Of a DNA stretch of 64,000 bases, positions 1 to 64,000 are shown piece by piece. Below the pieces are notes generated by a model, which did not search any database, was not told the DNA's origin, and was given only the letters and a program-made list of their open reading frames with translations. Position 1 is the first letter of the stretch, and every line of letters begins with the position of its first letter. The translations under genes were made by a program, and so were the position numbers. Where the stretch lies: contig MIBJ01000008.1 in assembly GCA_001829495.1 (NCBI GenBank), positions 1 to 64,000 on the forward strand, given 5' to 3'. This DNA is from Spirochaetes bacterium RBG_16_49_21. Lineage in GTDB: Bacteria > Spirochaetota > UBA4802 > UBA5550.

Positions 1-162
1 TCTTGACCACATATCTTCATGCAGTCATTCTATTCCCTATCCTCCCCAGTGTCCAGTAAAAAATTGTGGGACACGATCAGCCCCTGTCAGGGGCAAAATC
101 TCCAAACAACCTCGCGTAGCGAAGGCCCGCAAGGGGCCGATAGGGGCGTTGCCCCTATCAAT

Positions 163-457
163 CACAACAGTTGCCGAACTGCAGTACGGCGCAGAAAAAA
201 ACAGATTTATCGATAAAAACAAAATCGCCCTCATAGAATTCCTGTCAATATTCAATATCCTCAACTTTAATGATAGAGACGCAATTGAATTCGGCAAAAT
301 CAAAGCAGGATTGGAAAAAATAGGCAAAATAATTGGGCCAATGGATTTATTAATTTCCGCGCAGGCCAGGTCAAAGAACATGATTCTCGTTACAAATAAT
401 GTGAAAGAATTCGAAAGAATTGACGGCATAAAAATAGAAAATTGGGCAAAAAGATAG
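163..457 (+). pseudogene. Truncated VapC-like PIN-domain toxin
   Basis: The reading frame carries the middle and C-terminal part of a type II toxin-antitoxin PIN ribonuclease. It opens with ITTVAELQYGA, the family's central helix with its conserved Glu, and ends with the typical block GPMDLLISAQA...LVTNN..EF.RI.GI.IENW, which holds the third acidic residue and the TNN motif. The N-terminal strand of about 35-40 residues with the first catalytic Asp is missing. It is replaced by an unrelated GC-rich stretch (about 60-162) rich in small palindromes (cccctgtcagggg, ggggcgttgcccc). No antitoxin gene is visible upstream in the window. A frame can be started at 149, but that would not restore the active site. 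Family assignment is firm; loss of function is inferred from the missing N-terminus. Confidence 0.7.
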
Positions 458-540
458 AATCTGAAATCCTTTAAGGTCACGAGGGGGGTCAGAGCTTCCT
501 TTCTTGAGCCAAGCCAGGGGTCAGAGCCCCTGACGGGTGC

Positions 541-828
541 GCATACTTCATTGTTAAGGACGCCGGCAATGCGGTTGAATCAATAATCCGAATCATCCGC
601 TTCAACTTCCCGATTTTTTTCGTATTCTGACCCCTTGTGCGTGACAACAGGGATTCATAGACTTCCTTGAATGGCTCGACCGTACTCCAATCCAGAATAT
701 TGCTGATACATTAAAATCATGAACATCTTTTCAAGAGGATATTTTTTGATATACCGATTGTATCCCCGTTTTTTTGATAATTTGTTGACAGTCCCGATTG
801 TCTCTGTAATTATCTCGGTTATATTCAT
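541..828 (-). pseudogene. IS4-like transposase remnant
   Basis: On the minus strand a short ORF starts at ATG 828 behind a strong ribosome binding site (aaaggaggatttcaaa) and runs 57 codons to a stop at 655-657. Its sequence, with blocks such as KRGYNRYIKKYPLEKMFMIL and YGRAIQGSL, looks like the N-terminal region of IS4-type transposases. Past the stop, in another frame (about 541-625), comes IRIIDSTALPASL, which fits the first catalytic Asp region of the DDE domain. The intervening part and the rest of the catalytic domain are gone. The remnant is flanked by 'ggggtcagagc'-type sequence at about 485-530. The transposase call rests on motif memory, so confidence is moderate. Confidence 0.5.
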
Positions 829-959
829 TTTGAAATCCTCCTTTTGTCTGGTCTTGTGGTGATTCCATTCAATTGGAGGATTTCATTTATTAATACTACT
901 TTTTTATTTTGCTCCTTTTTTGATGTTTAGGAATAATTACTGGCAAAAGGTTATCATTT

Positions 960-1778
960 ATGAGTAATTTTGAGCGTGATACTGCGGTTGAAGTGTGTGA
1001 TGATGACGGTCGATACAAAGCAAATCTGTCGAAGCGTTGGGAAATCTGGGGGCCTAATGGTGGTTACTTGGCAGCAATTGCTTTGCGTGCTGCGGGCAAA
1101 TTTTCTCCCGGATTCAGCCCGGTCTCATTTTACTGCCAATATCTTAACACTGCCAAGTTTGAATCCGTTGATATTCAGATTATCTCCCTGAAGTCAACAA
1201 AAGTAGCAACTGCGTTAGATATCGTAGTTTCACAAGATGGAAAATCAATTCTGAAAGCGCAGACATGGCTCAGCATTGATTTACCCGGTTATGAACATGA
1301 TTATATTGAAAAGCCTAATAACTGGCAAAAACAGACTGAAACAGAAGCAGATGATGATATTAACCATTACGGATACAATTTCTGGAATAATTTTTTAAAA
1401 AAACCGGTTATGCCAATGCAGTTTGAAAAAAAGGAAGGTCGAATCCCTCGATTTTCTTCTTGGTTTCGCTTTGAGCCTGATTTTGAAATCAGCGACGCTT
1501 TTGTTGATGCGGCTCGATCCTTAGTGCTGATTGATACGCTTCAATGGCCGGCAGTTTACCGTTCTTATGGTCCAGGAAAAATGGCATATGTTGCTCCAAG
1601 CCTAGACTTGGCGGTGCAGTTTCATAGTTCTTCTCAAGATTCGTCGTGGCTTTTCTGTGATGCTTTTGGCGACTACGCCCATCGTGGTGTTATCGCAGGT
1701 AACGCCACTGTCTGGAATGAACAAGGTCAATTAATCGCTTCAGGGCACAGCCAGTCGTTGTGTCGAAAAATTGATTAA
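960..1778 (+). CDS. Acyl-CoA thioesterase family protein (double hot-dog)
   Basis: A 272-residue cytoplasmic protein with the layout of TesB-like/4HBT_3 thioesterases: an N-terminal hot-dog half with WGPNGGYLAAIALRAA (about residues 30-45) and a C-terminal half ending in HRGVIAGNATVWNEQGQLIASGHSQSL (written here as a region, about 241-268). These enzymes hydrolyse acyl-CoA or related thioesters. The motif 'PNGGY' followed by a long helix, and the late 'G...A.G.Q' strand, are typical. The start at 960 has a weak AAAGG about ten bases upstream. It is the only clearly intact gene in the first 4 kb, isolated between an IS remnant and a GC-rich insert, so it may be a relic or a cargo gene. The specific substrate is unknown. 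Confidence 0.75.
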   Translation: MSNFERDTAVEVCDDDGRYKANLSKRWEIWGPNGGYLAAIALRAAGKFSPGFSPVSFYCQYLNTAKFESVDIQIISLKSTKVATALDIVVSQDGKSILKAQTWLSIDLPGYEHDYIEKPNNWQKQTETEADDDINHYGYNFWNNFLKKPVMPMQFEKKEGRIPRFSSWFRFEPDFEISDAFVDAARSLVLIDTLQWPAVYRSYGPGKMAYVAPSLDLAVQFHSSSQDSSWLFCDAFGDYAHRGVIAGNATVWNEQGQLIASGHSQSLCRKID

Positions 1779-1785
1779 TTATTAA

Positions 1786-2015
1786 CGCGGCGCCTGAGCG
1801 AGCACGCGGGGGGATGGAAGGGCCGCCGCTTTTTCGTTCTGCCGAAGGCAGCGTGAAACCCCATCCTGCCGGCGGCGGCAGGCGGTCATCCTGACCGCTC
1901 GGAGCTCGCGTGTACGATCCCCCCTCCATTGGCCCGACCCGCTCCGGGTCACTCGCCCTGCCCCGGGCCAGGAGCACAAACTCCGCCCTTGTCATGGGCA
2001 CCCCTCCCCCGAATT
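1786..2015. repeat. GC-rich intergenic element with hairpins
   Basis: This stretch of about 230 bases is far richer in G and C than its neighbours and contains several short perfect or near-perfect palindromes, e.g. ctgccgaaggcag near 1840-1852 and gcggtcatcctgaccgc near 1882-1898. The only frames through it (minus strand) have no recognisable protein family. It separates the thioesterase from the start of the broken dehydrogenase. A second, shorter GC-rich patch lies at about 4037-4112, on the other side of the decayed defence-like run. I see no gene in it. Confidence 0.4.
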
Positions 2016-2102
2016 AGTTTGACAATTTCTTTATGAAAGATATTTAAGACAAAACTGTATCTGCTTAATATTAAGCAAAAAATAAAAATGGAGTCGACTC
2101 TC

Positions 2103-2383
2103 ATGCCCAAACGATTAGAAAATAAAATCGCAATAATCGCCGGAGGCACCAGCGGCATCGGCGAAGCCACCGCCGAGGTATTCGCCGCCGAAGGCGCTCA
2201 AGTCATTATCGCAGGCCGCTCTGAGCAAAAAGGGGCAGAGGTCGCCAAGCGGCTTGGCGCAAATGTCATGCATCAAAAAACAAACGTCATGGTTGAGGCA
2301 GACATCAAGGCGCTGATCGATCTGGCCGTTTCCCGTTTCGGCAGGATTGACTGTCTTTTCAATAATGCAGGCGGGCCTGACCG
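2103..2383 (+). pseudogene. Truncated short-chain dehydrogenase (SDR)
   Basis: The N-terminal Rossmann half of a classical NAD(P)-dependent SDR. It has the cofactor motif GGTSGIG (TGxxxGIG type, residues about 14-20), the basic cofactor-selecting segment AGRSEQK and the NNAG motif near the break. The start at 2103 is chosen because GGAG lies eight bases upstream; an in-frame ATG at 2088 precedes that site. After NNAGG the frame runs into unrelated sequence, so the catalytic Ser-Tyr-Lys part is absent. The junction at about 2383 fuses it to the tail of another gene read in a different frame. Confidence 0.75.
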
Positions 2384-2475
2384 CCCACGAGGAGCTGGAT
2401 TTCATCATCAACTACGACATCAAATACCGGATGGGCAGGGAACTGGACTGCGGCGAGGAGGAAAGCAATGACTGA
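2384..2475 (+). pseudogene. C-terminal tail of a DNA methylase-like gene
   Basis: In the frame after the SDR junction the sequence reads GLTAHEELDFIINYDIKYRM and continues about ten residues to a TGA at 2473-2475. From memory this 'ELDFIINYDIKYRMG' ending is found at the C-terminus of large Eco57I-type adenine methylase/restriction proteins. It overlaps the ATG of the next gene (2468) by eight bases, the kind of coupling kept from an operon. Only about 30 residues remain, so the family call is tentative; that it is a gene tail joined to a foreign SDR head is well supported by the frame switch. Confidence 0.4.
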
Positions 2476-3336
2476 CAATAGCTTGGCATTTTTTGAAAAC
2501 TATAAAATCCGTCGTCATTACGATGAGCAGACAGAAACCTGGTATTTTTCCGTGGTGGATATCATCGCTGTATTGTTACAGCAATCGGATTTTAAAACAG
2601 CTAGAAAATATTGGAATAAGCTTAAAGAACGGCTAAAAAAGGAAGGAAGTGAGTCGGTGACAAATTGTCACCAACTGAAAATGGAAGCCGCGGACGGCAA
2701 AAAATACCTGACCGATGCTGCTGGTCCGGAAACATTGTTACGGCTTATTCAGTCTGTTCCCAGTCCAAAAGCAGAACCGATAAAACTATGGCTGGCAAAG
2801 GTAGGATACGAGCGATTGCAGGACATGAGCGACCCAGCTCGCTCACTCGACCGCGCCCGTGAATACTGGCAACAGCACGGCAGAAGCGAAAAGTGGATAC
2901 AGCAAGGGATGATGGGGCAGGAAACCCGTAATAAACTCACGATTACTGGCAAGACCACGAAATAACCAAAGAAGATGAATATGCTATTCTCACTAATATC
3001 ATTCATCAGGAATGGAGCGGTGTTTCGATTAAAAAGCATAAAGACATAAAAGGCCTTAAAACGCAGAATTTGCGCGACCACATGAGCGAAGCGGAGCTAA
3101 TTTTCACGGCACTTGCGGAACTTTCGACCAGGCAAATAGCCGAAAGTGTGAATGCAACCGGAATGGTAGAAAATGCAGATGCGGGGGAAAAGGGCGGTAA
3201 AATCGCAAAAAAGGCCCGATTGGAATTGGAATCAAAAACAGGTAAAAGCGTCATCACATCCGAGAACTATCTTCCGCCAGCGAAGAAACAAAAGCAGATA
3301 AAACAAAAACCGGGTATTAGCGGGGACGAGGAATGA
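2468..3336 (+). pseudogene. Frameshifted Bro-N domain protein
   Basis: Two frames together make one protein of about 289 residues. The first (2468-2965) carries a BRO-N/antirepressor-like domain: FFENYKIRRHYDEQTETWYF, VVDIIAVL and LTDAAGPETLLRLIQSVPS are characteristic. The second continues from about 2941 with DYWQDHEITKEDEYAILTN and EWSGVSIKKHKDIKGLK, through to GISGDEE at 3336. The switch lies at ctcacgattactgg (about 2937-2950), where one missing base would restore LTDYWQDHE. Bro-N proteins bind DNA and are common next to restriction and defence genes and in phages. A sequencing or assembly error cannot be excluded, but the next gene is also shifted, which favours real decay. Confidence 0.7.
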
Positions 3337-3801
3337 TTGTTTCATCGCTCGGCAATACGGAATTACTGAAACTGCACAAGACCGCCTTTCTCTGCAGCCG
3401 CGAAATATCCGCTTCAGTGGTGCTCAAATGCTACGACTGGGCAATCGAACAGCATGAAAAAGGGAGCTGCATCATTAGTGGTTTTCATTCAAAGCTTGAG
3501 AAGGATGTGTTTCATTACCTGCTTGCAGGAAAACAGTCGGTCATCATGGCATTGGCGCGGGGAATGAAAAGAGAAAATCGAACTGGAAATTCAAAAAGAG
3601 GTTGATGCCGGCAGGTTATTAATTGTTACGCCTTTTGAAAAAGAAGTGAAACGGGTTACCGCCGAAACAGCCTTGGTAAGAAATCGGTTTATGATTGAAC
3701 TGGCGGATGAAGTCACGATTGGCTATGCCAGCAAGGGTGGGATGCTGGAGAAGCTGGTGAGTGAAATTAAAGGGAAGAAAACATGCAGAATGGTGGATTA
3801 G
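3333..3801 (+). pseudogene. Frameshifted DprA/LOG-like Rossmann protein
   Basis: The ATG at 3333 overlaps the stop of the Bro-N gene by four bases (ATGA). The first frame contains KLHKTAFLCSREISASVV, a CYDWA helix, CIISGFHSKLEKDVFHYLL and VIMALARGMK, the pattern of small DprA/SMF-like nucleotide-binding Rossmann proteins often annotated simply as DNA-binding. An extra A in the run at about 3566-3570 shifts the frame. The second frame continues EIQKEVDAGRLLIVTPFEKE, ...NRFMIELADEVTIGYASKGG and stops at 3799-3801. Total length would be about 155 residues, normal for the family. The role of such standalone proteins is poorly known. Confidence 0.65.
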
Positions 3802-3812
3802 GAGAAATATTA

Positions 3813-4112
3813 ATGAAAAAAATATTGCCTGTCAAACCCTTGTCCGCAAGGGTCCCTTGGCATGATAATAAATGGAGCGGTACCTTTTGCCGCAATGTTC
3901 TTGATAATTCATTTTGTAGAATTCTTCCCAGAATAGACTCGAATAAAAATCCTGAGCTTGAAAAAGATGGTGAACAATTTAATGAAAACAATACTCCAAT
4001 CCAAGGTGCCGGCGCCTTTTCAGTGGTAGCACGGAACATCGCCCTCCTCCCCTGCCGCCTGACCAGCCCTCGCGCTGCGGAGCCGCGATCCGGGAGAGCG
4101 CCGGGGGGATGA
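3813..4112 (+). pseudogene. N-terminal fragment of a large ATPase/helicase-like gene
   Basis: A start at 3813 has GGAG eight bases upstream and lies 12 bases after the DprA-like gene, so it belongs to the same run. The first 65-70 residues (MKKILPVKPLSARVPWHDNK, then WSGTFCRNVLDNSFCRILPRI) resemble the N-terminus of a family of long AAA/helicase proteins with 'PWHDxxWxGxxCxxPxxNxxC' starts. After about 4020 the frame enters a GC-rich insert (about 4037-4112) with low-complexity, non-family sequence and stops. The bulk of the protein is missing. Family identity is from memory and moderate; the truncation is clear. Confidence 0.5.
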
Positions 4113-4131
4113 GGCTACAATTTATATCCAA

Positions 4132-4968
4132 TTACGCGATATCCTGCTTCCGGAACAGGACCAGCAACAACCCGATACTGATTGTACAATATAACACGAT
4201 GTTGATCATCGGGTGTATCGGGCCCGCGTAATCAAAGGACTCATTGGAGATGAATGAAGAAGCAAAAAGCTGCACTGTCGAGAGCTTGGGCAATGCAAGA
4301 TAAACTATTTTCCACATGGATATGTCAGGGAGCTTTGAGGCGTTCCCGGTGAAAGCCTCCTGCACCATCCTGTTCTGGCTGACCGAATAAATGCCATCGC
4401 CGATGTAGCTGAACAAACCGAGCGCGGAAACTATGATGAAGCACGCGAAATCCGGGAGATACAACGACAGGAGCATCACGAAGCACACGACAAACAGAAT
4501 ATCGATTGAACACAGGAGCGAGGCGAACAGATATCCCGGCATAGCCTCCCCTGTTTTAATGAAACCGATTGTGAAGATGATCGCGTGCAGCGCGAACATG
4601 AATAAAAAGGTGACGATCCAGAGGCCCGCCGCCTTGCCCATGATATATTCATTCCGTGAAACCGGTTTCGATAAAATGGCGCTCTGCGTGCCGTCACCCC
4701 GTTCGCGCTTTAAAATACGCATTGAGAAAAGCGCGGCAATCATCATGGTCAAGGTTGAGACAACATTGAACATCACTTTTGACGCGCCCAGCGCGATAAT
4801 CCCGCTATCGACCTGCTGATTGTTGATCGTATAATTCCCCTGGTAGCAATTTTTAATCCCGAGCACGAAGAACCCGCATATGATGAATATGACCATAAAG
4901 CTCTTCTGCTTTACCTGGTCGAAAATGGTATGCCGAATGATGTGGAGTAAAATCTTAAGTGTATTCAT
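4132..4968 (-). CDS. ABC-2 type transporter permease
   Basis: A hydrophobic protein of about 278 residues with some six membrane segments (e.g. near residues 25-40, 75-95, 110-135, 150-195, 255-275) and the cytoplasmic motif RERGDGTQSAILSKPVSRNEY after the second one, typical of ABC-2/NosY/GldG-like permeases. The ATG at 4968 is chosen because it follows the stop of the ATPase gene by one base; a frame-compatible start at 4998 would overlap that gene by 29 bases. With the ATPase it forms a complete two-gene exporter at the inner membrane. Substrate is not evident. GC-rich sequence and gene debris follow its 3' end. Confidence 0.85.
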   Translation of the reverse strand: MNTLKILLHIIRHTIFDQVKQKSFMVIFIICGFFVLGIKNCYQGNYTINNQQVDSGIIALGASKVMFNVVSTLTMMIAALFSMRILKRERGDGTQSAILSKPVSRNEYIMGKAAGLWIVTFLFMFALHAIIFTIGFIKTGEAMPGYLFASLLCSIDILFVVCFVMLLSLYLPDFACFIIVSALGLFSYIGDGIYSVSQNRMVQEAFTGNASKLPDISMWKIVYLALPKLSTVQLFASSFISNESFDYAGPIHPMINIVLYCTISIGLLLVLFRKQDIA

Positions 4969-4969
4969 A

Positions 4970-5674
4970 TTATCCCTGCACGTAACGGACAAAGACATCT
5001 TCCAGGTTCTCGCCCTCTTTAACGATGGATGAAATCGCGTCTTTTACCAGCAGTTTTCCCTTTCTAATTATTGCCGCGGTATCGCAAATTTTTTCAACTT
5101 CAGACAACAGGTGTGAATTCAAAAGGACCGTCACCCCGTCCTTGCGGAGATTTTCAAGGATCATGCGGACTTCACGAATGCCGATCGGGTCAAGTCCCTC
5201 GGTCGGTTCGTCCAGGATGAGGACCTTCGGTTTCCCGAGCAGGCACGACCCCAGCCCGATGCGCTGCACCATCCCCTTGCTGTAGGTTTTGGACAGGTCG
5301 CGCTCCTTGCCCGCCATGCCCACGATATCAATAATTTTCCCTATCTGCCCTTTCGCTTCCGCTCTGGGAAGCCCGATATAATCGGCGCAGCGGGCCAGGT
5401 ACGCATACCCTGAAAGATGCGCCGGTATCTTGTGATTCTCGGCCAGATATCCGATCCCGGCACGGGCGGCGGTTTCACCTGAGGGAATCCCGTCTATGGA
5501 GACCCGCCCGCTGGTCGGGGAGGTAAAATCGAGGAGCATTTTGACAATGGTCGTTTTCCCTGCTCCGTTGGGCCCCAGCAGGGCGAAATATTCGCCTTTC
5601 CGCACCTCGAACGAAACGGAATCGACCGCGGTCAATGCGCCGTACTTTTTTGTAGCAGAATCGATTTTGATCAT
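4970..5674 (-). CDS. ABC transporter ATP-binding protein
   Basis: A 234-residue ABC ATPase with every key motif: Walker A GPNGAGKTT (about residues 34-42), an intact Q-loop region, signature YSKGMVQRIGLG (a variant of LSGGQ), Walker B VLILDEPTEGLDP and switch histidine in LLNSHLLSEVE. The start MIKIDSATKKYG at 5674 matches the family; the longer frame to 5737 adds a non-family hydrophobic leader. The gene sits directly upstream of the ABC-2 permease and is surely co-transcribed with it. Such pairs drive export or membrane-protein handling; this one lacks further clues to substrate. Confidence 0.9.
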   Translation of the reverse strand: MIKIDSATKKYGALTAVDSVSFEVRKGEYFALLGPNGAGKTTIVKMLLDFTSPTSGRVSIDGIPSGETAARAGIGYLAENHKIPAHLSGYAYLARCADYIGLPRAEAKGQIGKIIDIVGMAGKERDLSKTYSKGMVQRIGLGSCLLGKPKVLILDEPTEGLDPIGIREVRMILENLRKDGVTVLLNSHLLSEVEKICDTAAIIRKGKLLVKDAISSIVKEGENLEDVFVRYVQG

Positions 5675-5738
5675 TTGAATATCCTTAATCCATGAAGAAG
5701 TGCTATTCCGGAATATAAAAGTCAAGAAAAATTGCATT

Positions 5739-6340
5739 TTAAGAAATAAAGTCTTTTACCTGGGTCCAATTCAGGTGAGGGTAGCGATTGTTGTCTATGG
5801 GTTCCAGTTTGGCTATTCCACTATACATATTATGCATGTACTGCATTCCTTGCCAGGCAGGGTAGATTTCATCTGTCTTGGGGGAAAATGTCTTTGTTAT
5901 TTTAACATCACATCAAGCATACTGAGTCCCCCTCCGTATAGAAGTCGATATTTTTTGTTTTTTATCCGGCTGACGACTTCGGTTAACTGTCGAGCGCTTA
6001 TTTGATCACCTGCAATTCTAAGGTGCCGGGGAGTATCCGAGTCGAGCGCCGCCTCGGCAACATAATTGGCAGTATCATCTTTTGTCGTGAAATCGAGAAG
6101 TTGATCGGCGTTACCATAATAGAGAACTCGATTCAGCTTGAAAAGAATGAAAGGCGCCTGTCCTGTTAGCATATCCATAAAGGCCCCATTGAGTATTGAT
6201 GTGGCGGAAATCGGCGCTTTTTCAAGATAATAGGAAAATTCTCGTCGAAGATTAAGGTGACGATTTCTTCCTATGGGAAGTTTTGTAAAATCAATTGAAT
6301 AATCAGATGGTATAAAACGATTTATTGTGGATGTCCGTGA
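5739..6340 (-). pseudogene. Frameshifted, 5'-truncated NmrA-like NAD(P)-binding protein
   Basis: Read on the minus strand, the fragment begins near 6340 with RFIPSDYSIDFTKLPIGRNR and REFSYYLEKAPISATSILNG, the middle of an NmrA/isoflavone-reductase-like atypical SDR. It continues through DFTTKDDTANYVAEAALDSD and RHLRIAGDQISARQLTEV to LSMLDVMLK, where a stop occurs at 5897. One base is missing there: in the neighbouring frame the protein goes on as ITKTFSPKTDEIYPAWQGMQ, YMHNMYSGIAKLEPIDNNRY and ends HLNWTQVKDFIS with a stop at 5739-5741. The N-terminal glycine-rich cofactor motif is absent. This explains the otherwise empty stretch 5739-5896. Confidence 0.75.
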
Positions 6341-6369
6341 GTGGCAAAACCGGACGATGGATCAATTTA

Positions 6370-6402
6370 TAAAAAAACCCATCCAGATGGGTTTTTTTAT
6401 TG
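6370..6402. terminator. Palindromic bidirectional terminator
   Basis: Inverted repeat aaaaaaacccatc-cag-atgggttttttt, with A and T tracts on both sides, so it would work in either direction as a Rho-independent terminator. It lies between the broken NmrA gene (minus) and a small plus-strand ORF. A nearly identical palindrome occurs at 9821-9862. Confidence 0.8.
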
Positions 6403-6473
6403 GCAATGTGTTTTTTATTTTATATTGTATACTTGATGATAAAAAAAACTATAATCTGCTAGGAATTCAAAAA

Positions 6474-6692
6474 ATGAAAGCACAGAAACATTTCTATCTT
6501 AAAGCAGCCAACGAACAAGTGGGAAAAAAAACGGCATTACGTATTGCAAAAGAAGAACAGGTTATACGCGAGACTATCGAATTCTTGGAAAAACGATGGA
6601 AAGAGGAATTTCCACAAACGAATATGAACAAACCGATCAAACCATATGTCCGCGCATGGTGTAGTTTAAAACTAAGAGGATGTTTAAGTTAA
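6474..6692 (+). CDS. Small hypothetical protein
   Basis: A 72-residue frame starting MKAQKHFYLKAANE with an AGGA sequence about nine bases upstream. It is lysine- and glutamate-rich, with a predicted helical segment TALRIAKEEQVIRETIEFLE, then a proline-containing tail. I recognise no family. The frame is open further upstream to 6327, but that part crosses the terminator at 6370-6402 and is unlikely to be translated. It could be a remnant of a larger gene, as much of its surroundings is. Confidence 0.3.
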   Translation: MKAQKHFYLKAANEQVGKKTALRIAKEEQVIRETIEFLEKRWKEEFPQTNMNKPIKPYVRAWCSLKLRGCLS

Positions 6693-6745
6693 AGGGAATC
6701 CCCGGCAATGCTTCCAGCATCTTAAATAATAGAGTGACGGTGCAG

Positions 6746-8506
6746 TTATATCTTGTATACGCTGATTTTTTTATCCAGCTCTTCAGCCAGGGAAACAAAA
6801 CTGGAGATATTGCCGGCGATCTCCTCGGCTCCTGATGCGTTATTCTGGGTAGCCAGATTAATATTCGAAACGGATTTTACTATCTCGTCAGTAGCGATCT
6901 CCTGCTCCTGAGTGGCGATCTTTATCTCTTCAGACCTTTTAATGACCTTGCCGGCCTGTTCGGATATATCATTGCTCCCCTTCATCTGCAGATCCGTATC
7001 CCCTATGATATCAGCCATCATATCAGACATGGAGTTTATCCACTGCAGTATTTTACCGATGGTATTGACGGTCATTTCAACATTTGACTTGCCGTTTATG
7101 ATCTCCTGGTCGTTGGAGCTGAGCAATCTGCTTATATCCTTGACGCTGGCCGAGGTCCTGTCCGCGAGGTTCGATATCGCGTCTGCAACGACCGCGAAGC
7201 CCCTGCCGGATTCGCCGGCCCTGGCCGCCTCGATGGCCGCATTGAGAGAGAGGAGGTTGATCTGTTCGGATATTTCGTTTATTATCTGAATGATATTGTT
7301 CATTTCGGCCGAGCTGCCGCTTATATTCATCATGCTGGCGTTCATACGATTCAGGTAATTTTCGCCGGTTTTCGCATATTCCGTTATGCTCGCTATCAGC
7401 TCGCCCATGTCTGAAATCTTATTTTTCATAATTCCAATGACTGACGACATGTTCCTGATTCTTTCGATCAATATCCCCATTCCGCTATACTGATCATCGG
7501 AATAGCCCTTGATGTTTTTCATCATTGCCGCAATCTCCTCGATGGTTGCGGTTATCTCCTCTGCGGATGCAGCCTGATTTTGAGCGTTTTCAGAAAAACT
7601 GGAGGCAGTGGAAGCCATTTCCCTTGAAAAGGTGAACACATCACCGGACATGCTCCTGATGTCCCTGAAAATCAGCTTGACCTGTTCAAGCAATTTGTTG
7701 AACTCGTCGGCAAGCATGGCCATCTCATCCCCTGATGTGTTATCGATTCTGCCCGTGAGGTCGGAATTTTTAATTATGAATTGTATCGTATTCACCGTGG
7801 AGCTCAGGGAACGTTTGATGCTGCGCACTATTAAAAAATAGGTAAAGAAAAAACCAAGGGCGAGAACAACACCGATCGCAATGGATATGGCAAGAGTGCC
7901 CCGGAAGATGTCGATCGATTCATTCTTATATTTATTGGCTATGACATCCGCATAATTGTTCATCCGGGACATCAACTCTATAAGGTCATTCATCATTTTC
8001 AGGTTGTTGCCTCTGAATAAAGTAAGGGCTTCCGCAGTGGCTCCCTTTTGCATCAGGTCGACGATCTTGACCCGTACCGGCTGCCATTCATTAAAACGGG
8101 CGAGAAAATTATTAACGAGCTCCTTGCCCGACTCATCCTGTATGAGTCCTGAAATCACTTTCATATGATTGACAATATCGGCTTCCCTGTTTTCAATCTG
8201 AACGATTAGATAATTAACGGTATTGATGTCGTCGGACAGGGCGAGGTTTTGCATATCGAGCTTGATAGACTCGATCTTCCTTTGGGCCTCGAGTACGTTT
8301 TTGGTCATAATATAGGGATAATTATACATCTGTATCGAAACCCGGTTAATATCCATTAACCCGTAGATAAAAAAACCATAAATAAAAATTGAGAACAATG
8401 CCACGATCAGAAAACCCAATGTCGTTTTTTTAATTATGGTCATGTTCAAACCGGGGATTTTTAAACCGGACATCTTCATCTTTAAATCGGACATTTTCGT
8501 TCTCAT
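6746..8506 (-). CDS. Methyl-accepting chemotaxis protein
   Basis: A transmembrane chemoreceptor of about 586 residues. TM1 lies at about 28-50, followed by a four-helix-bundle-type periplasmic domain (about 50-195), TM2 (about 198-220), a HAMP segment, and a long coiled-coil signalling domain with the hairpin tip [20 protein letters not shown] and [10 protein letters not shown] (about 410-440). It would bind CheW/CheA at the inner membrane. No C-terminal CheR/CheB pentapeptide is present (ends ISVYKI). I favour the ATG at 8506, which has GGGGTGA upstream, over a GTG at 8515. It lies about 120 bases downstream of a substrate-binding lipoprotein on the same strand, which could deliver ligand to it. 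Confidence 0.92.
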
Positions 8507-8555
8507 TGTTTTCACCCCGCACTATGATTCGGGGCTGTCGCAAAAGAGAAATTTT

Positions 8556-8598
8556 GCCACAGAGACACGCAGCTCCGTGGTCTCTGTGCCTCTGTGGC
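8556..8598. repeat. Short inverted repeat (ccacagagacac family)
   Basis: A pair of arms, ccacagagacac and gtctctgtgcctctgtgg, flanks a short GC loop in the gap between the chemoreceptor and the binding-protein gene. This sequence type is a common dispersed intergenic hairpin in environmental genomes. No T-tract follows, so it is not a classical terminator. Confidence 0.55.
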
Positions 8599-8627
8599 CG
8601 GCTTATTGGACAGCCTCGGAAGCGAGA

Positions 8628-9584
8628 CTATTCGACTTTTATCGCACTGCCGAGAATAGCCTTGCTGAAGGTGACGTTAAGTTTCTTTGCGATAGTCATA
8701 TTTACATAAAGGTTCCCTTTCTGATTGCTTACCACCGGAATATCTTTCGGAGAAGTACCGCCGAGAATCTTCAACGCTACCTGCGCCGCCCATTCACCCT
8801 GCTCTTCCGGAACTTTTGTAACCCCGATCAAAGCATATTTCATCAAATAATCATAGGTAGTTCCGCTCGGAATTTTAATATTCTTCCGGATAAAAGCCTT
8901 CATTTCGTCTTCTTTCCAGTCGTTGATGCCGGCAATCGAGCCAAAAAGATAATAATCGCTTTCTTGCTGCATTTTTGCGAACTGTTCTTTGAACTCTTTC
9001 ATGGACTTTACGTAATACTCTTTGAAGTCCAGGTGAAACATCTTTTTGTAGTTCCCGTTCTCCTTGTGCTCAGTCTCCGTATCTGCGGTTATAATCGCCA
9101 TCCTGTTGCCTTTCGCATATGTTTTCATGTAATTGACGACCTGCGTTATCATTGCAACTTCTATCATCCCGGTGATATTATCGGTCGGAAAGCCATATAC
9201 CGATGCGTCCCAGTTGAGGCCGCAGAAAACGAAAGGAAGCTTGGCGTTCTTGTAATAGGGAACGATCACAAACTTGGCGCAGTTGTCATCAGCTCCAATA
9301 ACCAGATCCGGATTGTATTCCTCAATGGTCGCTTTTACCTTAAGAGCCGCTTGTTTTACAAACTCCTCGGAAGGGTTTCTCTTGGTGTCCATGCGGACGA
9401 TTTTAAGATCAATACCTGCAGGCGTAACAACAGACTGGACGCCTTTTGTTATGCCGTCGCTCCATTCATATCCCTGATGATACGAATCGATGAAAAGAAT
9501 CTTCTGCTTGCCCTTTTTACATGCAGTAAAAGCGACAACCAGGCTGAGAAGTGATACAAAGAATATTCTCCCGTAGAACCTCAT
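8628..9584 (-). CDS. ABC-type substrate-binding lipoprotein (ABC_sub_bind family)
   Basis: A 318-residue exported lipoprotein. The ATG at 9584 follows aaaaaaggagggagcc, a strong ribosome site. A short hydrophobic signal ends in a lipobox-like VAFTAC, with Cys as the lipidated residue. The mature part begins KILFIDSYHQGYEWSDGI, the opening of periplasmic-binding-protein-like sensors of the ABC_sub_bind/DUF534 type, with PDLVIGADDNCAKFVIVPYY and LPFVFCGLNWD later. No ABC permease or ATPase is nearby; the next gene is a chemoreceptor. That suggests a sensing role rather than uptake, which is an inference. Confidence 0.85.
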   Translation of the reverse strand: MRFYGRIFFVSLLSLVVAFTACKKGKQKILFIDSYHQGYEWSDGITKGVQSVVTPAGIDLKIVRMDTKRNPSEEFVKQAALKVKATIEEYNPDLVIGADDNCAKFVIVPYYKNAKLPFVFCGLNWDASVYGFPTDNITGMIEVAMITQVVNYMKTYAKGNRMAIITADTETEHKENGNYKKMFHLDFKEYYVKSMKEFKEQFAKMQQESDYYLFGSIAGINDWKEDEMKAFIRKNIKIPSGTTYDYLMKYALIGVTKVPEEQGEWAAQVALKILGGTSPKDIPVVSNQKGNLYVNMTIAKKLNVTFSKAILGSAIKVE

Positions 9585-9820
9585 GGCTCCCTCCTTTTTT
9601 AAATTTATCATTTTGAAAAATACGGCAGACCTTGGCGCTAAAAATCCTTTTCAGGCACTCGAGGATTGTGTCCCCCCCGGGGAGGTAATTTCTAAAGCTG
9701 ACGTTATCAATCCTCTGCTAAAGCTTCAATCTTCTATCCGAGTAAATTATTATTAATTAATATTTGAAATTCAATGAATTTTTTTGCCCTCCATAACTAA
9801 ATTATATCTAAATTGATTAA

Positions 9821-9862
9821 TATCAATAAAAAAACCCATCTGGGTGGGTTTTTTTATTGATA
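9821..9862. terminator. Palindromic bidirectional terminator
   Basis: A perfect-looking palindrome with arms tatcaataaaaaaacccatc and its complement around a tiny loop. A and T tracts on both flanks allow use from either strand. It ends transcription of the GGDEF-EAL gene (minus, ends 9971). The core aaaaaaacccatc matches that at 6370-6402. The rest of the gap 9612-9970 holds no recognisable gene. Confidence 0.8.
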
Positions 9863-9970
9863 TTTAAATGCCCTTTATCAGTTAGCATAATCTTGATACC
9901 GGAAGGCGATCAAATTCAGCCCCGCTTTCCGGAGGGTGTCACATCAAACACCGGCTTTTCATGGTCGGGT

Positions 9971-12900
9971 TCACTGTTGTGAGGCCGGGACGTGCTTGCG
10001 CAGCAGATCGGCAAACTGTTCAGGAACAATGGGCTTGCTGAAGTAATAACCCTGCATCTCATCGCAGGAGTGTTCCCGCAGGAAGGCCTCCTGCTCCTGC
10101 GTTTCAACACCTTCTGCGACGACAGTCAGACTTAGGGTCTTGCCCATAGCGATGATCGCCTCGGTGATCGCTTTGTCCTCAGCGTCCCGGGGGATGTTTC
10201 GAATGAAGGAGCGGTCCACCTTGAGCGTATCGATAGGGAAATGCTTGATCTGGGCGAGAGAAGAATAGCCGGTGCCGAAGTCGTCGATGGCAAGACGCAC
10301 GCCCATTTTTTTGATTTCGGACAGCTTTGCGATCATGCGCGCCGGGTTATGCATCACCATGCTTTCGGTAATTTCGAGCTCCAGCAGATGCGGCGCCATG
10401 CCGGAATCCTCCAGCGCGGATTTAATATCTTCCAATAAATTATCGTCCGTAAGCTGGCGAAGTGACAAATTTACCGCCATACAGACAGCGGGAAGGCCCT
10501 GGCTTTGCCAGGCGACATTTTGCGCGCACGCGGTTTCCAGCACCCACCTGCCGATGGGCACGATCAGCCCTGTTTCCTCGGCCACCGGAATGAATTGCGT
10601 AGGGGTCACTGAGCCAAGCTCCAGGTTCTCCCAGCGCAACAGCGCCTCCACGCCTGTGATCGCGCCGGTTTTGAAGTCCAGTTTGGCCTGATAGTGCAGA
10701 GAAAATTCTTTACGCTCCAGTGCAAGACGCAGATTTGTCTCGATCGACAGCAAGTGGATTGATTGTGACTTAATATCTTTGGAGTAAAACTGGTAGTTAT
10801 TCCTGCCTTCTTCTTTGGCAAAATACATGGCTATGTCGGCGTTTTTCATCAGGGATTGTTCGTCCACGTCATCTTTTGGAAACATGCTGATGCCGATGCT
10901 TGCCGTTACGCGGCATTCGTGACCCATAAGAACCATCGGTTTGATAACGGCGGAAAGGACCTTATGGGCTACGGTGATGACTTGGCTCAATTCATTCACC
11001 TCCTCGATCAGTATAACGAACTCATCTCCTCCCAGGCGGGCGATAACGTCGACGGCCCGCAAGGTTTGCTTCAGCCTTGATCCGATCTCCTGCAGCAGTT
11101 GGTCTCCTGCCTCGTGACCCAGGGAGTCGTTGATATTCTTGAAACGATCAAGATCGATGAAGAAAACCGCAAACTGCCTATTATGGCGCTTCGCAGACTG
11201 GATCGCGTGGTTCAGCAGCTGGTTAAACATCAAACGGTTGGGCAGGCCCGTCAGGGCATCGTGCGTGGCGAGGTATTGAACCTTCTCTTCGGCGCGTTTG
11301 CGATTGGCCTCGTGCTCGAAGTTGTCCAGCCCAAAGACAACGTTTTCCGCCATACGCTCGAGAAGCTTGACGATTTCGCCGTCAAAAGCCCGCTTCTCGC
11401 CGGCGTAGAAAGCCAGGGCGCCGATTGACTGGCCGCCGCGGATAAGCGGTACAACGGCTGCGGCGCCCAGCTTTTTAGCATTTTCACGCCAGGTCAGCGA
11501 GACCGGGTCGTTGAGATAATCATTGGAAACGCACGGTTTTCCCGTACGGAAGGCGGCGCCGACAAGTCCCCTTCCCTCGGGGATTGACTCATCGAGGGAG
11601 ATGCGCGCCGCACGCAGTATGGCCATACCGGCGCCGCTGGCAGCCGCCACTCGTACCCATGGTGTTTCCGGATCAAAAAGCAGAACTCCCGCGGTAATGA
11701 GTTTGCCGCCGTCGACGGCAGCGTCGCATACCCGCTGATACAGCTCCTCAGGCGATTTGGCGTGTAAGATCGCCTCGTTGGTCGCGCTTAAAGCCGCGAA
11801 CATCCTCCCGAGCAGGCGCATGGATTCTTCGGCGAGCCAACGACGGCTGATGTCGATCGAGGTGGACACGATAATCCAGCGGTCGCCGACACGCAGCGCG
11901 CTCCGGTGCAGCTCGACGATAGTCCGCGTGCCGTCTTTGGTGCGCGTCCTCATTTCGGCCGTGATGCCGGCGGGAGCGGCGGCAATGGCTTCATCATAAG
12001 CCTTCTCAAGTATTTTACGATCGACCCGCAATATATCCTGTGGCGGTATTTTCATATACTCTTCACGGGTATAGCCGGTCAATTTGCAGGCCATGTCGTT
12101 AACATAGAGGAAGCGCATCGTTGTCCGATCAACGAGATAAATCATGTCCCGCGATATTTCCATGGCGGAGCGAAACAGCGCCAGCTCCTCTTCATATTTT
12201 TTCCGCTCGGTGATGTGCCGGGAAACGCCCCTGAATCCGACAGGTTTCCCTGCTGAATCCCTTATAAGGGACGCCGATATCTCGCTATAAATTTCAGTCC
12301 CGTCTTTTCTGGTGACCTTGTAATCAAATACCTTGCCGGATACGCCGGTTGTGTAGATTTTATTAAAGGCCTCAAACGCTTTCGTCGCGTTTTTTTCGTC
12401 CGCATACTGCCGGTAGTTCATTCCAATCAATTCCCCCCGGTCGTATCCCATATTTCTGCGCTCCGCGTCGTTAACGAAGGTAAAATTACCGGCAAGGTCA
12501 ATCTCAAAATAGCCGTCCTCCATTTTCTCTATTATGGTCCGATATCTCTCCTCGCTCTGGCGCAAGTCCTCTTCCATTTGCTTGCGCCCGGTGACGTCCT
12601 TACCGATTCCCCGGTAGCCCGCGAGGCGGCTTCTGCTGCTGAAAATCGGGTAACCGCTCATACTGATATAACGCCGCGTCCCATCTGACGATAATCGGTT
12701 CATGACTATGCCGCGAAACGGCTTGCGTGCTTCCAGCCGGGCGCGGTGCGCTTCCCACCCGCCTTCGATCTCAAGACCGGTTTCCCAGGGCCGTTTACCC
12801 AGAGGACTTCCGCCGGGAAAACTCCCTTCGCCCGCGGCGTTCCTATCATCAAAACGCGTAAAGAAAAATTCGGAGTCCTGCTCCCAGTACCAATCGGACA

Positions 12901-13000
12901 GCAGCTCGATGAGCGCCATCAGGTGCTTGCTGTCGTACTGGCGCGTCTCACGCGCCTTTTTCGGTTTTTTTGGTTTCACCGGCCTGGTCTCTTTTTTCAT
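9971..13000 (-). CDS. PAS-PAS-PAS-GAF-GGDEF-EAL c-di-GMP protein
   Basis: A cytoplasmic protein of about 1009 residues. After a Lys/Pro-rich start come PAS domains at about 25-142, 150-268 and 275-390, a GAF domain at about 400-565, a GGDEF diguanylate cyclase domain (about 570-735, motif RLGGDEFVIL) and an EAL phosphodiesterase domain (about 750-1005, with ITGVEALLRWE, VAEETGLIVPIG and DDFGTGYSSL). Both catalytic signatures look complete, so it could make and break c-di-GMP. The start at 13000 follows aaaggaaaagagt; the longer frame to 13087 has no such site. No membrane segment is seen, so the sensors read cytoplasmic signals. Its C-terminal half is a close paralogue of the protein at 31729-34986. 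Confidence 0.93.
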   Translation of the reverse strand: MKKETRPVKPKKPKKARETRQYDSKHLMALIELLSDWYWEQDSEFFFTRFDDRNAAGEGSFPGGSPLGKRPWETGLEIEGGWEAHRARLEARKPFRGIVMNRLSSDGTRRYISMSGYPIFSSRSRLAGYRGIGKDVTGRKQMEEDLRQSEERYRTIIEKMEDGYFEIDLAGNFTFVNDAERRNMGYDRGELIGMNYRQYADEKNATKAFEAFNKIYTTGVSGKVFDYKVTRKDGTEIYSEISASLIRDSAGKPVGFRGVSRHITERKKYEEELALFRSAMEISRDMIYLVDRTTMRFLYVNDMACKLTGYTREEYMKIPPQDILRVDRKILEKAYDEAIAAAPAGITAEMRTRTKDGTRTIVELHRSALRVGDRWIIVSTSIDISRRWLAEESMRLLGRMFAALSATNEAILHAKSPEELYQRVCDAAVDGGKLITAGVLLFDPETPWVRVAAASGAGMAILRAARISLDESIPEGRGLVGAAFRTGKPCVSNDYLNDPVSLTWRENAKKLGAAAVVPLIRGGQSIGALAFYAGEKRAFDGEIVKLLERMAENVVFGLDNFEHEANRKRAEEKVQYLATHDALTGLPNRLMFNQLLNHAIQSAKRHNRQFAVFFIDLDRFKNINDSLGHEAGDQLLQEIGSRLKQTLRAVDVIARLGGDEFVILIEEVNELSQVITVAHKVLSAVIKPMVLMGHECRVTASIGISMFPKDDVDEQSLMKNADIAMYFAKEEGRNNYQFYSKDIKSQSIHLLSIETNLRLALERKEFSLHYQAKLDFKTGAITGVEALLRWENLELGSVTPTQFIPVAEETGLIVPIGRWVLETACAQNVAWQSQGLPAVCMAVNLSLRQLTDDNLLEDIKSALEDSGMAPHLLELEITESMVMHNPARMIAKLSEIKKMGVRLAIDDFGTGYSSLAQIKHFPIDTLKVDRSFIRNIPRDAEDKAITEAIIAMGKTLSLTVVAEGVETQEQEAFLREHSCDEMQGYYFSKPIVPEQFADLLRKHVPASQQ

Positions 13001-13149
13001 ACTCTTTTCCTTTGCTATTATTATACATTTATAACAAATTCCTGATGTATCAAATAATCGGACATGCCCGTCTTGAAGATCCTCCATCTTTTTTGCACGC
13101 GGAAACCACGAGGACCGCGGACGTATTTAATCGGTGAGCAGCTGCGAAT

Positions 13150-15408
13150 CTAATTAAAATACTTTATAAGTATAACCTGGTTGCCTTTACCATTATAATT
13201 TAATTCATCGAAGCAATTTTTTGCCATTGCAATACCCCGTCCATGACCAAGCATTTTCTTATTAACATTGACAGACTCTCCGGTTAATATCTTTTTATGA
13301 TCAAATCCATCACCTTCATCGGTTATTTGATAGAGGACTTTCCGGGGGTCTATTGAATATTCGATTTGCACGCGTCTGTCTCTATATTTCGAATCCTGCT
13401 GGCGTTCCGCAACGAATACAAAATAATTATCATTATCTATCAATTGACTTTTCTCATCAAATGATATGTTAAGATTGCCGTGCTCAATAGCGTTGATTAT
13501 TATTTCACGCAAAGCAATACGTAATATATACACCTTTTTATGATCCATATATTTGGCAAGACTTCTGGTGATGCGATGGGAAATATCTTCGGCGGTAATA
13601 AAATAATTTTCAATTGTCAAATGCTGTTTTTCCGATTCGACATATTTAATAAGCAAATCATCTTCGACCCTGGTTGCCTTCCCTATAATTTCATTTCTGC
13701 CCTCGATATTTACATATTCCAGATAAACTCTCATTTCTTTTGGTTCCGAGGTAAATGATACTTTAAAATCAGTTTTAAAAGACATAGGGTTCTTATCCAC
13801 GGCAAATGATTCCAATTTCTCCTGCACAAGGAGCTTTGATACGCTGACTCTTTCACTGCCTTCATGGATGAGATCGAGAAAATATTTTGATATCACTTCT
13901 TCCGGTTTTATGTTCAAATGAGTAATGACGGCATTATTTACGGTTAAAAATTTAAAATTTTCATCAAGAGAAAAAATTACGTCATTTGAACCCTCAACCA
14001 GTATCCTGTATTTTTCTTCAGAAATGGCGATTTTTTCTTTAGCCGTATTTAAATCCCGGATATTCTTCTTCAATTCGGTATTTAAATTTTCGATCTCTAT
14101 GTTTTTCCTGGTGGTCTGCTCAAGGAATTCGTCCTTTTGCAGAGCCGCGGCCGTAAGCACATCAATGGCTTTAATCTGCGCGTCTTCTTTTTCCTTATTT
14201 ATTGCATTAAACCTTTCAGTCAGAGCCATTCCCAGAAGGATTATATGTAATAGTGATCCTATCTGTTGGCTCCAATTTGTTATAAAATTAGACGGCAATA
14301 GACCGCTGGACTTAAGTGAAAATGCGGATACTCCTATTATAAGTACGATCCAGGCCGCAACATAATAACGAGTTGCAAGGAAAGGATTACGCTTTTTTAA
14401 GAATCTTGTAATGAATATAAGCCTGACTATATAGACGACATTTAAAAATGCGATTATGACTAATATTGGATATGGGAATGAAAAAACAAAAAGCATTCCC
14501 AATGCGGACAAGAAGATCAAACTCTTTATGAATTTATCTTCCCGGGGAAGATTATTTTTCAGATCCAGAAACGTCCTCCCATACTGTAAACCGCATATAA
14601 TTGCCAGGAGTATAAAGAAGGGGATACTAATTCTTTCAAATTGTACTGACTCCGGCCAGAGATATTGAAAAGATAAACCATTGATAGATGACTGATATAA
14701 ACCATACCCGATGATCCACATGCAAAAATACAGATAAGCTCTTTTTCTACTGGTGAAAAATAATAATAATGTATAGAGGGATGCCATCAATAAAATCCCG
14801 TAATACATTCCGAACAATATTGACTCATCATTTATTTTCCGTAATAAGAGAGCCGGAGTCCACGCCCATAATGATATGTCCATTGAACCAACCGTAGTAA
14901 AGCGCATATAATAAGTGCTTTGTGTTTCCGGCCGTTGTGTCAGATTAAAAACAAAATTCCTATAAAATAGATCGCGTTCTTTGAAAGGAAGAGAATTTCC
15001 GGCTCTTTTCATTTCAAAATGACTTTTGCCCGTGAGTTTATATAATTCTATGGAATTAATATGAGGATAGTCGACTTCAAGCGCCCAGTTGATTTCTTTT
15101 TTATAAGAATTGGCCGCTACAAAACGGACCCAGTATGATGAAGAAGTAAATCCAAATTCAAGGGTTTTGCTCTCGGATTTTTTCCATTTTAATTCCTTAT
15201 TTTCGTTTGCATTATTTATTATATCTTCAATCTTTAACGAATTATCTTTATCTTCCAAATAATCCAAAATGAGTCCGACGCTGTATTTATCCATTGAATC
15301 GTTCAAATAAATTTTTCTTTGCAATACAGTAACGTCCGCAAGTGCGTATTCTATTCCCGCAAAAATACATAATAATTGGAATAATATAAAAAATCTTACT
15401 CGCGACAT
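13150..15408 (-). CDS. 7TMR-DISM sensor with PAS and RsbW-like kinase domain
   Basis: A 752-residue membrane protein. A signal peptide (1-24, ending EYALA) is followed by a periplasmic 7TMR-DISMED2-type carbohydrate-binding-like domain (about 30-180), seven membrane segments (about 195-400), a coiled coil, a PAS domain (about 470-600, ISEEKYRILVEGSNDVIFSL) and a C-terminal ATPase domain. The latter has an N-box ALREIIINAIEHGN and G-box ITDEGDGFDHK, ending MLGHGRGIAMAKNCFDELNY, typical of serine-kinase anti-sigma (RsbW/SpoIIAB) domains rather than histidine kinases; no phospho-accepting His box is seen. It may phosphorylate a STAS protein in response to an extracellular ligand. It precedes nothing obvious in operon but lies next to a SpoIIE-ending giant protein on the same strand. 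Confidence 0.88.
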   Translation of the reverse strand: MSRVRFFILFQLLCIFAGIEYALADVTVLQRKIYLNDSMDKYSVGLILDYLEDKDNSLKIEDIINNANENKELKWKKSESKTLEFGFTSSSYWVRFVAANSYKKEINWALEVDYPHINSIELYKLTGKSHFEMKRAGNSLPFKERDLFYRNFVFNLTQRPETQSTYYMRFTTVGSMDISLWAWTPALLLRKINDESILFGMYYGILLMASLYTLLLFFTSRKRAYLYFCMWIIGYGLYQSSINGLSFQYLWPESVQFERISIPFFILLAIICGLQYGRTFLDLKNNLPREDKFIKSLIFLSALGMLFVFSFPYPILVIIAFLNVVYIVRLIFITRFLKKRNPFLATRYYVAAWIVLIIGVSAFSLKSSGLLPSNFITNWSQQIGSLLHIILLGMALTERFNAINKEKEDAQIKAIDVLTAAALQKDEFLEQTTRKNIEIENLNTELKKNIRDLNTAKEKIAISEEKYRILVEGSNDVIFSLDENFKFLTVNNAVITHLNIKPEEVISKYFLDLIHEGSERVSVSKLLVQEKLESFAVDKNPMSFKTDFKVSFTSEPKEMRVYLEYVNIEGRNEIIGKATRVEDDLLIKYVESEKQHLTIENYFITAEDISHRITRSLAKYMDHKKVYILRIALREIIINAIEHGNLNISFDEKSQLIDNDNYFVFVAERQQDSKYRDRRVQIEYSIDPRKVLYQITDEGDGFDHKKILTGESVNVNKKMLGHGRGIAMAKNCFDELNYNGKGNQVILIKYFN

Positions 15409-15505
15409 ATCTGCCTCAGATTGGGAATATCTTTATGTTATTTATAATCATACTGCCATTAAAATCAATAATATTAAATATTCCACATGTTTAAAAATTA
15501 AAATT

Positions 15506-15583
15506 TAACCGGCGCTAGCGCAGAGTACGTGCCTGCTAATTCTCACCATGGCATACGCGGATGCACCAATGCCGGTTAAATTT
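15506..15583. repeat. Inverted repeat with ttaaccggc arms
   Basis: The arms aatttaaccggc and gccggttaaattt face each other across about 55 bases in the gap between the 7TMR-DISM gene and the giant kinase-phosphatase gene; the right arm covers the latter's last codon and stop. The loop holds no gene. It could be a transcript-end structure or a short mobile repeat. Confidence 0.4.
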
Positions 15584-18500
15584 TTTTCAATAGCACCACG
15601 GTCACATCATCATTCAGGGTATACCCCTGAAGCGCTTCCAGGATTTTATCTCTGATTTCATCCGTTTTGAGGTTACCGTATTTTTTAAAAATGCCGACAA
15701 GCTTATTATCGGAAAACATGGCATTCCCCGCATCTATCGCTTCCGTAAGGCCGTCGGTATACAGGAGCAGCGTATCTCCTCGTTTCATATACAGATCACT
15801 ATCGATATTTTCCCTTTTAAGATCCCACGGTGATAGCCATAGCCCCCCCGTAGAAAGCACATCCACGTTTGAAGATGATGCCCGGTATACAAGAAGATCC
15901 TGATGAAGTCCTGAATAAACGGCGCTCCCGTCTTTTCTGAAGGAAAAGGCCGTTATCGTCATATATTTCTGATCTTTCATTTTTTTGACGTTATATTTTA
16001 TTGTTTCATTAACTATGGACAATAATTCGGATGGTCTCAGGTCAGGATATTTTCTGACCATGGTCTGTATTGATGATTGGACCATCATCATGACAAGCCC
16101 GGCGGGCACGCCGTGCCCTGAAACATCGCCGATGACGACCCAATCGTTACTTCCACAATTAATAACGTCGTAATAGTCGCCGCCGATGTCATTAGCCGGC
16201 TTGATGTAGGCGGTGATTTCAAATCCATCAATTATCGGATTATCCGGGATCAGTGTGGATTGAATATCGGCCGCAATTTGCATCTCGGTTTGCAGCTTGG
16301 CCCCGTTTTCCCGATGGGCGATAAGACGCGAATTCTCAATTGAAATGGCCGCCTGTGCGGATAATAGCTGCAGTAACTCCAAACGTTCGGGCGTAAACGC
16401 GTAGGTGGTCAGATTATTCTCCAGATAAATAATCCCGGCCATAGTTCCGGTGTGTCGCAGGGGAGCGCAGAGGATTGATTTGGGATGACCGGCGATTATA
16501 TAGGGATCGTTGATAAACCGTTCATCGCCCATTGCGTCGTTCAGAACGATATTCTCTCCGGTTTTTTTTACATAATTTACTATTGATACCGACAGCGAGT
16601 CGTTCCCTTCAACCGGAATCGATTTCAAAACCTCAACTGCTTCATCGGTTTTTCCAACAGCTTCAATATAGAGTTTTTTATTGTCTTCATTTTCCAGTAT
16701 TAAATAACCGTGCTGAGCGCCTGCGTTCTCGATTGAAAGCTTCATGATAGTTGCAAGCAATCTTTCCAGATCAATCTCGCTGGACAGGGACCGGGATGCT
16801 CTTATAACCGTCATTAAATCCAGGGCTTGAGATTCTTTAGTCCCGGATGATGCATCAATATCCGTCGTCGAATTCGCGCCCGTTTTTCTAAGGCTGTCAG
16901 GAATGAGGTCGGGATGTTTTTCTTCCAGATCTTTTACCTTTGCCGTTGCGCCCCATTGTTTGTACAAACTGTGCGCTTCCTGGATAAACGCCTTTCCAAG
17001 CGTCTCATGTGCTTTCTCCAACCAGAAATTCCCCTGCAGTTCATTTGCAAGAGCTCTCAGGTGAATAAAATCATCCTTCCCTATTGAATCAATAGCCTTT
17101 TTATAAAGATCGGTAATGGTCTCAAGCGGCTCCCCCCGGATTACAGCCATTTCCGCGGAAAGCAAATAATATTTATGGGAGAAATTTGAAGGACAGTTAT
17201 CCGACCACAGCTTCAATTTTTCCAGATTTTTTACAAGAGTTTCCATGATTTTATTTTGTTCGTCCCCGGTAACCCTTCCCCATTTTTTTGTGAGGATCAG
17301 GGATTGAATCAGGAATTGATCGGGAAGCTTGAAGAGTCCCTCCCCGGAGTGAAAAAAAGATTCAGTGAAGGAATTCCACTTTTCTGCCGCATCCATGTTG
17401 CCCAGAAGGTAAGTGACCAGGATTTTGCCCAGGCCATATGAATGCAGGCAGCTTACATTATCGGTCTTCTTAATTGATTCAAAAAAATCATCGTCGTTTT
17501 TCTCATAATCGATTTCTTTATTTTTTCGGGGGAATGTTTGAAGTTGTTGAATGATATGATGGGTGACTTTGGCCAGCATCAGTTGCGTAATGCTTTGCGA
17601 TTTTTGCAGGAAAACGATCGCCTTTTCCGCTTCCCGCCCGCACTCTTCGAGATTTTTGCCTGCATACAGAAGGGTCTCACCCATAGAAGCGTATGTATAG
17701 GCCACATGTTCTACGTCACCCGTTTCCATCCCGACCTGCCGGGACATGGCAAGATATTCAAGGCTTTGCTGATAATGAACCCGCCAATGAGAGACAAAGG
17801 CGCCAAATACAAAATAGACTGAGGATTTCAAAGAATCCGCTTTGAATTTATTTATGAGCGCAAATGCCGCTTCGCCCAACTTATAACCGGCGGCATAATC
17901 ACCAAGAATCGATCCCTGAATGATTCCACAATCCATGAAATTTTTGCAGGATACCGCGGTTGTTCCGTGCGACAATGCAAGGTCAAACATCATCAATTCC
18001 ACCAGGATTGAAAGAGGAGGGTAGGTATGAATGGCGGGAGGAATTACCTGAAACAGCAGCTCCATGGCCATAGCTTTGTTCTCATCTTTCATTTCGGGCA
18101 GATTGACGAGTTCTTCTATCGGGACTTTTAATAGATGCCCTTGCATTTTTCCGTGGCCCTCCCCTATTTTTCGATCAATTTCCTGATGATCTTCCGCCAG
18201 AGCTATGTTAAATAATTGAAGAGCCTTCCGAACCTCATTGACCGTCTCATTATTTTTCGCTTGATGTTTAAGTATTCTGGCTCTTAAGACGTAAATAGAA
18301 CCGCGATCAAGATTATTTCTCGCTATTTCAAATAGACGATCACAAAGCCCGCTTGCCTTTTCAATATTTCCGGATAGGTACCTTGATTCAGCATGTTCCA
18401 GAGATAACACGAATAGCTTATCCGGCAGCAATGCCCATTCTTCAGGAGACAATAGGGATTTACCGGTCTCAAAATATTCCGCGGCAGCTGTAAAAGCCGT

Positions 18501-20729
18501 GGAGTTTTTCGCTTTTGCCGCGGCTGTCAGATTCAGATTCACGAGGTTGATCCTCTCCTTATGGCCGGTTATTTGTTTCCTCCCTCTGTTGAGCTGGTCA
18601 ACGATATAGAATATCTTTTCATTCAGGTCTTTTAGATCGGTCTTCTTGAGCACATTATTTCCGATCTTGTAGTGCATTTCAGCCTTTTCATCGTCCGGAA
18701 TTAGGGAATAGGCTGCCTCCTGAATCCGGTCATGATGAAATTTATACATGTCTCCATAAAGGGTAATCATATCTTCTCTAATGGCTGATGTCAGATCGGC
18801 AAGAGTTTCATCAATTGATTTTTCAGAAACAACGGACAAGGACTCAAGATCAAACCTGTTGCCGACGCAGGCGCATATTTTCAATATATCCCGCGTGTTT
18901 TTCGGGAGATTGGAAATTTTCCCGGCCAGAAACTCAACGACATTGTCCGTAACCTCCATCTGCTCAATCATATTTATATTCCAATCCCACCCGGATTGGG
19001 GATCCAGTTCTATAATTCCCTTATCATACAGATTTTTTAGAAACTGGATGACGAAGAACGGGTTCCCGGCTGTTTTTTTGTGGATGAGCTCGGCAAGAGA
19101 CATCGATTTTTCAGCATTACAAATAAGCACATTCATAATTATTAAATTGATGCTGGTCGCATCCAGAGGGCCGAGTGTTATGCTGTTTATATTTTCGATA
19201 CTCTTACGGATTTCATCAAGGGTAAGTGAAAGCGGGTGGCCCTGACTTACCTCGGTATCCCTATAGGCTCCGATTATTAATAGGTATTTTGATTCATGAC
19301 CGATCATTATGGTTCTTATGAGCTTGAGGCTCGCCATGTCGGCCCATTGGAGATCATCTAAAAAGATCGCAATGGGATGGTCTTCTGTTGTAAAAACATT
19401 TACAAAGTTTTTAAATACAAGGTCAAACCTGTTCCGGCTTTCCTCCGGCGCGAGAATCGGCACATTCGGCTGTTTGCCGATAATAAGACCCAGTTCCGGT
19501 ATGACATCCGTCATAACTTTTCCATTTGTTCCGAGCGCTGTAAGCAGTTTATCCTTCCATACATTTATTCTCTTCTCGCTTTCGGCAAGTATCTGGCGTA
19601 TGAGACCCTGAAAAGCCTGTATGATGGAGCTGTACGGAACGTCTTTTCTGAACTGGTCGTATTTGCCGAATATGAAATATCCCTTCTTCGACACAATGGG
19701 CTTTTGTATTTCACTGACCAGAGCCGATTTGCCGATTCCCGGATGGCCAACGACGAGCGTCATCTCAACTGCTCCCCTGCTTGCCCGCTCAAAGGACATC
19801 ATTAAGATATTCAATTCTGTTTCACGGCCGACAATGGTCTGCGGAATACTTAATTTTATTGAAATATCTCTCGTTCCAAGAGGGAATTCATCAATTTTGC
19901 CTTTCGCAGTTAACTGGTTCAAACATTCATCGATATCGGCCATTAAGCCCAGGCCGTTCTGGTATCGCTCTTCGGGAGTTTTTGATAACAGCTTCAGGAT
20001 AATAGCGGATAACACCGGCGGGATTGAAGGATCCAGGGCACTCGGAGGAGACGGCTGCCGCGCGATATGTGAATGAATTAACTCCATCGGGTCCTTTGAT
20101 TTAAACGGAACTTCACCCGTAAGCATCTCGTAAAAGGCTATCCCCAGGGAGTACAGGTCCGTGCGGTAATCCACGCTCCGGTTCATCCTGCCGGTTTGCT
20201 CGGGAGACATATACGATAGGGTTCTTCTGATAACATCAGGATTATATAACTCATCGTTTGCATGCGTTACTATCGCGGGAAACCCGAAATCGGTTATTTT
20301 GACCGTGCCCTCTTTTGTATTAAACAGAATGTTATCAGGCTTGATATCCCGGTGAATGAGGTTATTCTTATGGAGGAGACCAAGGGTTTCAGATATTTTT
20401 AATGCAATCAGCAAAAATGATTGTATGTCGAAATTTCTGGTTTTTAACATGTCTTTAATGGAGACGCCGTCAAAATCTTCTTCAATTATGGCATAATTGT
20501 TATTTTGCTCTACGAGATCGTATGTTTTGATAACGCCATCTACGTTGAGGTTTTTCACAAGCTTATATTCTTGCTTAAACCTGGCTAATTGCGATGGAGT
20601 GAGATACTGGGTTTTTAGCACCTTAATTATGAATGACGGTGATTCGTTTTGTTTATACCCGCGGTAAACGATGAGGTTTCTTGTTTCATGAATTTTCTTT
20701 TGAAGAATATAACTGGAAATCATTTTCAT
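15576..20729 (-). CDS. Ser/Thr kinase-AAA-TPR-GAF-SpoIIE multidomain protein
   Basis: A 1717-residue cytoplasmic signalling protein. Residues 1-275 are a Hanks-type kinase with Lys36, catalytic loop HRDIKPDN (126-133) and DFG at 147-149, but no glycine-rich loop. Next comes a PknK/AAA_16-like ATPase (about 295-600; Walker A GHPGIGKS, Walker B IAIFLDDLQWAD), a long helical TPR-like region (about 640-1290), a GAF domain (about 1330-1490) and a C-terminal SpoIIE/PP2C phosphatase (about 1500-1717; DIGGDYYDV, IGDVSGHGVPAGL, LLYTDGLTEA, NDDVTVVLLKK). The phosphatase metal-binding Asp residues are all present. Such fusions combine kinase and phosphatase arms of partner switching. The start at 20729 has GGGAG eight bases upstream. 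Confidence 0.92.
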   Translation of the reverse strand: MKMISSYILQKKIHETRNLIVYRGYKQNESPSFIIKVLKTQYLTPSQLARFKQEYKLVKNLNVDGVIKTYDLVEQNNNYAIIEEDFDGVSIKDMLKTRNFDIQSFLLIALKISETLGLLHKNNLIHRDIKPDNILFNTKEGTVKITDFGFPAIVTHANDELYNPDVIRRTLSYMSPEQTGRMNRSVDYRTDLYSLGIAFYEMLTGEVPFKSKDPMELIHSHIARQPSPPSALDPSIPPVLSAIILKLLSKTPEERYQNGLGLMADIDECLNQLTAKGKIDEFPLGTRDISIKLSIPQTIVGRETELNILMMSFERASRGAVEMTLVVGHPGIGKSALVSEIQKPIVSKKGYFIFGKYDQFRKDVPYSSIIQAFQGLIRQILAESEKRINVWKDKLLTALGTNGKVMTDVIPELGLIIGKQPNVPILAPEESRNRFDLVFKNFVNVFTTEDHPIAIFLDDLQWADMASLKLIRTIMIGHESKYLLIIGAYRDTEVSQGHPLSLTLDEIRKSIENINSITLGPLDATSINLIIMNVLICNAEKSMSLAELIHKKTAGNPFFVIQFLKNLYDKGIIELDPQSGWDWNINMIEQMEVTDNVVEFLAGKISNLPKNTRDILKICACVGNRFDLESLSVVSEKSIDETLADLTSAIREDMITLYGDMYKFHHDRIQEAAYSLIPDDEKAEMHYKIGNNVLKKTDLKDLNEKIFYIVDQLNRGRKQITGHKERINLVNLNLTAAAKAKNSTAFTAAAEYFETGKSLLSPEEWALLPDKLFVLSLEHAESRYLSGNIEKASGLCDRLFEIARNNLDRGSIYVLRARILKHQAKNNETVNEVRKALQLFNIALAEDHQEIDRKIGEGHGKMQGHLLKVPIEELVNLPEMKDENKAMAMELLFQVIPPAIHTYPPLSILVELMMFDLALSHGTTAVSCKNFMDCGIIQGSILGDYAAGYKLGEAAFALINKFKADSLKSSVYFVFGAFVSHWRVHYQQSLEYLAMSRQVGMETGDVEHVAYTYASMGETLLYAGKNLEECGREAEKAIVFLQKSQSITQLMLAKVTHHIIQQLQTFPRKNKEIDYEKNDDDFFESIKKTDNVSCLHSYGLGKILVTYLLGNMDAAEKWNSFTESFFHSGEGLFKLPDQFLIQSLILTKKWGRVTGDEQNKIMETLVKNLEKLKLWSDNCPSNFSHKYYLLSAEMAVIRGEPLETITDLYKKAIDSIGKDDFIHLRALANELQGNFWLEKAHETLGKAFIQEAHSLYKQWGATAKVKDLEEKHPDLIPDSLRKTGANSTTDIDASSGTKESQALDLMTVIRASRSLSSEIDLERLLATIMKLSIENAGAQHGYLILENEDNKKLYIEAVGKTDEAVEVLKSIPVEGNDSLSVSIVNYVKKTGENIVLNDAMGDERFINDPYIIAGHPKSILCAPLRHTGTMAGIIYLENNLTTYAFTPERLELLQLLSAQAAISIENSRLIAHRENGAKLQTEMQIAADIQSTLIPDNPIIDGFEITAYIKPANDIGGDYYDVINCGSNDWVVIGDVSGHGVPAGLVMMMVQSSIQTMVRKYPDLRPSELLSIVNETIKYNVKKMKDQKYMTITAFSFRKDGSAVYSGLHQDLLVYRASSSNVDVLSTGGLWLSPWDLKRENIDSDLYMKRGDTLLLYTDGLTEAIDAGNAMFSDNKLVGIFKKYGNLKTDEIRDKILEALQGYTLNDDVTVVLLKKI

Positions 20730-20977
20730 GGTCAGACTCCCGGACGCAGGATCGAAAAGCTATTCATTGAAGCACACCATATAAAATTTATTAAAATTTA
20801 TTGCAAGTTCATACAATTATTTTTTATTTTGAAGAATTAATCGACAGAGCGAATCGTAAGCCATTATCGGCTGAAACGATGTCCATGAATCACACACGTA
20901 TGTATATGTACGCTACGAGGAATTCAAGCCGGAAAGGCTGACGATCGGGAAGGAATAACGTTTTAAACAGCTGATTT

Positions 20978-22132
20978 CTAATAATTCATCGGCGTCACAT
21001 ACGCCGGCGATTTCTGCGCGAAGCTCTCCGCCATTTCATATATGACGATATCCGGCTTTTCAACGTCAAGAATCGAAAGATCGACCCGGTTATAGCTCTG
21101 GATGCAGACCATACGGCTGAAGTGCTCGGCCATGAATGGTTTGACAAAATTGCAAAATGAATCGTGATACACGACCGCCCGGGGCAGGGATCGATCGGCA
21201 TTCTCAAATACTTCGGTGAGCCTGCTGCTCTTTAGCGGGTACGGCTGTGGGATCTTCATAGAGCGCTGCGGGTATTTCGGCTTTAAGAGATAAATCGTTT
21301 CGGAGAACCTGTCTTTTAAGCCGAGCATGGATGCCAGGTCGCCGCCCTGTATCGTCTCTGCAACCATCTTGTAATCGGTCATCGGACGCGGTTTCAGTCG
21401 GGGATAAAACTGCGCCAGTTCCCCGGCAATCCTCCGGTATCCGGAGAACGCGCCGACGGCGTTCCAGTGGACATCATGCTTCAAAAAAACCATATATTCT
21501 TTCTTCGCTTCCAGAAGCGCCCCGCCCAGGTCGATGCAGTCGATGCCGGTATGTTTATTCAGATACGTCAGGATCTGATCGAGGCGGGTCGTTTTCCTCA
21601 CCGGCTCGAGGTACCGGGGCACGTATTCAGGGTATATCCGGAGCTTCATGGGACAGAACACCAGGAGGAACCTGATCCCCTTCCGGTCGCAGTATTTTTT
21701 TATTTGCACCAGGGGCTGCATCCACTCAGCGATCTCCCGGTCGCTCGTAAACGGCCTGACGGCGCGAAAATAGTCAAGGGCGTTGTTCCCCTCGTCGTCC
21801 TTTATAAGATACAGCCACTCGTCCTTTCCCACCAGGACCTTGGGAAACTGGGCAACCTTCAGGAACTTCAGCTTTAACAGGCTGTTCCAGCGTATGAGGG
21901 TGTTCCGGAATCCGAAGTTATCGATAAAGTATTTCACGAACTTGTTGTGAAAATTGACGATGGACTTGCGGTCGAGCGTGAGATCGGGCAGCTGCGAAAG
22001 GGAGCTTTTTTCGTTTCCCGTGAGCGAAGGGGCTATATTGAAAAGGTTGTCTAATGTCGGAATCCAGAGGCTCGCAACGAATATCGCCGTTACTGCAGTG
22101 CTGGTCATGAATGCCGCTTTCACGCTCGCCAT
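20978..22132 (-). CDS. AlgX/AlgJ-like SGNH-type O-acetylation protein
   Basis: A 384-residue protein with one N-terminal membrane anchor/signal (about residues 8-28) and an exported domain. It matches the AlgJ/AlgX family: a segment FPKVLVGKDEWLYLI near residue 100, LLVFCPMKLRIYPEYVP, then FLKHDVHWNAVGAF with the Asp-x-His-Trp pair of the SGNH-like catalytic centre, and VVYHDSFC with a likely nucleophile Ser near residue 340. These proteins transfer or handle acetyl groups on exported polysaccharides, working with an MBOAT partner. That partner is the gene just upstream, nine bases away. The start at 22132 follows aggagcatatc. Which polymer is modified is unknown. Confidence 0.85.
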   Translation of the reverse strand: MASVKAAFMTSTAVTAIFVASLWIPTLDNLFNIAPSLTGNEKSSLSQLPDLTLDRKSIVNFHNKFVKYFIDNFGFRNTLIRWNSLLKLKFLKVAQFPKVLVGKDEWLYLIKDDEGNNALDYFRAVRPFTSDREIAEWMQPLVQIKKYCDRKGIRFLLVFCPMKLRIYPEYVPRYLEPVRKTTRLDQILTYLNKHTGIDCIDLGGALLEAKKEYMVFLKHDVHWNAVGAFSGYRRIAGELAQFYPRLKPRPMTDYKMVAETIQGGDLASMLGLKDRFSETIYLLKPKYPQRSMKIPQPYPLKSSRLTEVFENADRSLPRAVVYHDSFCNFVKPFMAEHFSRMVCIQSYNRVDLSILDVEKPDIVIYEMAESFAQKSPAYVTPMNY

Positions 22133-22141
22133 GATATGCTC

Positions 22142-23593
22142 CTAAAATTGGCCGTACACGAACGGAGTGAATGTTTCGCTTGCTATGGCCATGTACGAGA
22201 GAATAATAACGCCCGCGAATATGAGCGTCACGGCGGCACCCTGAGCAAAACGGAGCATGAAACCCGCCGCTCCCTGCTGTTTTTCAACGAAAGCCGCAAC
22301 GCGCTCCCTGATGGCCGGTATGATGGGCGCGTATCCAATCAAGCCGAAAGCGATTGCCAGGCCAAGCTCCGTATTCATGATAAGCGGCATCGTGGTCGTT
22401 ATCGTTCCTGCATCATTAAAGCCGAACAGGGCGGCGAACAGTTTCATTGCATATTCAATCGTACTCGACCTGAAAAAGACCGCTTGGAGCAGGAATGCCA
22501 GGTTCACGTAGAGGATGCCGACCGGACGCCAGAGCCGATCAAAAAAATCTCTCGGCAGGAGCTGTTCGATCACCAGGAGTACGCCGTTCATCAGCCCCCA
22601 GAGAATAAAGCCCCAGCTTGAGCCGTGCCACAATCCGGTAAGGATGAACACAAAGACCAGGTTGAAGTAATGGCGAACCCGGCCGACCCGGCTCCCTCCC
22701 AGTGGAAAATATGCATAATCGCGAAACCATGACATGAGGGTTATGTGCCATCGCTGCCAGAACACGCGCATTGATGTGCTCACAAAGGGGTATCTGAAGT
22801 TTTCGGGCAGGGTGAACCCGAATATCCTGCCGATGCCGATTGCCATATCAGTATAACCCGAAAAATCGTAATACAGAGACATCAGGTACGTGAACACGGC
22901 GAGCCATGCGACCCCTGCCGAAAGTTCATTGGCAGGGGTGGCGAATAAACGGTCAACGGTTCCGCTGATCGCATTTGCAATGATCATCTTTTTCCCCAGA
23001 CCGATGATGAACCGCCGCACCCCGTACGAGAAATCCTCCATCGAAGCGCGCCGCTCGACCACGTCCCCGGCCATGTTCGTGTAACGCGCGATGGGACCCT
23101 GGAGCATCTTGGGAAACAGGGCGAAAAAAAGACCCAGCGAGATCGGATTTTTTTCAACCTTCGCAGTATCCCGGTAGATATCAATAACGTATGAGAGCAT
23201 GGCGAATGTAAAAAATGATATTCCGATGGGGAGATGGATCTGCGGTAACGTGATGGGGGTTCCCCTGAAGAGCTCGATCATGACATTAATGTTGCCGACA
23301 ATAAAGTTCATGTATTTGAAAAATATCAGGGGCAGCAGGTTGGCGATGATCGAAAAGGCCACCGCGGCTTTGCGCCGCTTGCCGACGCGGGCAATCCAGA
23401 GGCCGAAACCGTAATTCATTGCCATCATGACCAGCAATAGGATTGTATACGCCTTATCGCCCAAATAGTAGAATATTAAGCTCACAATAAGCAGAAACAC
23501 ATTTCTCAGCACCGGCCTGTTTCTCAGAAAAAAATACAGGACCATGGTGATGGGGAGGAAAAAGAACAAAAATGTAACCGAATTGAAAATCAT
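22142..23593 (-). CDS. MBOAT family O-acyltransferase
   Basis: A multi-pass membrane acyltransferase of about 483 residues. It begins MIFNSVTFLFFFLPITMVLY, the usual AlgI/DltB-like start, and contains FALFPKMLQGPIARY, the conserved WQRWHITLMSWFRDYAYFPL region (about 295-315) and TGLWHGSSWGFILWG with the family's catalytic His. It would move an acyl group, usually acetyl, across the inner membrane to the AlgX/AlgJ-like partner encoded nine bases downstream. The start at 23593 is chosen on family grounds; the longer frame up to 23758 overlaps the end of the upstream methyltransferase gene and is not membrane-like. Confidence 0.9.
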   Translation of the reverse strand: MIFNSVTFLFFFLPITMVLYFFLRNRPVLRNVFLLIVSLIFYYLGDKAYTILLLVMMAMNYGFGLWIARVGKRRKAAVAFSIIANLLPLIFFKYMNFIVGNINVMIELFRGTPITLPQIHLPIGISFFTFAMLSYVIDIYRDTAKVEKNPISLGLFFALFPKMLQGPIARYTNMAGDVVERRASMEDFSYGVRRFIIGLGKKMIIANAISGTVDRLFATPANELSAGVAWLAVFTYLMSLYYDFSGYTDMAIGIGRIFGFTLPENFRYPFVSTSMRVFWQRWHITLMSWFRDYAYFPLGGSRVGRVRHYFNLVFVFILTGLWHGSSWGFILWGLMNGVLLVIEQLLPRDFFDRLWRPVGILYVNLAFLLQAVFFRSSTIEYAMKLFAALFGFNDAGTITTTMPLIMNTELGLAIAFGLIGYAPIIPAIRERVAAFVEKQQGAAGFMLRFAQGAAVTLIFAGVIILSYMAIASETFTPFVYGQF

Positions 23594-23696
23594 ATGCTGT
23601 ATGCCGACAGGTTTTGAGTATAAAAAATCACGAGGATGTTTCGTCAAGAAAAAATTTTCATTACAATGGCGGAGTAGCGGGCGCCGTATATTCCGG

Positions 23697-24719
23697 TTAG
23701 AGTTTTTTGGCGCGGAAGTAGAACATCGGCGTGAAAATTCCCTTTTTTCCCGCTTCAACGAGATAATCGGCGGTTTTGATGAGAAGCGCGCTTAACGCGA
23801 TTGAGCCTTTCGGAGCAATTCCCATTTTTTCAAAAATGGTAAGAAGGAAATGGGTTATCATTCGTCCGGGACGAGTGCAGAGCAGTCCGTGCAGCGATGA
23901 AAGCTCCTTACCCTCTATCGGCAGGTACCAGGGCTTGCGCGGGTCGGAAGTCAGCGCACGGTCTTCGGAATCGCAGACCGTGAATCCGGCTTCTTTCAGA
24001 ACGCGAACAATCTCGCTCGTATGCAGTATATCCGGTAACGCGTCCCCTTCCTCTATCCCTTTTTTTATTTGCCGGTGATCGGGATTTTTATCATCATAGA
24101 GGTCCGTGAGGCACCATTCATATCCGGAAAACTGGCCGCCGGGTCTAAGAATTCTATAAACTTCTTTAAATAGCGCAAGCCGGTCCGGGGCATGGCACGA
24201 GGCCTCAATCGTATATGCCGCATCAAATGATCCGTCGTCCAGGGGCAAATGCATGAAATCGGCCTTTAGCGTGGAACACTGGTTAGTTAATCCTTCCTCT
24301 TCGATATACTTACCGCATTTGGCGATTTGATAGGCGTTGTTGTTCACTCCGGTTATCCGAGCGCCGCTATAGCGCGCTAATTCCCTTAACGGCCCGCCGA
24401 CGCCGCACCCCAAGTCAAGCACCTCTGAGCCCGGATCCAGCTCAAGTTGTTCGGCCAGATAATGCTCGTGCCGGATTAGGGAATCCTTAAACGATTCGTC
24501 TCTTTTCCGGGGGGCGAAGTGGAATGACTGTCCCCATCCATATTCGTAAAAATCGGTCACTAAATCATAGTAGTGGTTGATCATGGTTTTATAATTCTTC
24601 GTTCGGGACACGATTGTGCCGCTTTCCGCTTCATTATGAAAACCGCGGTATTCATGTATCATTGAAGCGAGATTTTCTTTTTCAACTCCCTTGGGTATTG
24701 GATTTTTTATGCTCGGCAT
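23697..24719 (-). CDS. Sterol C-24 methyltransferase-like protein (Erg6/SMT family)
   Basis: A 340-residue SAM-dependent methyltransferase that carries all four signature regions of sterol 24-C-methyltransferases: YEYGWGQSFHF (58-68), the SAM motif LDLGCGVGGPLRELARYSGA (101-120), YTIEASCHAPD (169-179) and YEWCLTDLYDDKNPDHR (200-216), followed by a C-terminal SMT-type tail (about 280-340). Yeast Erg6 has closely similar blocks at the same places. It would methylate C-24 of a sterol side chain. The start at 24719 has GAGGAGA eight bases upstream. The 103-base gap to the MBOAT gene allows co-transcription. No other sterol gene is in the window, so the substrate could also be another isoprenoid. 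Confidence 0.88.
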   Translation of the reverse strand: MPSIKNPIPKGVEKENLASMIHEYRGFHNEAESGTIVSRTKNYKTMINHYYDLVTDFYEYGWGQSFHFAPRKRDESFKDSLIRHEHYLAEQLELDPGSEVLDLGCGVGGPLRELARYSGARITGVNNNAYQIAKCGKYIEEEGLTNQCSTLKADFMHLPLDDGSFDAAYTIEASCHAPDRLALFKEVYRILRPGGQFSGYEWCLTDLYDDKNPDHRQIKKGIEEGDALPDILHTSEIVRVLKEAGFTVCDSEDRALTSDPRKPWYLPIEGKELSSLHGLLCTRPGRMITHFLLTIFEKMGIAPKGSIALSALLIKTADYLVEAGKKGIFTPMFYFRAKKL

Positions 24720-24911
24720 AAGAGATTTCTCCTCTTGGTTTGATTTTTTACTATACAAAAACGGCAAAGATATCTTCTTAATACAAAAGCCGGAACAATT
24801 GAATAATTTAACGATATGTACAATTATTCAATAATATATGTTATTTTTCAATACTTTTTTCTATTAAAAATTTTTCTTAGGAATTTGTAACTATTCAGCT
24901 ATTTAAAAAAT

Positions 24912-25066
24912 TCTCGCAAAGACGACCTCACCCCCCGGAACCTGCCGGACATGGATGTCCCAATGCCGGCGGAGCCAGGAGGGCGGAAGCCGGCCTCTCC
25001 ATATTGGAGAGGGTGCGCGGAGCGCGGGTGAGGTCAGAGGAAGGGTTCTTCGCGACTCTGCGAGAA
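24912..25066. mobile_element. MITE-like element, copy 1 (tctcgcaaagacgacctcac ends)
   Basis: A short non-coding element. Its left end is tctcgcaaagacgacctcac and its right part contains gcggagcgcgggtgaggtc and ends in ctgcgagaaa, so the termini are inverted repeats. The inside is a GC-rich imperfect palindrome including ctctccatattggagag. The same ends occur at 52489-52653. No transposase is encoded. The remaining gap 24768-24911 is AT-rich with nothing recognisable. Confidence 0.65.
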
Positions 25067-25106
25067 ACCCTATTTTTCTTGACGTTTCATATTCATATAG
25101 GTATCT

Positions 25107-25235
25107 TCAATCAGCCTCCGCAAGCAGCCGCATGATTTCACGTTGTGTGTCCGTGATTTTGATAACGTCGCCATCCAGCCGGTATTGTTCGAGCTTTTCC
25201 AGGAGCCGTAGAACCTGTTGCCTTGTTTCCGACAC
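25107..25235 (-). CDS. Small hypothetical protein, 42 aa
   Basis: On the minus strand a GTG at 25235 follows a very good ribosome site (aaaataggagataatcc) and opens a 42-residue frame: MSETRQQVLRLLEKLEQYRL, then DGDVIKITDTQREIMRLLAE and AD, stopping at 25107-25109. The composition is helical, with two leucine-rich amphipathic stretches. I do not recognise a family. It diverges from a ribbon-helix-helix-like gene at 25359 across an AT-rich, palindrome-containing gap, so the two may share regulation. It was too short for standard ORF thresholds, but the start signal is convincing. Confidence 0.5.
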   Translation of the reverse strand: MSETRQQVLRLLEKLEQYRLDGDVIKITDTQREIMRLLAEAD

Positions 25236-25300
25236 GGATTATCTCCTATTTTTTAAATTTTAGTCGACAAATAGTCGTTATGTACTATATAACCTATATA

Positions 25301-25313
25301 GACTATGATAGTC
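25301..25313. promoter_or_regulatory. Perfect palindrome, candidate operator
   Basis: gactatgatagtc is a perfect 13-base palindrome between the divergent 42-aa gene and the RHH-like gene, and related tagtc/gacta half-sites lie at about 25261 and 25272. It could be an operator for the small DNA-binding protein encoded at 25359. The assignment is inferred from position only. Confidence 0.35.
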
Positions 25314-25358
25314 AGTAAAATATTTTCTGATTTGCGAAAAAAATAAGGGGATTGTAAA

Positions 25359-25559
25359 ATGGTCATTAAGAGAAAAAATGCGATGCCGTTAAAAAAAGGA
25401 AAAAACGCCGGAAAGATACGGCCGTATGTGGTCTTCGATCCGCAGGAATATAAAGAAATTTCGCGCCTTGCTCTGGAGCTCGATATGGAAAAAGGTGAGT
25501 TCATCCGCGCCGCTGTCCTGCATGTCGTGAAAAATAAGATCGACCCACGCAAAAAATAG
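25359..25559 (+). CDS. Ribbon-helix-helix-like small protein
   Basis: A 66-residue basic protein: a Lys-rich N-terminus, then IRPYVVFDPQEYKEISRLAL and ELDMEKGEFIRAAVLHVVKN. This strand followed by two helices resembles MetJ/Arc/CopG-type DNA-binding proteins. GGGGATT precedes the ATG. Such proteins repress their own promoters or act as antitoxins; no toxin gene follows, and the downstream 400 bases are repeats. It could instead belong to a plasmid- or phage-derived leftover. Confidence 0.6.
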   Translation: MVIKRKNAMPLKKGKNAGKIRPYVVFDPQEYKEISRLALELDMEKGEFIRAAVLHVVKNKIDPRKK

Positions 25560-25734
25560 TAATCCTGCCTTTTAAGTGCATAGCTCTTTTGGACTCTAAA
25601 TTAAACCCTATATTCTTTCAGTGTCTATAGCCTTCGCATGTATGCACTTTTTTTCTCAATTTTAATAATTTTATCGGTGTTAATTCCTTAAATTTTTTTA
25701 TCTGCTCATGATGAGTGTCAACATTGCTTTTATA

Positions 25735-25960
25735 GACCCCCCATCCCCCTGCTAATCATTACCCACATCTTTAAATCAAGCCTCACGGCCCCCTAAATCC
25801 CCCGGAGGGGGACTTGGAGATTATGTATTATTATGAAGAAATATATTGAAATAATACATTATTACTCTTAGAAATCTATATTAGCCCCCCTCCGGGGGGG
25901 GGGTGGGGGGCATGAGAGAATGAAATGTGGGTAATGATTAGATCCCCCTGAGGGGGTATG
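25735..25960. repeat. Cluster of C-tract/G-tract repeats
   Basis: Several C/G-run hairpins occur in a row: accccccatccccctgc at about 25736, ccccctaaatcccccggagg at about 25790, ccccctccggggggggggtg near 25886 and gatccccctgagggggtat near 25941, with mirrored flanks such as atgtgggtaatgatt/aatcattacccacat. The same type reappears inside the broken DUF559 gene (about 26083) and at 54883-54964. No gene is seen in 25560-25957. Confidence 0.5.
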
Positions 25961-26100
25961 AACGGAATCGTACGGACTTCCCGCTATATCATCAATCCAG
26001 CGAGAAAGCTAAGAAAAAATATGACACTTTCTGAACAAATATTATGTGAAAAGCTGAAAGACCGAAAAATATGCGAGAGCCCCCTCAGGGGGTTGGGGGG
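25958..26100 (+). pseudogene. DUF559 endonuclease-like gene, disrupted
   Basis: The frame begins near 25958 and gives YIINPARKLRKNMTLSEQIL, then CEKLKDRKI, the N-terminus of DUF559 (very-short-patch-repair-like) proteins, which normally continue with a 'FRRQ.PI..YI.DF' core. Here the frame runs straight into a C/G-run repeat (gagagccccctcagggggtt at about 26078) and then into non-family sequence. The rest of the nuclease domain is missing. The repeat has either inserted into the gene or joined two debris pieces. Confidence 0.6.
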
Positions 26101-26182
26101 TCTTAAAAATTGGCTGCCGGGAGCAGTGAATGATTTCAATATCATCCCGCCGGAGGAGCCGTGTGTAACCATAAATAATAGC

Positions 26183-26218
26183 AGAACTCCTGACTTTCAG
26201 GTCAGGAGTTCTTTTTTT
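26183..26218 (+). terminator. Rho-independent terminator
   Basis: Stem agaactcctgac / gtcaggagttct around a four-base loop, followed by seven T residues, reading on the plus strand. It would end transcription coming from the repeat region and separates it from the convergent lipoprotein gene that ends at 26255. Confidence 0.8.
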
Positions 26219-26254
26219 GCGGGGTACGAATTGGTTCGGTGAAACGGCTGCCGG

Positions 26255-28783
26255 TCAGGGGGAAAATAAATTCAGGTTGATGAAGTCGACGTCCGTTCCC
26301 TGGCCGTACCGTAGATCTTCCCAGATGAGCAGGGCCTCGCCGCCTCCGCTGTAGGGAGCGACCCTGAACTTAGGGTTGGAAGATTGGGCGTTGTTCAGCA
26401 TAACGGCAACGCCATTGTAGTCGTCCGTTCCAATGCCGGTGGCATTTGCGGTCCACAATATATCTTTTACGCCGGTCGCAGCATCAATCTTCATGCCGAA
26501 AATGCCCCACCCCGTATTATGCGAATAGCCGACCGAGACGGAGCTAATCTGGAACCGGTCGTCCTCCCAGGTGATGATGGTGTCCACTCCATTGGGAAAA
26601 ATTTTCGGGTTCTGCTGAATGCCGCCGTTTGCCTGGTTGCTGATATATCCCGCCCAGATCGGAGCCGCTCCTACGCGCGCCGCCCAGATATCGTCTCCAA
26701 TATTCGCAACTGCGATAACCTCTGTCACCGGCGTTCCGAAACAGGCCATTACTTCCTGGGAGCTGACAGCCGGGACTCCCAAATCCCTGCCGTCCACTCC
26801 CCACTGAACCAGACCCGTGCCATTGACCCTCTGTGCAAAGAGAGTGTTGCCGTTGTATCGGTATAAAACAACAGCGCCGCCTGCGTTATCGGATTGAACG
26901 TCGAGGATAACCTCGTTGTTGGCATGGGAAGTCAATGGAACTAGCGCACCCCCATTCCACGTTGGGACGATGGCGCCGTTTCCGTCAATTTTTTGTCCGT
27001 AGATTTTATCACCATTCGTATAAATCAGGATGCCGTTAGCAGTGCCGTCCGGAATGAGAAACGGATTTTGACCGTTAACCACGAAGGGGGACGAAGAAAA
27101 CCGTACTACCGGCGGCGTGCCGGTGTTGTCCCATATCACAGCATCAATATTCGCTCCATTCTGCCATACATAGAGCACACGGTCAAGGCCCGCATTCACC
27201 GGAACAGCCCTTCCGTTGGTCCCGGATGCGGTTATCTGCAGGCCGGGCGTTAATGCGGTTGTGACGCCTTCCCAGTCAATAAAAGCCCCGGCTGAATTGA
27301 GGCGTTTCGCGTAGATGCCCGTTCCGGCCGACGCGAGGAGGATCACCCCGCCCGCGCCGTCATCCGCCGCGTGTTGAAAAGAATAAACTGTGCCGACCTG
27401 CGCGAAAATCGGGATTCCTCCCGCGACCCACTGCGCAACAGGCGTGTTATCAAACAATTGGCCGTGCAGTTGCATGTCGGGAGCTGCGGTGTCGTCGGTC
27501 CAGAATACAAACGCGCCTGCGGCGCTCGTCTGGCTCAGCGCCTTAATGGTGCCCTGGTTGCCGGTCCCGCCCGCGACCGTGGTAAAGCCGGCCAGCGTGT
27601 CATCGGTCGTGGTATTGAACTGGAACAGGCCGCTTGAGCTGAGTCCGGTTGCTCCGAAAATGTCCGCGTAGTCGGCGGCGTTGAGCTGTATCCAGTACCG
27701 CTTGCCTGGTGCCAGAGGATCCAAGGGCACGGTATGAAAGGCCAGGTAATTCCCCAGGTCTTGTTCGGTATTGGCCGTTGAATCGCCCCTGCCGTAGCGG
27801 AGGACGTAATTGGTCGGCTTGTTTGTGCCCCAGAAGACAAAGGCATTGGTGTTGGACACCGGGTACACGGTAAGCGGGTCCGAAGGGAGAAAGTCAGGCG
27901 GACCCGTAGGATTAGGGGTAGCGGTGGTTGTGAAAGACCAGGTAAAGCCGGCCGCAAGGGTGTTTCCGGACAGGTCTGTCACACCGGTGGTGACCACGAC
28001 CTGATACGTGGTGCTTACGGTAAGAAGGTTCGGCGCCGGAACCGCGAGCCGGGCCCGGGAAAGAGTCGGGCTCAGGGTAGTATACAGACTGCTGTTCGTC
28101 GAGGGATTGTCTGTTGGAATGATGGCCGCTCCGCTCTGCAAATAAAAATTTGCGCTGTTGAGCGTGGTGACATCTATGGCTTTATCAAAATCAATGCTGA
28201 TCACCGGCGCCAGCGCTATGTTGGTGCTTAAATCTGCAGGAGTCTCCGACCCGCCAATAATAGTCGGTTGAGTTAAGTCAGTAGTCGTACCGGTAATAAA
28301 CGCAACAGCCTGGGGGTTGCTGAGCGGTGTGCCTGACGCGTCCGTAATGCCGGCGCTTATAGTTACCGTGACCGTATCTGATGTCAGAAGTGGATTTCCT
28401 CCGCCGTAACTGAAGGTTATCAGTGCACTCGTGGTTGAACCAGCGCCTGGCGCTATACTATAATCTGCGCCATTTATCAGAAGCGGAGGAATGTGCGTTG
28501 ATGAAGTGATAGCGATGTTTGCCGCAAAGGTAGACGCGTTAACCGGTTTGTTAAACACGACCAGAAACCTGGTATTAATTGGCACAGTAGTCTGGCCGTT
28601 TTGGGGATAGGTGGACAGGATTGCCGGAGCAGTCGAATTGGAAGTGCTCATATTAAAAATGCTAAGGAAGGAAAACGTCGATGATTTTTCCCAGCATGAA
28701 AATAAGAGAAAAACCGGTATCACTATGAGGAAGAGCCGTGTGTATTTTATGTTTTTTGTGTACTTATGCACACCATCCACCAC
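26255..28783 (-). CDS. Large surface lipoprotein with Big_5-type domains
   Basis: An 842-residue exported protein. A basic start is followed by a hydrophobic signal and lipobox-like LLFSCW, with Cys near residue 30. The mature protein has two Big_5/Ig-like domains (about 50-165, APAILSTYPQNGQTTVPINT...; about 170-290, ADLSTNIALAPVISIDFDKA...), a fibronectin-like stretch, and a long C-terminal part of repeated short strands with GGAVVL/WEDDR-like motifs that may form a beta-propeller. Such proteins sit on the outer membrane and act in adhesion or polymer binding. Start codon is GTG with no strong ribosome site; a GTG at 28771 is an alternative. The gap 28784-29010 to the divergent porin-like gene should hold both promoters. 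Confidence 0.75.
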   Translation of the reverse strand: MVDGVHKYTKNIKYTRLFLIVIPVFLLFSCWEKSSTFSFLSIFNMSTSNSTAPAILSTYPQNGQTTVPINTRFLVVFNKPVNASTFAANIAITSSTHIPPLLINGADYSIAPGAGSTTSALITFSYGGGNPLLTSDTVTVTISAGITDASGTPLSNPQAVAFITGTTTDLTQPTIIGGSETPADLSTNIALAPVISIDFDKAIDVTTLNSANFYLQSGAAIIPTDNPSTNSSLYTTLSPTLSRARLAVPAPNLLTVSTTYQVVVTTGVTDLSGNTLAAGFTWSFTTTATPNPTGPPDFLPSDPLTVYPVSNTNAFVFWGTNKPTNYVLRYGRGDSTANTEQDLGNYLAFHTVPLDPLAPGKRYWIQLNAADYADIFGATGLSSSGLFQFNTTTDDTLAGFTTVAGGTGNQGTIKALSQTSAAGAFVFWTDDTAAPDMQLHGQLFDNTPVAQWVAGGIPIFAQVGTVYSFQHAADDGAGGVILLASAGTGIYAKRLNSAGAFIDWEGVTTALTPGLQITASGTNGRAVPVNAGLDRVLYVWQNGANIDAVIWDNTGTPPVVRFSSSPFVVNGQNPFLIPDGTANGILIYTNGDKIYGQKIDGNGAIVPTWNGGALVPLTSHANNEVILDVQSDNAGGAVVLYRYNGNTLFAQRVNGTGLVQWGVDGRDLGVPAVSSQEVMACFGTPVTEVIAVANIGDDIWAARVGAAPIWAGYISNQANGGIQQNPKIFPNGVDTIITWEDDRFQISSVSVGYSHNTGWGIFGMKIDAATGVKDILWTANATGIGTDDYNGVAVMLNNAQSSNPKFRVAPYSGGGEALLIWEDLRYGQGTDVDFINLNLFSP

Positions 28784-29010
28784 GAAAGTGAAGCACTAAA
28801 TAAATCTATATACCAATAGTACTACATCTAATGCTTATTCGTCAAAATATTTTTGTATTTCTACGGTTATGTCAGGTTTAACGGGAGTATCTCCTCACTA
28901 AAAAATCCTTGTATATTTTCGATCTTGTTAATATATTCCTGTTTGACTAAAGATTAGCCCCCGGGAAAAAATCTATTGAATAATAAAATTATCAATTTTT
29001 TTAAAATCGT

Positions 29011-30795
29011 TTGAAGACATACACGATATTAAAAAATATACATTTATTGAGTTTTATAACTGTATTGACTGTAGTGCTTCTCAATAGCTTCAAGGCTTCG
29101 GCTTCAGAGCTTCACCAGGAGGACGGCATATTGCCCGGTCACAGTGCGGAATACGTCCGCACCCAGAGCAGGAATGCCTCCACGGATGCGGACGCGGTCT
29201 TTTACAATCCCGCCGGGCTCGCCTTTATGGGAAAAAATGGCCTGTCTATAATGATCAGCTCCCAAAGCATGTATTTAAATAAAAAAATCTCTTTTAACTT
29301 ATGGGGTCATCAGGGCACTGATATTTTTAATAATGCCCCTCCCTGGAGCTTATCACCGGTAAACAGCAGATATATGATACCTGAAACATATCCAAGTTCA
29401 CAGCTTTTCCCCATATTGCCTGATCTGGACATTATATACAAGAGGAAAAATTGGGCTGTTTTTTCCTATTTTGCCATGCTGCAGCTTCCCGGTTTGACCT
29501 ATAACCAGGGACTTCCGAGCCTGGATTTGGCCCTGATATCCTTTAATGAAGTTCTCGCAACAATCTTATCCCAACAGCTGGCAAATGTTGTCAGAGCCAG
29601 TTCCATTAAAAGAAAGGAAATGCATCTGAGCGGAACGATCGGCGGGTCGTACGCTTTCACCGGCTGGATGTCTCAGTCCCTTGCATTTCGATACATCAAT
29701 ATTAATGCCAATACCCGGCTCTCCCAGCTTCCCCTTGACGTAGGAATTACCGGCGGGACCTCGTTGAATAGCTACCAATATCCGCTATTAATCGATACCG
29801 ATATTTTTGGAAACGGATTTGGTATCATAGTCGGCTTTGACTTTAAGCCGCTCGATGGCTTAAACATCGGCACGAGATTAGAATACTATCCGCCCATGAT
29901 ATTGACGAAGAGGACGAATAAATTTATAGCCCATCCCACGATAGCGCAATCGGGACAGCTCAATATATTCTGCAGCAGCATCCGGCCGCTTGTATTAAAT
30001 GATATGGTCAACCCCAATAATTCAGGAAATATTTTGAACTTCGCTACTATGGATCCGGGGTTGCTAAAAAATATCGGAAATAAATTCAAGGTAACCTACC
30101 CGCCGTCCGTTTCTGTCGGGCTCTCCTACAACATTCTGAAAAATCTCAGGATTGAGTCGTCAGCGGACCTCACCTTTCCCCGTGCCCGCGACCTGGATGG
30201 ACGACAGAATGACTGGGAAGAGGTCGGATACCGGCTGGGCCAGTGTGTGGAGTGGGCTATTATTCCCATGCTTCTCGTGAGCGTCGGCTACTCATACAAT
30301 GATTTCGGCATCAAACCGGAAAAAAGGACTGAATATAACGACCCGCTCACCAGCCACACCATGGGCGCAGGATGCACCGTCAAGGCGGCGGATTGGGTGG
30401 ATTTGACCGTGGGCGGCTTCTATTCGTTCCTCATACCTTCGAGCAACCGCGGAATTGATTTTATTCGTTCGACAATCTCCGGCATTCAATACACCGATAG
30501 TTTCATGCGGGATCAAAAGCTATCCGGAAATCAATACGGCATTTCCATCGGTATTACCTTTTCCTTCAGCATGATTTCCGTTGATAACCGGAAGAAAGCC
30601 GAGGATCACTACTGGAAAGGAATGGCGAGCTATCTCTACAATGATATCGATACGGCAATCAAGGAGTTCAAGACGGCACGGGATTATAATCCCGAATTTA
30701 CCGGCATAGATAAAAAAATTCAGGAGCTCGAAGAAATACAGACTCTTATAGAAAAGAATAAAAAAGAAGAAAAACGAGAAGAAAAAAGACAATAA
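29011..30795 (+). CDS. OmpP1/FadL-type outer-membrane protein with C-terminal repeat
   Basis: A 594-residue outer-membrane beta-barrel. The signal peptide (about 1-32, ending KASA) is followed by the FadL-like hatch region EYVRTQSRNASTDADAVFYN with NPAGLAFM, and many amphipathic strands. The end carries a TPR-like segment DHYWKGMASYLYNDIDTAIK and a Lys/Glu tail, unusual for FadL. These proteins let hydrophobic compounds across the outer membrane. The start is TTG: an in-frame stop lies only two codons upstream (29002-29004) and the next Met is past the signal peptide, so TTG is required. The ribosome site is weak. Confidence 0.8.
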   Translation: MKTYTILKNIHLLSFITVLTVVLLNSFKASASELHQEDGILPGHSAEYVRTQSRNASTDADAVFYNPAGLAFMGKNGLSIMISSQSMYLNKKISFNLWGHQGTDIFNNAPPWSLSPVNSRYMIPETYPSSQLFPILPDLDIIYKRKNWAVFSYFAMLQLPGLTYNQGLPSLDLALISFNEVLATILSQQLANVVRASSIKRKEMHLSGTIGGSYAFTGWMSQSLAFRYININANTRLSQLPLDVGITGGTSLNSYQYPLLIDTDIFGNGFGIIVGFDFKPLDGLNIGTRLEYYPPMILTKRTNKFIAHPTIAQSGQLNIFCSSIRPLVLNDMVNPNNSGNILNFATMDPGLLKNIGNKFKVTYPPSVSVGLSYNILKNLRIESSADLTFPRARDLDGRQNDWEEVGYRLGQCVEWAIIPMLLVSVGYSYNDFGIKPEKRTEYNDPLTSHTMGAGCTVKAADWVDLTVGGFYSFLIPSSNRGIDFIRSTISGIQYTDSFMRDQKLSGNQYGISIGITFSFSMISVDNRKKAEDHYWKGMASYLYNDIDTAIKEFKTARDYNPEFTGIDKKIQELEEIQTLIEKNKKEEKREEKRQ

Positions 30796-30803
30796 TAATC
30801 AAT

Positions 30804-30842
30804 TATTTTTACTCCCGCCGCCTTCGGCGGCGGGAGTAAAAA
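30804..30842. repeat. GC hairpin with ccgccgccttcggcggcgg core
   Basis: A near-perfect palindrome with AT ends: tttttactcccgccgcc, loop, ggcggcgggagtaaaaa. It lies just after the OMP gene stop and before the convergent tcdA end. It has no T-tract after the stem, but the stem itself is strong. The hairpin at 55657-55711 has the same core. Confidence 0.6.
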
Positions 30843-30870
30843 TGAATAAAAGGAGGCGTGCGCTGGAGGA

Positions 30871-31716
30871 TTATTCCGGGGATATATTAAATTTGCCAGA
30901 TTTTTTATTAATCCTGATACTATCGGCTATATTTTCAATTACCAGGCCGGCGAGCATGAATCCAAAAATCGCCGTTATGTGTACGAGTGAGCCGTTTATC
31001 CGTTTCTTCCTGCCGCACCAGTCAACGGCCCCGGCATCATTTCCAGCGTTGAAATTATTCCGGTCATAATCACAGGCGCACTCTCCCGTACCGCAGAGGG
31101 TTTCCGCGGCCGGGTCAACCGGTAGCTCATCGCTGTACACGCATAGGATATCGGCGGTAATGTTTTTATCCCGAAGCATTTTCCTGACCCGCCGCGCCAG
31201 CGGACAATTCCGGGTATTGGATATAAGATCTATCCTGATCCTGGCGGGGTCGTTCCTGGCCCCTGCGCCCATTGATGAATAAACGGTAACACCCGCCGTC
31301 ACGCATCGCTCAAGAAGGAGCAATTTATTTTTCAGGCTGTCGATGGCGTCGATGACGTAATCATAGGCCCCCAGGTCAAATTCATGAAAGCTCGTTTCAT
31401 CATAAGCCGCATGCAGCGCAGTGATGTTCGCTTCGGGGTTTATGGCGCGCAGCCGGACGCCGAGCTCGTCCACTTTCGACTTGCCGATATTCAAGGACGT
31501 GGCCTGTACCTGCCGGTTGATATTTGTCGGGCAGATGATGTCGGAATCGACAATCGTGAGGTTGTTGATTCCGGTGCGTACAAGGCTTTCGGCGCACCAG
31601 CTCCCTACCCCGCCGACACCGAAGATGATGACGCTGACCCGGGAAAGCTTCTCCATGACGGCGGACCCGAGCACCAATTCAGAACGATGCGTAATATTTC
31701 GGTAAAGATTGTTCAT
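30871..31716 (-). CDS. tcdA: tRNA threonylcarbamoyladenosine dehydratase (ThiF/E1-like)
   Basis: A 281-residue ThiF-family ATPase. It starts YRNITHRSELVLG, then the nucleotide-binding motif VIIFGVGGVGSWCAESLVRT (about 29-48) with the following acidic strand IVDSD and NINRQ, all hallmarks of TcdA/CsdL. The enzyme cyclises t6A37 of tRNA to ct6A using ATP. The middle VIDAIDSLKNKLLLLE and SSMGAGARNDP also fit. The C-terminal third has an unusual Cys-rich insert ETLCGTGECACDYDRNNFNA before the usual GS..... hydrophobic tail. It is 12 bases downstream of a PAS-GGDEF-EAL gene on the same strand, possibly by chance. Confidence 0.88.
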   Translation of the reverse strand: MNNLYRNITHRSELVLGSAVMEKLSRVSVIIFGVGGVGSWCAESLVRTGINNLTIVDSDIICPTNINRQVQATSLNIGKSKVDELGVRLRAINPEANITALHAAYDETSFHEFDLGAYDYVIDAIDSLKNKLLLLERCVTAGVTVYSSMGAGARNDPARIRIDLISNTRNCPLARRVRKMLRDKNITADILCVYSDELPVDPAAETLCGTGECACDYDRNNFNAGNDAGAVDWCGRKKRINGSLVHITAIFGFMLAGLVIENIADSIRINKKSGKFNISPE

Positions 31717-31728
31717 GGGAAAAATCCG

Positions 31729-34700
31729 TTAAACAGCCCCCGGGACATGACTGCGCAGCAGATCGGCAAACTGGTCGGGCGTAACGGGTCTGCTGAAGTA
31801 AAAACCCTGCATCTCATCACAGGAGCGTTCCCGCAAGAAGTCCATTTGCTCCTGCGTTTCCACGCCTTCGGCTACAACCGTAAGGCTCAGGGTTTTGCCC
31901 ATGGCAATGATCGCCTCGGTAATCGCTTTGTCCTCGGAATCTTTGGGGATGTTACGGATGAAGGATCGGTCCACCTTGAGCGTGTCGATAGGGAAGTGCT
32001 TGAGCTGGGCGAGAGAAGAGTAGCCGGTACCGAAGTCGTCGACGGCCAGCCGGACGCCCAATTCCTTGATTTTGGCCAGCACGGCGATCATGCGCGCGGG
32101 GTTGTGCATCACCATACTTTCGGTAATTTCGAGCTCCAGCAGATTCGGCGCCAAGCCGGAATCATTGAGCGCCGTTCCAATATCCTCTATCAGGTTATCG
32201 TCCGTGAGCTGGCGAAGCGACAAATTTACCGCCATACAGACAGGGGGAAGGCCCCGGTGCCGCCAGGCGACGTTTTGCGCGCACGCGGTTTTCAACACCC
32301 AGCGGCCTATGGGCACGATAAGCCCCGTTTCTTCCGCCACCGGGATGAAGTGCATGGGTGAAACCGAGCCGAGGTACGGGTTCTGCCAGCGCAACAGCGC
32401 CTCCACGCCGGTGATCGCATTCGTTTTAAAGTCAAGCTTCGCCTGGTAGTGCAGAGAGAGCTCATTGCGCTCCAGCGCAAGGCGCAGGCTCGCCTCGATC
32501 GACAGCCGTTCGATTGATTGCGGCTTTATATCCTTGGAGTAGAACTGGAAATTGTTCTTGCCTTCCTCCTTGGCGAAATACATGGCCATATCGGCATTCT
32601 TCATCAGGGATTGTTCGTCCCCGGCGTCTCTCGGAAATATACTGATGCCGATGCTCGCCGTTACGCGGCATTCTTCACCCGTAATAATCATCGGCTGGAG
32701 CGTGGCGGAAAGGATCCGGTGGGCCACGGTAGAGACTTGGCTCAACTCGCTGACCTCTTCGATCAGTATGACGAACTCATCTCCTCCCATGCGGGCGACA
32801 ATATCAGCCGCCCGCAGCGTTTGCTTCAACCGTGTGGCGATCTCCTGCAACAATTGGTCGCCTGCTTCGTGGCCCAGGGTATCGTTGATGACTTTGAAGC
32901 GATCCAGGTCGATGAAGAAGACGGCGAACTGCCGCTGATAACGCCGCGCGGACTGGAGCGCGTGGTTCAGCATCTGGCTGAACATCATGCGGTTGGGCAG
33001 GCCGGTCAGGGCGTCGTGCGTGGCAAGGTACTGGATCTTCTCTTCGGCGCGTTTGCGCTCGGTGATGTTCCGGGAAATACCCCGGAACCCGATCGGTTTT
33101 CCTTTTGCATCCCTTATAAGAGATGCCGATAATTCATTATAAGATAGAGTCCCGTCTTTTTTTATGACCTCGTAATCGAATATTTTGACCGCTTCCCCTG
33201 TTTTGTAGATTTTATTGAAAGCCTCAAACACTTTCTTCGCATTCTCTTTATCCGCGTACTGCCGGTTGTTCATTCCGATCAATTCCTCCCGGGAATATCC
33301 GAGATTTCTGCACTCCGCGTCATTAACGAAGGTAAAGCTGCCGGCAAGGTCGACCTCAAAATAGCCGTCCTCCATTTTCTCTATTATGGTTCGATATCTC
33401 TCCTCGGATTGACGTATCGTCTCTTCCATCCGCTTGCGCTCGGTGACGTCCCGTACAATCCCTCTGAATCCTACCGGTTTATCTGATGAGTCTTTTCTTA
33501 AAGAGGCGGATGCCTCAATGTACTTCTGAGTCCCGTCTTTTCTTATAAGCTCATAAGTATATCCCCGACTGGGTTCCCCTGTTCTGTAGATTTCATTAAA
33601 CACTTGAAATAATCTTTCTGCAGTCGCTTCATCCGTATACCGCTTGTAATTTAAGCCCATCAATTCATCCCTGGGGTACCCGTATATGCGGCACATTGAG
33701 TCATTAAAAAAAGTAAAGTTACCGGCAAGGTCTTCTTCATAATAGCCCTCCTCGATGCTTCCCAGAATAGTCCGATATTTCTCCTCACTTTGTTGCAAAA
33801 TATCTTCCATTCGTTTGCGCTCGGTGACGTCCCGGGTAATCCCTCTGAACCCTGTCGGATTACCCGATGAATCTTTTTTTAAGGATGCGGATACTTCGAC
33901 CTGCCGTTTGCTCCCGTCTTTTCTTATAAGCTCGTAATCAAATATCTTGCCGGATTCTCCCGTTCGGTAGATTTTATTAAAAACCTCGAATATTTTCTTT
34001 GCGTCCTCTTCATCCGTATACTGCTGGTTGTTCATGCCCATCAATTCTTCCCGGGGATATCCATGTATTTTGCACAGGGGATCGTTGAAAAAAATGAAAT
34101 TACCGGCAAGGTCGACCTCAAAATAGCCGTCCTCAATTTTCTCTATTATGGTTCGATATATCTCCTCACTCTGGCGCACGGCCTTTTCCATTTGTTTGCG
34201 CTCGGTTATGTCCCGAGTCATTCCCCGAAACCCGATCGGCTTGCCGTGGGAATTCCTTATAAGAGTAGCTGAAACCTCGGCAAATGCTTTGGTACCGTCT
34301 TTTCTGATAATCTCCTGCTCGAATGCCTTAATCGGTTCCCCTGTTTTGTAGATTTTATTGAACAATTCAAATAATTTTTTTGCAGTCTCTTTATCCGTAT
34401 ACTGCTTGTAATTCATCCCTATCATTTCCTCTTTGCTGTACCCCCAGATTCGGCATACCGCTTCGTTAAAAAAGGTCAGGTTACCGGCAAGGTCATCCTC
34501 GTAATAGCCCTCCTGGATGTTTTCAAGAATGGTCCGGTATCTCTCCTCGGACTGCCGCATGGTATCTTCCATACTCTTGCGCCCGGTAATATCCATAAAG
34601 CTACCGAGCGTGCTTTGCTTATCTTTATATGAGATTGAGGCGACCATCTCCAAAACCCACATTACCGCACCGTTCTTCTTAATGAACCGGTATTCATAAC

Positions 34701-34986
34701 TGCCCGGGTTTTCCCCCTTTAAGCTTCTTATCGCCTTTTCCCTGACCATCTCTCTATCATCAGGATGAACGTAATCGAGGGGGTTTTTGCCTATGATCTC
34801 AGTGTCCGAATAGCCGCTGTATGTTTGATAGAGAGGGCTGGCATATATAAAATTGCCCTGTTGCACGATATATATCCCTACGCCGACATGGGACAAAATA
34901 TCTTGCGCCAGGAGGGGAAAATCGTTCTGTTTTATGCCCTTCTTCTTTTTTGGTTTGCCGGCTGATTTAGGTTTGCTGGTCATCAT
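31729..34986 (-). CDS. Five-PAS GGDEF-EAL c-di-GMP protein
   Basis: A 1085-residue cytoplasmic protein with PAS domains at about 25-135, 146-262, 273-390, 400-515 and 527-642, a GGDEF domain (652-815, motif RMGGDEFVIL at about 732-741) and an EAL domain (825-1080; ITGVEALLRWQ, AVDDFGTGYSSLA). PAS 2-5 repeat with a period of about 125 residues and near-identical phrases such as ERYRTIIEKMEDGYFEVDLA, pointing to internal duplication. Catalytic motifs look intact for both c-di-GMP synthesis and breakdown. The C-terminal 430 residues closely match the protein at 9971-13000. The start has only a weak ribosome site. No operon partner but tcdA, 12 bases on. Confidence 0.93.
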   Translation of the reverse strand: MMTSKPKSAGKPKKKKGIKQNDFPLLAQDILSHVGVGIYIVQQGNFIYASPLYQTYSGYSDTEIIGKNPLDYVHPDDREMVREKAIRSLKGENPGSYEYRFIKKNGAVMWVLEMVASISYKDKQSTLGSFMDITGRKSMEDTMRQSEERYRTILENIQEGYYEDDLAGNLTFFNEAVCRIWGYSKEEMIGMNYKQYTDKETAKKLFELFNKIYKTGEPIKAFEQEIIRKDGTKAFAEVSATLIRNSHGKPIGFRGMTRDITERKQMEKAVRQSEEIYRTIIEKIEDGYFEVDLAGNFIFFNDPLCKIHGYPREELMGMNNQQYTDEEDAKKIFEVFNKIYRTGESGKIFDYELIRKDGSKRQVEVSASLKKDSSGNPTGFRGITRDVTERKRMEDILQQSEEKYRTILGSIEEGYYEEDLAGNFTFFNDSMCRIYGYPRDELMGLNYKRYTDEATAERLFQVFNEIYRTGEPSRGYTYELIRKDGTQKYIEASASLRKDSSDKPVGFRGIVRDVTERKRMEETIRQSEERYRTIIEKMEDGYFEVDLAGSFTFVNDAECRNLGYSREELIGMNNRQYADKENAKKVFEAFNKIYKTGEAVKIFDYEVIKKDGTLSYNELSASLIRDAKGKPIGFRGISRNITERKRAEEKIQYLATHDALTGLPNRMMFSQMLNHALQSARRYQRQFAVFFIDLDRFKVINDTLGHEAGDQLLQEIATRLKQTLRAADIVARMGGDEFVILIEEVSELSQVSTVAHRILSATLQPMIITGEECRVTASIGISIFPRDAGDEQSLMKNADMAMYFAKEEGKNNFQFYSKDIKPQSIERLSIEASLRLALERNELSLHYQAKLDFKTNAITGVEALLRWQNPYLGSVSPMHFIPVAEETGLIVPIGRWVLKTACAQNVAWRHRGLPPVCMAVNLSLRQLTDDNLIEDIGTALNDSGLAPNLLELEITESMVMHNPARMIAVLAKIKELGVRLAVDDFGTGYSSLAQLKHFPIDTLKVDRSFIRNIPKDSEDKAITEAIIAMGKTLSLTVVAEGVETQEQMDFLRERSCDEMQGFYFSRPVTPDQFADLLRSHVPGAV

Positions 34987-35333
34987 CTTTTAACCCTGCA
35001 GGCCGTTAAACGGTTTTTGATAAATTTACAATTTTACTAATTGCTATAGATTTTAAATTTTTGCAATCATTTTTATTAATCAATCTCCGATCATTTTCGA
35101 ACCGCTCACGGCCGTCGGAACCGATGCGGCGCGGGATGCGGCTGTAGGTGAAGGAGAAAGGAGGGATAGGGATCAATAGGGGGAACCTCTAAAAATTAAC
35201 CGTGCCCTATACATTAATTGATTATAAGCTTTAAATACAGCATAAACCCTCAAGATGACAAGGAAAAAATAAAATTGCGGCAGGGCAATGGGGCAGCGCG
35301 GATTATATGAAGAAATAGACCGTCGGGAGCCGG
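34987..35333. other. Intergenic stretch, no gene seen
   Basis: About 350 bases between the five-PAS gene and the radical SAM gene, both on the minus strand. It is partly AT-rich (promoter side of the PAS gene) and partly GC-rich with purine runs at about 35150-35180. I find no convincing frame, RNA or repeat in it. Confidence 0.5.
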
Positions 35334-36674
35334 TTAATATTTCAATTTTTTTTCTTTACTCGGCATCCCGTCAGCCGGGCCGTAAATCTCTTCCACCTGC
35401 CACTCAAGTTCTTTAATATCTGTTTTTATAATTCTATTTATGCTATAATTTAATGCAAGATAAACAATCGGGTGGGAAATATTTCCCGGCAATCTTCTCA
35501 TAATATTGTGCATTTTCGAAAATTCCTTCTTTACCCATATTTTTCCTCGTTGAAGCTCATACGGGGTCATATGCTTCGGCCTGAAAACGCATGTCGAATG
35601 GTCGTAGTATTGCCAATTCTCCGTAAGCAGCCTTCCTTCTCTCTTAAACTGCTCATAAATCTTCGTGCCCGGATACGGAGTGAGAATATTGAACGAAGCG
35701 GAGCTCATTTTGGTTTTATTAAGAAATTTCAGTGTTTCAGGAAAAATACTTTCTGTATCATCATCAAAGCCGAAAATAAGAGACGCATGAAAGATTATGC
35801 CCAAATCTTTTACTTTTTTAACCGCATCCTCAATATTTTTTATTTCTTTCAATGATTTTTTCATTCTCTTTAATTGAGTTTCAGAAACACTTTCCACCCC
35901 GAAGAAAAGACCCCTGCAGCCGCTTTCTGAAGCAAGCTTCATAATTCCAGCATCATTCACAAAAGAAATAGAAGCCTGGCCTACCCATTTAATATTCAAC
36001 GGTTTAATGGCCGTGAAAAGCTCTTTTGCATATCCGGGGTTACCGATAATATTATCATCGAGAAACATAAAATTTCTACCTTCGGATTCTTCAATGCTCC
36101 GCACAATATTTTCTATTGGGACGTGCCTGATCTGTTTTTCATAAATATCCGATACGCAACAAAATTCACAAGTATAGGGGCACCCGCGGGTAGTCATAAT
36201 CGGAAGAATATTGAACAGTCTTCTTTTCCCGCTTCTATTTTTCATAGGTATATATTTTTTAAGATCAGGAGGCCCCTTCTGGTAATATTTTTTAAGCCTG
36301 CCGGCCTTGAAATCAATAAGAATGTCTTCCCATAAATTTTCGGCTTCTCCGATGGCTACCGCATCGGCATGAAGGGCAGCTTCATGGGGGATTATAGTCG
36401 GATGCACGCCGCCGATTACCACGGCCTTCCCCCTTTTCTTAAATTCTGAAGCTATGTAATACGCCCGGGGAGCATTTGAGGTCATGCAGCTTAGCCCGAC
36501 AAGATCACACTCTTCATCAAAATTAACATCACGTATCTCTTCTTCTATAATCTTCACTTCATACTCCTCGGGAGTAAGCCCCTTCAGAATATGTAACGAC
36601 AATTGGGGCATCATCGCTCCCCGCGGTGTTTTAAGCCTTAGATCCCTGCAGGGTGAAATTAACAAGATTTTCAT
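35334..36674 (-). CDS. B12-binding radical SAM protein
   Basis: A 446-residue enzyme. Residues 1-140 form a Rossmann-like cobalamin-binding domain (VVIGGVHPTIIPHEAALHAD, GEAENLWEDIL). The radical SAM domain follows with the [4Fe-4S] motif RGCPYTCEFC (CxxxCxxC, about 163-172), FMFLDDNIIGNPGYAKEL, and the late HASLIFGFDDDTESIFP and LTPYPGTKIYEQFK segments. Family members methylate or rearrange unactivated carbons, including lipids and hopanoids; the exact substrate is not given by the sequence. No DxHx(2)G-type cobalamin motif is obvious, as in several members of this class. It stands alone, with weak start signals. Confidence 0.88.
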   Translation of the reverse strand: MKILLISPCRDLRLKTPRGAMMPQLSLHILKGLTPEEYEVKIIEEEIRDVNFDEECDLVGLSCMTSNAPRAYYIASEFKKRGKAVVIGGVHPTIIPHEAALHADAVAIGEAENLWEDILIDFKAGRLKKYYQKGPPDLKKYIPMKNRSGKRRLFNILPIMTTRGCPYTCEFCCVSDIYEKQIRHVPIENIVRSIEESEGRNFMFLDDNIIGNPGYAKELFTAIKPLNIKWVGQASISFVNDAGIMKLASESGCRGLFFGVESVSETQLKRMKKSLKEIKNIEDAVKKVKDLGIIFHASLIFGFDDDTESIFPETLKFLNKTKMSSASFNILTPYPGTKIYEQFKREGRLLTENWQYYDHSTCVFRPKHMTPYELQRGKIWVKKEFSKMHNIMRRLPGNISHPIVYLALNYSINRIIKTDIKELEWQVEEIYGPADGMPSKEKKLKY

Positions 36675-36937
36675 GATGATTCCGATTGAGTCATAAATTT
36701 AAATTTTTACAATCATTTTTTATTCAATCCGTTTCCATATTGTCTACGCCCGGATCGCTTCATTTTTGTTCGCGATGACAGGTAAAATATATTATAAATA
36801 GTATTTTTGAGATAACCTCTAAATTCTTTGTAGACATATAATCCGGCATGATATAATAACTGCAGTTTTTGATTGTTATTGGATGTTTGATTACCCTGTA
36901 AATTTATATATTTGTAGCCAAGAGTCGGAAAATTATA

Positions 36938-37291
36938 GTGAGCGAAAAAAAAAGAAAATATACCAGAATCAATAATGAATTGAGCATCAGAATCGTTCAG
37001 GTCGACTCTGCCCCGGGAGCAGAATATTTGGAAATAAATTCATCAAAATCAATCAACGTGAGTGCGAATGGTTTGCTGATATACACCAATACGGAGCTTG
37101 CGGTAAATACAATCCTGCACATAGTCTTTATGAAACCCAATACATTCGATTTCTTTAAAGGATCGGGGAAAGTGGTGCGGGTGGAAAAAGATAAGGACCG
37201 CACATATAAGGTGGCAATAAATTTTATCGATTTATCACCTGATGATGCCGAGGCGCTTGATTATTATATCAAATTGAGTAAGCAGAAATAA
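36938..37291 (+). CDS. PilZ-domain c-di-GMP receptor
   Basis: A 117-residue single-domain PilZ protein. It has both c-di-GMP contact motifs: RxxxR in RKYTR (about residues 6-10) and a D/NxSxxG-type NVSANG (about 41-46), followed by the beta-barrel strands ...FKGSGKVVRVEKDKDRTYKV. It starts at GTG 36938. It is a likely receiver for the c-di-GMP made by the GGDEF proteins in this window. It ends six bases before the convergent CheA-like gene, whose operon it faces tail to tail, so it may tie c-di-GMP to chemotaxis-like control, which is an inference. Confidence 0.88.
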   Translation: MSEKKRKYTRINNELSIRIVQVDSAPGAEYLEINSSKSINVSANGLLIYTNTELAVNTILHIVFMKPNTFDFFKGSGKVVRVEKDKDRTYKVAINFIDLSPDDAEALDYYIKLSKQK

Positions 37292-37296
37292 AAGCG

Positions 37297-39345
37297 TTAT
37301 CGGGGAATCGTTATGGCGATCTTTGTCCCCTCGCCCTTTTTTGTCTGGACCTGTATTTTTCCGTGAAGCTTCTCTGCGGCATCCTTGACGATGTCTAATC
37401 CGTACCCGCGCCCGGATATCTCAGTGACTGCGCTCGCGGAACTGAAGCTTGGCGTGAATATGAGCCTGATCAGTTTGGCTTTTGTCGGAACCGCATTCCC
37501 TTCCACAATTAATTTCTTTTCAATCGCCTTGTCTTTGATCTTCTCAAAATCGATTCCGGATCCGTCATCTTCAACTTCAATACTGTAAGAAGAGTCGCTG
37601 TTGAATAACCGGAGTACGATTTTTCCCGTGGCGTTTTTATTTTTCGTCAACCGTTCAAACTGATCCTCTATTCCGTGATCCATAGAATTTCTGATGAGAT
37701 GTATAATGGGACTTTTTATTTTCGCTAAAAAGGGAATATCCACAAGGCTGTTTTCAATTTCTAATTTCACATGTTTTTTGAGATCCTGAGCCAAAGAATT
37801 CACCATCTGAGGAAGCGAGTTTAAAAAGTCTCCCAGGGGCCCCTTCCACTCATTTCCCCTTAACCTGACGTTTCTCAGGGTCGAGAATATTTTAAACCTC
37901 TCAATCATTTGGGCTAAATTCTGAAATTCCTGGAAAAGCTCGGCAATGAGATCTTTTATGTCACCGGTTGATTTTTTTGCGATATTTCCCGGATTATCCC
38001 GTGCCGTAATCAGAACATCCTCAATTTTATGTGAGATTGTGGACATAAAATTGAGTCCCAGGTGCTTGGCGGATCCTTTTAAGGAATGCGCTTGCCGGAA
38101 CACATGGTTCAATATTTTGGGATCTGCCAGGTTATTTATCTTGGATTGGATATCATTAAGGATAAAGCTGGATTCCTCCAGAAAATTGGAAAAAATTTCC
38201 GGGCCGGACTTTAAAATAGCGGATATGGATTCGACCTCCTGATGATATTTGGTTTTCTGCTCTTCCAACCGCCTTTCATATTTTATAATATCAGTAATAT
38301 CTTCAAAAATAACCATAAGATATTCAACGGTGTCTTTATCGTAGATCCTGATAAAGTCGGCGTTGACAATTATTTCTTTAGTCAAAAACTCATTTGTTTT
38401 TATTAGAATCTTCTTATTCTTGAATGGATTTACATCCATTATCATATCTATGTCCGCGGATTTATTGTGAAAAAGAAAATCAAGGAACTTCTCCAGTTCC
38501 CGGCGATCGCCTCGGTGTTCATCTTCTTCCGGATAGATGAGATCGATAAAGTTTTTATCTGCAATCATCCGGTTCTCAAACATCCCGGTGAGATATTCGG
38601 AGTATTGATTCAGAATGTTGTAATTCTCGTCGATCAGGAGCAATCCTTCTTTTATATTATCCATGTATTTTTGATTCAAAACGTTTGATTTCTCTATCTC
38701 CATCCTCAGGAGGAAATTCTTTCTCATATACCATTCAATGGTGAAACTGGCGAACATGCCTATGACGTTAGCCGATATGAAGAAGAAATTATTATTGATA
38801 AAGACCATGATGTTATCAAGGCTTCCCAGCATTTTGTTTACGGCTATCGCCACAATCTCGTATGAAAAAGTGATCAGCCAGCTGACGGCGGTGGCATAGA
38901 CAAACCTGATGCGGGCCAGGGCATAGACCCACATCAGAACGAGCATTAAACCGGCATAATAGAATTTGAAGCCCAGCTCACTCTCAACGATAAAACCTAT
39001 CATCATGACTATGCCAAAGCCGAGGATGAAACCAATTACGGCAAGAATCATCTGCATGTATCTTTTAAATAGGTCAGAAAAGGTGAAAATCAGAGTGATG
39101 ATTAAAATAGGGCTGACAAAGGCGTATCGTATTAACCAAACGGCCTTTTTGCTTAAGGGAACTATCCATATATCAAGGATGCCAAAGAGGGCATACAGCA
39201 CAATAGCGAGAATAAGCGCTATGCGGACTATAGGCAGGGATATGCGGAAAAAATCTTCATAGTAATTATTCTCAAGTTCATCGGGGAACTTAAAAATGAC
39301 ATGCTTGAAATTCAGCCTGGGAAGTTTTTTGTGCAATTTGCTCAT
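37297..39345 (-). CDS. Membrane CheA-like Hpt-histidine kinase
   Basis: A protein of about 682 residues (from ATG 39345; a TTG at 39378 is an alternative start). It has six membrane segments (about 40-205), including the phrase FKFYYAGLMLVLMW, then a PAS-like domain (about 225-360), an Hpt domain with the phospho-accepting His in QAHSLKGSAKHLG (His about 420), a linker, and a CheA-type ATPase (N-box HLIRNSMDHGIED, G-boxes EDDGSGIDFEK and GRGYGLDIVKDA). No CheW-like domain follows; the protein ends in AITIPR. So it can phosphorylate a receiver but cannot dock to chemoreceptors in the usual way. It follows cheX and cheY in one operon. Confidence 0.88.
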   Translation of the reverse strand: MSKLHKKLPRLNFKHVIFKFPDELENNYYEDFFRISLPIVRIALILAIVLYALFGILDIWIVPLSKKAVWLIRYAFVSPILIITLIFTFSDLFKRYMQMILAVIGFILGFGIVMMIGFIVESELGFKFYYAGLMLVLMWVYALARIRFVYATAVSWLITFSYEIVAIAVNKMLGSLDNIMVFINNNFFFISANVIGMFASFTIEWYMRKNFLLRMEIEKSNVLNQKYMDNIKEGLLLIDENYNILNQYSEYLTGMFENRMIADKNFIDLIYPEEDEHRGDRRELEKFLDFLFHNKSADIDMIMDVNPFKNKKILIKTNEFLTKEIIVNADFIRIYDKDTVEYLMVIFEDITDIIKYERRLEEQKTKYHQEVESISAILKSGPEIFSNFLEESSFILNDIQSKINNLADPKILNHVFRQAHSLKGSAKHLGLNFMSTISHKIEDVLITARDNPGNIAKKSTGDIKDLIAELFQEFQNLAQMIERFKIFSTLRNVRLRGNEWKGPLGDFLNSLPQMVNSLAQDLKKHVKLEIENSLVDIPFLAKIKSPIIHLIRNSMDHGIEDQFERLTKNKNATGKIVLRLFNSDSSYSIEVEDDGSGIDFEKIKDKAIEKKLIVEGNAVPTKAKLIRLIFTPSFSSASAVTEISGRGYGLDIVKDAAEKLHGKIQVQTKKGEGTKIAITIPR

Positions 39346-39393
39346 TATAGTATCCGCTTTTTCCGCATCATGTTCCAACTTGATTGTTATAAA

Positions 39394-39879
39394 TCAACTG
39401 CCCTGCACGGGCCGCGCCTGTTTTGCCTGTCTAAACGAAACGTTCACGGTAAATGAGCCGGCATCGGATTCAAACGGTATTGTGATGACCGGGACCCCTT
39501 GCGGCCAATTGATCTTATACTTGTTTCCCGTTATCACGCCGGGGAGCGATATCTCGATGCGGAAATCGGTGAGATCCCTTTTCGCATTCCCTGATATGAT
39601 ATTTACCATTTCGCCGATGGCATCCAGTACCTCTTTACTCAGGCCTACGTGTTTCTGACCGCTGAATCGCGATGCCATGGCGATGGCGGTTTCCCGGGTG
39701 AAACTCAATACCACCGCTCCGGCGATATCTCCGGCCAGACCGATTATGGCGGATACCTCGTTGAGATTTTGAGCATCTTGGTTTATGAAAGGCGGGTTGT
39801 TTTTAGTGTCGAATCTGAGATGCGTATTGAACAAATTAACGGATGCCTCCAGGAAGGGATTAATATATTCTGCTTTCAT
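39394..39879 (-). CDS. cheX: CheX-like CheY-P phosphatase
   Basis: A 161-residue protein of the CheC/CheX/FliY family. The signature helix SKEVLDAIGEMVNIISGNAK has the catalytic pair Glu90 and Asn93, which dephosphorylate CheY-P. The fold fits: an N-terminal helix FLEASVNLFN, strands around GLAGDIAGAVVLSF, and the MASRFSG helix. Only one such helix is present, as in CheX. It begins six bases after the cheY-like stop and precedes the CheA-like kinase gene, giving a compact receiver-phosphatase-kinase operon. Confidence 0.88.
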   Translation of the reverse strand: MKAEYINPFLEASVNLFNTHLRFDTKNNPPFINQDAQNLNEVSAIIGLAGDIAGAVVLSFTRETAIAMASRFSGQKHVGLSKEVLDAIGEMVNIISGNAKRDLTDFRIEISLPGVITGNKYKINWPQGVPVITIPFESDAGSFTVNVSFRQAKQARPVQGS

Positions 39880-39885
39880 CCCTGC

Positions 39886-40263
39886 TTACTGCTCCTTTTC
39901 AATGTATTTCGATATTTTTTTCCATAAAATATCTCCATGAATTGGTTTGACAATGTAATTGGTAACGCCGGCCTCAATTGCTTCCACAACATTGTATTTC
40001 GCCGCCTCTGAGGTAACCATGATTATCGGCGTTTGAGAATATTTAGGCATTGTTCTTATTTTTTTTACAAATTCAAGGCCGTTGATGCCGGGCATGTTCC
40101 AGTCAACCAGAAATAAATCAATATCTTCTTTCTGGGAAATCTCCAGTGCCGTTTCTCCATTGTCAGCCTCCAGGATGCCTTCTTCCGAAAATTTTTTTTC
40201 TTTCAGAACATTTTTGTGTATATTTCGTATGACCATGGAGTCATCAATAATAAGAAATTTCAT
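39886..40263 (-). CDS. CheY-like single-domain response regulator
   Basis: A 125-residue receiver with the full set: Asp7/Asp8 (MKFLIIDDSM), phospho-acceptor Asp54 (FLVDWNMPG), Thr84 (IIMVTSEA) and Lys106 (YIVKPIHG). It has no output domain, so it acts by protein binding. The start at 40263 follows aaggggaagttctcga, eight bases away. It heads the operon cheY-cheX-CheA-like. The upstream 590 bases (40285-40874) to the divergent four-gene cassette hold promoters for both; apart from one promoter-like site I see nothing there. Confidence 0.9.
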   Translation of the reverse strand: MKFLIIDDSMVIRNIHKNVLKEKKFSEEGILEADNGETALEISQKEDIDLFLVDWNMPGINGLEFVKKIRTMPKYSQTPIIMVTSEAAKYNVVEAIEAGVTNYIVKPIHGDILWKKISKYIEKEQ

Positions 40264-40811
40264 TCGAGAACTTCCCCTTGACACCTACATCAGCGTTGAA
40301 CCCTGCTTGGTTTTTCTGCGATTTGCCCAGCTCATCGGCTTAGAGAAGATAAAATTTATCCTCATTCTCCCCGTGAATTTTTAAATAAACCTTGCATTGG
40401 TGATGATATGTTTTTGCCAAATTCCAATCCGTAATATTAATGAAGCAGCGTCATAATAATGCTTTTTTCCGAGGGTGTAATTTATTATATTTGTTACACT
40501 TATTTATTTCTGATATTTCGTTGACCTTTACGGGAATAGTCGGTATTAATTGATCAAGTCTGTTCCACGCCTCATTAATTTTAGTTTTATTGCTTATTAC
40601 CTTTTCGAGGAGGCTGTTTCATATTAATAACACTTTTTTAAAATATTATAGTTAGGGATTAATGGTGAATATATATAGGTAATAACCTTATAGAGAATTA
40701 ACCACAAAAAATTTAAATTTATATTAAAAAAATGCATTTGCATATTTTAAGCAGCCGATTTCATATATAAATGACGGATCAGGCTCCGGCTTTGTAACGA
40801 AGGCGTTTTAT

Positions 40812-40839
40812 TTGTAATTATTCATACAGATGCTATAAT
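40812..40839 (+). promoter_or_regulatory. Promoter-like site, cassette 1
   Basis: An extended -10 (tgctataat, TATAAT at 40834-40839) with ttgtaa 16 bases upstream resembles a vegetative sigma-70 promoter. It lies about 35 bases before the start of the first gene of the cassette, which has its own ribosome site aaggaagga (40862-40870). Confidence 0.5.
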
Positions 40840-40874
40840 GTCATATCTCTTACCAACAGATAAGGAAGGAAGCG

Positions 40875-41360
40875 ATGGATAATATAATCCAGGATATAAT
40901 TAAACCCAACTGGGATGAAATCCATAGGGCACGGGATGAGTGCTGTAATTTTTTGATTAATCATAAACTATCCGGGGATGTTATAGATGCTATAACCATG
41001 GTTATGCATGAGCTTCTGGAAAATGCGATCAAATATGGAAATTATGAAAGCAGCGATTCATTAATATCCTATACATTGAAAATAGGGAAAAAAAACATTA
41101 CCATAGAAGTAACCAACCCGATTTTTGGAGACGAGAGCCGGCATTTTAAAACGCTCGATAAAACCATCCAATGGATCAGAGGTTACCAGAATCCATTCGA
41201 GGCGTATATTGAAAAGCTCAAGCAGGTCTCAGTTATGCCGCTTGACGATAAAGAAAGCGGCCTGGGTTTGGTTCGGGTGGCATATGAAGGCCAAAGCATT
41301 CTTGATTTTTACGTCAGGGATGATAATCGTATCAGCGTATCGGCAGAATATCAATTATGA
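40875..41360 (+). CDS. RsbW-like ATP-binding protein, cassette 1
   Basis: A 161-residue GHKL-fold protein related to RsbW/SpoIIAB anti-sigma kinases. The N-box is clear: VMHELLENAIKYG with Glu46, Asn50, Lys53 and Gly55. A glycine-rich GLGLVRVAYEG follows at about 137-147. The canonical D-x-G-x-G box between them is replaced by TNPIFGDESRHF and an inserted helix LDKTIQWIRGYQNPFEAYIE, so ATP binding or kinase activity may be altered. Family members bind a sigma factor or partner, and phosphorylate a STAS protein. First gene of a four-gene operon with a STAS-like protein, a methyltransferase and a phosphatase. Copy 2 is at 55150. Confidence 0.82.
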   Translation: MDNIIQDIIKPNWDEIHRARDECCNFLINHKLSGDVIDAITMVMHELLENAIKYGNYESSDSLISYTLKIGKKNITIEVTNPIFGDESRHFKTLDKTIQWIRGYQNPFEAYIEKLKQVSVMPLDDKESGLGLVRVAYEGQSILDFYVRDDNRISVSAEYQL

Positions 41361-41396
41361 TAAATCGGGATTCGCATCAGTGTGCTGGAGTAAGGT

Positions 41397-41768
41397 ATGC
41401 CAAACAAGAAAAAATTTAACAAAAACGTTCTGGAGATCGAGGTCAATGAGGACGAGATTTCCATTAGTGTAAAGTTTAAGGGTAAAAGCGTAGACCGTGA
41501 TCCTTCAGACTTTATCACGCCGATTCTCTCCGACTGTCTGAATACCTGTACTAAAAATGATAAAGAACTGATATTAGATTTTCAGGAGCTTGAATTTATG
41601 AGTTCATCGACAATTACACCGGTCTCACGGATCCTCGAAATAGGGAAGTTACGTTCTGCTCGAATTAAAATAATTTACCAAAAATCAAAAAAATGGCAGT
41701 ACCTCAATTTTTCCGCCCTCCGAATTTTTGAAACAAATGACCGGCGAATAGAGATTATAGGTAATTAG
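41397..41768 (+). CDS. STAS-like antagonist protein, cassette 1
   Basis: A 123-residue protein with the strand-helix pattern of anti-anti-sigma STAS proteins. The predicted loop where a STAS protein is phosphorylated reads ELEFMSSSTITPV (Ser69-Ser71, Thr72), matching the position of the usual DSSG. An N-terminal strand ends KGKSVDRDPSDFI, also kept in copy 2. From memory it resembles the uncharacterised slr1659-type regulators of cyanobacteria. It would be phosphorylated by the RsbW-like protein and dephosphorylated by the SpoIIE-type phosphatase of the same operon; the target could be the methyltransferase. Gap to the previous gene is 36 bases. Confidence 0.72.
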   Translation: MPNKKKFNKNVLEIEVNEDEISISVKFKGKSVDRDPSDFITPILSDCLNTCTKNDKELILDFQELEFMSSSTITPVSRILEIGKLRSARIKIIYQKSKKWQYLNFSALRIFETNDRRIEIIGN

Positions 41769-41770
41769 TA

Positions 41771-43168
41771 ATGGAACTACAGAAGGTTATATTCGATGGA
41801 TTTCTGGTCTCAAGTACCGTCTCAATTCCAGTCCAGGTGGCTTATGGATCAAAATTCTCCGTTTTTGTCAAATTCAAAGAAGATCACCAACCCATACAGG
41901 GCGCTGAATACAGCAAGCTTATATTGGCGATTGCCGGTAAGGAATTTGAATTCAGCACATGCCGTCTTATGTTGGAACCCAACTCAGAGGGATACACCGG
42001 CAGGCTTCTTTTCTTAACTGATTTATTTGACTTCTATGCCCTCTTTTTCGAAAAAAAGATCATAAATCTTGAAACTCTTTCAAACAATCTATCGCTCATC
42101 CTGTCACAAAAGGACAAGGTTACGGATCAATTTAAAAATTATATTACAGACCTGTCCTATGATATAAAGGTGTACAAACACTTTTTTGATGATCTTGATA
42201 TGAAATTGACTCATGAACCGGAAGATGTGTGCACTACGGTATTTCAAGTGATTATCAACACCGTCGGCAGGAAGTTTATAACCTTTTATGATACTAAGCT
42301 GCACGAATTGGAACAGTTGATTTCAGGATATACGAAGGAAGATCACGAACTACACGGTTATTACTTACGGAAACAGCTGTGGGATTTTATAATGTGTTCT
42401 GAATTCATGACCCGTACAAATCTCAAGCCGCGAGGTTATGCGGGTGACTCAGACATGATGCTTATGTTATACGAAAATGATTATGGGGGGAATTCAACAT
42501 TCGCAAAGCTTTTAAATAAATATTCACTGGAGGTGCCTGCCGCTCAATCGGTGCGGAATCGGAGGGTAATGATACCGCAAATCCTCCGTCAAGTCCAAAG
42601 GGAATTTGCTATTCGAAGCAATGAGCCCCTTCGGATTATGTCGGTAGCTTGCGGACCGGCCTATGAGCTGTCGGACCTTTTTGTTACGGCCGATGATCTG
42701 GACAAATTCCAATATACTCTTCTCGATCAGGATACTGAAGCCCTTACCGAGGCTGAGGCAAACATACGCAGGATTGAAAAATTATTCAGCCGTAACATAC
42801 AGGTTGTCTATTTGCAGGATTCAGTAAGAACCATGCTCAGAACGCCGCAACTGCATGAGAAGTGGGGAAAATTCCAATTCATCTATTCCATGGGTCTTTT
42901 CGACTACCTCACCCAACCGGTTGCCAAGGCCGTTATTGAGAAAATTTACAGCCTGCTCGATCCGGGAGGGTATATGCTCATCGGTAATTATCATTTTCAG
43001 AATAAAAGCCGGTGGTTTATGGAATACTGGCTTGACTGGGTGTTGTACTATAGGAACGAGGACGATATGACCGAGCTGCTGAGCGGCCTCGATGCTGCAG
43101 CCGTATCAATTATGTTTGAAGAGTCCGGGTGCCAGATGTTCCTTACCGCTCAGAAACCATTACGGTGA
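41771..43168 (+). CDS. SAM methyltransferase of partner-switch cassette 1 (PhcB-like?)
   Basis: A 465-residue protein. The first 110 residues are a beta-rich domain (FDGFLVSSTVSIPVQVAYGS...) that could be PilZ-like. A helical middle contains CSEFMTRTNLKPRGYAGDSD and PAAQSVRNRRVMIPQ, then comes a class I methyltransferase core: motif I IMSVACGPAYEL (about 293-304), the acidic strand TLLDQDTEAL, and FIYSMGLFDYLTQPVA. From memory the central 'KPxGYAGDxxM' and 'PAAxxxRNR' blocks match the family that includes PhcB, which makes 3-hydroxypalmitate methyl ester signals. It starts two bases after the STAS gene and ends overlapping the phosphatase start (TGATG). Substrate is unproven. Confidence 0.75.
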   Translation: MELQKVIFDGFLVSSTVSIPVQVAYGSKFSVFVKFKEDHQPIQGAEYSKLILAIAGKEFEFSTCRLMLEPNSEGYTGRLLFLTDLFDFYALFFEKKIINLETLSNNLSLILSQKDKVTDQFKNYITDLSYDIKVYKHFFDDLDMKLTHEPEDVCTTVFQVIINTVGRKFITFYDTKLHELEQLISGYTKEDHELHGYYLRKQLWDFIMCSEFMTRTNLKPRGYAGDSDMMLMLYENDYGGNSTFAKLLNKYSLEVPAAQSVRNRRVMIPQILRQVQREFAIRSNEPLRIMSVACGPAYELSDLFVTADDLDKFQYTLLDQDTEALTEAEANIRRIEKLFSRNIQVVYLQDSVRTMLRTPQLHEKWGKFQFIYSMGLFDYLTQPVAKAVIEKIYSLLDPGGYMLIGNYHFQNKSRWFMEYWLDWVLYYRNEDDMTELLSGLDAAAVSIMFEESGCQMFLTAQKPLR

Positions 43169-44529
43169 TGGAACGGATGAGCGCACAAACTGTAAAAAGC
43201 GACACTGACGCGGCTATAGATACCCAAGAGTTTCGTCACTATAAGATAAAAATCATCCATCAATGGGCTCAAACGATGGCTTTGCTGGGCCTGACCTTGG
43301 TTCCGCTGTTCTTTATACTCGATTACTTTACCATTCAGGTTGAATTATTGCCGCGTTTTGCCTTATACAGGGCAATTGGATCGGGCATTGCCGGTATCCA
43401 GTATATTATCTTACGGAGCACAAAGCCGGGCAGGCTGTCTTACTTCCACGGCTATCTCTTTACCTTCATCATCGGCGGAGTGATTATTTTAATGACCGCC
43501 GATCTTGGCGGATTCAGTTCGCGGTATTATGCGGGTCTTAACCTGGTTATCATTGCTGTTACCCTTCTCTTGCCTTTGGGAACTATAAACTCCGCCGCAA
43601 ACGGTTTCATGATCGTTGTTCTCTATGTGCTTTGGAATCTGATTGCAGGAAAACCTTATGAACTGGCTGATCTGATAAACAACCTCTTTTTCATGACCGC
43701 AACCGTCGTCATAGCCGTCAGTATAAATCATGTAAGAAACGGATTGATAAAAAAGGAATATTATTCCAGATGGCAGCTCCTGGATGCTCGCGACGCCCTC
43801 TGGACTGAAATGGAATTGGCCAAGAAGATACAAACCTCGCTGCTGCCGGCTCAGCATAACATCGCTAATTACGAAATAGCTTGCATTATGTTGCCGGCTG
43901 AGGAAGTTGGGGGAGATTATTACGATATCATTGAAACCAGGGCAGGTGAACGCTGGATCGCGATCGGCGACGTGTCGGGCCACGGGTTGGAATCGGGGCT
44001 CGTTATGATGATGATGCAAATAAGCTTTTTTTCTTTGGTCAATATCCACCGGGGATACAGCCCGTCCACGGTTCTTGAATACTTGAACTATGTCATACGG
44101 AAGGACCTCCACCGCCTTGGCTCAAACCGATATATGACCATTACGGCAATCCGGCTTGATGGCTCCATCATCACATTTGCGGGAAACCACCAGGACATAC
44201 TGATTCACCGCGCCCGGACGGACATCGTTGAGAAGATTCCGGTTGAAGGAAGCTGGATAGGCCTTTCTGATAATATACAGGAGTTTTTGAAGGATACGTC
44301 GATAGCCATAGAGAAAGGCGATTTGATCCTGTTATTCACTGATGGAGTTACAGAAGCAGGTGGGAAGAACGGAGAAATGTTCGGCCAGGAGCGGCTTGAA
44401 CGGTTTCTGCAGAAATATGCGAATTTGCCCACAGAAGCGATCGTTAAAAATATTGCAAAGGATGTCGTCATGTTTCATGAAGAACAGACTGACGATATAA
44501 CACTCATGGCGCTGAGAAGATTATTTTAA
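43168..44529 (+). CDS. Membrane SpoIIE-type phosphatase, cassette 1
   Basis: A 453-residue protein with about six N-terminal membrane segments (about 22-195, including GFSSRYYAGLNLVIIAV) and a SpoIIE/PP2C phosphatase domain (about 225-453): IQTSLLPAQ, EVGGDYYDIIE, IGDVSGHGLESGLVMMMMQ, LLFTDGVTEAG and TDDITLMAL, with all metal-binding Asp residues. It would dephosphorylate the STAS-like partner on a membrane-sensed signal. The start at 43168 is taken from the TGATG overlap with the methyltransferase stop; an upstream ATG at 43129 is possible. Its last nine bases overlap the end of the convergent gene at 44521. Confidence 0.88.
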   Translation: MERMSAQTVKSDTDAAIDTQEFRHYKIKIIHQWAQTMALLGLTLVPLFFILDYFTIQVELLPRFALYRAIGSGIAGIQYIILRSTKPGRLSYFHGYLFTFIIGGVIILMTADLGGFSSRYYAGLNLVIIAVTLLLPLGTINSAANGFMIVVLYVLWNLIAGKPYELADLINNLFFMTATVVIAVSINHVRNGLIKKEYYSRWQLLDARDALWTEMELAKKIQTSLLPAQHNIANYEIACIMLPAEEVGGDYYDIIETRAGERWIAIGDVSGHGLESGLVMMMMQISFFSLVNIHRGYSPSTVLEYLNYVIRKDLHRLGSNRYMTITAIRLDGSIITFAGNHQDILIHRARTDIVEKIPVEGSWIGLSDNIQEFLKDTSIAIEKGDLILLFTDGVTEAGGKNGEMFGQERLERFLQKYANLPTEAIVKNIAKDVVMFHEEQTDDITLMALRRLF

Positions 44530-46053
44530 AAGCGGGGAAGGAACAGGCGACGCAAGGGTTTCCCTCTGAAATGGCTCTAACCCATCTTGGATCATTTTCC
44601 ATACGTAGCTCAAATGATCATTTATAATAGTCATCTTTTTCAACAGGACATTGTTTCTTTTTATTAAGGGAGCCACCGGTATTTTAAGAGAACTCGCAAT
44701 CAATGCATCATTCAACAGGTTGTAAATCTCGTCCATGATTTTAATTATTTTTTTCGCAAGATCCGTTGGAATATAATGTTGAGTTTCACCCCTTAGTAAT
44801 AATTTCTTTTGGTTACTCTTGCGTAAAGCGACATTAACTGCGGTACAGTAAAACTTAATAAAGTCCTCCGAATAGGTGAGGTTGCTGTTCAGATAATTGA
44901 TAAGGTCATGAGGGAGATTCTGATGATAGAGCTCCCTGAGCATCCATGAATACATGAAAATAAGAGTATTGGTCATATAATTGGCGATGGTTTTCAAGGA
45001 TAAGGTGAACGAGCCGGGCACATGAAATAAATATTGTTCGACTTTTTTTCCTTCCCTGTCATGTATTGCTCGATCTTCGGCGGGAAAAGATAATTCTTCG
45101 CACGTTTCCATCTTACTCAAATCATTCAATAATGCCTTTAATCGCGTTATCAATTTCAATCGTCCCGACAGGACCGATTTTTCGTTTTTATCTCCCCGGC
45201 TCTGCGCTTCTAAAACTCTATCTTCGGCACATTGAATTTCCTCCATTTGTTGCAGCTGGTCGTCTATATCAAGGAGGATTCTGTTAATAATCTTGTCCAC
45301 TAAATTTTTATCATTCCCCGCATTTGACGTCCGGATCTCTTCAAACTCGATATCGCGGAAGGTGTTAAGAATAAACTCCTTAAGACTGATATCGGAACAC
45401 TCATGCGCGTTAATCTTATGATTAAACCATATAAAACTGGTTATGCAACTTGTTAAATATTCGATGTTGAAAGCATTGCTCGAAAAATACCCTCTCAATC
45501 TGATATTGTTCACACACGTTGTAGCTTTTTCGAAAAACAGGATATGATTCACATCATTCAGGAATTTCCGGAGGGACGGTATTAAATTATGGTGGAGTTG
45601 TATTTCGAAATTTCTCAGTTTTTCATGAAGTTCAACAATATATAAATTTTTTCTTCTGTTGACATCCCTGCCGCCATATCTAAGGCCGTGCACTTCATTT
45701 TTTACTTGGATCTCTGCAATTGTATCATTCAATAATTTCAATTTATCAGAGACGTCGAATTTGTCGATGAAATTGTTAACGAAGAAGATCAATATGTCTT
45801 CATAGGCTTTTAAGTCGCCGCTTTTCCCATATTCAAAAAGCCCAATAGCTCCCTGATACCGGTTCAAATCGTCCTGGACGCTTTTGATCTGTTCGCGGAT
45901 CAAATAGTCATTTTTTTGAGAACCCGTTTCGTAGGTGAGATTATTGAATGCATGAATTTTTTGTGCGAGGACGCGTTTTTGATCATGGGCGTCATTAATG
46001 ATCAATGGAAGAGATTTGATTTCGTGATGATGTTTATATTTATATTCCATCAT
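44521..46053 (-). CDS. Hypothetical protein, 510 aa, helical
   Basis: I do not recognise a family. The start at 46053 has aaggaag nine bases upstream; the frame is open to 46074. The protein is about 510 residues, soluble, almost wholly helical by composition, with charged coiled-coil-like stretches (e.g. IEFEEIRTSNAGNDKNLVDK-type region, LLDIDDQLQQMEEIQCAEDR) and a late block with TFTLSLKT-like and Trp-rich helices (MYSWMLRELYHQN). No signal peptide or membrane segment is seen. It is convergent with, and overlaps by nine bases, the phosphatase of cassette 1. A structural or scaffold role is possible but unsupported. Confidence 0.6.
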   Translation of the reverse strand: MMEYKYKHHHEIKSLPLIINDAHDQKRVLAQKIHAFNNLTYETGSQKNDYLIREQIKSVQDDLNRYQGAIGLFEYGKSGDLKAYEDILIFFVNNFIDKFDVSDKLKLLNDTIAEIQVKNEVHGLRYGGRDVNRRKNLYIVELHEKLRNFEIQLHHNLIPSLRKFLNDVNHILFFEKATTCVNNIRLRGYFSSNAFNIEYLTSCITSFIWFNHKINAHECSDISLKEFILNTFRDIEFEEIRTSNAGNDKNLVDKIINRILLDIDDQLQQMEEIQCAEDRVLEAQSRGDKNEKSVLSGRLKLITRLKALLNDLSKMETCEELSFPAEDRAIHDREGKKVEQYLFHVPGSFTLSLKTIANYMTNTLIFMYSWMLRELYHQNLPHDLINYLNSNLTYSEDFIKFYCTAVNVALRKSNQKKLLLRGETQHYIPTDLAKKIIKIMDEIYNLLNDALIASSLKIPVAPLIKRNNVLLKKMTIINDHLSYVWKMIQDGLEPFQRETLASPVPSPLLK

Positions 46054-46308
46054 GCCGTTAACTTCCTTAAACAAGCACGGTGACTAAGCTAATTACAAAA
46101 CTGCAATAATATCTTGAAATTTTGTCCTGCACCCGGTCCAATAATTAGGCTATCCATTGAATGATCATATACTAAATTACAATAAAAAAGCTTTTAAAAA
46201 ACCCGGACAATGAATTTTTTTAAATATAACTATTAATCATCTGCCAGTCAAATTTTTTGGGGAGAATATACAGTTTTCGTAAATTGATTATGTATTGCAT
46301 AATATCTC

Positions 46309-48045
46309 CTATGCTAATTTGAAATACTCAATTTCGTTATTAAGCCGTTTCGCATTGCCGGCCATGCTTTCGGATGACGCGGAAAGCTCCTCGCTGGCGG
46401 CAGAAGTGTTCTGCGAGGTGTCATTGATGAGCGTGATCGATTTTACGATTTCATTGACGGCGCTTTTCTGCTCTTCCATTGATTTCATGATGTCATCAGC
46501 CCTTTTGAAAAAATGTTCCGCATCCTCCTTGAGAACGTTGTTTATGTCCATGACCTGATGTGTCAATTCACCGATCCTGTTCACCACGGTTCCAAAGGAA
46601 CGGAGCCCTTCGAATATCTTTTCAATGTTCGCGGTGGCCTCATTCAGCGCCATGAATGATTTATCCATGCTGTCATTGGTGGTCTTTACGATCTCGGAGA
46701 TGTTTTTGGTGTTTTCCCCGGCCTGCTCGGCGAGCTTGCCGATTTCATCCGCCACAACCGCGAATCCCCTGCCGTATTCTCCGGCGCGGGCCGCCTCGAT
46801 GCTCGCGTTGAGGCTTAAGAGGTTTGTCCTTTCGGAAATATCGTTTATCAGTCCCGTGTAATCCAGCATGCGCCCCGCGTCTTCTGTGGCCGTTTTCATC
46901 AATTTCATGGTGTCATTTATCTTGCCCTTGACATCTTCGATATTCACATCGATACCGCTCCTGACCCTCGTCGCTTTTTCCATTTCTATCCCTTCATCAT
47001 TCACGAGCATATACACCTTATTTATGTTTTCGATAAGGATCTGCGTCCGTTTATGCTGGTATTCTATGGTCTCGTATATTGAATCTCCCCCCGCCGATAT
47101 CTCTTCAAGGGATGATGAAATCTCCTCCACGGTCGCCGCCATTGACTGGCTCTGGCGGGAAAAATTATCGGCCGTACTCACCATCTCGCCCGCCGAGCTG
47201 GATAGACTTTGGGATGCCGACATGATTCCTGAAACGAGCTTCTTCAGCCCGTCGGCTGCCTCATTCAGTGCCGCGGCAAGCTGGCCCAGTTCGTCCTTCT
47301 GGTCAAGATTGATCCGGTCCGTGAGGTCACCGCCGGCGATTTTTTTAGCGAATTCGAGGCCCTTTTTCATAGCGCCCATGATGCTGCCGCTGATGATGAC
47401 GCTGAAGGCAACGGACACAGCAAGGCCGATAACTATGGCGATCAGCAGCGAAATATTCGCCCGCCGGGCGACCATGTCTGCTTCTTGCTTGCCTGCATGA
47501 ACCGCCTTATCGTTCATTTCAACAAGCCGGTCCAGCATGTTAATCGCCAGCCCGGAGGTCACGGCATTTAATTCCAGAGCCTGGTGCGTTGCGCGGACTA
47601 TGCGGTCATTGGTTCGATTCTGCTCCCAATCGTTTATCATTTCCATCAGTTGCTCATGATTCTTGCGCCATGAATCCCATACGTTTGTGAATTTTTTCCA
47701 GGCTTCGGATTCCTCCCTGCTATGCCGAAGGGACTCGTATCCCTGCTGCGCGGCGTCGGCCCGCGCCCAACCCTCCTTCAGCCGCTGATGCTGGTCCTTC
47801 CGCTCCTGCTCGCTCAGCCGGGGGTTTATAAGGGCCTTCTCTGCCGAATCAATGGTTGCCTGAGCATTGCTGATCGCGCTGATGCTCAGAAATCTGCGCA
47901 GCCGATTATTTTGGAAATCATCCAGAAAGGACGTGACATTACTAAGGCTAACAAGGCTCACCAGTGCGATAACGAGCATAATGACCGTTAGGATACCGAA
48001 TGATCCCAGGAGTTTAGTTCTGATGTTTATGCGATAGGCTATCAT
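46309..48045 (-). CDS. Methyl-accepting chemotaxis protein
   Basis: A 578-residue chemoreceptor. TM1 lies at about 10-32, then a four-helix-bundle periplasmic domain, TM2 at about 190-215, HAMP, and a signalling coiled coil with tip [20 protein letters not shown] and [18 protein letters not shown]. It has no C-terminal pentapeptide. The start [13 protein letters not shown] at 48045 has gggggaaatt just upstream; the longer frame to 48153 has none. It diverges from a Cache-type periplasmic protein at 48288, a plausible ligand-sensing partner. The 234-base gap after it (46075-46308) is AT-rich, with no gene seen. Confidence 0.92.
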
Positions 48046-48287
48046 AATTTCCCCCAAGCACGATATTGGCAATATCGATACATAAAATATTATACCATAA
48101 TATCTTTGATTATACAAGCCTTTTTCAATCGGCATTTTGTCAAAAATAAACATTTTTTCCAGTGATTATTATCATAGAGTTGACCGTCTTTGAAAATTTT
48201 AATATATTGAATAGGCTTGTGCAATAAAGTAATTTTTTATCAACTACTATTCATTTATTAAAAAAATTATATTTCGGGAGTTAAACA

Positions 48288-48743
48288 ATGATTAAAAATA
48301 AAACAATTGCGTCTTTTGCCGTTATCATCTTTAGTTTATCGATGAACAGCCTCCATGCCGCAGGCACGAAAGAACAGGCGCGCGCCATGGTGAAAAAGGC
48401 GGTCGAATATTACAAGACCAGCGGCAAAGAAAAGGCTTTCAAAGAGATCAACAATCCCCAAGGCATGTTCGTTAAAGAAGATCTGTATATTTTTGTTTAT
48501 GATGTGAATGGCTACTGCGTGGCCCACGGATTCAATGCAAAAATGATCGGCAAAAGCCTTATAGACGCAAAAGATTCCGATGGAAAACTCTTCGTAAAGG
48601 AACGGGTGATGATCGCCAAAACAAAAGGAAGCGGGTGGCAAAATTACAAATTCACCAACCCCGCCACGTACAAGATCGAAAAGAAAATCGCCTACGTTGA
48701 GAGGGTGGACAACTATATCTTCGGTTGCGGAGCGTACGAATAA
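48288..48743 (+). CDS. Periplasmic single-Cache domain protein
   Basis: A 151-residue exported protein: signal peptide about 1-24 ending LHAA, then a lone Cache_2-like domain with ARAMVKKAVEYYKTSGKEKA, FVYDVNGYCVAHGFNAKMIG, WQNYKFTNPATYKIEKKIAY and a C-terminal DNYIFGCGAY. Single-Cache proteins bind small organic ligands in the periplasm. It starts with GGGAG seven bases upstream and diverges from a chemoreceptor with a helical-bundle sensor at 48045, to which it may present ligand. Confidence 0.85.
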   Translation: MIKNKTIASFAVIIFSLSMNSLHAAGTKEQARAMVKKAVEYYKTSGKEKAFKEINNPQGMFVKEDLYIFVYDVNGYCVAHGFNAKMIGKSLIDAKDSDGKLFVKERVMIAKTKGSGWQNYKFTNPATYKIEKKIAYVERVDNYIFGCGAYE

Positions 48744-48762
48744 GCGCCTTTTCGTTGATCGA

Positions 48763-48822
48763 TTAAAACTTCACGCTCAATCCGGCGTTTACCAGGCCGT
48801 TGATGCCGAGGCCTCCGTATGC
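48763..48822 (-). pseudogene. C-terminal tail of an outer-membrane beta-barrel protein
   Basis: The minus strand reads AYGGLGINGLVNAGLSVKF then a stop at 48763-48765. Ending in an aromatic residue after alternating hydrophobic positions is typical of outer-membrane barrel C-termini. Upstream on that strand it is cut by the end of the STAS gene, so only about 19 codons remain. A remnant. Confidence 0.4.
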
Positions 48823-48828
48823 ACAACT

Positions 48829-49155
48829 CTATTTATTTAATGACGGGTTCGTATTGTTAGCTATTTTAAAGAACTTGGTTAATTTCACCAGCTCAAAACT
48901 CTTCATAATGTCCGGTGATGCATGCGTCAAGGTAATCGTCCGCTTCGAGCCCATAAGGTGCTGGTAGAATTTAACCAGCATGTTGATGGCTGATGAATCA
49001 ATGGACTGTACGGCCGCGAAGTTTAATTCAATGTCTTTATTATTGATCGTTGCCGCCTTCTTGAGCAACGGCAGTATGTTATTCACATTTGTGATGGACA
49101 GCATCGGTTCGGTAAAAGTAATCTCCAGCACAATCGTTTCAGTAACGTCAATCAT
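48829..49155 (-). CDS. STAS-domain anti-anti-sigma factor
   Basis: A 108-residue STAS protein with the phosphorylation loop NFAAVQSIDSSAINMLVKFY, where the second Ser is the usual target, and the terminal helix KSFELVKLTKFFKIANN. It looks more standard than the cassette STAS-like proteins. It could be the substrate of the 7TMR-DISM kinase or the SpoIIE-ending giant protein in this window, though neither is adjacent. The start at 49155 has TGAGGATT upstream. It is followed at its 3' end by the OMP remnant. Confidence 0.85.
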   Translation of the reverse strand: MIDVTETIVLEITFTEPMLSITNVNNILPLLKKAATINNKDIELNFAAVQSIDSSAINMLVKFYQHLMGSKRTITLTHASPDIMKSFELVKLTKFFKIANNTNPSLNK

Positions 49156-49295
49156 TATGTATAATCCTCACAACTATAATAGATACACCTTATCGTACAA
49201 GTCATGAGGAAGAATTGGTGTCAACTTTTTTATTTACCTGATAATTTTACCATATCCTCCCCGCACATTGATGCTTATCGCGGTATTGCATATAA

Positions 49296-49838
49296 CTAAG
49301 GGTATATGACATTCTCAACAGTTATCTCACATCGATCGGCGCCGTCTTTCATGCATTTGACCAGATTCTCTTTTACTTCCAATCCCATCGCCTGATACCA
49401 GCCTGCACGAAGGCCGAAGCATCCGCACTCGTAGTCTTTTTCCACGCCGATGCTGCGAACCTTTGTATATGCGTAACATTGATGGACAATGCCTAACCAC
49501 CTGCCCTTGCCTGTAGATTTAAATTCATAGTCGAAATAATCGTGTGTAATGAAAGCTTCCATGGCCAACGTCACAAGCATCATAAATTCTTTATCGTTTT
49601 TAGGCTTGTCCAGGCCCAGGGCTTTCATCAGACGATGCATTTCAACTTTACCCACCGCCTGGCCGACCTGGAGATTCATTTTGTTGGCCACATTCCATCC
49701 TGCGTTAAGAACCATAGACATCATCCAATGTGAATCGCAGGTCCAGCGGCTTTTTGCGATAAATTCCCTTTTTTCTTCAGTAGGAAGCTTCGCCAGCATC
49801 TCCCGTGCCGCATCCTTTAACGCCGTTCCTTCCATCAT
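49296..49838 (-). CDS. DUF6125/ATC hydrolase-like protein
   Basis: A 180-residue soluble protein that resembles the DUF6125 / L-2-amino-thiazoline-4-carboxylate hydrolase-like group: KSRWTCDSHWMMSMVLNAGW, EMHRLMKALGL, ECGCFGLRAGWYQAMGL and a late DRCEITVENV. Conserved Cys residues (CGC, KC, RC) suggest metal or cofactor binding. The biochemical role is unknown. The start at 49838 follows aaaggaggaaaaca, very strong. It diverges from an AbrB-type regulator at 50183, a possible regulator of it. Confidence 0.65.
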   Translation of the reverse strand: MMEGTALKDAAREMLAKLPTEEKREFIAKSRWTCDSHWMMSMVLNAGWNVANKMNLQVGQAVGKVEMHRLMKALGLDKPKNDKEFMMLVTLAMEAFITHDYFDYEFKSTGKGRWLGIVHQCYAYTKVRSIGVEKDYECGCFGLRAGWYQAMGLEVKENLVKCMKDGADRCEITVENVIYP

Positions 49839-49895
49839 TGTTTTCCTCCTTTGTTAATTTCTAGAGTTACCTATCAGACTTGTTGCAAAACTCAC

Positions 49896-49972
49896 TGTCA
49901 TTGCGAGCGTAACGAAGCAATCGGCTATGCTTGCTTCGTCGCTGGCGCTCCTCGCAATGACATTTGAGCTGG
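49896..49972. repeat. Inverted repeat (tgtcattgcgag family)
   Basis: Arms tgtcattgcgagcg...cgaagcaa and ttgcttcg...cgcaatgaca enclose a short loop. It resembles common dispersed hairpins that contain 'attgcgag...gaagcaatc'. It lies in the 344-base gap between the DUF6125 gene and the AbrB-type gene; the rest of that gap is AT-rich. Confidence 0.6.
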
Positions 49973-50182
49973 TTGTCCAACAAGCCTATTTATTAACTAT
50001 ATAGACTATATATTAAATATGTCAAGTATGAAATGTATTACAAGTTGTATTTGTATAACTTATATCAATAATACAATTGACAAAAATATTATATTTAATT
50101 ATCATCAGCGATACGCTAATCCGACAACTCCAATTGGAATGTGTAAAGAAATGTAAGAAAAAAAGATTGCGAGGTTTTAGAA

Positions 50183-50404
50183 ATGAAACAGAAAGCAGAT
50201 ATTGATGAAAAAATAATATATGGCGTTGTCAAAGTGAGCCCCAAGGGACAAGTAGTTATACCGGTCGATCTGCGCTCGGATCTTGGCATTAAAACAGGAG
50301 ATCAGTTGGTAGCCGCCAGAAGTAAAGATGGTGAAGGAATACTATTATTAAAAATGAAAGTATTGAATCGTATGCTTGCCGGGAGCAGATACAACGTGGA
50401 GTAG
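50183..50404 (+). CDS. AbrB/SpoVT-type DNA-binding protein
   Basis: A 73-residue protein with the swapped-hairpin motif VKVSPKGQVVIPVDLRSDLG and IKTGDQLVAARS, as in AbrB/MazE/SpoVT regulators. No toxin gene follows; 50408-50448 carries only a hairpin before a convergent gene. It is thus more likely a transcription regulator than an antitoxin. GAGG lies upstream of ATG 50183. The AT-rich stretch before it contains actatatagactatatat, similar to a stretch upstream of the RHH gene at 25359. Confidence 0.8.
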   Translation: MKQKADIDEKIIYGVVKVSPKGQVVIPVDLRSDLGIKTGDQLVAARSKDGEGILLLKMKVLNRMLAGSRYNVE

Positions 50405-50423
50405 AATTGCCGGGTGCATGATC

Positions 50424-50456
50424 GGTAAGATTCTGAACTTTCAGAGTCTTACCGGT
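50424..50456. terminator. Hairpin between convergent genes
   Basis: Arms cggtaagattctga and tcagagtcttaccg with a small loop, at the junction of the convergent AbrB and hybrid-kinase genes, whose last codons it overlaps. No T-tract is present, so it is a weak terminator at best. Confidence 0.5.
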
Positions 50457-52458
50457 CATTGATCGCATCATATGCCTTGCGGGTGAGATCGCTCATACTG
50501 AAAGGCTTCTGGATGAAATGCACGCCTTCTTTAAGCACCCCGCGATCTGCAATCACGTTGGTCGTGTATCCTGACATGAAGAGCGCCTTTACTCCCGGCC
50601 GTATTGCTTCAATCCTGTCTATTAACTCTTTGCCGCTCATCTTCGGCATCACCACATCGGTTATTACGAGATCTATGTGCGTATCCCCTCTTTCGAAGAA
50701 TGATAGAGCTTCCAGCGGGTTTCCGGTAGACAGGGTCGTGTAGCCGATTACCTCAAGCATCTCGATCGTCATTGCGCGCACCATGTCATCGTCTTCAACA
50801 ACCAGGATCGTTCCGGTACCGGAAGCCGGCAGGGCCTCCTCGGTCTCCTCCGTAACATCTCCTTCTTCCATGCTTCTGCGTATATAGATCTTGAACGTTG
50901 TTCCCCGTCCCGGTTCACTATAGACATTGATAAATCCATCGTTCTGTTTTACGATACCGTAAACCGTGGCAAGCCCGAGCCCCGTGCCCTTGCCCGTCTC
51001 TTTCGTGGTGAAAAAGGGCTCGAATACATGCGCCAGGGTATCTTTTCCCATTCCCGCTCCGTCGTCACTCACCACCAGCTGTACATAGTCTCCGGGCGAA
51101 AATCCGAGATGTACCCTGCAATAAGCCTCATCAAGACGGATATTATTGGTTTCAATGGTCAGCTTTCCCCCATTGGGCATGGCATCACGGGCATTGACCG
51201 CAAGATTGACAAGAATCTGTTCCATCTGAGATCTATCAAACTTGATCTTCCAGAGATTATTCACGGGATGAAAATAAAGTTCAAGGTCCTCGCCGATGAG
51301 GCGGATGAGCGTCTTTTGTGTGCCCGCAATCAGGCCATTCAAATTCAGGGACTTCGGCGCAATGATCTCTTTTCTTGAAAAAGCCAGAAGCTTATGGGTG
51401 ATATCCTTGGAATGCAAGGCCGCCCTCTCAATCTCCAGCACGTTCTTAAAAAACGGATCGTCTGAAGAAAGATTATTTTTGATCAGATCAACATATCCAA
51501 GAATGACGCTGAGCATATTGTTATAATCATGCGCCACGCCTCCTGCCAGGCGGCCGACTGATTCCATTTTCTGGGCCTGGAGCAGCTGCTGCTCAAGCTT
51601 TGATTTTTCCGCCTCCGCCCTTTTGCGTTCGGTGATGTCCCGTGCCAATACCCGAAAGCCTTTCGGCTGTCCCGAAGAGTCGCGTATGAGCACGGCATTA
51701 TTGAGATGGTTCCGGACGGATCCGTCCTTGCGAATCACTTCAAAATCCATCAGTAACGCAGGCTCGCCGGTTTCAAATACTTGGTGGAAAACCTCGTACA
51801 GGTGCCGGGCAGTCTCTGCCGAGGCGATCCTTCGATAGTTCATCCCTATGAATTCATCATATTCATATCCGAACTGCCTGCAGGCGGCATTGTTGACAAA
51901 AGTGTAGTTACCCCTGAGGTCAAGCTCATAAAAGCCCTCTTCCATGGTTTCTAATATGGTTCGGTACTTCTCCTCGCTCTCCAATAAAGCTGTCTCAGCC
52001 TGCTTGCGCTCGGTGATATCCTCCTCTTTGCGGATAACGCCAACCTGCCGGCCGCGGATGTCGAGAAGCGGCTTCCACAAAGCTGAACACCATTTGGCCG
52101 CTTTTCGTTTCGTTATAAACCGGAACCGGCCGCGGTATTCCCTGCCGCTGAATACGCGATCCCATGCATAGAGCATTATTTCACTATCGTCGGGATGAAA
52201 ATAATTAATGAAATGCTTTTTCCGGAGGCTTGCTATCGAATAGCCGGTCAATGCTTTAAAGGAGGGTGTAACGTAACGAAGATGCCGGTCCATATCATAC
52301 AGAAAAATAACATCGCTGGAATTATCCGTCAGGGTTTCAAGAATAGCCGCGCAGTCCCATACCGATAAAGGAGTTGCATAGTGCGATGATTCCCTAACCG
52401 GTTTTCCGGAACTCCGGTAGGCTTTTTGTACTTTTTTAGTACTATCCTTTTTTGTCAT
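50449..52458 (-). CDS. PAS-PAS-histidine kinase-receiver hybrid
   Basis: A 669-residue cytoplasmic hybrid kinase. PAS domains at about 30-155 and 160-280, a His-kinase dimerisation domain with H-box GRLAGGVAHDYNNMLSVI (His about 311), ATPase domain (N-box LVNLAVNARDAMP, DDGAGMGKD, FEPFFTTKETGKGTGLGLAT) and a C-terminal receiver (VVEDDDMVRAM, LVITDVVMPKMSG, LFMSGYTT, FIQKPFS). This is the NtrB-like HisKA class. No output protein is adjacent. The start has aaggaagcatgac upstream. Confidence 0.92.
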   Translation of the reverse strand: MTKKDSTKKVQKAYRSSGKPVRESSHYATPLSVWDCAAILETLTDNSSDVIFLYDMDRHLRYVTPSFKALTGYSIASLRKKHFINYFHPDDSEIMLYAWDRVFSGREYRGRFRFITKRKAAKWCSALWKPLLDIRGRQVGVIRKEEDITERKQAETALLESEEKYRTILETMEEGFYELDLRGNYTFVNNAACRQFGYEYDEFIGMNYRRIASAETARHLYEVFHQVFETGEPALLMDFEVIRKDGSVRNHLNNAVLIRDSSGQPKGFRVLARDITERKRAEAEKSKLEQQLLQAQKMESVGRLAGGVAHDYNNMLSVILGYVDLIKNNLSSDDPFFKNVLEIERAALHSKDITHKLLAFSRKEIIAPKSLNLNGLIAGTQKTLIRLIGEDLELYFHPVNNLWKIKFDRSQMEQILVNLAVNARDAMPNGGKLTIETNNIRLDEAYCRVHLGFSPGDYVQLVVSDDGAGMGKDTLAHVFEPFFTTKETGKGTGLGLATVYGIVKQNDGFINVYSEPGRGTTFKIYIRRSMEEGDVTEETEEALPASGTGTILVVEDDDMVRAMTIEMLEVIGYTTLSTGNPLEALSFFERGDTHIDLVITDVVMPKMSGKELIDRIEAIRPGVKALFMSGYTTNVIADRGVLKEGVHFIQKPFSMSDLTRKAYDAINDR

Positions 52459-52488
52459 GTCATGCTTCCTTAATGGGGCATGTTATGT

Positions 52489-52653
52489 TCTCGCAAAGGC
52501 GACCTCACCCCCCCGGCCCCCTCTCCCATTAAGAAATGAAAAAAGGAGAGGGGGAGTCTAGGATGAAGCTTAATGCTTCGGAAACCCTCTCCTTTCTTCC
52601 AAGTTTAATGGGAGAGGGTGCGCGGAGCGCGGGTGAGGTCGTCTTTGCGAGAG
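52489..52653. mobile_element. MITE-like element, copy 2
   Basis: The ends tctcgcaaaggcgacctcac and gtgaggtcgtctttgcgaga are inverted repeats. Inside is a longer palindrome of ccctctcccatt... / ...aatgggagaggg, then gcggagcgcgggtgaggtc as in copy 1 (24912-25066). It lies in the gap upstream of the hybrid kinase. The copy looks less eroded than copy 1. No gene inside. Confidence 0.7.
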
Positions 52654-52824
52654 CATCTTTTTAGACAGTCACGGCAAAAACTCAATTATTGTGCTGTCGT
52701 GCAACGAGTCTAATATAAAATATACACTTCTGTCTCGAAAATTTCATGTGAAAAATCAGATTATAATCTGTAAAGATAGGAAATATTATCGTCTGATGCA
52801 ATAAGGAGAGCATGTGGCAGTTCA

Positions 52825-52869
52825 TAGAGAGAACTCCCGGCCTTGGGGTCGGGAGTTCTCTCTATTTTA
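52825..52869. terminator. Hairpin between MITE region and acyl-CoA dehydrogenase
   Basis: Stem agagagaactcccg...cgggagttctctct with loop gccttgggg-type. A short T-run follows on the plus side. It sits 30 bases past the stop of the minus-strand dehydrogenase gene, so it may end that transcript, although the T-run faces the other way. Confidence 0.55.
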
Positions 52870-52896
52870 GTGGCATTATATATTTTATATTGCCGT

Positions 52897-54771
52897 CTAT
52901 CCTTCGAGCGCCCCCGTGAAATTTTCCCGTACAGCCTCGATCCCCGCAGCCTCATTGTTCATGATGCATTCAATTTTTCCGAAATACTTGGGAAACTCAG
53001 AAGCGATGTAGAACTGAGACGACAGCACCCTGCCGCTGTAATACGCTGCCTCGTTGCTTTCCGAAATGATCTTCTGCCGCTCCTCGGCCTGGGCATTGCC
53101 GACTATCGCCTTCATCCGGGGAATGCTAATCGTGAGACTCCAGAGGTGCAGCCATGCAAGCACGAGCTGGAACATCGACTGCTGGAGCGGAGTCGCATTC
53201 AATACGAGCGCGACGAATTTCCCCTCCTGCATCTGGATATTCATCATAGTGATGACCTCATCGAGCTTCTGTACGCCCCTCTCCACCAGGGCGATATATT
53301 TCTCCTCAACGACTCCCCGTGCCTTTTTGACGGTTTCGGCTATCCGCTTTTTGAGCATCGTGTAATTATACCGTTCCGGATCCAAGAGAATCTTACGCAT
53401 CTGGAGATCGAGCGACTGAATGCCGTTCGTGCCTTCATAGATGGAGAAGACCTTGCTGTCGCGGGCGTACTGCTCAACCGGATAATCCTGGCAGTAGCCG
53501 TACCCGCCGTATACCTGCATGGCCTCCGCAGTAACCAGCCAGGCGGCGTCGGAGATGCCTGCCTTTACGATGGGTGTGAGTATTTCAATGATTGCCGATG
53601 CCTCTTTCACCTCATCGGAGGATGACGAAGACAAGGTAATATCCGTATTGTATGAAAGATAATAGGTCAGCATCCGCATACCCTCTACGGTGCCCTTCAT
53701 GTACAGCAACATGCGCCTCACATCGGGATGCTCCACAATTTGAACGCTCGGGGCTTGGGGATTGAGCTGCTGGGTTATATGCACGCCCTGGATCCGGTTC
53801 TTTGCGTACGCAACGGCGTGCATATAGGCTGCGCTGGAGACCGACTGGGCCTGTATGCCGGTAAATATGCGGGCTTCGTTCATGAGCTGGAACATAACCT
53901 TCATCCCCTTGCGCTCCTCGCCCAGGAGATACCCCACGCATTTTCCGTTGTCGCCGAAATTAAGGGTGGATGTCGCGTTCCCCTTAAGACCCATTTTGTG
54001 CTCGATTCCGGAACAGAGGACGTCGTTCCTCTTTCCCAGCGAGCCGTCCTTGTTCACCAGAATCTTGGGCACGACGAATATCGATATCCCCTTTGTCCCG
54101 GCAGGATCGCCCTCGATTCTCGCGAGCACCGGATGTATGATGTTGGGCGTTAAATCGTGCTCGCCGTTGCTGATGAATATTTTCTGACCGGAAATGAGAT
54201 ATGTGCCGTCGCTCTGCCGCACCGCTTTTGCCTTGAGAGCGCCGACATTCGAGCCTGCATCCGGTTCCGTGAGGCACATGGTGCCGTTCCATTCTCCGGC
54301 GATCATTTTATGGAGAAAGAGCTTCTTTACTTCCTCCGAGCCGTAAATCATCAAGAGGTGCGCCGTTCCGGTTATGGACGAGCAATACATTCCCAGCGAG
54401 GTGTTGCCTGCATTAAAATACTCTTGAGACGCAAATGAGATTGTGGCAGGCATATCCATTCCGCCTTCTTCCTGATGGAACGGGAGGGTATGGAAGCCTG
54501 CTTCAACAAATGCCTTGAATCCCTTATGAAATGATTCCGGCACCGTTACCTCTTTGGTGTCCGGATTGTACTTCAATCCTATCTTGTCTCCGTCCGCATT
54601 AGACGGGTAGAAATGATCTACCGCAATTTTTTCCGCGAGATTCAGGGTTTCCTCGAAGATATCCCTGTCCAGCCCGGCAAAGCGCTCATATCTGTTTATC
54701 TTATCAAGCTCCAGCATCTCAAAAATGACAAACCTGACATCCCGTGAGTCCACTAAAGGATTTAATGCCAT
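52897..54771 (-). CDS. Acyl-CoA dehydrogenase
   Basis: A 624-residue acyl-CoA dehydrogenase of the longer class with a C-terminal extension (Acyl-CoA_dh_C type). Features include the FAD/substrate region MCLTEPDAGSNVGALKAKAV (about 163-182), ISGQKIFISNGEHDL, KMGLKGNATSTLNFGD, and a late AMQVYGGYGYCQDYPVEQYA and SIYEGTNGIQSLDL with the catalytic Glu. It oxidises acyl-CoA in beta-oxidation. The start at 54771 follows ggaggcttttt. No other beta-oxidation gene is adjacent, although a thioesterase and FadL-like porin occur elsewhere in the window. Confidence 0.93.
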   Translation of the reverse strand: MALNPLVDSRDVRFVIFEMLELDKINRYERFAGLDRDIFEETLNLAEKIAVDHFYPSNADGDKIGLKYNPDTKEVTVPESFHKGFKAFVEAGFHTLPFHQEEGGMDMPATISFASQEYFNAGNTSLGMYCSSITGTAHLLMIYGSEEVKKLFLHKMIAGEWNGTMCLTEPDAGSNVGALKAKAVRQSDGTYLISGQKIFISNGEHDLTPNIIHPVLARIEGDPAGTKGISIFVVPKILVNKDGSLGKRNDVLCSGIEHKMGLKGNATSTLNFGDNGKCVGYLLGEERKGMKVMFQLMNEARIFTGIQAQSVSSAAYMHAVAYAKNRIQGVHITQQLNPQAPSVQIVEHPDVRRMLLYMKGTVEGMRMLTYYLSYNTDITLSSSSSDEVKEASAIIEILTPIVKAGISDAAWLVTAEAMQVYGGYGYCQDYPVEQYARDSKVFSIYEGTNGIQSLDLQMRKILLDPERYNYTMLKKRIAETVKKARGVVEEKYIALVERGVQKLDEVITMMNIQMQEGKFVALVLNATPLQQSMFQLVLAWLHLWSLTISIPRMKAIVGNAQAEERQKIISESNEAAYYSGRVLSSQFYIASEFPKYFGKIECIMNNEAAGIEAVRENFTGALEG

Positions 54772-54882
54772 AAAAAGCCTCCGGTAAATATTAAATTAAT
54801 CTGGCCGCCTATTTGTCAATTTCTAATTTAAATTTTCCATCCTTGCCGCGGGTGTGAATTAAATTTCGGGAAATTCCACACT

Positions 54883-54964
54883 TCCCCCCTGTCCCCCGTA
54901 GGGGGCACGAGTACAATGAATGTAATTCATGTAAAAACGCCCCCTCAAGGGGATGGGGGTCTTA
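54883..54964. repeat. C-tract/G-tract repeat
   Basis: Contains ttcccccctgtcccccgtag and gccccctcaaggggatgggg followed by tcttaaaaa, closely similar to the stretch near 26083-26106 (ccccctcagggggttggggggtcttaaaaa-type). It is the only structure in the gap 54772-55149 upstream of cassette 2; I see no gene there. Confidence 0.5.
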
Positions 54965-55149
54965 AAAAATGTGAGTGCCTCATTTTTAGCCGAAAAATAA
55001 TTCACACCAGACTAAACGGTTGCATAAATTTTTTGAAATTATTGACATTTCTTCAATTAAAAAATAAACTCGTTTCAAAGCCTGTAATAATAAATGATTC
55101 ATAATTTTCCACGGCGTAGGGAAAATTACGTAATGAATTGAGGAAACAT

Positions 55150-55635
55150 ATGGACAAGACATTGAAAATAAGCATGAAACCTGAATGGGATGAAATAGAA
55201 CAAATGAGAAACAAATACGGCGATTTTATGAGGTCCCATACATTACCAAATGATATAATACATGCAGTCATCATGGTGGTGAGTGAACTTATCGAAAACG
55301 CGATCAAATACGGAATATTCAAGAGAGAAAATGATTTTGTTGATATATCATTAACAATCGAAAAAAAAATCATTATTATTGAAGTCAAGAATCCGATTGA
55401 TGATTCAGCCATCCCGTACCTGCGGCATCTCGATTCCACGATACAATGGATCAGAGGTTACCAGGATCCTTTTGAAACCTACATTATAAAACTCAGGCAG
55501 GTTTCGACCAAGCCGCAATATGACTCGGAGAGCGGGCTGGGGCTGGTACGAATATCCTATGAGGGCAAATCAATACTTGATTTTTACGTTACTGAAGATA
55601 ATCACATTAATGTATCGGCAATATATAAATACTAG
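55150..55635 (+). CDS. RsbW-like ATP-binding protein, cassette 2
   Basis: A 161-residue GHKL-fold protein, the same length as its cassette 1 counterpart and collinear with it. The N-box is VVSELIENAIKYG with Glu46, Asn50, Lys53, Gly55 at identical positions. The segment STIQWIRGYQDPFETYIIKL again takes the place of the usual D-x-G-x-G box, and GLGLVRISYEG follows. The start at 55150 has TGAGGA six bases upstream; a TTG at 55138 would add four residues not found in copy 1. First gene of the second four-gene cassette. Kinase activity on the STAS partner is inferred. Confidence 0.82.
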   Translation: MDKTLKISMKPEWDEIEQMRNKYGDFMRSHTLPNDIIHAVIMVVSELIENAIKYGIFKRENDFVDISLTIEKKIIIIEVKNPIDDSAIPYLRHLDSTIQWIRGYQDPFETYIIKLRQVSTKPQYDSESGLGLVRISYEGKSILDFYVTEDNHINVSAIYKY

Positions 55636-55656
55636 ACTTGTTTCATAGCTATTCAT

Positions 55657-55711
55657 AATTATTCATTGTTGCCCCTGCCGCCGAAGGCGGCGGGGGCAAC
55701 AATGAATAATT
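55657..55711. repeat. GC hairpin with ccgccgaaggcgg core
   Basis: A near-perfect palindrome: aattattcattgttgcccc, GC core, then the mirror image to 55711. It sits between the first and second gene of cassette 2; cassette 1 lacks it. It may slow or process the transcript. The core matches the hairpin at 30804-30842. Confidence 0.65.
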
Positions 55712-55760
55712 ATTGAGTTTTGCGATAAGTCTACTGAGCTTTTACAAAGGAGAATTTTGA

Positions 55761-56132
55761 ATGGAGAACACCGTAACGCACAAATCGAATTTGTTGACAC
55801 TTCAAGTTGAAGAAAATGAAACTGCAATCATAATTAAATGGATCGGAAAAAGCGCCGATCGCACGCCCGGCATATTTATCAATCCGATCCTGAATGATGC
55901 TTTCGAAAAAACCTCAAACAATAACAAAGAATTAATTATGAATTTTACGGATCTTGAATTTTTGAATTCTTCCACGGTTGCGCCGATAGTTAAGATCCTC
56001 GACAGGGCGAAGAGAGGCAGCAATAGATTGACGATCGAATATTCCAGGTCTTTAAACTGGCAGGAGCTTTCATTTTCCGCTCTCATCGTATTTCAAACTA
56101 AGGATAAAAGAATTCAAATTAAGGGGATTTAA
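55761..56132 (+). CDS. STAS-like antagonist protein, cassette 2
   Basis: A 123-residue STAS-like protein, the same length as copy 1. The candidate phosphorylation loop is DLEFLNSSTVAPI (Ser70, Ser71, Thr72), in register with copy 1; the early GKSADRTPGIFINPIL also aligns. A strong ribosome site aaaggag lies upstream. A 125-base gap with a large hairpin separates it from the RsbW-like gene, unlike cassette 1 (36 bases). Five bases separate it from the methyltransferase. Confidence 0.72.
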   Translation: MENTVTHKSNLLTLQVEENETAIIIKWIGKSADRTPGIFINPILNDAFEKTSNNNKELIMNFTDLEFLNSSTVAPIVKILDRAKRGSNRLTIEYSRSLNWQELSFSALIVFQTKDKRIQIKGI

Positions 56133-56137
56133 CGAAC

Positions 56138-57529
56138 ATGGATCTTTACGAAGAAAACCTTGAAGGATACGTGGTATTCAACAACGGGCCAATTCCGGTG
56201 CGACTGAAGTTTGCGTCGAAGTATTCCCTTTTTATCAATTTTCCGGAGGACTACGACTTCCCGAACCAGACCGAATTCAGCTCTTTGACATTAAAAATCG
56301 ATGGTGAGAATTTCATATATGATAAATGCAATTTAATTCTTGAAGCCAACATCGATGGCTATGCGGGACGCCTGGTTTTTATCAACAATGTCTATAATTT
56401 TGAAATTCTGCTGCAAAAAAAAGTTCATGTGAATTTAGAAACCTATTTTTATAATTTGCCTCTCACCCTCAATCATAAAAATAACATCAGGCAAACATTC
56501 AAGGATTTTACCAGCAATCTATCCTTTGATTTAAGCATATACCGGCAATATTTCGACAACATGGATCAGGAATATAAAGATGAAAAGCAATCAATCAAAG
56601 ACTCGATTCAAAAAGTGCTCCTCAATTCAGAGGGAAGAAAATTCATGAGTTTCCTCGACACAAAACTTGATGAATTGGCCGATGAAATTAAAGAGTTTTC
56701 AGGCAAGGAGCATGAAAAACACGGGTTTTATTTTAGAAAACTCTTGTGGAATTATATACTCTGTTCGGAATTCATGACTCGTACGAACCTGAAGCCGAGA
56801 GGTTATGTCGGTGATTCGGAAATGATGAGAATGATCTATGAAAATGACTACTGGGGAGAAACTACTTTTGCAAAACTGATGCACAAGCATCCAATAGAGC
56901 ATCCGGCTGCCCAGGCTGTTCGAAATAGAAGACTGCTGATACCCAAGGTGCTGCACGAAACAATGAATAATTTTCCTCATTTGCCCAACAGGGGCTTCAG
57001 GATTTTATCGGTCGCCAGCGGCCCTGCAACCGAGCTGCAGGATCTTCTGGCAACAGCCGATGATTTTAATAAATTCAGCTTCACCCTGTTTGATCAGGAT
57101 ACATCTGCCCTGATGGAAGCGGCCAGGGGCATTGAGCAGATTGAAAAAATGAAGAACTCGAAGGCGAAAGTGACTTATTTAAAGGATTCGGTAAGGACAA
57201 TGCTCAAAACATCTAAAATTTCAGAAAAATGGGGGCAATTCCACTATATATACTCGATGGGACTTTTCGATTATCTGACTCCTCCCGTAGCTGCGGTATT
57301 ATTGCAAAAGCTCTATGAATTACTGATTCCCGGGGGCCAGCTTTTCGTCGGTAACTATAGCGTCAACAACCCAAGCCGGTATTATATGGAATACTGGTGC
57401 GATTGGGTTCTTTACTATCGTACGGAAGAAGAATTTTTAAATCTGCTCAATGACAACACCGCGAAAAAATCGGTATATATCGAGGATTCAGGCAGCCAGA
57501 TGTTTCTTCAAATCAAGAAGGAAGGATAA
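56138..57529 (+). CDS. SAM methyltransferase of partner-switch cassette 2 (PhcB-like?)
   Basis: A 463-residue paralogue of the protein at 41771. The same architecture is seen: a beta-rich N-terminal domain (about 1-110, EENLEGYVVFNNGPIPVRLK...), a helical middle with CSEFMTRTNLKPRGYVGDSE and PAAQAVRNRRLLIPK, then the SAM core ILSVASGPATELQDLL, TLFDQDTSAL and YIYSMGLFDYLTPPVA. Motif I has Ser where copy 1 has Cys. Conservation is strongest in the middle and core and weak in the N-terminal domain, as if that domain had diverged to sense or bind different things. Substrate is unknown. Confidence 0.75.
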   Translation: MDLYEENLEGYVVFNNGPIPVRLKFASKYSLFINFPEDYDFPNQTEFSSLTLKIDGENFIYDKCNLILEANIDGYAGRLVFINNVYNFEILLQKKVHVNLETYFYNLPLTLNHKNNIRQTFKDFTSNLSFDLSIYRQYFDNMDQEYKDEKQSIKDSIQKVLLNSEGRKFMSFLDTKLDELADEIKEFSGKEHEKHGFYFRKLLWNYILCSEFMTRTNLKPRGYVGDSEMMRMIYENDYWGETTFAKLMHKHPIEHPAAQAVRNRRLLIPKVLHETMNNFPHLPNRGFRILSVASGPATELQDLLATADDFNKFSFTLFDQDTSALMEAARGIEQIEKMKNSKAKVTYLKDSVRTMLKTSKISEKWGQFHYIYSMGLFDYLTPPVAAVLLQKLYELLIPGGQLFVGNYSVNNPSRYYMEYWCDWVLYYRTEEEFLNLLNDNTAKKSVYIEDSGSQMFLQIKKEG

Positions 57530-57564
57530 CTTTTACTCGAAGCCTATTCATATTAATCAATACC

Positions 57565-58944
57565 ATGAAAGCAGAAAAGAAAGCTGACATCACTGATCTT
57601 CCGACATACGATAATCTCGATTTTGAGTCGTACTTAAACTTAATTCTGCATCAATGGCTGAAAACACTGGTCACTTTCGGCATTACCCTGGTTCCCTTAT
57701 TTTATTTTCTGGATTACATTGTAGCTCCCCGTGAACTGCACTACCAATTTGCCTTGTACCGGGCGGCCTCCACGGCACTCTCCATAATTCAATATTTAAT
57801 CATTCGTAATACAAGACCGGGAAAATTTTCCTATATACATGGATACGTAATCACCTTATACGTGGGCGGCATGATTTCCGCCATGACCATTCACCTCGGG
57901 GGATTTTCATCCGGTTATTACGCGGGTCTTATGCTGGTCATGGTGGCCGTAAACTTACTGTTGCCGTGGAAACCTATTAATTCACTCATAAATAGCACAA
58001 TTATGATTGCAACATACACCATGCTCAATATCGTCTTCGGGAAGGATGTTAATTATGCTCAGGCTATAAGCCCGTTATACTTTTTGTTCAGTATGGCTAT
58101 CATCTCCATCAGCATAAATTATGTTAAAAATAAACTGGAAAGCAAGGAGTTCTACCTGCGGGCTGAATTGAAAAAAACGCGGGACGCCCTTTGGGGAGAG
58201 ATGGAGATTGCCAAGCGGATACAGACGGCGCTTTTGCCGAAAAAGGAGCAGATGACCTGTTTTGACACCGGCAAGCTCGGCTGTTTCGAGATTGCCGCGA
58301 CCATGATTCCCGCGGACGAAGTTGGCGGCGATTATTATGACGTCATTGAAACAACCAGGGGGGAAAGATGGATCGCGGTCGGCGATGTTACCGGCCATGG
58401 CGTAGAATCCGGGCTCATCATGCTGATGATGCAAACCAGTATTTTTACCATCGTCAATAATACCGCCGGATATAACCCTTCCGTTGTGCTCAGCGCGATA
58501 AATCACGTCATCAAAGAAAATATCGCCCGGCTCGGAACCGACCGCTACGTGCCTATATCATTGATACGCCTGAATGACTCAAATATGATTGTAGCGGGTA
58601 AACATCAGGATATCTTAATATATCGATCAAAATTAGAAAGGGTTGAGGTAATCAAAACTGAGGGTACCTGGATAGGAATTTATGAAAAAATCAAAAAATA
58701 CATGGTCGATAAAACAATTCCCATCGAAGTAGGCGATATAATATTTTTATTTACCGACGGTATTACCGAAGCGATCGATAAAAACGGCCTCATGTTCGGC
58801 CAGGAACGGCTTATACACGCCTTTGAAAAATATTCCGAGCTGCCGGTTAAAGAAATACTGAACAGCATCATGCAAGAGGTAACGGGCTTCTGGGATAAAC
58901 AGCATGATGATGTGACATTGCTGATTATAAGGAGGGAATGGTGA
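57565..58944 (+). CDS. Membrane SpoIIE-type phosphatase, cassette 2
   Basis: A 459-residue paralogue of the protein at 43168. Six membrane segments (about 25-195, with GFSSGYYAGLMLVMVAVNLL) precede a SpoIIE/PP2C domain: IQTALLPKK, EVGGDYYDVIE, VGDVTGHGVESGLIMLMMQ, FLFTDGITEAI, HDDVTLLII. Metal-binding Asp residues are intact. A 35-base gap separates it from the methyltransferase, where cassette 1 has an overlap. Its 3' end overlaps the end of the convergent kinase-GGDEF gene by 20 bases. Likely dephosphorylates the STAS-like partner. Confidence 0.88.
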   Translation: MKAEKKADITDLPTYDNLDFESYLNLILHQWLKTLVTFGITLVPLFYFLDYIVAPRELHYQFALYRAASTALSIIQYLIIRNTRPGKFSYIHGYVITLYVGGMISAMTIHLGGFSSGYYAGLMLVMVAVNLLLPWKPINSLINSTIMIATYTMLNIVFGKDVNYAQAISPLYFLFSMAIISISINYVKNKLESKEFYLRAELKKTRDALWGEMEIAKRIQTALLPKKEQMTCFDTGKLGCFEIAATMIPADEVGGDYYDVIETTRGERWIAVGDVTGHGVESGLIMLMMQTSIFTIVNNTAGYNPSVVLSAINHVIKENIARLGTDRYVPISLIRLNDSNMIVAGKHQDILIYRSKLERVEVIKTEGTWIGIYEKIKKYMVDKTIPIEVGDIIFLFTDGITEAIDKNGLMFGQERLIHAFEKYSELPVKEILNSIMQEVTGFWDKQHDDVTLLIIRREW

Positions 58945-61900
58945 CCCTGTTTTTGCCCTTTGCTTTTGAAAGATACAGGGCTTCATCCGCGACCTTGATC
59001 AATGATTCGCGATCATATGCTTGCGAGGGGAATATGGCTACTCCGAGACTAAGGGTAACGTTCAGATGTTTACCCTGATATTCCACCTCATGATCGGCTA
59101 CAATACTTCTGATTCTCTCCGCTATCTGCTCTGCTTCATTCACGGGAGTTTCCGGAAGCACGATCACGAATTCGTCTCCTCCGTAACGGCCGGCGGTATC
59201 AATATTTCTGATATTGCTTTTTATAATCCGGGACACGGATTTCAAAACCTCGTCCCCCGCCTGATGTCCATAGGTATCGTTAAAGCTTTTAAAATGATCA
59301 ATATCAGCCATTATCAGGGAAAGCTCTCTCTTGTAGCGCGTTGATTTATTTATTTCTTTTTGCAATATATTCTGAAAATGGAGGTGCGTGACTAATTTCG
59401 TCAGTCCGTCGGTAATTCCAAGCTCATAGAGCCGCACGATCTCAATTGATATGGCGGCCTGTGTCATGATGATGCTCAACAGATCTTGAGCCTCAAGGGT
59501 AAACACCGATGCCGTAAGGGGGTTGTCCAGATAACAGACGCCTTTAACTTCATCCTTGTGCTTTAAGGGAATACAGAGAATCGATTTTAATCCGAATTCC
59601 GCCACGTCGGGATGTTTGCCATAGCGTTCATCCTCCATCGCATTCGCGATCAATTTCGGCTTGCCGGTTTTATAGACTTCTTCGGCAACGGTCGTTAAAA
59701 TCTCACCTCTCTTGCTTTTTATTTCCGTATTGATATTTTTCTCTGCGACGATTCCAAGCTCTCCGGTTTCATCATTCGCTATCATCAAATATCCCCTCTG
59801 AGCGCCGGTGACTTCAATCGAAACCGACATGATCTTGTCAATGAGCTCGTCAAGATTCATGATCGAGCTGATATCCTGGCTCACCCGGATTATCGAGTAG
59901 ATCCTCTGCTTTTCCATCATCGTCTTGATGGATGACAAATCTTCTCTCAGCGTTAAACCGAGAAGATTTTCCATCCGCTTTACATACTCTGCCGAATCGA
60001 TCTCTTTGAATATTTGATACGCGGCTTTCAACCTCGCCTCGGCATAATCTTCTTTGCCGCGTTGTTTCAGGAACATTCCGTATTCATGCAGGCCTTTGGC
60101 TATCTCGTACCTTCTGCCCAGCGCTGCAGCGTGCTGTATGCTTTGTTTAAAATAACGTTCGGCGATTTCGTGTTTCCCCGCCATTACGTTGTATTTCGCA
60201 TTGACCCTCAGCGCTGCGGAATAATGATTCCGCCAGTTCCCGGTTTTCTTTAAGCTTTCGGCGCATAATCTTTTTATCATATTCAACTGTATGCCCGTCT
60301 GGCCGATTTTATATATTTCAAGGTATGCCTCGGCAAGAAACGAAAACAGGTATATGGTATAATCTTTCAAAAAATTATTTTCCGAGTATAATTCCCTCGC
60401 TGTCTCAAAATAATGCACCGCTTCATCGTAATTTCCCTTCTCCATCATCAGATAACCGTAGTTGATGTTCGCAAAACAGTGAGGATACCAGAGCTTTTTA
60501 TCTTTGCTCAGTGCAAGAGACCTGCTCCCCTGCGATTCCGACTCGTCAAAGTTCCCCCGTTGCGCATAGACGAGAGATAAATTGGCGGAGGCCACGCTGA
60601 TCCCGTAAAAATCGTTAATTTTTTCGCTGATATCCAAATATTCCATGAAGCTCTTTATCGTATCATCATAGCTGCCGAGATAAAAATAATTATATCCAAA
60701 GCCATTCATGACCATTGCGATTTCCCAGGCGTCGCCGATGTTAATGAATATTTCTTGTGCCTTGTGAAAATAGCTTATACTCCGGGAATAATCCCCCTGG
60801 TAACAAAAACAGTAACCCATAAATTGAAGTGATTGCGCCACGCCGAAATGATCATTGATATCCTGCCTCATCTTCAGGGCCCGATCATGGTACGCAATCG
60901 CCTTTTTAAAGAAAGGGATGACCATCAGCAGGGAGGCGAACACGGCCATGCTCATCCCGAGCTCTCTTGATTTTCCTATTTTCCTCCGGGAGATATTCAG
61001 CATTCTCAGCACGGAACGAATAAATTTTATTATATCGCTGAGAATATACATCCAGTCAAGAGTCATGTAGAAATCGATAATTATCTTATATTTTCCGCTC
61101 TTCGCACTCTCTAGGGCACGGTCGGTCTTCAGGGGGTAAAAACCACGGATGGTATATACCACTATCTCTTTGATCAGGCTCACAATGACAAAAAACCTGC
61201 GTACCGGTATCCTTTCACCCAAAAGCGATAAGCCCTCTCTGCCGAACAATTCGCAGGAAACCCAATCGCCCTTGATAAAAAAAGCCTGACTTATCATTTG
61301 ATATATCCCGGCCTTCTGCGGTTTTGTTTTGATATATTTCAAAAGTGTATTTAAAATTTCTATTGATTCGTCGCATTTCCCGATTGTTAAATAGATCTGG
61401 CCGAGGATATACATGCAATCGATCCATCTATCGCTCCCTATTCTTCCCTTTTCCTCAAGTATACTCCGGAGCAATGACAATATCTTAATCGCTTCCTCAT
61501 TTGCGTAATTCTCCCGCGCTTGAACCAGCGCGGGGAACGCGTATTCCAGTATTTTTTCTTTATCCCCGCCCTCGGTGTAATGATGGGCCAGTTCAAAGAG
61601 CACACGATCGATAGTATCTTTGTGCATTTCTTCAAGAACCCGCGCTATCGTTAAGTGCAGCATCCGCCTTTTTTCACTATTAATACTCTGGTAAAATTTT
61701 TCTGCGATTTTATTGTGCGCGAAAAGCACTATCGCATTGTCGCTTTTATCCCTTTTAAGCAGCTGCAATTCAATAGCTTTATCAACAGCGCCGACCACGT
61801 CTTCATCGGAATATTTGGTAATCATGAATAATACTTCAATATCAAAATTACTTCCCATGACCGCGGCATACGACAGTATCGTTTTTTCTATTTCGTTCAA

Positions 61901-63727
61901 TGAAGAAATCCTTTTTAAAATGACATCCATGACCGTATATGACGTATCCAGCTTATTTATGACATCGGCGCTTATGATCAACCGGTTATCGTCATTGATT
62001 ATCGCCTCTTCATCTGCAAGCTGCTTTAAAATTTCAACGGCGAAAAAAGGATTGCCCCTGCTGTAATTTAAAATTAAATCGGATAATTCCCTTGTGTTTT
62101 CCATGGTTTGGCCCAGCAGACTCGCCATATATTCATTCATCTGAAAACTGTCCAAAGGTGACAGTTGAATTTCTTCGAGCGGATATCCGCTCTTTGTAAG
62201 ATACGAAATGAAATTTATTAAATTATGGTTCTCTGTTAACTCGTTGTCCCGGTATAATCCAATTATCAGCAGCGGGGATTTTGCGATATTTTTTGCTATC
62301 TCCATAAGGAAATTATAGCTGCTCTCGTCCAGCCACTGGAGATTATCAAGAATCAAGACGATGCCGTTTTCCACCGAGCTTAAGCTCAAAAATAACTTGC
62401 TTATCGTCATCAGGAAGCGTTTTGTTTCCCTGTCAGGCCGAAGCTCGACAAGCGATGCGGGATTTCCTATGATCTCGCGCATCATGGGATGAAATTTGAC
62501 TATTATTTCGCCAAGGTCGCCGATTTGCTGCTTGATCGATTCACTGATGATCTGTTTTTTGTTTTTTGGATATTCTTTAAAATATTTTATATAAGCAGTG
62601 AGCGCTTCCTTGATAGCTCCATAAGGCGTCTTATTTCCTCCGGAAAAGCTTTTTCCCTCTATGAACGTCCCCCGGTGGTAATAAATATTGCCGATCATCT
62701 CCTCGACCAGCCGCGTTTTGCCGATGCCGAACTCTCCGCTGATCAGACATATGCGCCCCTGGCCGTTCAGGGTGCCGTCAAATATCCGTATAAGCCGGTC
62801 ATATTCATTCTTTCTTCCAATAAGCTCGGACAGGTATTTTAATTTAGCGGACCGATCATTCGTGCCGGGCAAAAAATTCTTTTCACCCGACATATATTTC
62901 CTTAAATCGTCCAGTAGCGTTTGCGCATTCTGGTATCTGCGGTCGGGTTCTTTTTCCAGTAATTTCAGAACCATTTTTTCCAATACATCCGGGATTGAGG
63001 GATCAACATCCCTCAGCGGTTCGGGTAATAAGGCAATATGCTGGTGTATAATTGAGCTGACATCATTCCCCTTGTAGGGAAGCTGCCCGGTCAGGAGCTG
63101 ATAGAATATGATCCCCAGGGAATAGAGATCGCTGCGGTTATCCACATCCCTCTTGATAATGCCGCTCTGTTCCGGCGACATATAGCTGAAGGTGCTGATT
63201 ATTTCTTCAATGCCGCTGATTTTGCTGAAATCTTTTATCTGTGCAAAACCGAAATCTATTATCTTAATACTCCGGTAGCTCACATCATCAAGAACAAATA
63301 TGTTTCCCGGATTCAGCTCTTTATGCACTATATCCTGATTATGAATGGTCAGTAATGCTTCAACAATCTGCACAACAATATTTATTTTTTGGTCGATGGA
63401 CAGATTTCTTTGATCAATGAGTATAGTGTGGAGGCTTTTCCCTTCAATAGGCTCCATTACCAGATAATGAAGTCCGTCAACTTCCCCCACTTCGATTATT
63501 TTTATAATATTCGGGTGGTCAATGCGCGCTACGGCGGCCGTCTCACTGCGGAAGCGTATTATGTCCTCTTTTCGATTGGTGGTCCCGTCAAGTTTTACGA
63601 TTTTAATTATTACTTTTTTGTCGTTATCCAGCCTATTATACGCGCCGTACACATACGAGAAACCGCTTTCGGATATTTTCTCATTTATTTTATATTTATA
63701 ATTAATTATTTTTCCACGGAAGTCCAT
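58925..63727 (-). CDS. Kinase-like-AAA-TPR-GAF-GGDEF multidomain protein
   Basis: A protein of about 1600 residues. The N-terminal Hanks-type kinase domain keeps Lys42 and DFG (158-160), but the catalytic loop is HKELNPGN (135-142): the essential Asp is Glu, so activity is doubtful. Next are a PknK/AAA_16 ATPase (SGEFGIGKTRLVEEM, IVLILDNLQWLDESS), a long TPR-like region with clear repeats (about 900-1180), a GAF domain, and a C-terminal GGDEF domain (GRYGGDEFVIVLPE) with intact motif, so it likely makes c-di-GMP. It is the sister of the SpoIIE-ended protein at 15576 with a swapped output. Start MDFRGKIINYKY at 63727 has no clear ribosome site. Confidence 0.9.
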   Translation of the reverse strand: MDFRGKIINYKYKINEKISESGFSYVYGAYNRLDNDKKVIIKIVKLDGTTNRKEDIIRFRSETAAVARIDHPNIIKIIEVGEVDGLHYLVMEPIEGKSLHTILIDQRNLSIDQKINIVVQIVEALLTIHNQDIVHKELNPGNIFVLDDVSYRSIKIIDFGFAQIKDFSKISGIEEIISTFSYMSPEQSGIIKRDVDNRSDLYSLGIIFYQLLTGQLPYKGNDVSSIIHQHIALLPEPLRDVDPSIPDVLEKMVLKLLEKEPDRRYQNAQTLLDDLRKYMSGEKNFLPGTNDRSAKLKYLSELIGRKNEYDRLIRIFDGTLNGQGRICLISGEFGIGKTRLVEEMIGNIYYHRGTFIEGKSFSGGNKTPYGAIKEALTAYIKYFKEYPKNKKQIISESIKQQIGDLGEIIVKFHPMMREIIGNPASLVELRPDRETKRFLMTISKLFLSLSSVENGIVLILDNLQWLDESSYNFLMEIAKNIAKSPLLIIGLYRDNELTENHNLINFISYLTKSGYPLEEIQLSPLDSFQMNEYMASLLGQTMENTRELSDLILNYSRGNPFFAVEILKQLADEEAIINDDNRLIISADVINKLDTSYTVMDVILKRISSLNEIEKTILSYAAVMGSNFDIEVLFMITKYSDEDVVGAVDKAIELQLLKRDKSDNAIVLFAHNKIAEKFYQSINSEKRRMLHLTIARVLEEMHKDTIDRVLFELAHHYTEGGDKEKILEYAFPALVQARENYANEEAIKILSLLRSILEEKGRIGSDRWIDCMYILGQIYLTIGKCDESIEILNTLLKYIKTKPQKAGIYQMISQAFFIKGDWVSCELFGREGLSLLGERIPVRRFFVIVSLIKEIVVYTIRGFYPLKTDRALESAKSGKYKIIIDFYMTLDWMYILSDIIKFIRSVLRMLNISRRKIGKSRELGMSMAVFASLLMVIPFFKKAIAYHDRALKMRQDINDHFGVAQSLQFMGYCFCYQGDYSRSISYFHKAQEIFINIGDAWEIAMVMNGFGYNYFYLGSYDDTIKSFMEYLDISEKINDFYGISVASANLSLVYAQRGNFDESESQGSRSLALSKDKKLWYPHCFANINYGYLMMEKGNYDEAVHYFETARELYSENNFLKDYTIYLFSFLAEAYLEIYKIGQTGIQLNMIKRLCAESLKKTGNWRNHYSAALRVNAKYNVMAGKHEIAERYFKQSIQHAAALGRRYEIAKGLHEYGMFLKQRGKEDYAEARLKAAYQIFKEIDSAEYVKRMENLLGLTLREDLSSIKTMMEKQRIYSIIRVSQDISSIMNLDELIDKIMSVSIEVTGAQRGYLMIANDETGELGIVAEKNINTEIKSKRGEILTTVAEEVYKTGKPKLIANAMEDERYGKHPDVAEFGLKSILCIPLKHKDEVKGVCYLDNPLTASVFTLEAQDLLSIIMTQAAISIEIVRLYELGITDGLTKLVTHLHFQNILQKEINKSTRYKRELSLIMADIDHFKSFNDTYGHQAGDEVLKSVSRIIKSNIRNIDTAGRYGGDEFVIVLPETPVNEAEQIAERIRSIVADHEVEYQGKHLNVTLSLGVAIFPSQAYDRESLIKVADEALYLSKAKGKNRVTIPSL

Positions 63728-63821
63728 AATTAGTATAATATATAGAAAAAACACCTATGTTGCGAGAATAAATTTAGAGTTGAAAAATAACGCTACTAAT
63801 GCGTAATCAAGGAGGCCGGTT

Positions 63822-64000
63822 ATGGGTATAAAAACCACGCTCTTCGGATATCCGAAAATTGGAATCAAGCGTGAATTAAAAAATTTGGTAGAAGCGTATT
63901 GGGAATCCAAAATCCCGGAAAATGAGCTTTACCGGCAGGCTGAGGATCTGAATATGCGGCGAATCACCCGTCTGGTAGAGGCGGATCTCGACTACATCCC
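63822..64000 (+). CDS. metE: Cobalamin-independent methionine synthase, N-terminal part
   Basis: The frame starts at ATG 63822 behind aaggaggccggtt and continues past the window's end. The first 60 residues, with TTLFGYPKIGIKRELKNLVE and FRITRLVEADLDYIP-like ending (RRITRLVEADLDYIP), are the typical start of MetE, which transfers the methyl group of 5-methyltetrahydropteroyl-triglutamate to homocysteine. It diverges from the kinase-GGDEF gene; the gap of about 95 bases is short, so a riboswitch is unlikely. Only the N-terminal half-barrel's first helices are visible. Confidence 0.9.
   Translation, partial: MGIKTTLFGYPKIGIKRELKNLVEAYWESKIPENELYRQAEDLNMRRITRLVEADLDYI

Follow-up and report, generated by a model that had tools for sequence, protein, structure and literature searches.

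Described systems and the two cassettes

Fatty-acid-methyl-ester-type quorum sensing is known from Ralstonia and its relatives. In Ralstonia, the autoinducer 3-OH PAME/MAME is a product of PhcB and is sensed by PhcS, a histidine kinase encoded in the same phcBSRQ operon. CqsS is a 6TM autoinducer receptor that is also able to drive an adenylate cyclase (PMC4821796). Partner switching is represented by the RsbU/RsbV/RsbW and SpoIIE/SpoIIAA/SpoIIAB systems, and in Pseudomonas aeruginosa by the SiaABCD operon, which encodes a membrane phosphatase of the SpoIIE type, a DUF6272-like kinase, the phospho-target SiaC and the GGDEF diguanylate cyclase SiaD, but no sigma factor. SiaC directly binds and activates SiaD, and the phosphorylation of Thr68 blocks binding (PMC8457831).

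The window analyzed here, 64,000 nucleotides from Spirochaetes bacterium RBG_16_49_21, contains two cassettes (40875-44529 and 55150-58944) with the identical gene order kinase-like protein, STAS protein, methyltransferase (MT) and phosphatase:

40875..41360, + strand: cassette 1 kinase-like protein, GHKL/HATPase, slr1658/SiaB-like, 161 aa
41397..41768, + strand: cassette 1 STAS/SiaC-like phospho-switch protein, 123 aa, likely phosphosite Ser70
41771..43168, + strand: cassette 1 PhcB-like SAM methyltransferase, 465 aa, proposed signal synthase
43168..44529, + strand: cassette 1 membrane phosphatase, 453 aa, 6TM sensor (about 1-205) and SpoIIE PP2C domain
55150..55635, + strand: cassette 2 kinase-like protein, 161 aa
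55761..56132, + strand: cassette 2 STAS/SiaC-like protein, 123 aa, likely phosphosite Ser70
56138..57529, + strand: cassette 2 PhcB-like SAM methyltransferase, 463 aa
57565..58944, + strand: cassette 2 membrane phosphatase, 459 aa, 6TM sensor and SpoIIE domain

A sequence-only reading had described two such units with nearly equal protein lengths, motifs in register and no sigma factor, and this description was verified. The lengths are 161/161, 123/123, 465/463 and 453/459 aa, the pairwise alignments of the two cassettes are almost gap-free, and the neighbouring genes that were examined in the window include no sigma factor gene. Full-length pairwise identities are 53% (kinase), 46% (STAS), 49% (MT) and 50% (phosphatase). 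The Pfam/NCBIfam assignments are HATPase_c_2/slr1658 superfamily, SiaC-STAS/slr1659 superfamily, class I methyltransferase and SpoIIE, respectively, whereby the matches of the first three proteins are mostly sub-threshold.

The phosphatases matched SpoIIE with 117-121 bits, and the motifs GGDYYD, GDV[ST]GHG, FTDG and DD[IV]TL are intact in both copies, as are the MT motifs KPRGYxGDS, VAxGPAxEL, DQD and GLFDYL. The kinase of cassette 1 matched HATPase_c_2 with 29 bits. The matches of the kinases to the slr1658 superfamily (50-51 bits, below the cut-off of 100) and to DUF6272 (21-26 bits, cut-off 26.6), and that of the STAS protein to the SiaC profile (19 bits, cut-off 24.5), were weaker than those that the curated cut-offs demand. 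A PDB sequence search with single kinase and STAS sequences gave no direct match, and the kinase profile reached only SpoIIAB, weakly. The N-box residues E46 and N50 and the SGxG motif are invariant. GHKL kinases usually have an Asp in the G1-box, but in the cassette kinases it is replaced by an Asn, and ATPase activity is therefore only putative. In the STAS protein Ser70-Ser71 is invariant (curated alignment A9). Ser70, which aligns by motif with Thr68 of SiaC, is the likely phosphosite.

The cassettes resemble SiaABCD in their phosphatase, in the lack of a sigma factor and, at the level of sub-threshold matches, in their kinase and putative phospho-target. They lack the effector SiaD, in the place of which an MT is found, and their 6TM sensor is of another type. 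With the Rsb and SpoII systems they share the logic of partner switching; they differ in the absence of a sigma factor among the nearby genes examined and of the usual G1-box Asp.

The complete gene order recurs at about 15 other loci, distributed over the three phyla Spirochaetota, Desulfobacterota and Myxococcota, and three additional loci have the variant order kinase, STAS, phosphatase, MT. This recurrence is far above chance expectation. The four genes also co-evolve: their pairwise distances correlate with r = 0.69-0.82, which was reached in 0 of 2000 permutations. The nearest relative of cassette 1 is that of G122 (67-70% identity in all four genes), and the nearest relative of cassette 2 is that of G071 (53-67%, again in all four genes). 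Because each is nearest to a different relative, a recent tandem duplication is ruled out and the two cassettes are old paralogues.

Linkage of the methyltransferase to the 6TM sensor

Among 393 Spirochaetota genomes, the 6TM domain of the phosphatase was present in all 17 with a full-length MT, compared with 8 of the 376 genomes that lack a full-length MT (Fisher test, 4e-24, with phylogeny ignored). The MT adjoins the sensor even where the STAS and kinase genes are absent. It is located beside a sensor fused to a chemoreceptor in G141 (TM-HAMP-MCP, 210 bits), beside a TM-Hpt-HATPase kinase in G110:C125 (234 bits), and beside a sensor fused to a histidine kinase (TM-HK) in Paraburkholderia graminis and Pseudanabaena. 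The linkage spans at least four output types. In the wider family, short MTs were directly followed by an ORF of about 715 aa with 5-9 predicted TM segments in 10 of 10 cases, and the two ORFs that were scanned encode 7TM-GAF-HATPase kinases. The G062 MT, also of this wider family, is followed by a TM-nucleotide cyclase.

The P. graminis locus is located on a plasmid and has the order MT-HK-RR-RR of a phcBSRQ-like operon. It was used as a stand-in for Ralstonia PhcB/PhcS, and R22 of its MT, H233 of its histidine kinase and R157 of its last response regulator have as Ralstonia counterparts PhcB R22, PhcS H230 and PhcQ R154. By profile comparison, both cassette proteins are homologous to those of this operon. 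The MT profile matched the P. graminis MT with 177 bits (hhalign 99.9%), over the C-terminal 280 residues only, i.e., the SAM methyltransferase domain, and sequence similarity was not detected between the N-terminal domains. The sensor profile matched the histidine kinase over the 6TM region with 32-40 bits, while the scores of reversed-sequence decoys did not exceed 5.8 bits and those of other multi-TM ORFs did not exceed 16. In trees of the 6TM domains the distant histidine kinase domains stood on very long branches, and their exact position is left unclaimed. Unlike in Phc, the sensor of the cassettes continues into a SpoIIE phosphatase and not into a histidine kinase, and the two-component output is missing, a GHKL kinase and a STAS protein taking the place of PhcR/PhcQ.

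The predicted structures (AF2) agree with membrane sensing and small-molecule methylation. Residues 1-200 of the cassette 2 sensor form six helices (pLDDT 91), and the model resembles membrane-sensor folds, i.e., the ImcA diguanylate cyclase (TM 0.76) and adenylyl cyclases. Like CqsS/LqsS and the 6TM adenylyl cyclases, the sensor has no large loops, and interchangeable outputs, which have been shown for CqsS (PMC4821796), would be a further parallel; the differences are a synthase of the methyltransferase rather than the CqsA/LqsA type, and a phosphatase as output. The MT of cassette 2 is predicted to consist of an N-terminal beta-barrel (strands 7-81), a helical region and a Rossmann MT domain (pLDDT 90). 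Its nearest folds are mainly small-molecule methyltransferases, and its similarity to CheR is weak. The MT belongs to a broad family, and its substrate is not fixed by homology.

Proposed circuit and alternatives

It is probable that each cassette is a self-contained autoinducer circuit, in which a Phc-type pair of synthase and receptor is retained and a Ser/Thr partner switch of the SiaABC type has taken over from the two-component relay. In the circuit that we infer (signal chemistry and ligand binding as well as phosphorylation site, sign of regulation and output), the PhcB-like MT would produce a small, lipophilic molecule as methylated signal, for which the analogy suggests a hydroxy-fatty-acid methyl ester. 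As this signal accumulates, the 6TM domain of the phosphatase would bind it within the membrane. The SiaB/slr1658-like kinase would keep the STAS protein phosphorylated on Ser70, and ligand binding would alter, presumably activate, the phosphatase, so that Ser70 would be dephosphorylated. The STAS protein could then swap its partner and act on an output encoded elsewhere. The intact phosphatase motifs, the kinase N-box and the STAS phosphosite count for this circuit, as do the small-molecule folds nearest to the MT and the combination of a 6TM model matching membrane-sensor folds with the ability of CqsS to drive an adenylate cyclase. The wide distribution of the sensor superfamily (adenylyl cyclases, MASE-like proteins) counts against it, as do the breadth of the MT family, the lack of sequence similarity between the N-terminal MT domains of cassettes and P. 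graminis, and the G1-box Asn of the kinases. The same sensor is also found on orphan chemoreceptors without MT, and the ligand may therefore have sources besides the cassette MT.

The sequence-only reading had proposed methyltransferase control as the output of the switch. Its sigma-free partner switch, of the SiaABC type, with an MT in a conserved place has stood; the MT as output is not supported. An unlikely alternative along these lines is that the MT is the output and has its activity switched through binding of the STAS protein in the unphosphorylated form, with the control of SiaD by SiaC in the same operon as precedent (PMC8457831). The two genes are indeed adjacent, with gaps of 2-5 nt in both cassettes, and MT, STAS protein and kinase co-evolve. 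However, the MT keeps the sensor where STAS and kinase are gone, kinase-STAS pairs without MT are widespread, the N-terminal region of the MT is not specially degraded or lost where the STAS protein is absent, and in three loci the phosphatase gene lies between the STAS and MT genes. For the first three of these reasons, and because the MT is homologous to that of a phcBSRQ-like operon with a characterized relative that makes a diffusible signal, the MT more probably supplies the input than forms the output. Control of the MT by the STAS protein could coexist with the autoinducer circuit as a feedback on signal synthesis, similar to SiaC-SiaD.

Very unlikely is a reading without signalling between cells, in which the 6TM domain would respond to a general cue from membrane or lipids and the MT would act locally on the lipids of the membrane. 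In its favour, members of this sensor superfamily are found on adenylyl and diguanylate cyclases whose ligands are different or unknown, and orphan MCPs exist without MT, but the tight pairing of synthase and receptor and the Phc precedent speak against it. Least likely is an adaptation in which the MT methylates the neighbouring receptor and tunes its sensitivity, as CheR methylates chemoreceptors. This would account for the co-travel with receptors and the weak CheR similarity, but no cytoplasmic domain is common to the partners (SpoIIE, HisKA, Hpt-HATPase, MCP, cyclase), the sensor next to the short MTs is an unrelated one with 7TM, the nearest folds are mostly small-molecule MTs, and the characterized Ralstonia PhcB yields a diffusible ester.

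Literature searches found no paper on the four-gene cassette, and the wiring of synthase, membrane phosphatase sensor and phospho-switch in the proposed autoinducer circuit is not known to have been reported. On balance, although with less confidence than for the circuit itself, PhcB-like synthases and 6TM receptors appear to be a mobile pair that is plugged into swappable outputs (Ser/Thr partner switch, chemoreceptor, CheA-like kinase, nucleotide cyclase, histidine kinase); the cassettes would then be the first quorum-sensing circuits read by SpoIIE/STAS, across spirochaetes and Desulfobacterota, and the orphan chemoreceptors would follow the same signal. If this is true, fatty-acid-methyl-ester-type quorum sensing reaches spirochaetes and sulfate-reducer lineages, with autoinducers as input to a Ser/Thr partner switch and, among relatives, to chemotaxis. 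Synthase, receptor and relay would then be known as four proteins that are small and can be expressed, and a testable upstream signal would be at hand for the widespread slr1658/slr1659-type kinase-STAS pairs.

The receptor module beside cassette 1

A linked module on the opposite strand precedes cassette 1:

37297..39378, - strand: second receptor, 6TM (type-B, YYAGL), Hpt and HATPase kinase
39394..39879, - strand: CheX-like phosphatase
39886..40284, - strand: single-domain response regulator (CheY-like)

The second receptor is the sole type-B sensor found in this genome. The G122 cassette is also flanked by ORFs that match the CheX-like and CheY-like genes in size, with an equal arrangement for the CheX-like gene. 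Further 6TM receptors tend to lie close to the cassettes (within about 6 kb for 8 of the 13 strong type-B matches), and this clustering counts for the autoinducer circuit.

The two cassettes and their inheritance

The sequence-only reading had claimed two four-gene units, and both are present, at 40875-44529 (cassette 1) and 55150-58944 (cassette 2), with lengths of 161/161, 123/123, 465/463 and 453/459 aa. Gene by gene, i.e., for the kinase-like protein, the STAS-like protein, the methyltransferase (MT) and the phosphatase, they are 53, 46, 49 and 50% identical. Comparison with Pfam and NCBIfam, in which several matches score under the curated cut-offs, characterized the first protein as GHKL kinase-like, related to the slr1658 superfamily and to DUF6272 (SiaB family), the second as related to SiaC/slr1659, the third as a class I SAM methyltransferase, and the fourth as a SpoIIE phosphatase. 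In both copies the phosphatase has intact metal-binding motifs and the MT intact SAM motifs. In the kinase-like protein the SGxG motif and both N-box residues, Glu and Asn, are retained, and an Asn stands in place of the G1-box Asp usual in GHKL kinases. Ser70-Ser71 of the STAS-like protein, invariant in the curated alignment and deviating in two other copies, aligns by motif with SiaC Thr68, the residue phosphorylated by SiaB.

The complete gene order was found at about 15 further non-redundant loci in Spirochaetota, Desulfobacterota and Myxococcota. Phosphatase and MT are exchanged in three spirochaete loci of a single genus, of which one is truncated by a contig end, and some cassettes (L049-L052) carry one or two additional STAS genes upstream of the kinase. 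Between the four genes, distances are correlated at r 0.69-0.82, values that 0 of 2000 permutations reached. For all four genes, the nearest relative of cassette 1 is found in G122, a genome of the same genus, and that of cassette 2 in G071, of another family; the cassettes are therefore either old paralogues or separately acquired, and each was inherited as a block. The MT is present in 6 of the 46 genomes of the class, and two MTs occur only in the window's genome.

Partners of the methyltransferase

An MT that is the target of the switch, as had been suggested before, would be expected to accompany the STAS and kinase genes. The methyltransferase (METHYLTRANSFERASE) travels with the membrane sensor, not with STAS and kinase. 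A profile of the N-terminal membrane domain of the phosphatase (A5, 17 sequences) was searched in 393 Spirochaetota genomes, and it matched in 17 of 17 genomes with a full-length MT versus 8 of the 376 others. Among the spirochaete MTs, two have no accompanying kinase and STAS genes, and both adjoin a cassette-type membrane domain, in G141 on a TM-HAMP-chemoreceptor (210 bits) and in G110:C125 on a TM-Hpt-HATPase kinase (234 bits). Beyond the spirochaetes, histidine kinases with this domain adjoin the MT homologues of P. graminis and Pseudanabaena. G110:C3 departs from this pattern: its kinase, STAS and MT genes form one group, and the matching phosphatase lies on a different contig. It is common for kinase-STAS pairs to occur without an MT; one example comes from the genome of the window itself:

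G000:C70:16209-16628 (L120), third kinase-STAS pair of the window's genome, no MT or phosphatase nearby

The pairing with a membrane sensor is also seen in the wider MT family. All ten short MTs (361-384 aa) directly precede an ORF of about 715 aa, for which 5-9 TM segments are predicted; in both of the two scanned it was a 7TM-GAF-HATPase kinase. In G062 the gene after a 470-aa MT encodes a membrane nucleotide cyclase:

L061:6550-9233, 470-aa MT overlapping the gene of a membrane class III nucleotide cyclase

The pairing with a membrane sensor is absent from MTs fused to a cyclic-nucleotide-binding domain. Short PhcB-like MTs with the membrane protein of about 715 aa (L062, L063, L065-L071) form a second synthase/receptor-like pair. 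On Enterobacter ludwigii plasmids, a PhcB-like MT match coincides with a gene whose annotation is type I polyketide synthase (NZ_CP134637.1, 46797-47450). The cassette-type 6TM sensor also occurs on orphan chemoreceptor-sized proteins in genomes without a full-length MT (MCP domains confirmed for L105, L110 and L111):

L105:5883-7451, orphan 6TM protein
L107:5831-7414, orphan 6TM protein
L109:6864-8432, orphan 6TM protein
L110:6205-7797, orphan 6TM protein
L111:6334-7926, orphan 6TM protein

Comparison with Phc quorum sensing and predicted structures

In Ralstonia, the diffusible autoinducer 3-OH PAME/MAME is made by PhcB and sensed by PhcS, and phcBSRQ homologues have been reported in Paraburkholderia. 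The P. graminis plasmid operon (MT, histidine kinase, two response regulators) has the phcBSRQ layout, with a third gene that is shorter than PhcR of Ralstonia, a protein with an extra kinase domain. MT Arg 22, kinase His 233 and Arg 157 of the last regulator match PhcB R22, PhcS H230 and PhcQ R154, the last two with constant offsets. The profile of the cassette MT scored 177 bits against the P. graminis MT in a match that covers the C-terminal 280 residues, and between the N-terminal domains of these two MTs no sequence similarity was found. The membrane-domain profile matched the P. graminis kinase with 32-40 bits, versus at most 5.8 bits for reversed-sequence decoys and at most 16 bits for other multi-TM ORFs.

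AlphaFold predicted a small beta-barrel as N-terminal domain of the cassette MT, and the MT model matches chiefly small-molecule methyltransferases. The phosphatase membrane domain was confidently predicted to consist of six helices with short loops (pLDDT 91). Its top PDB match was the membrane diguanylate cyclase ImcA (TM 0.76), followed among the plausible matches by adenylyl cyclase membrane domains, with weak Foldseek E-values, as is usual with helical bundles. The 6TM autoinducer receptor CqsS, when transplanted, can regulate adenylate cyclase (PMC4821796), and thus an exchange of outputs is physically plausible.

Proposed mechanism and neighbouring genes

Alongside the established components, conservation, homologies and linkage of the cassettes, a mechanism is proposed in which the MT would make a methylated, lipophilic signal to be bound by the 6TM domain, the phosphatase would act on STAS Ser70, the kinase would oppose the phosphatase, and an output located elsewhere would be switched. 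Possibly the STAS protein feeds back on the MT, which would reconcile the MT as signal source with the MT as target. Both halves of the system are of known kinds. A literature search found no paper describing the cassette arrangement, and, as far as could be searched, the combination of the halves and the modular output exchange behind one synthase/receptor pair are new.

Many cassettes have as neighbour a 6TM domain of another, related class (type B), with SpoIIE, PAS-histidine kinase, chemoreceptor or Hpt-kinase outputs. Strong hits lay within about 6 kb of a cassette in 8 of 13 cases in cassette-bearing genomes, a count somewhat biased by a profile partly built from such loci. The sole type-B domain of the window's genome belongs to an Hpt-HATPase gene at a distance of 1.5 kb from cassette 1, and CheX and CheY-like genes come after this gene. 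A homologue of the Hpt-kinase gene, with ORFs of matching size, is present in G122 on the opposite side of the cassette. With a GGDEF protein convergent with cassette 2 (58925-63754, listed below) and GGDEF-EAL genes beside the cassettes in L004, L006 and L053, c-di-GMP is a possible output. Further genes of the window are:

44521-46074, minus strand, 517-aa protein, no Pfam match
49296-49838, minus strand, 180-aa protein, no Pfam match
58925-63754, minus strand, 1609-aa Ser/Thr kinase-AAA-TPR-GAF-GGDEF protein, convergent with cassette 2
15576-20729, minus strand, 1717-aa protein, includes a SpoIIE phosphatase domain

The window's genome encodes 21 SpoIIE domains.
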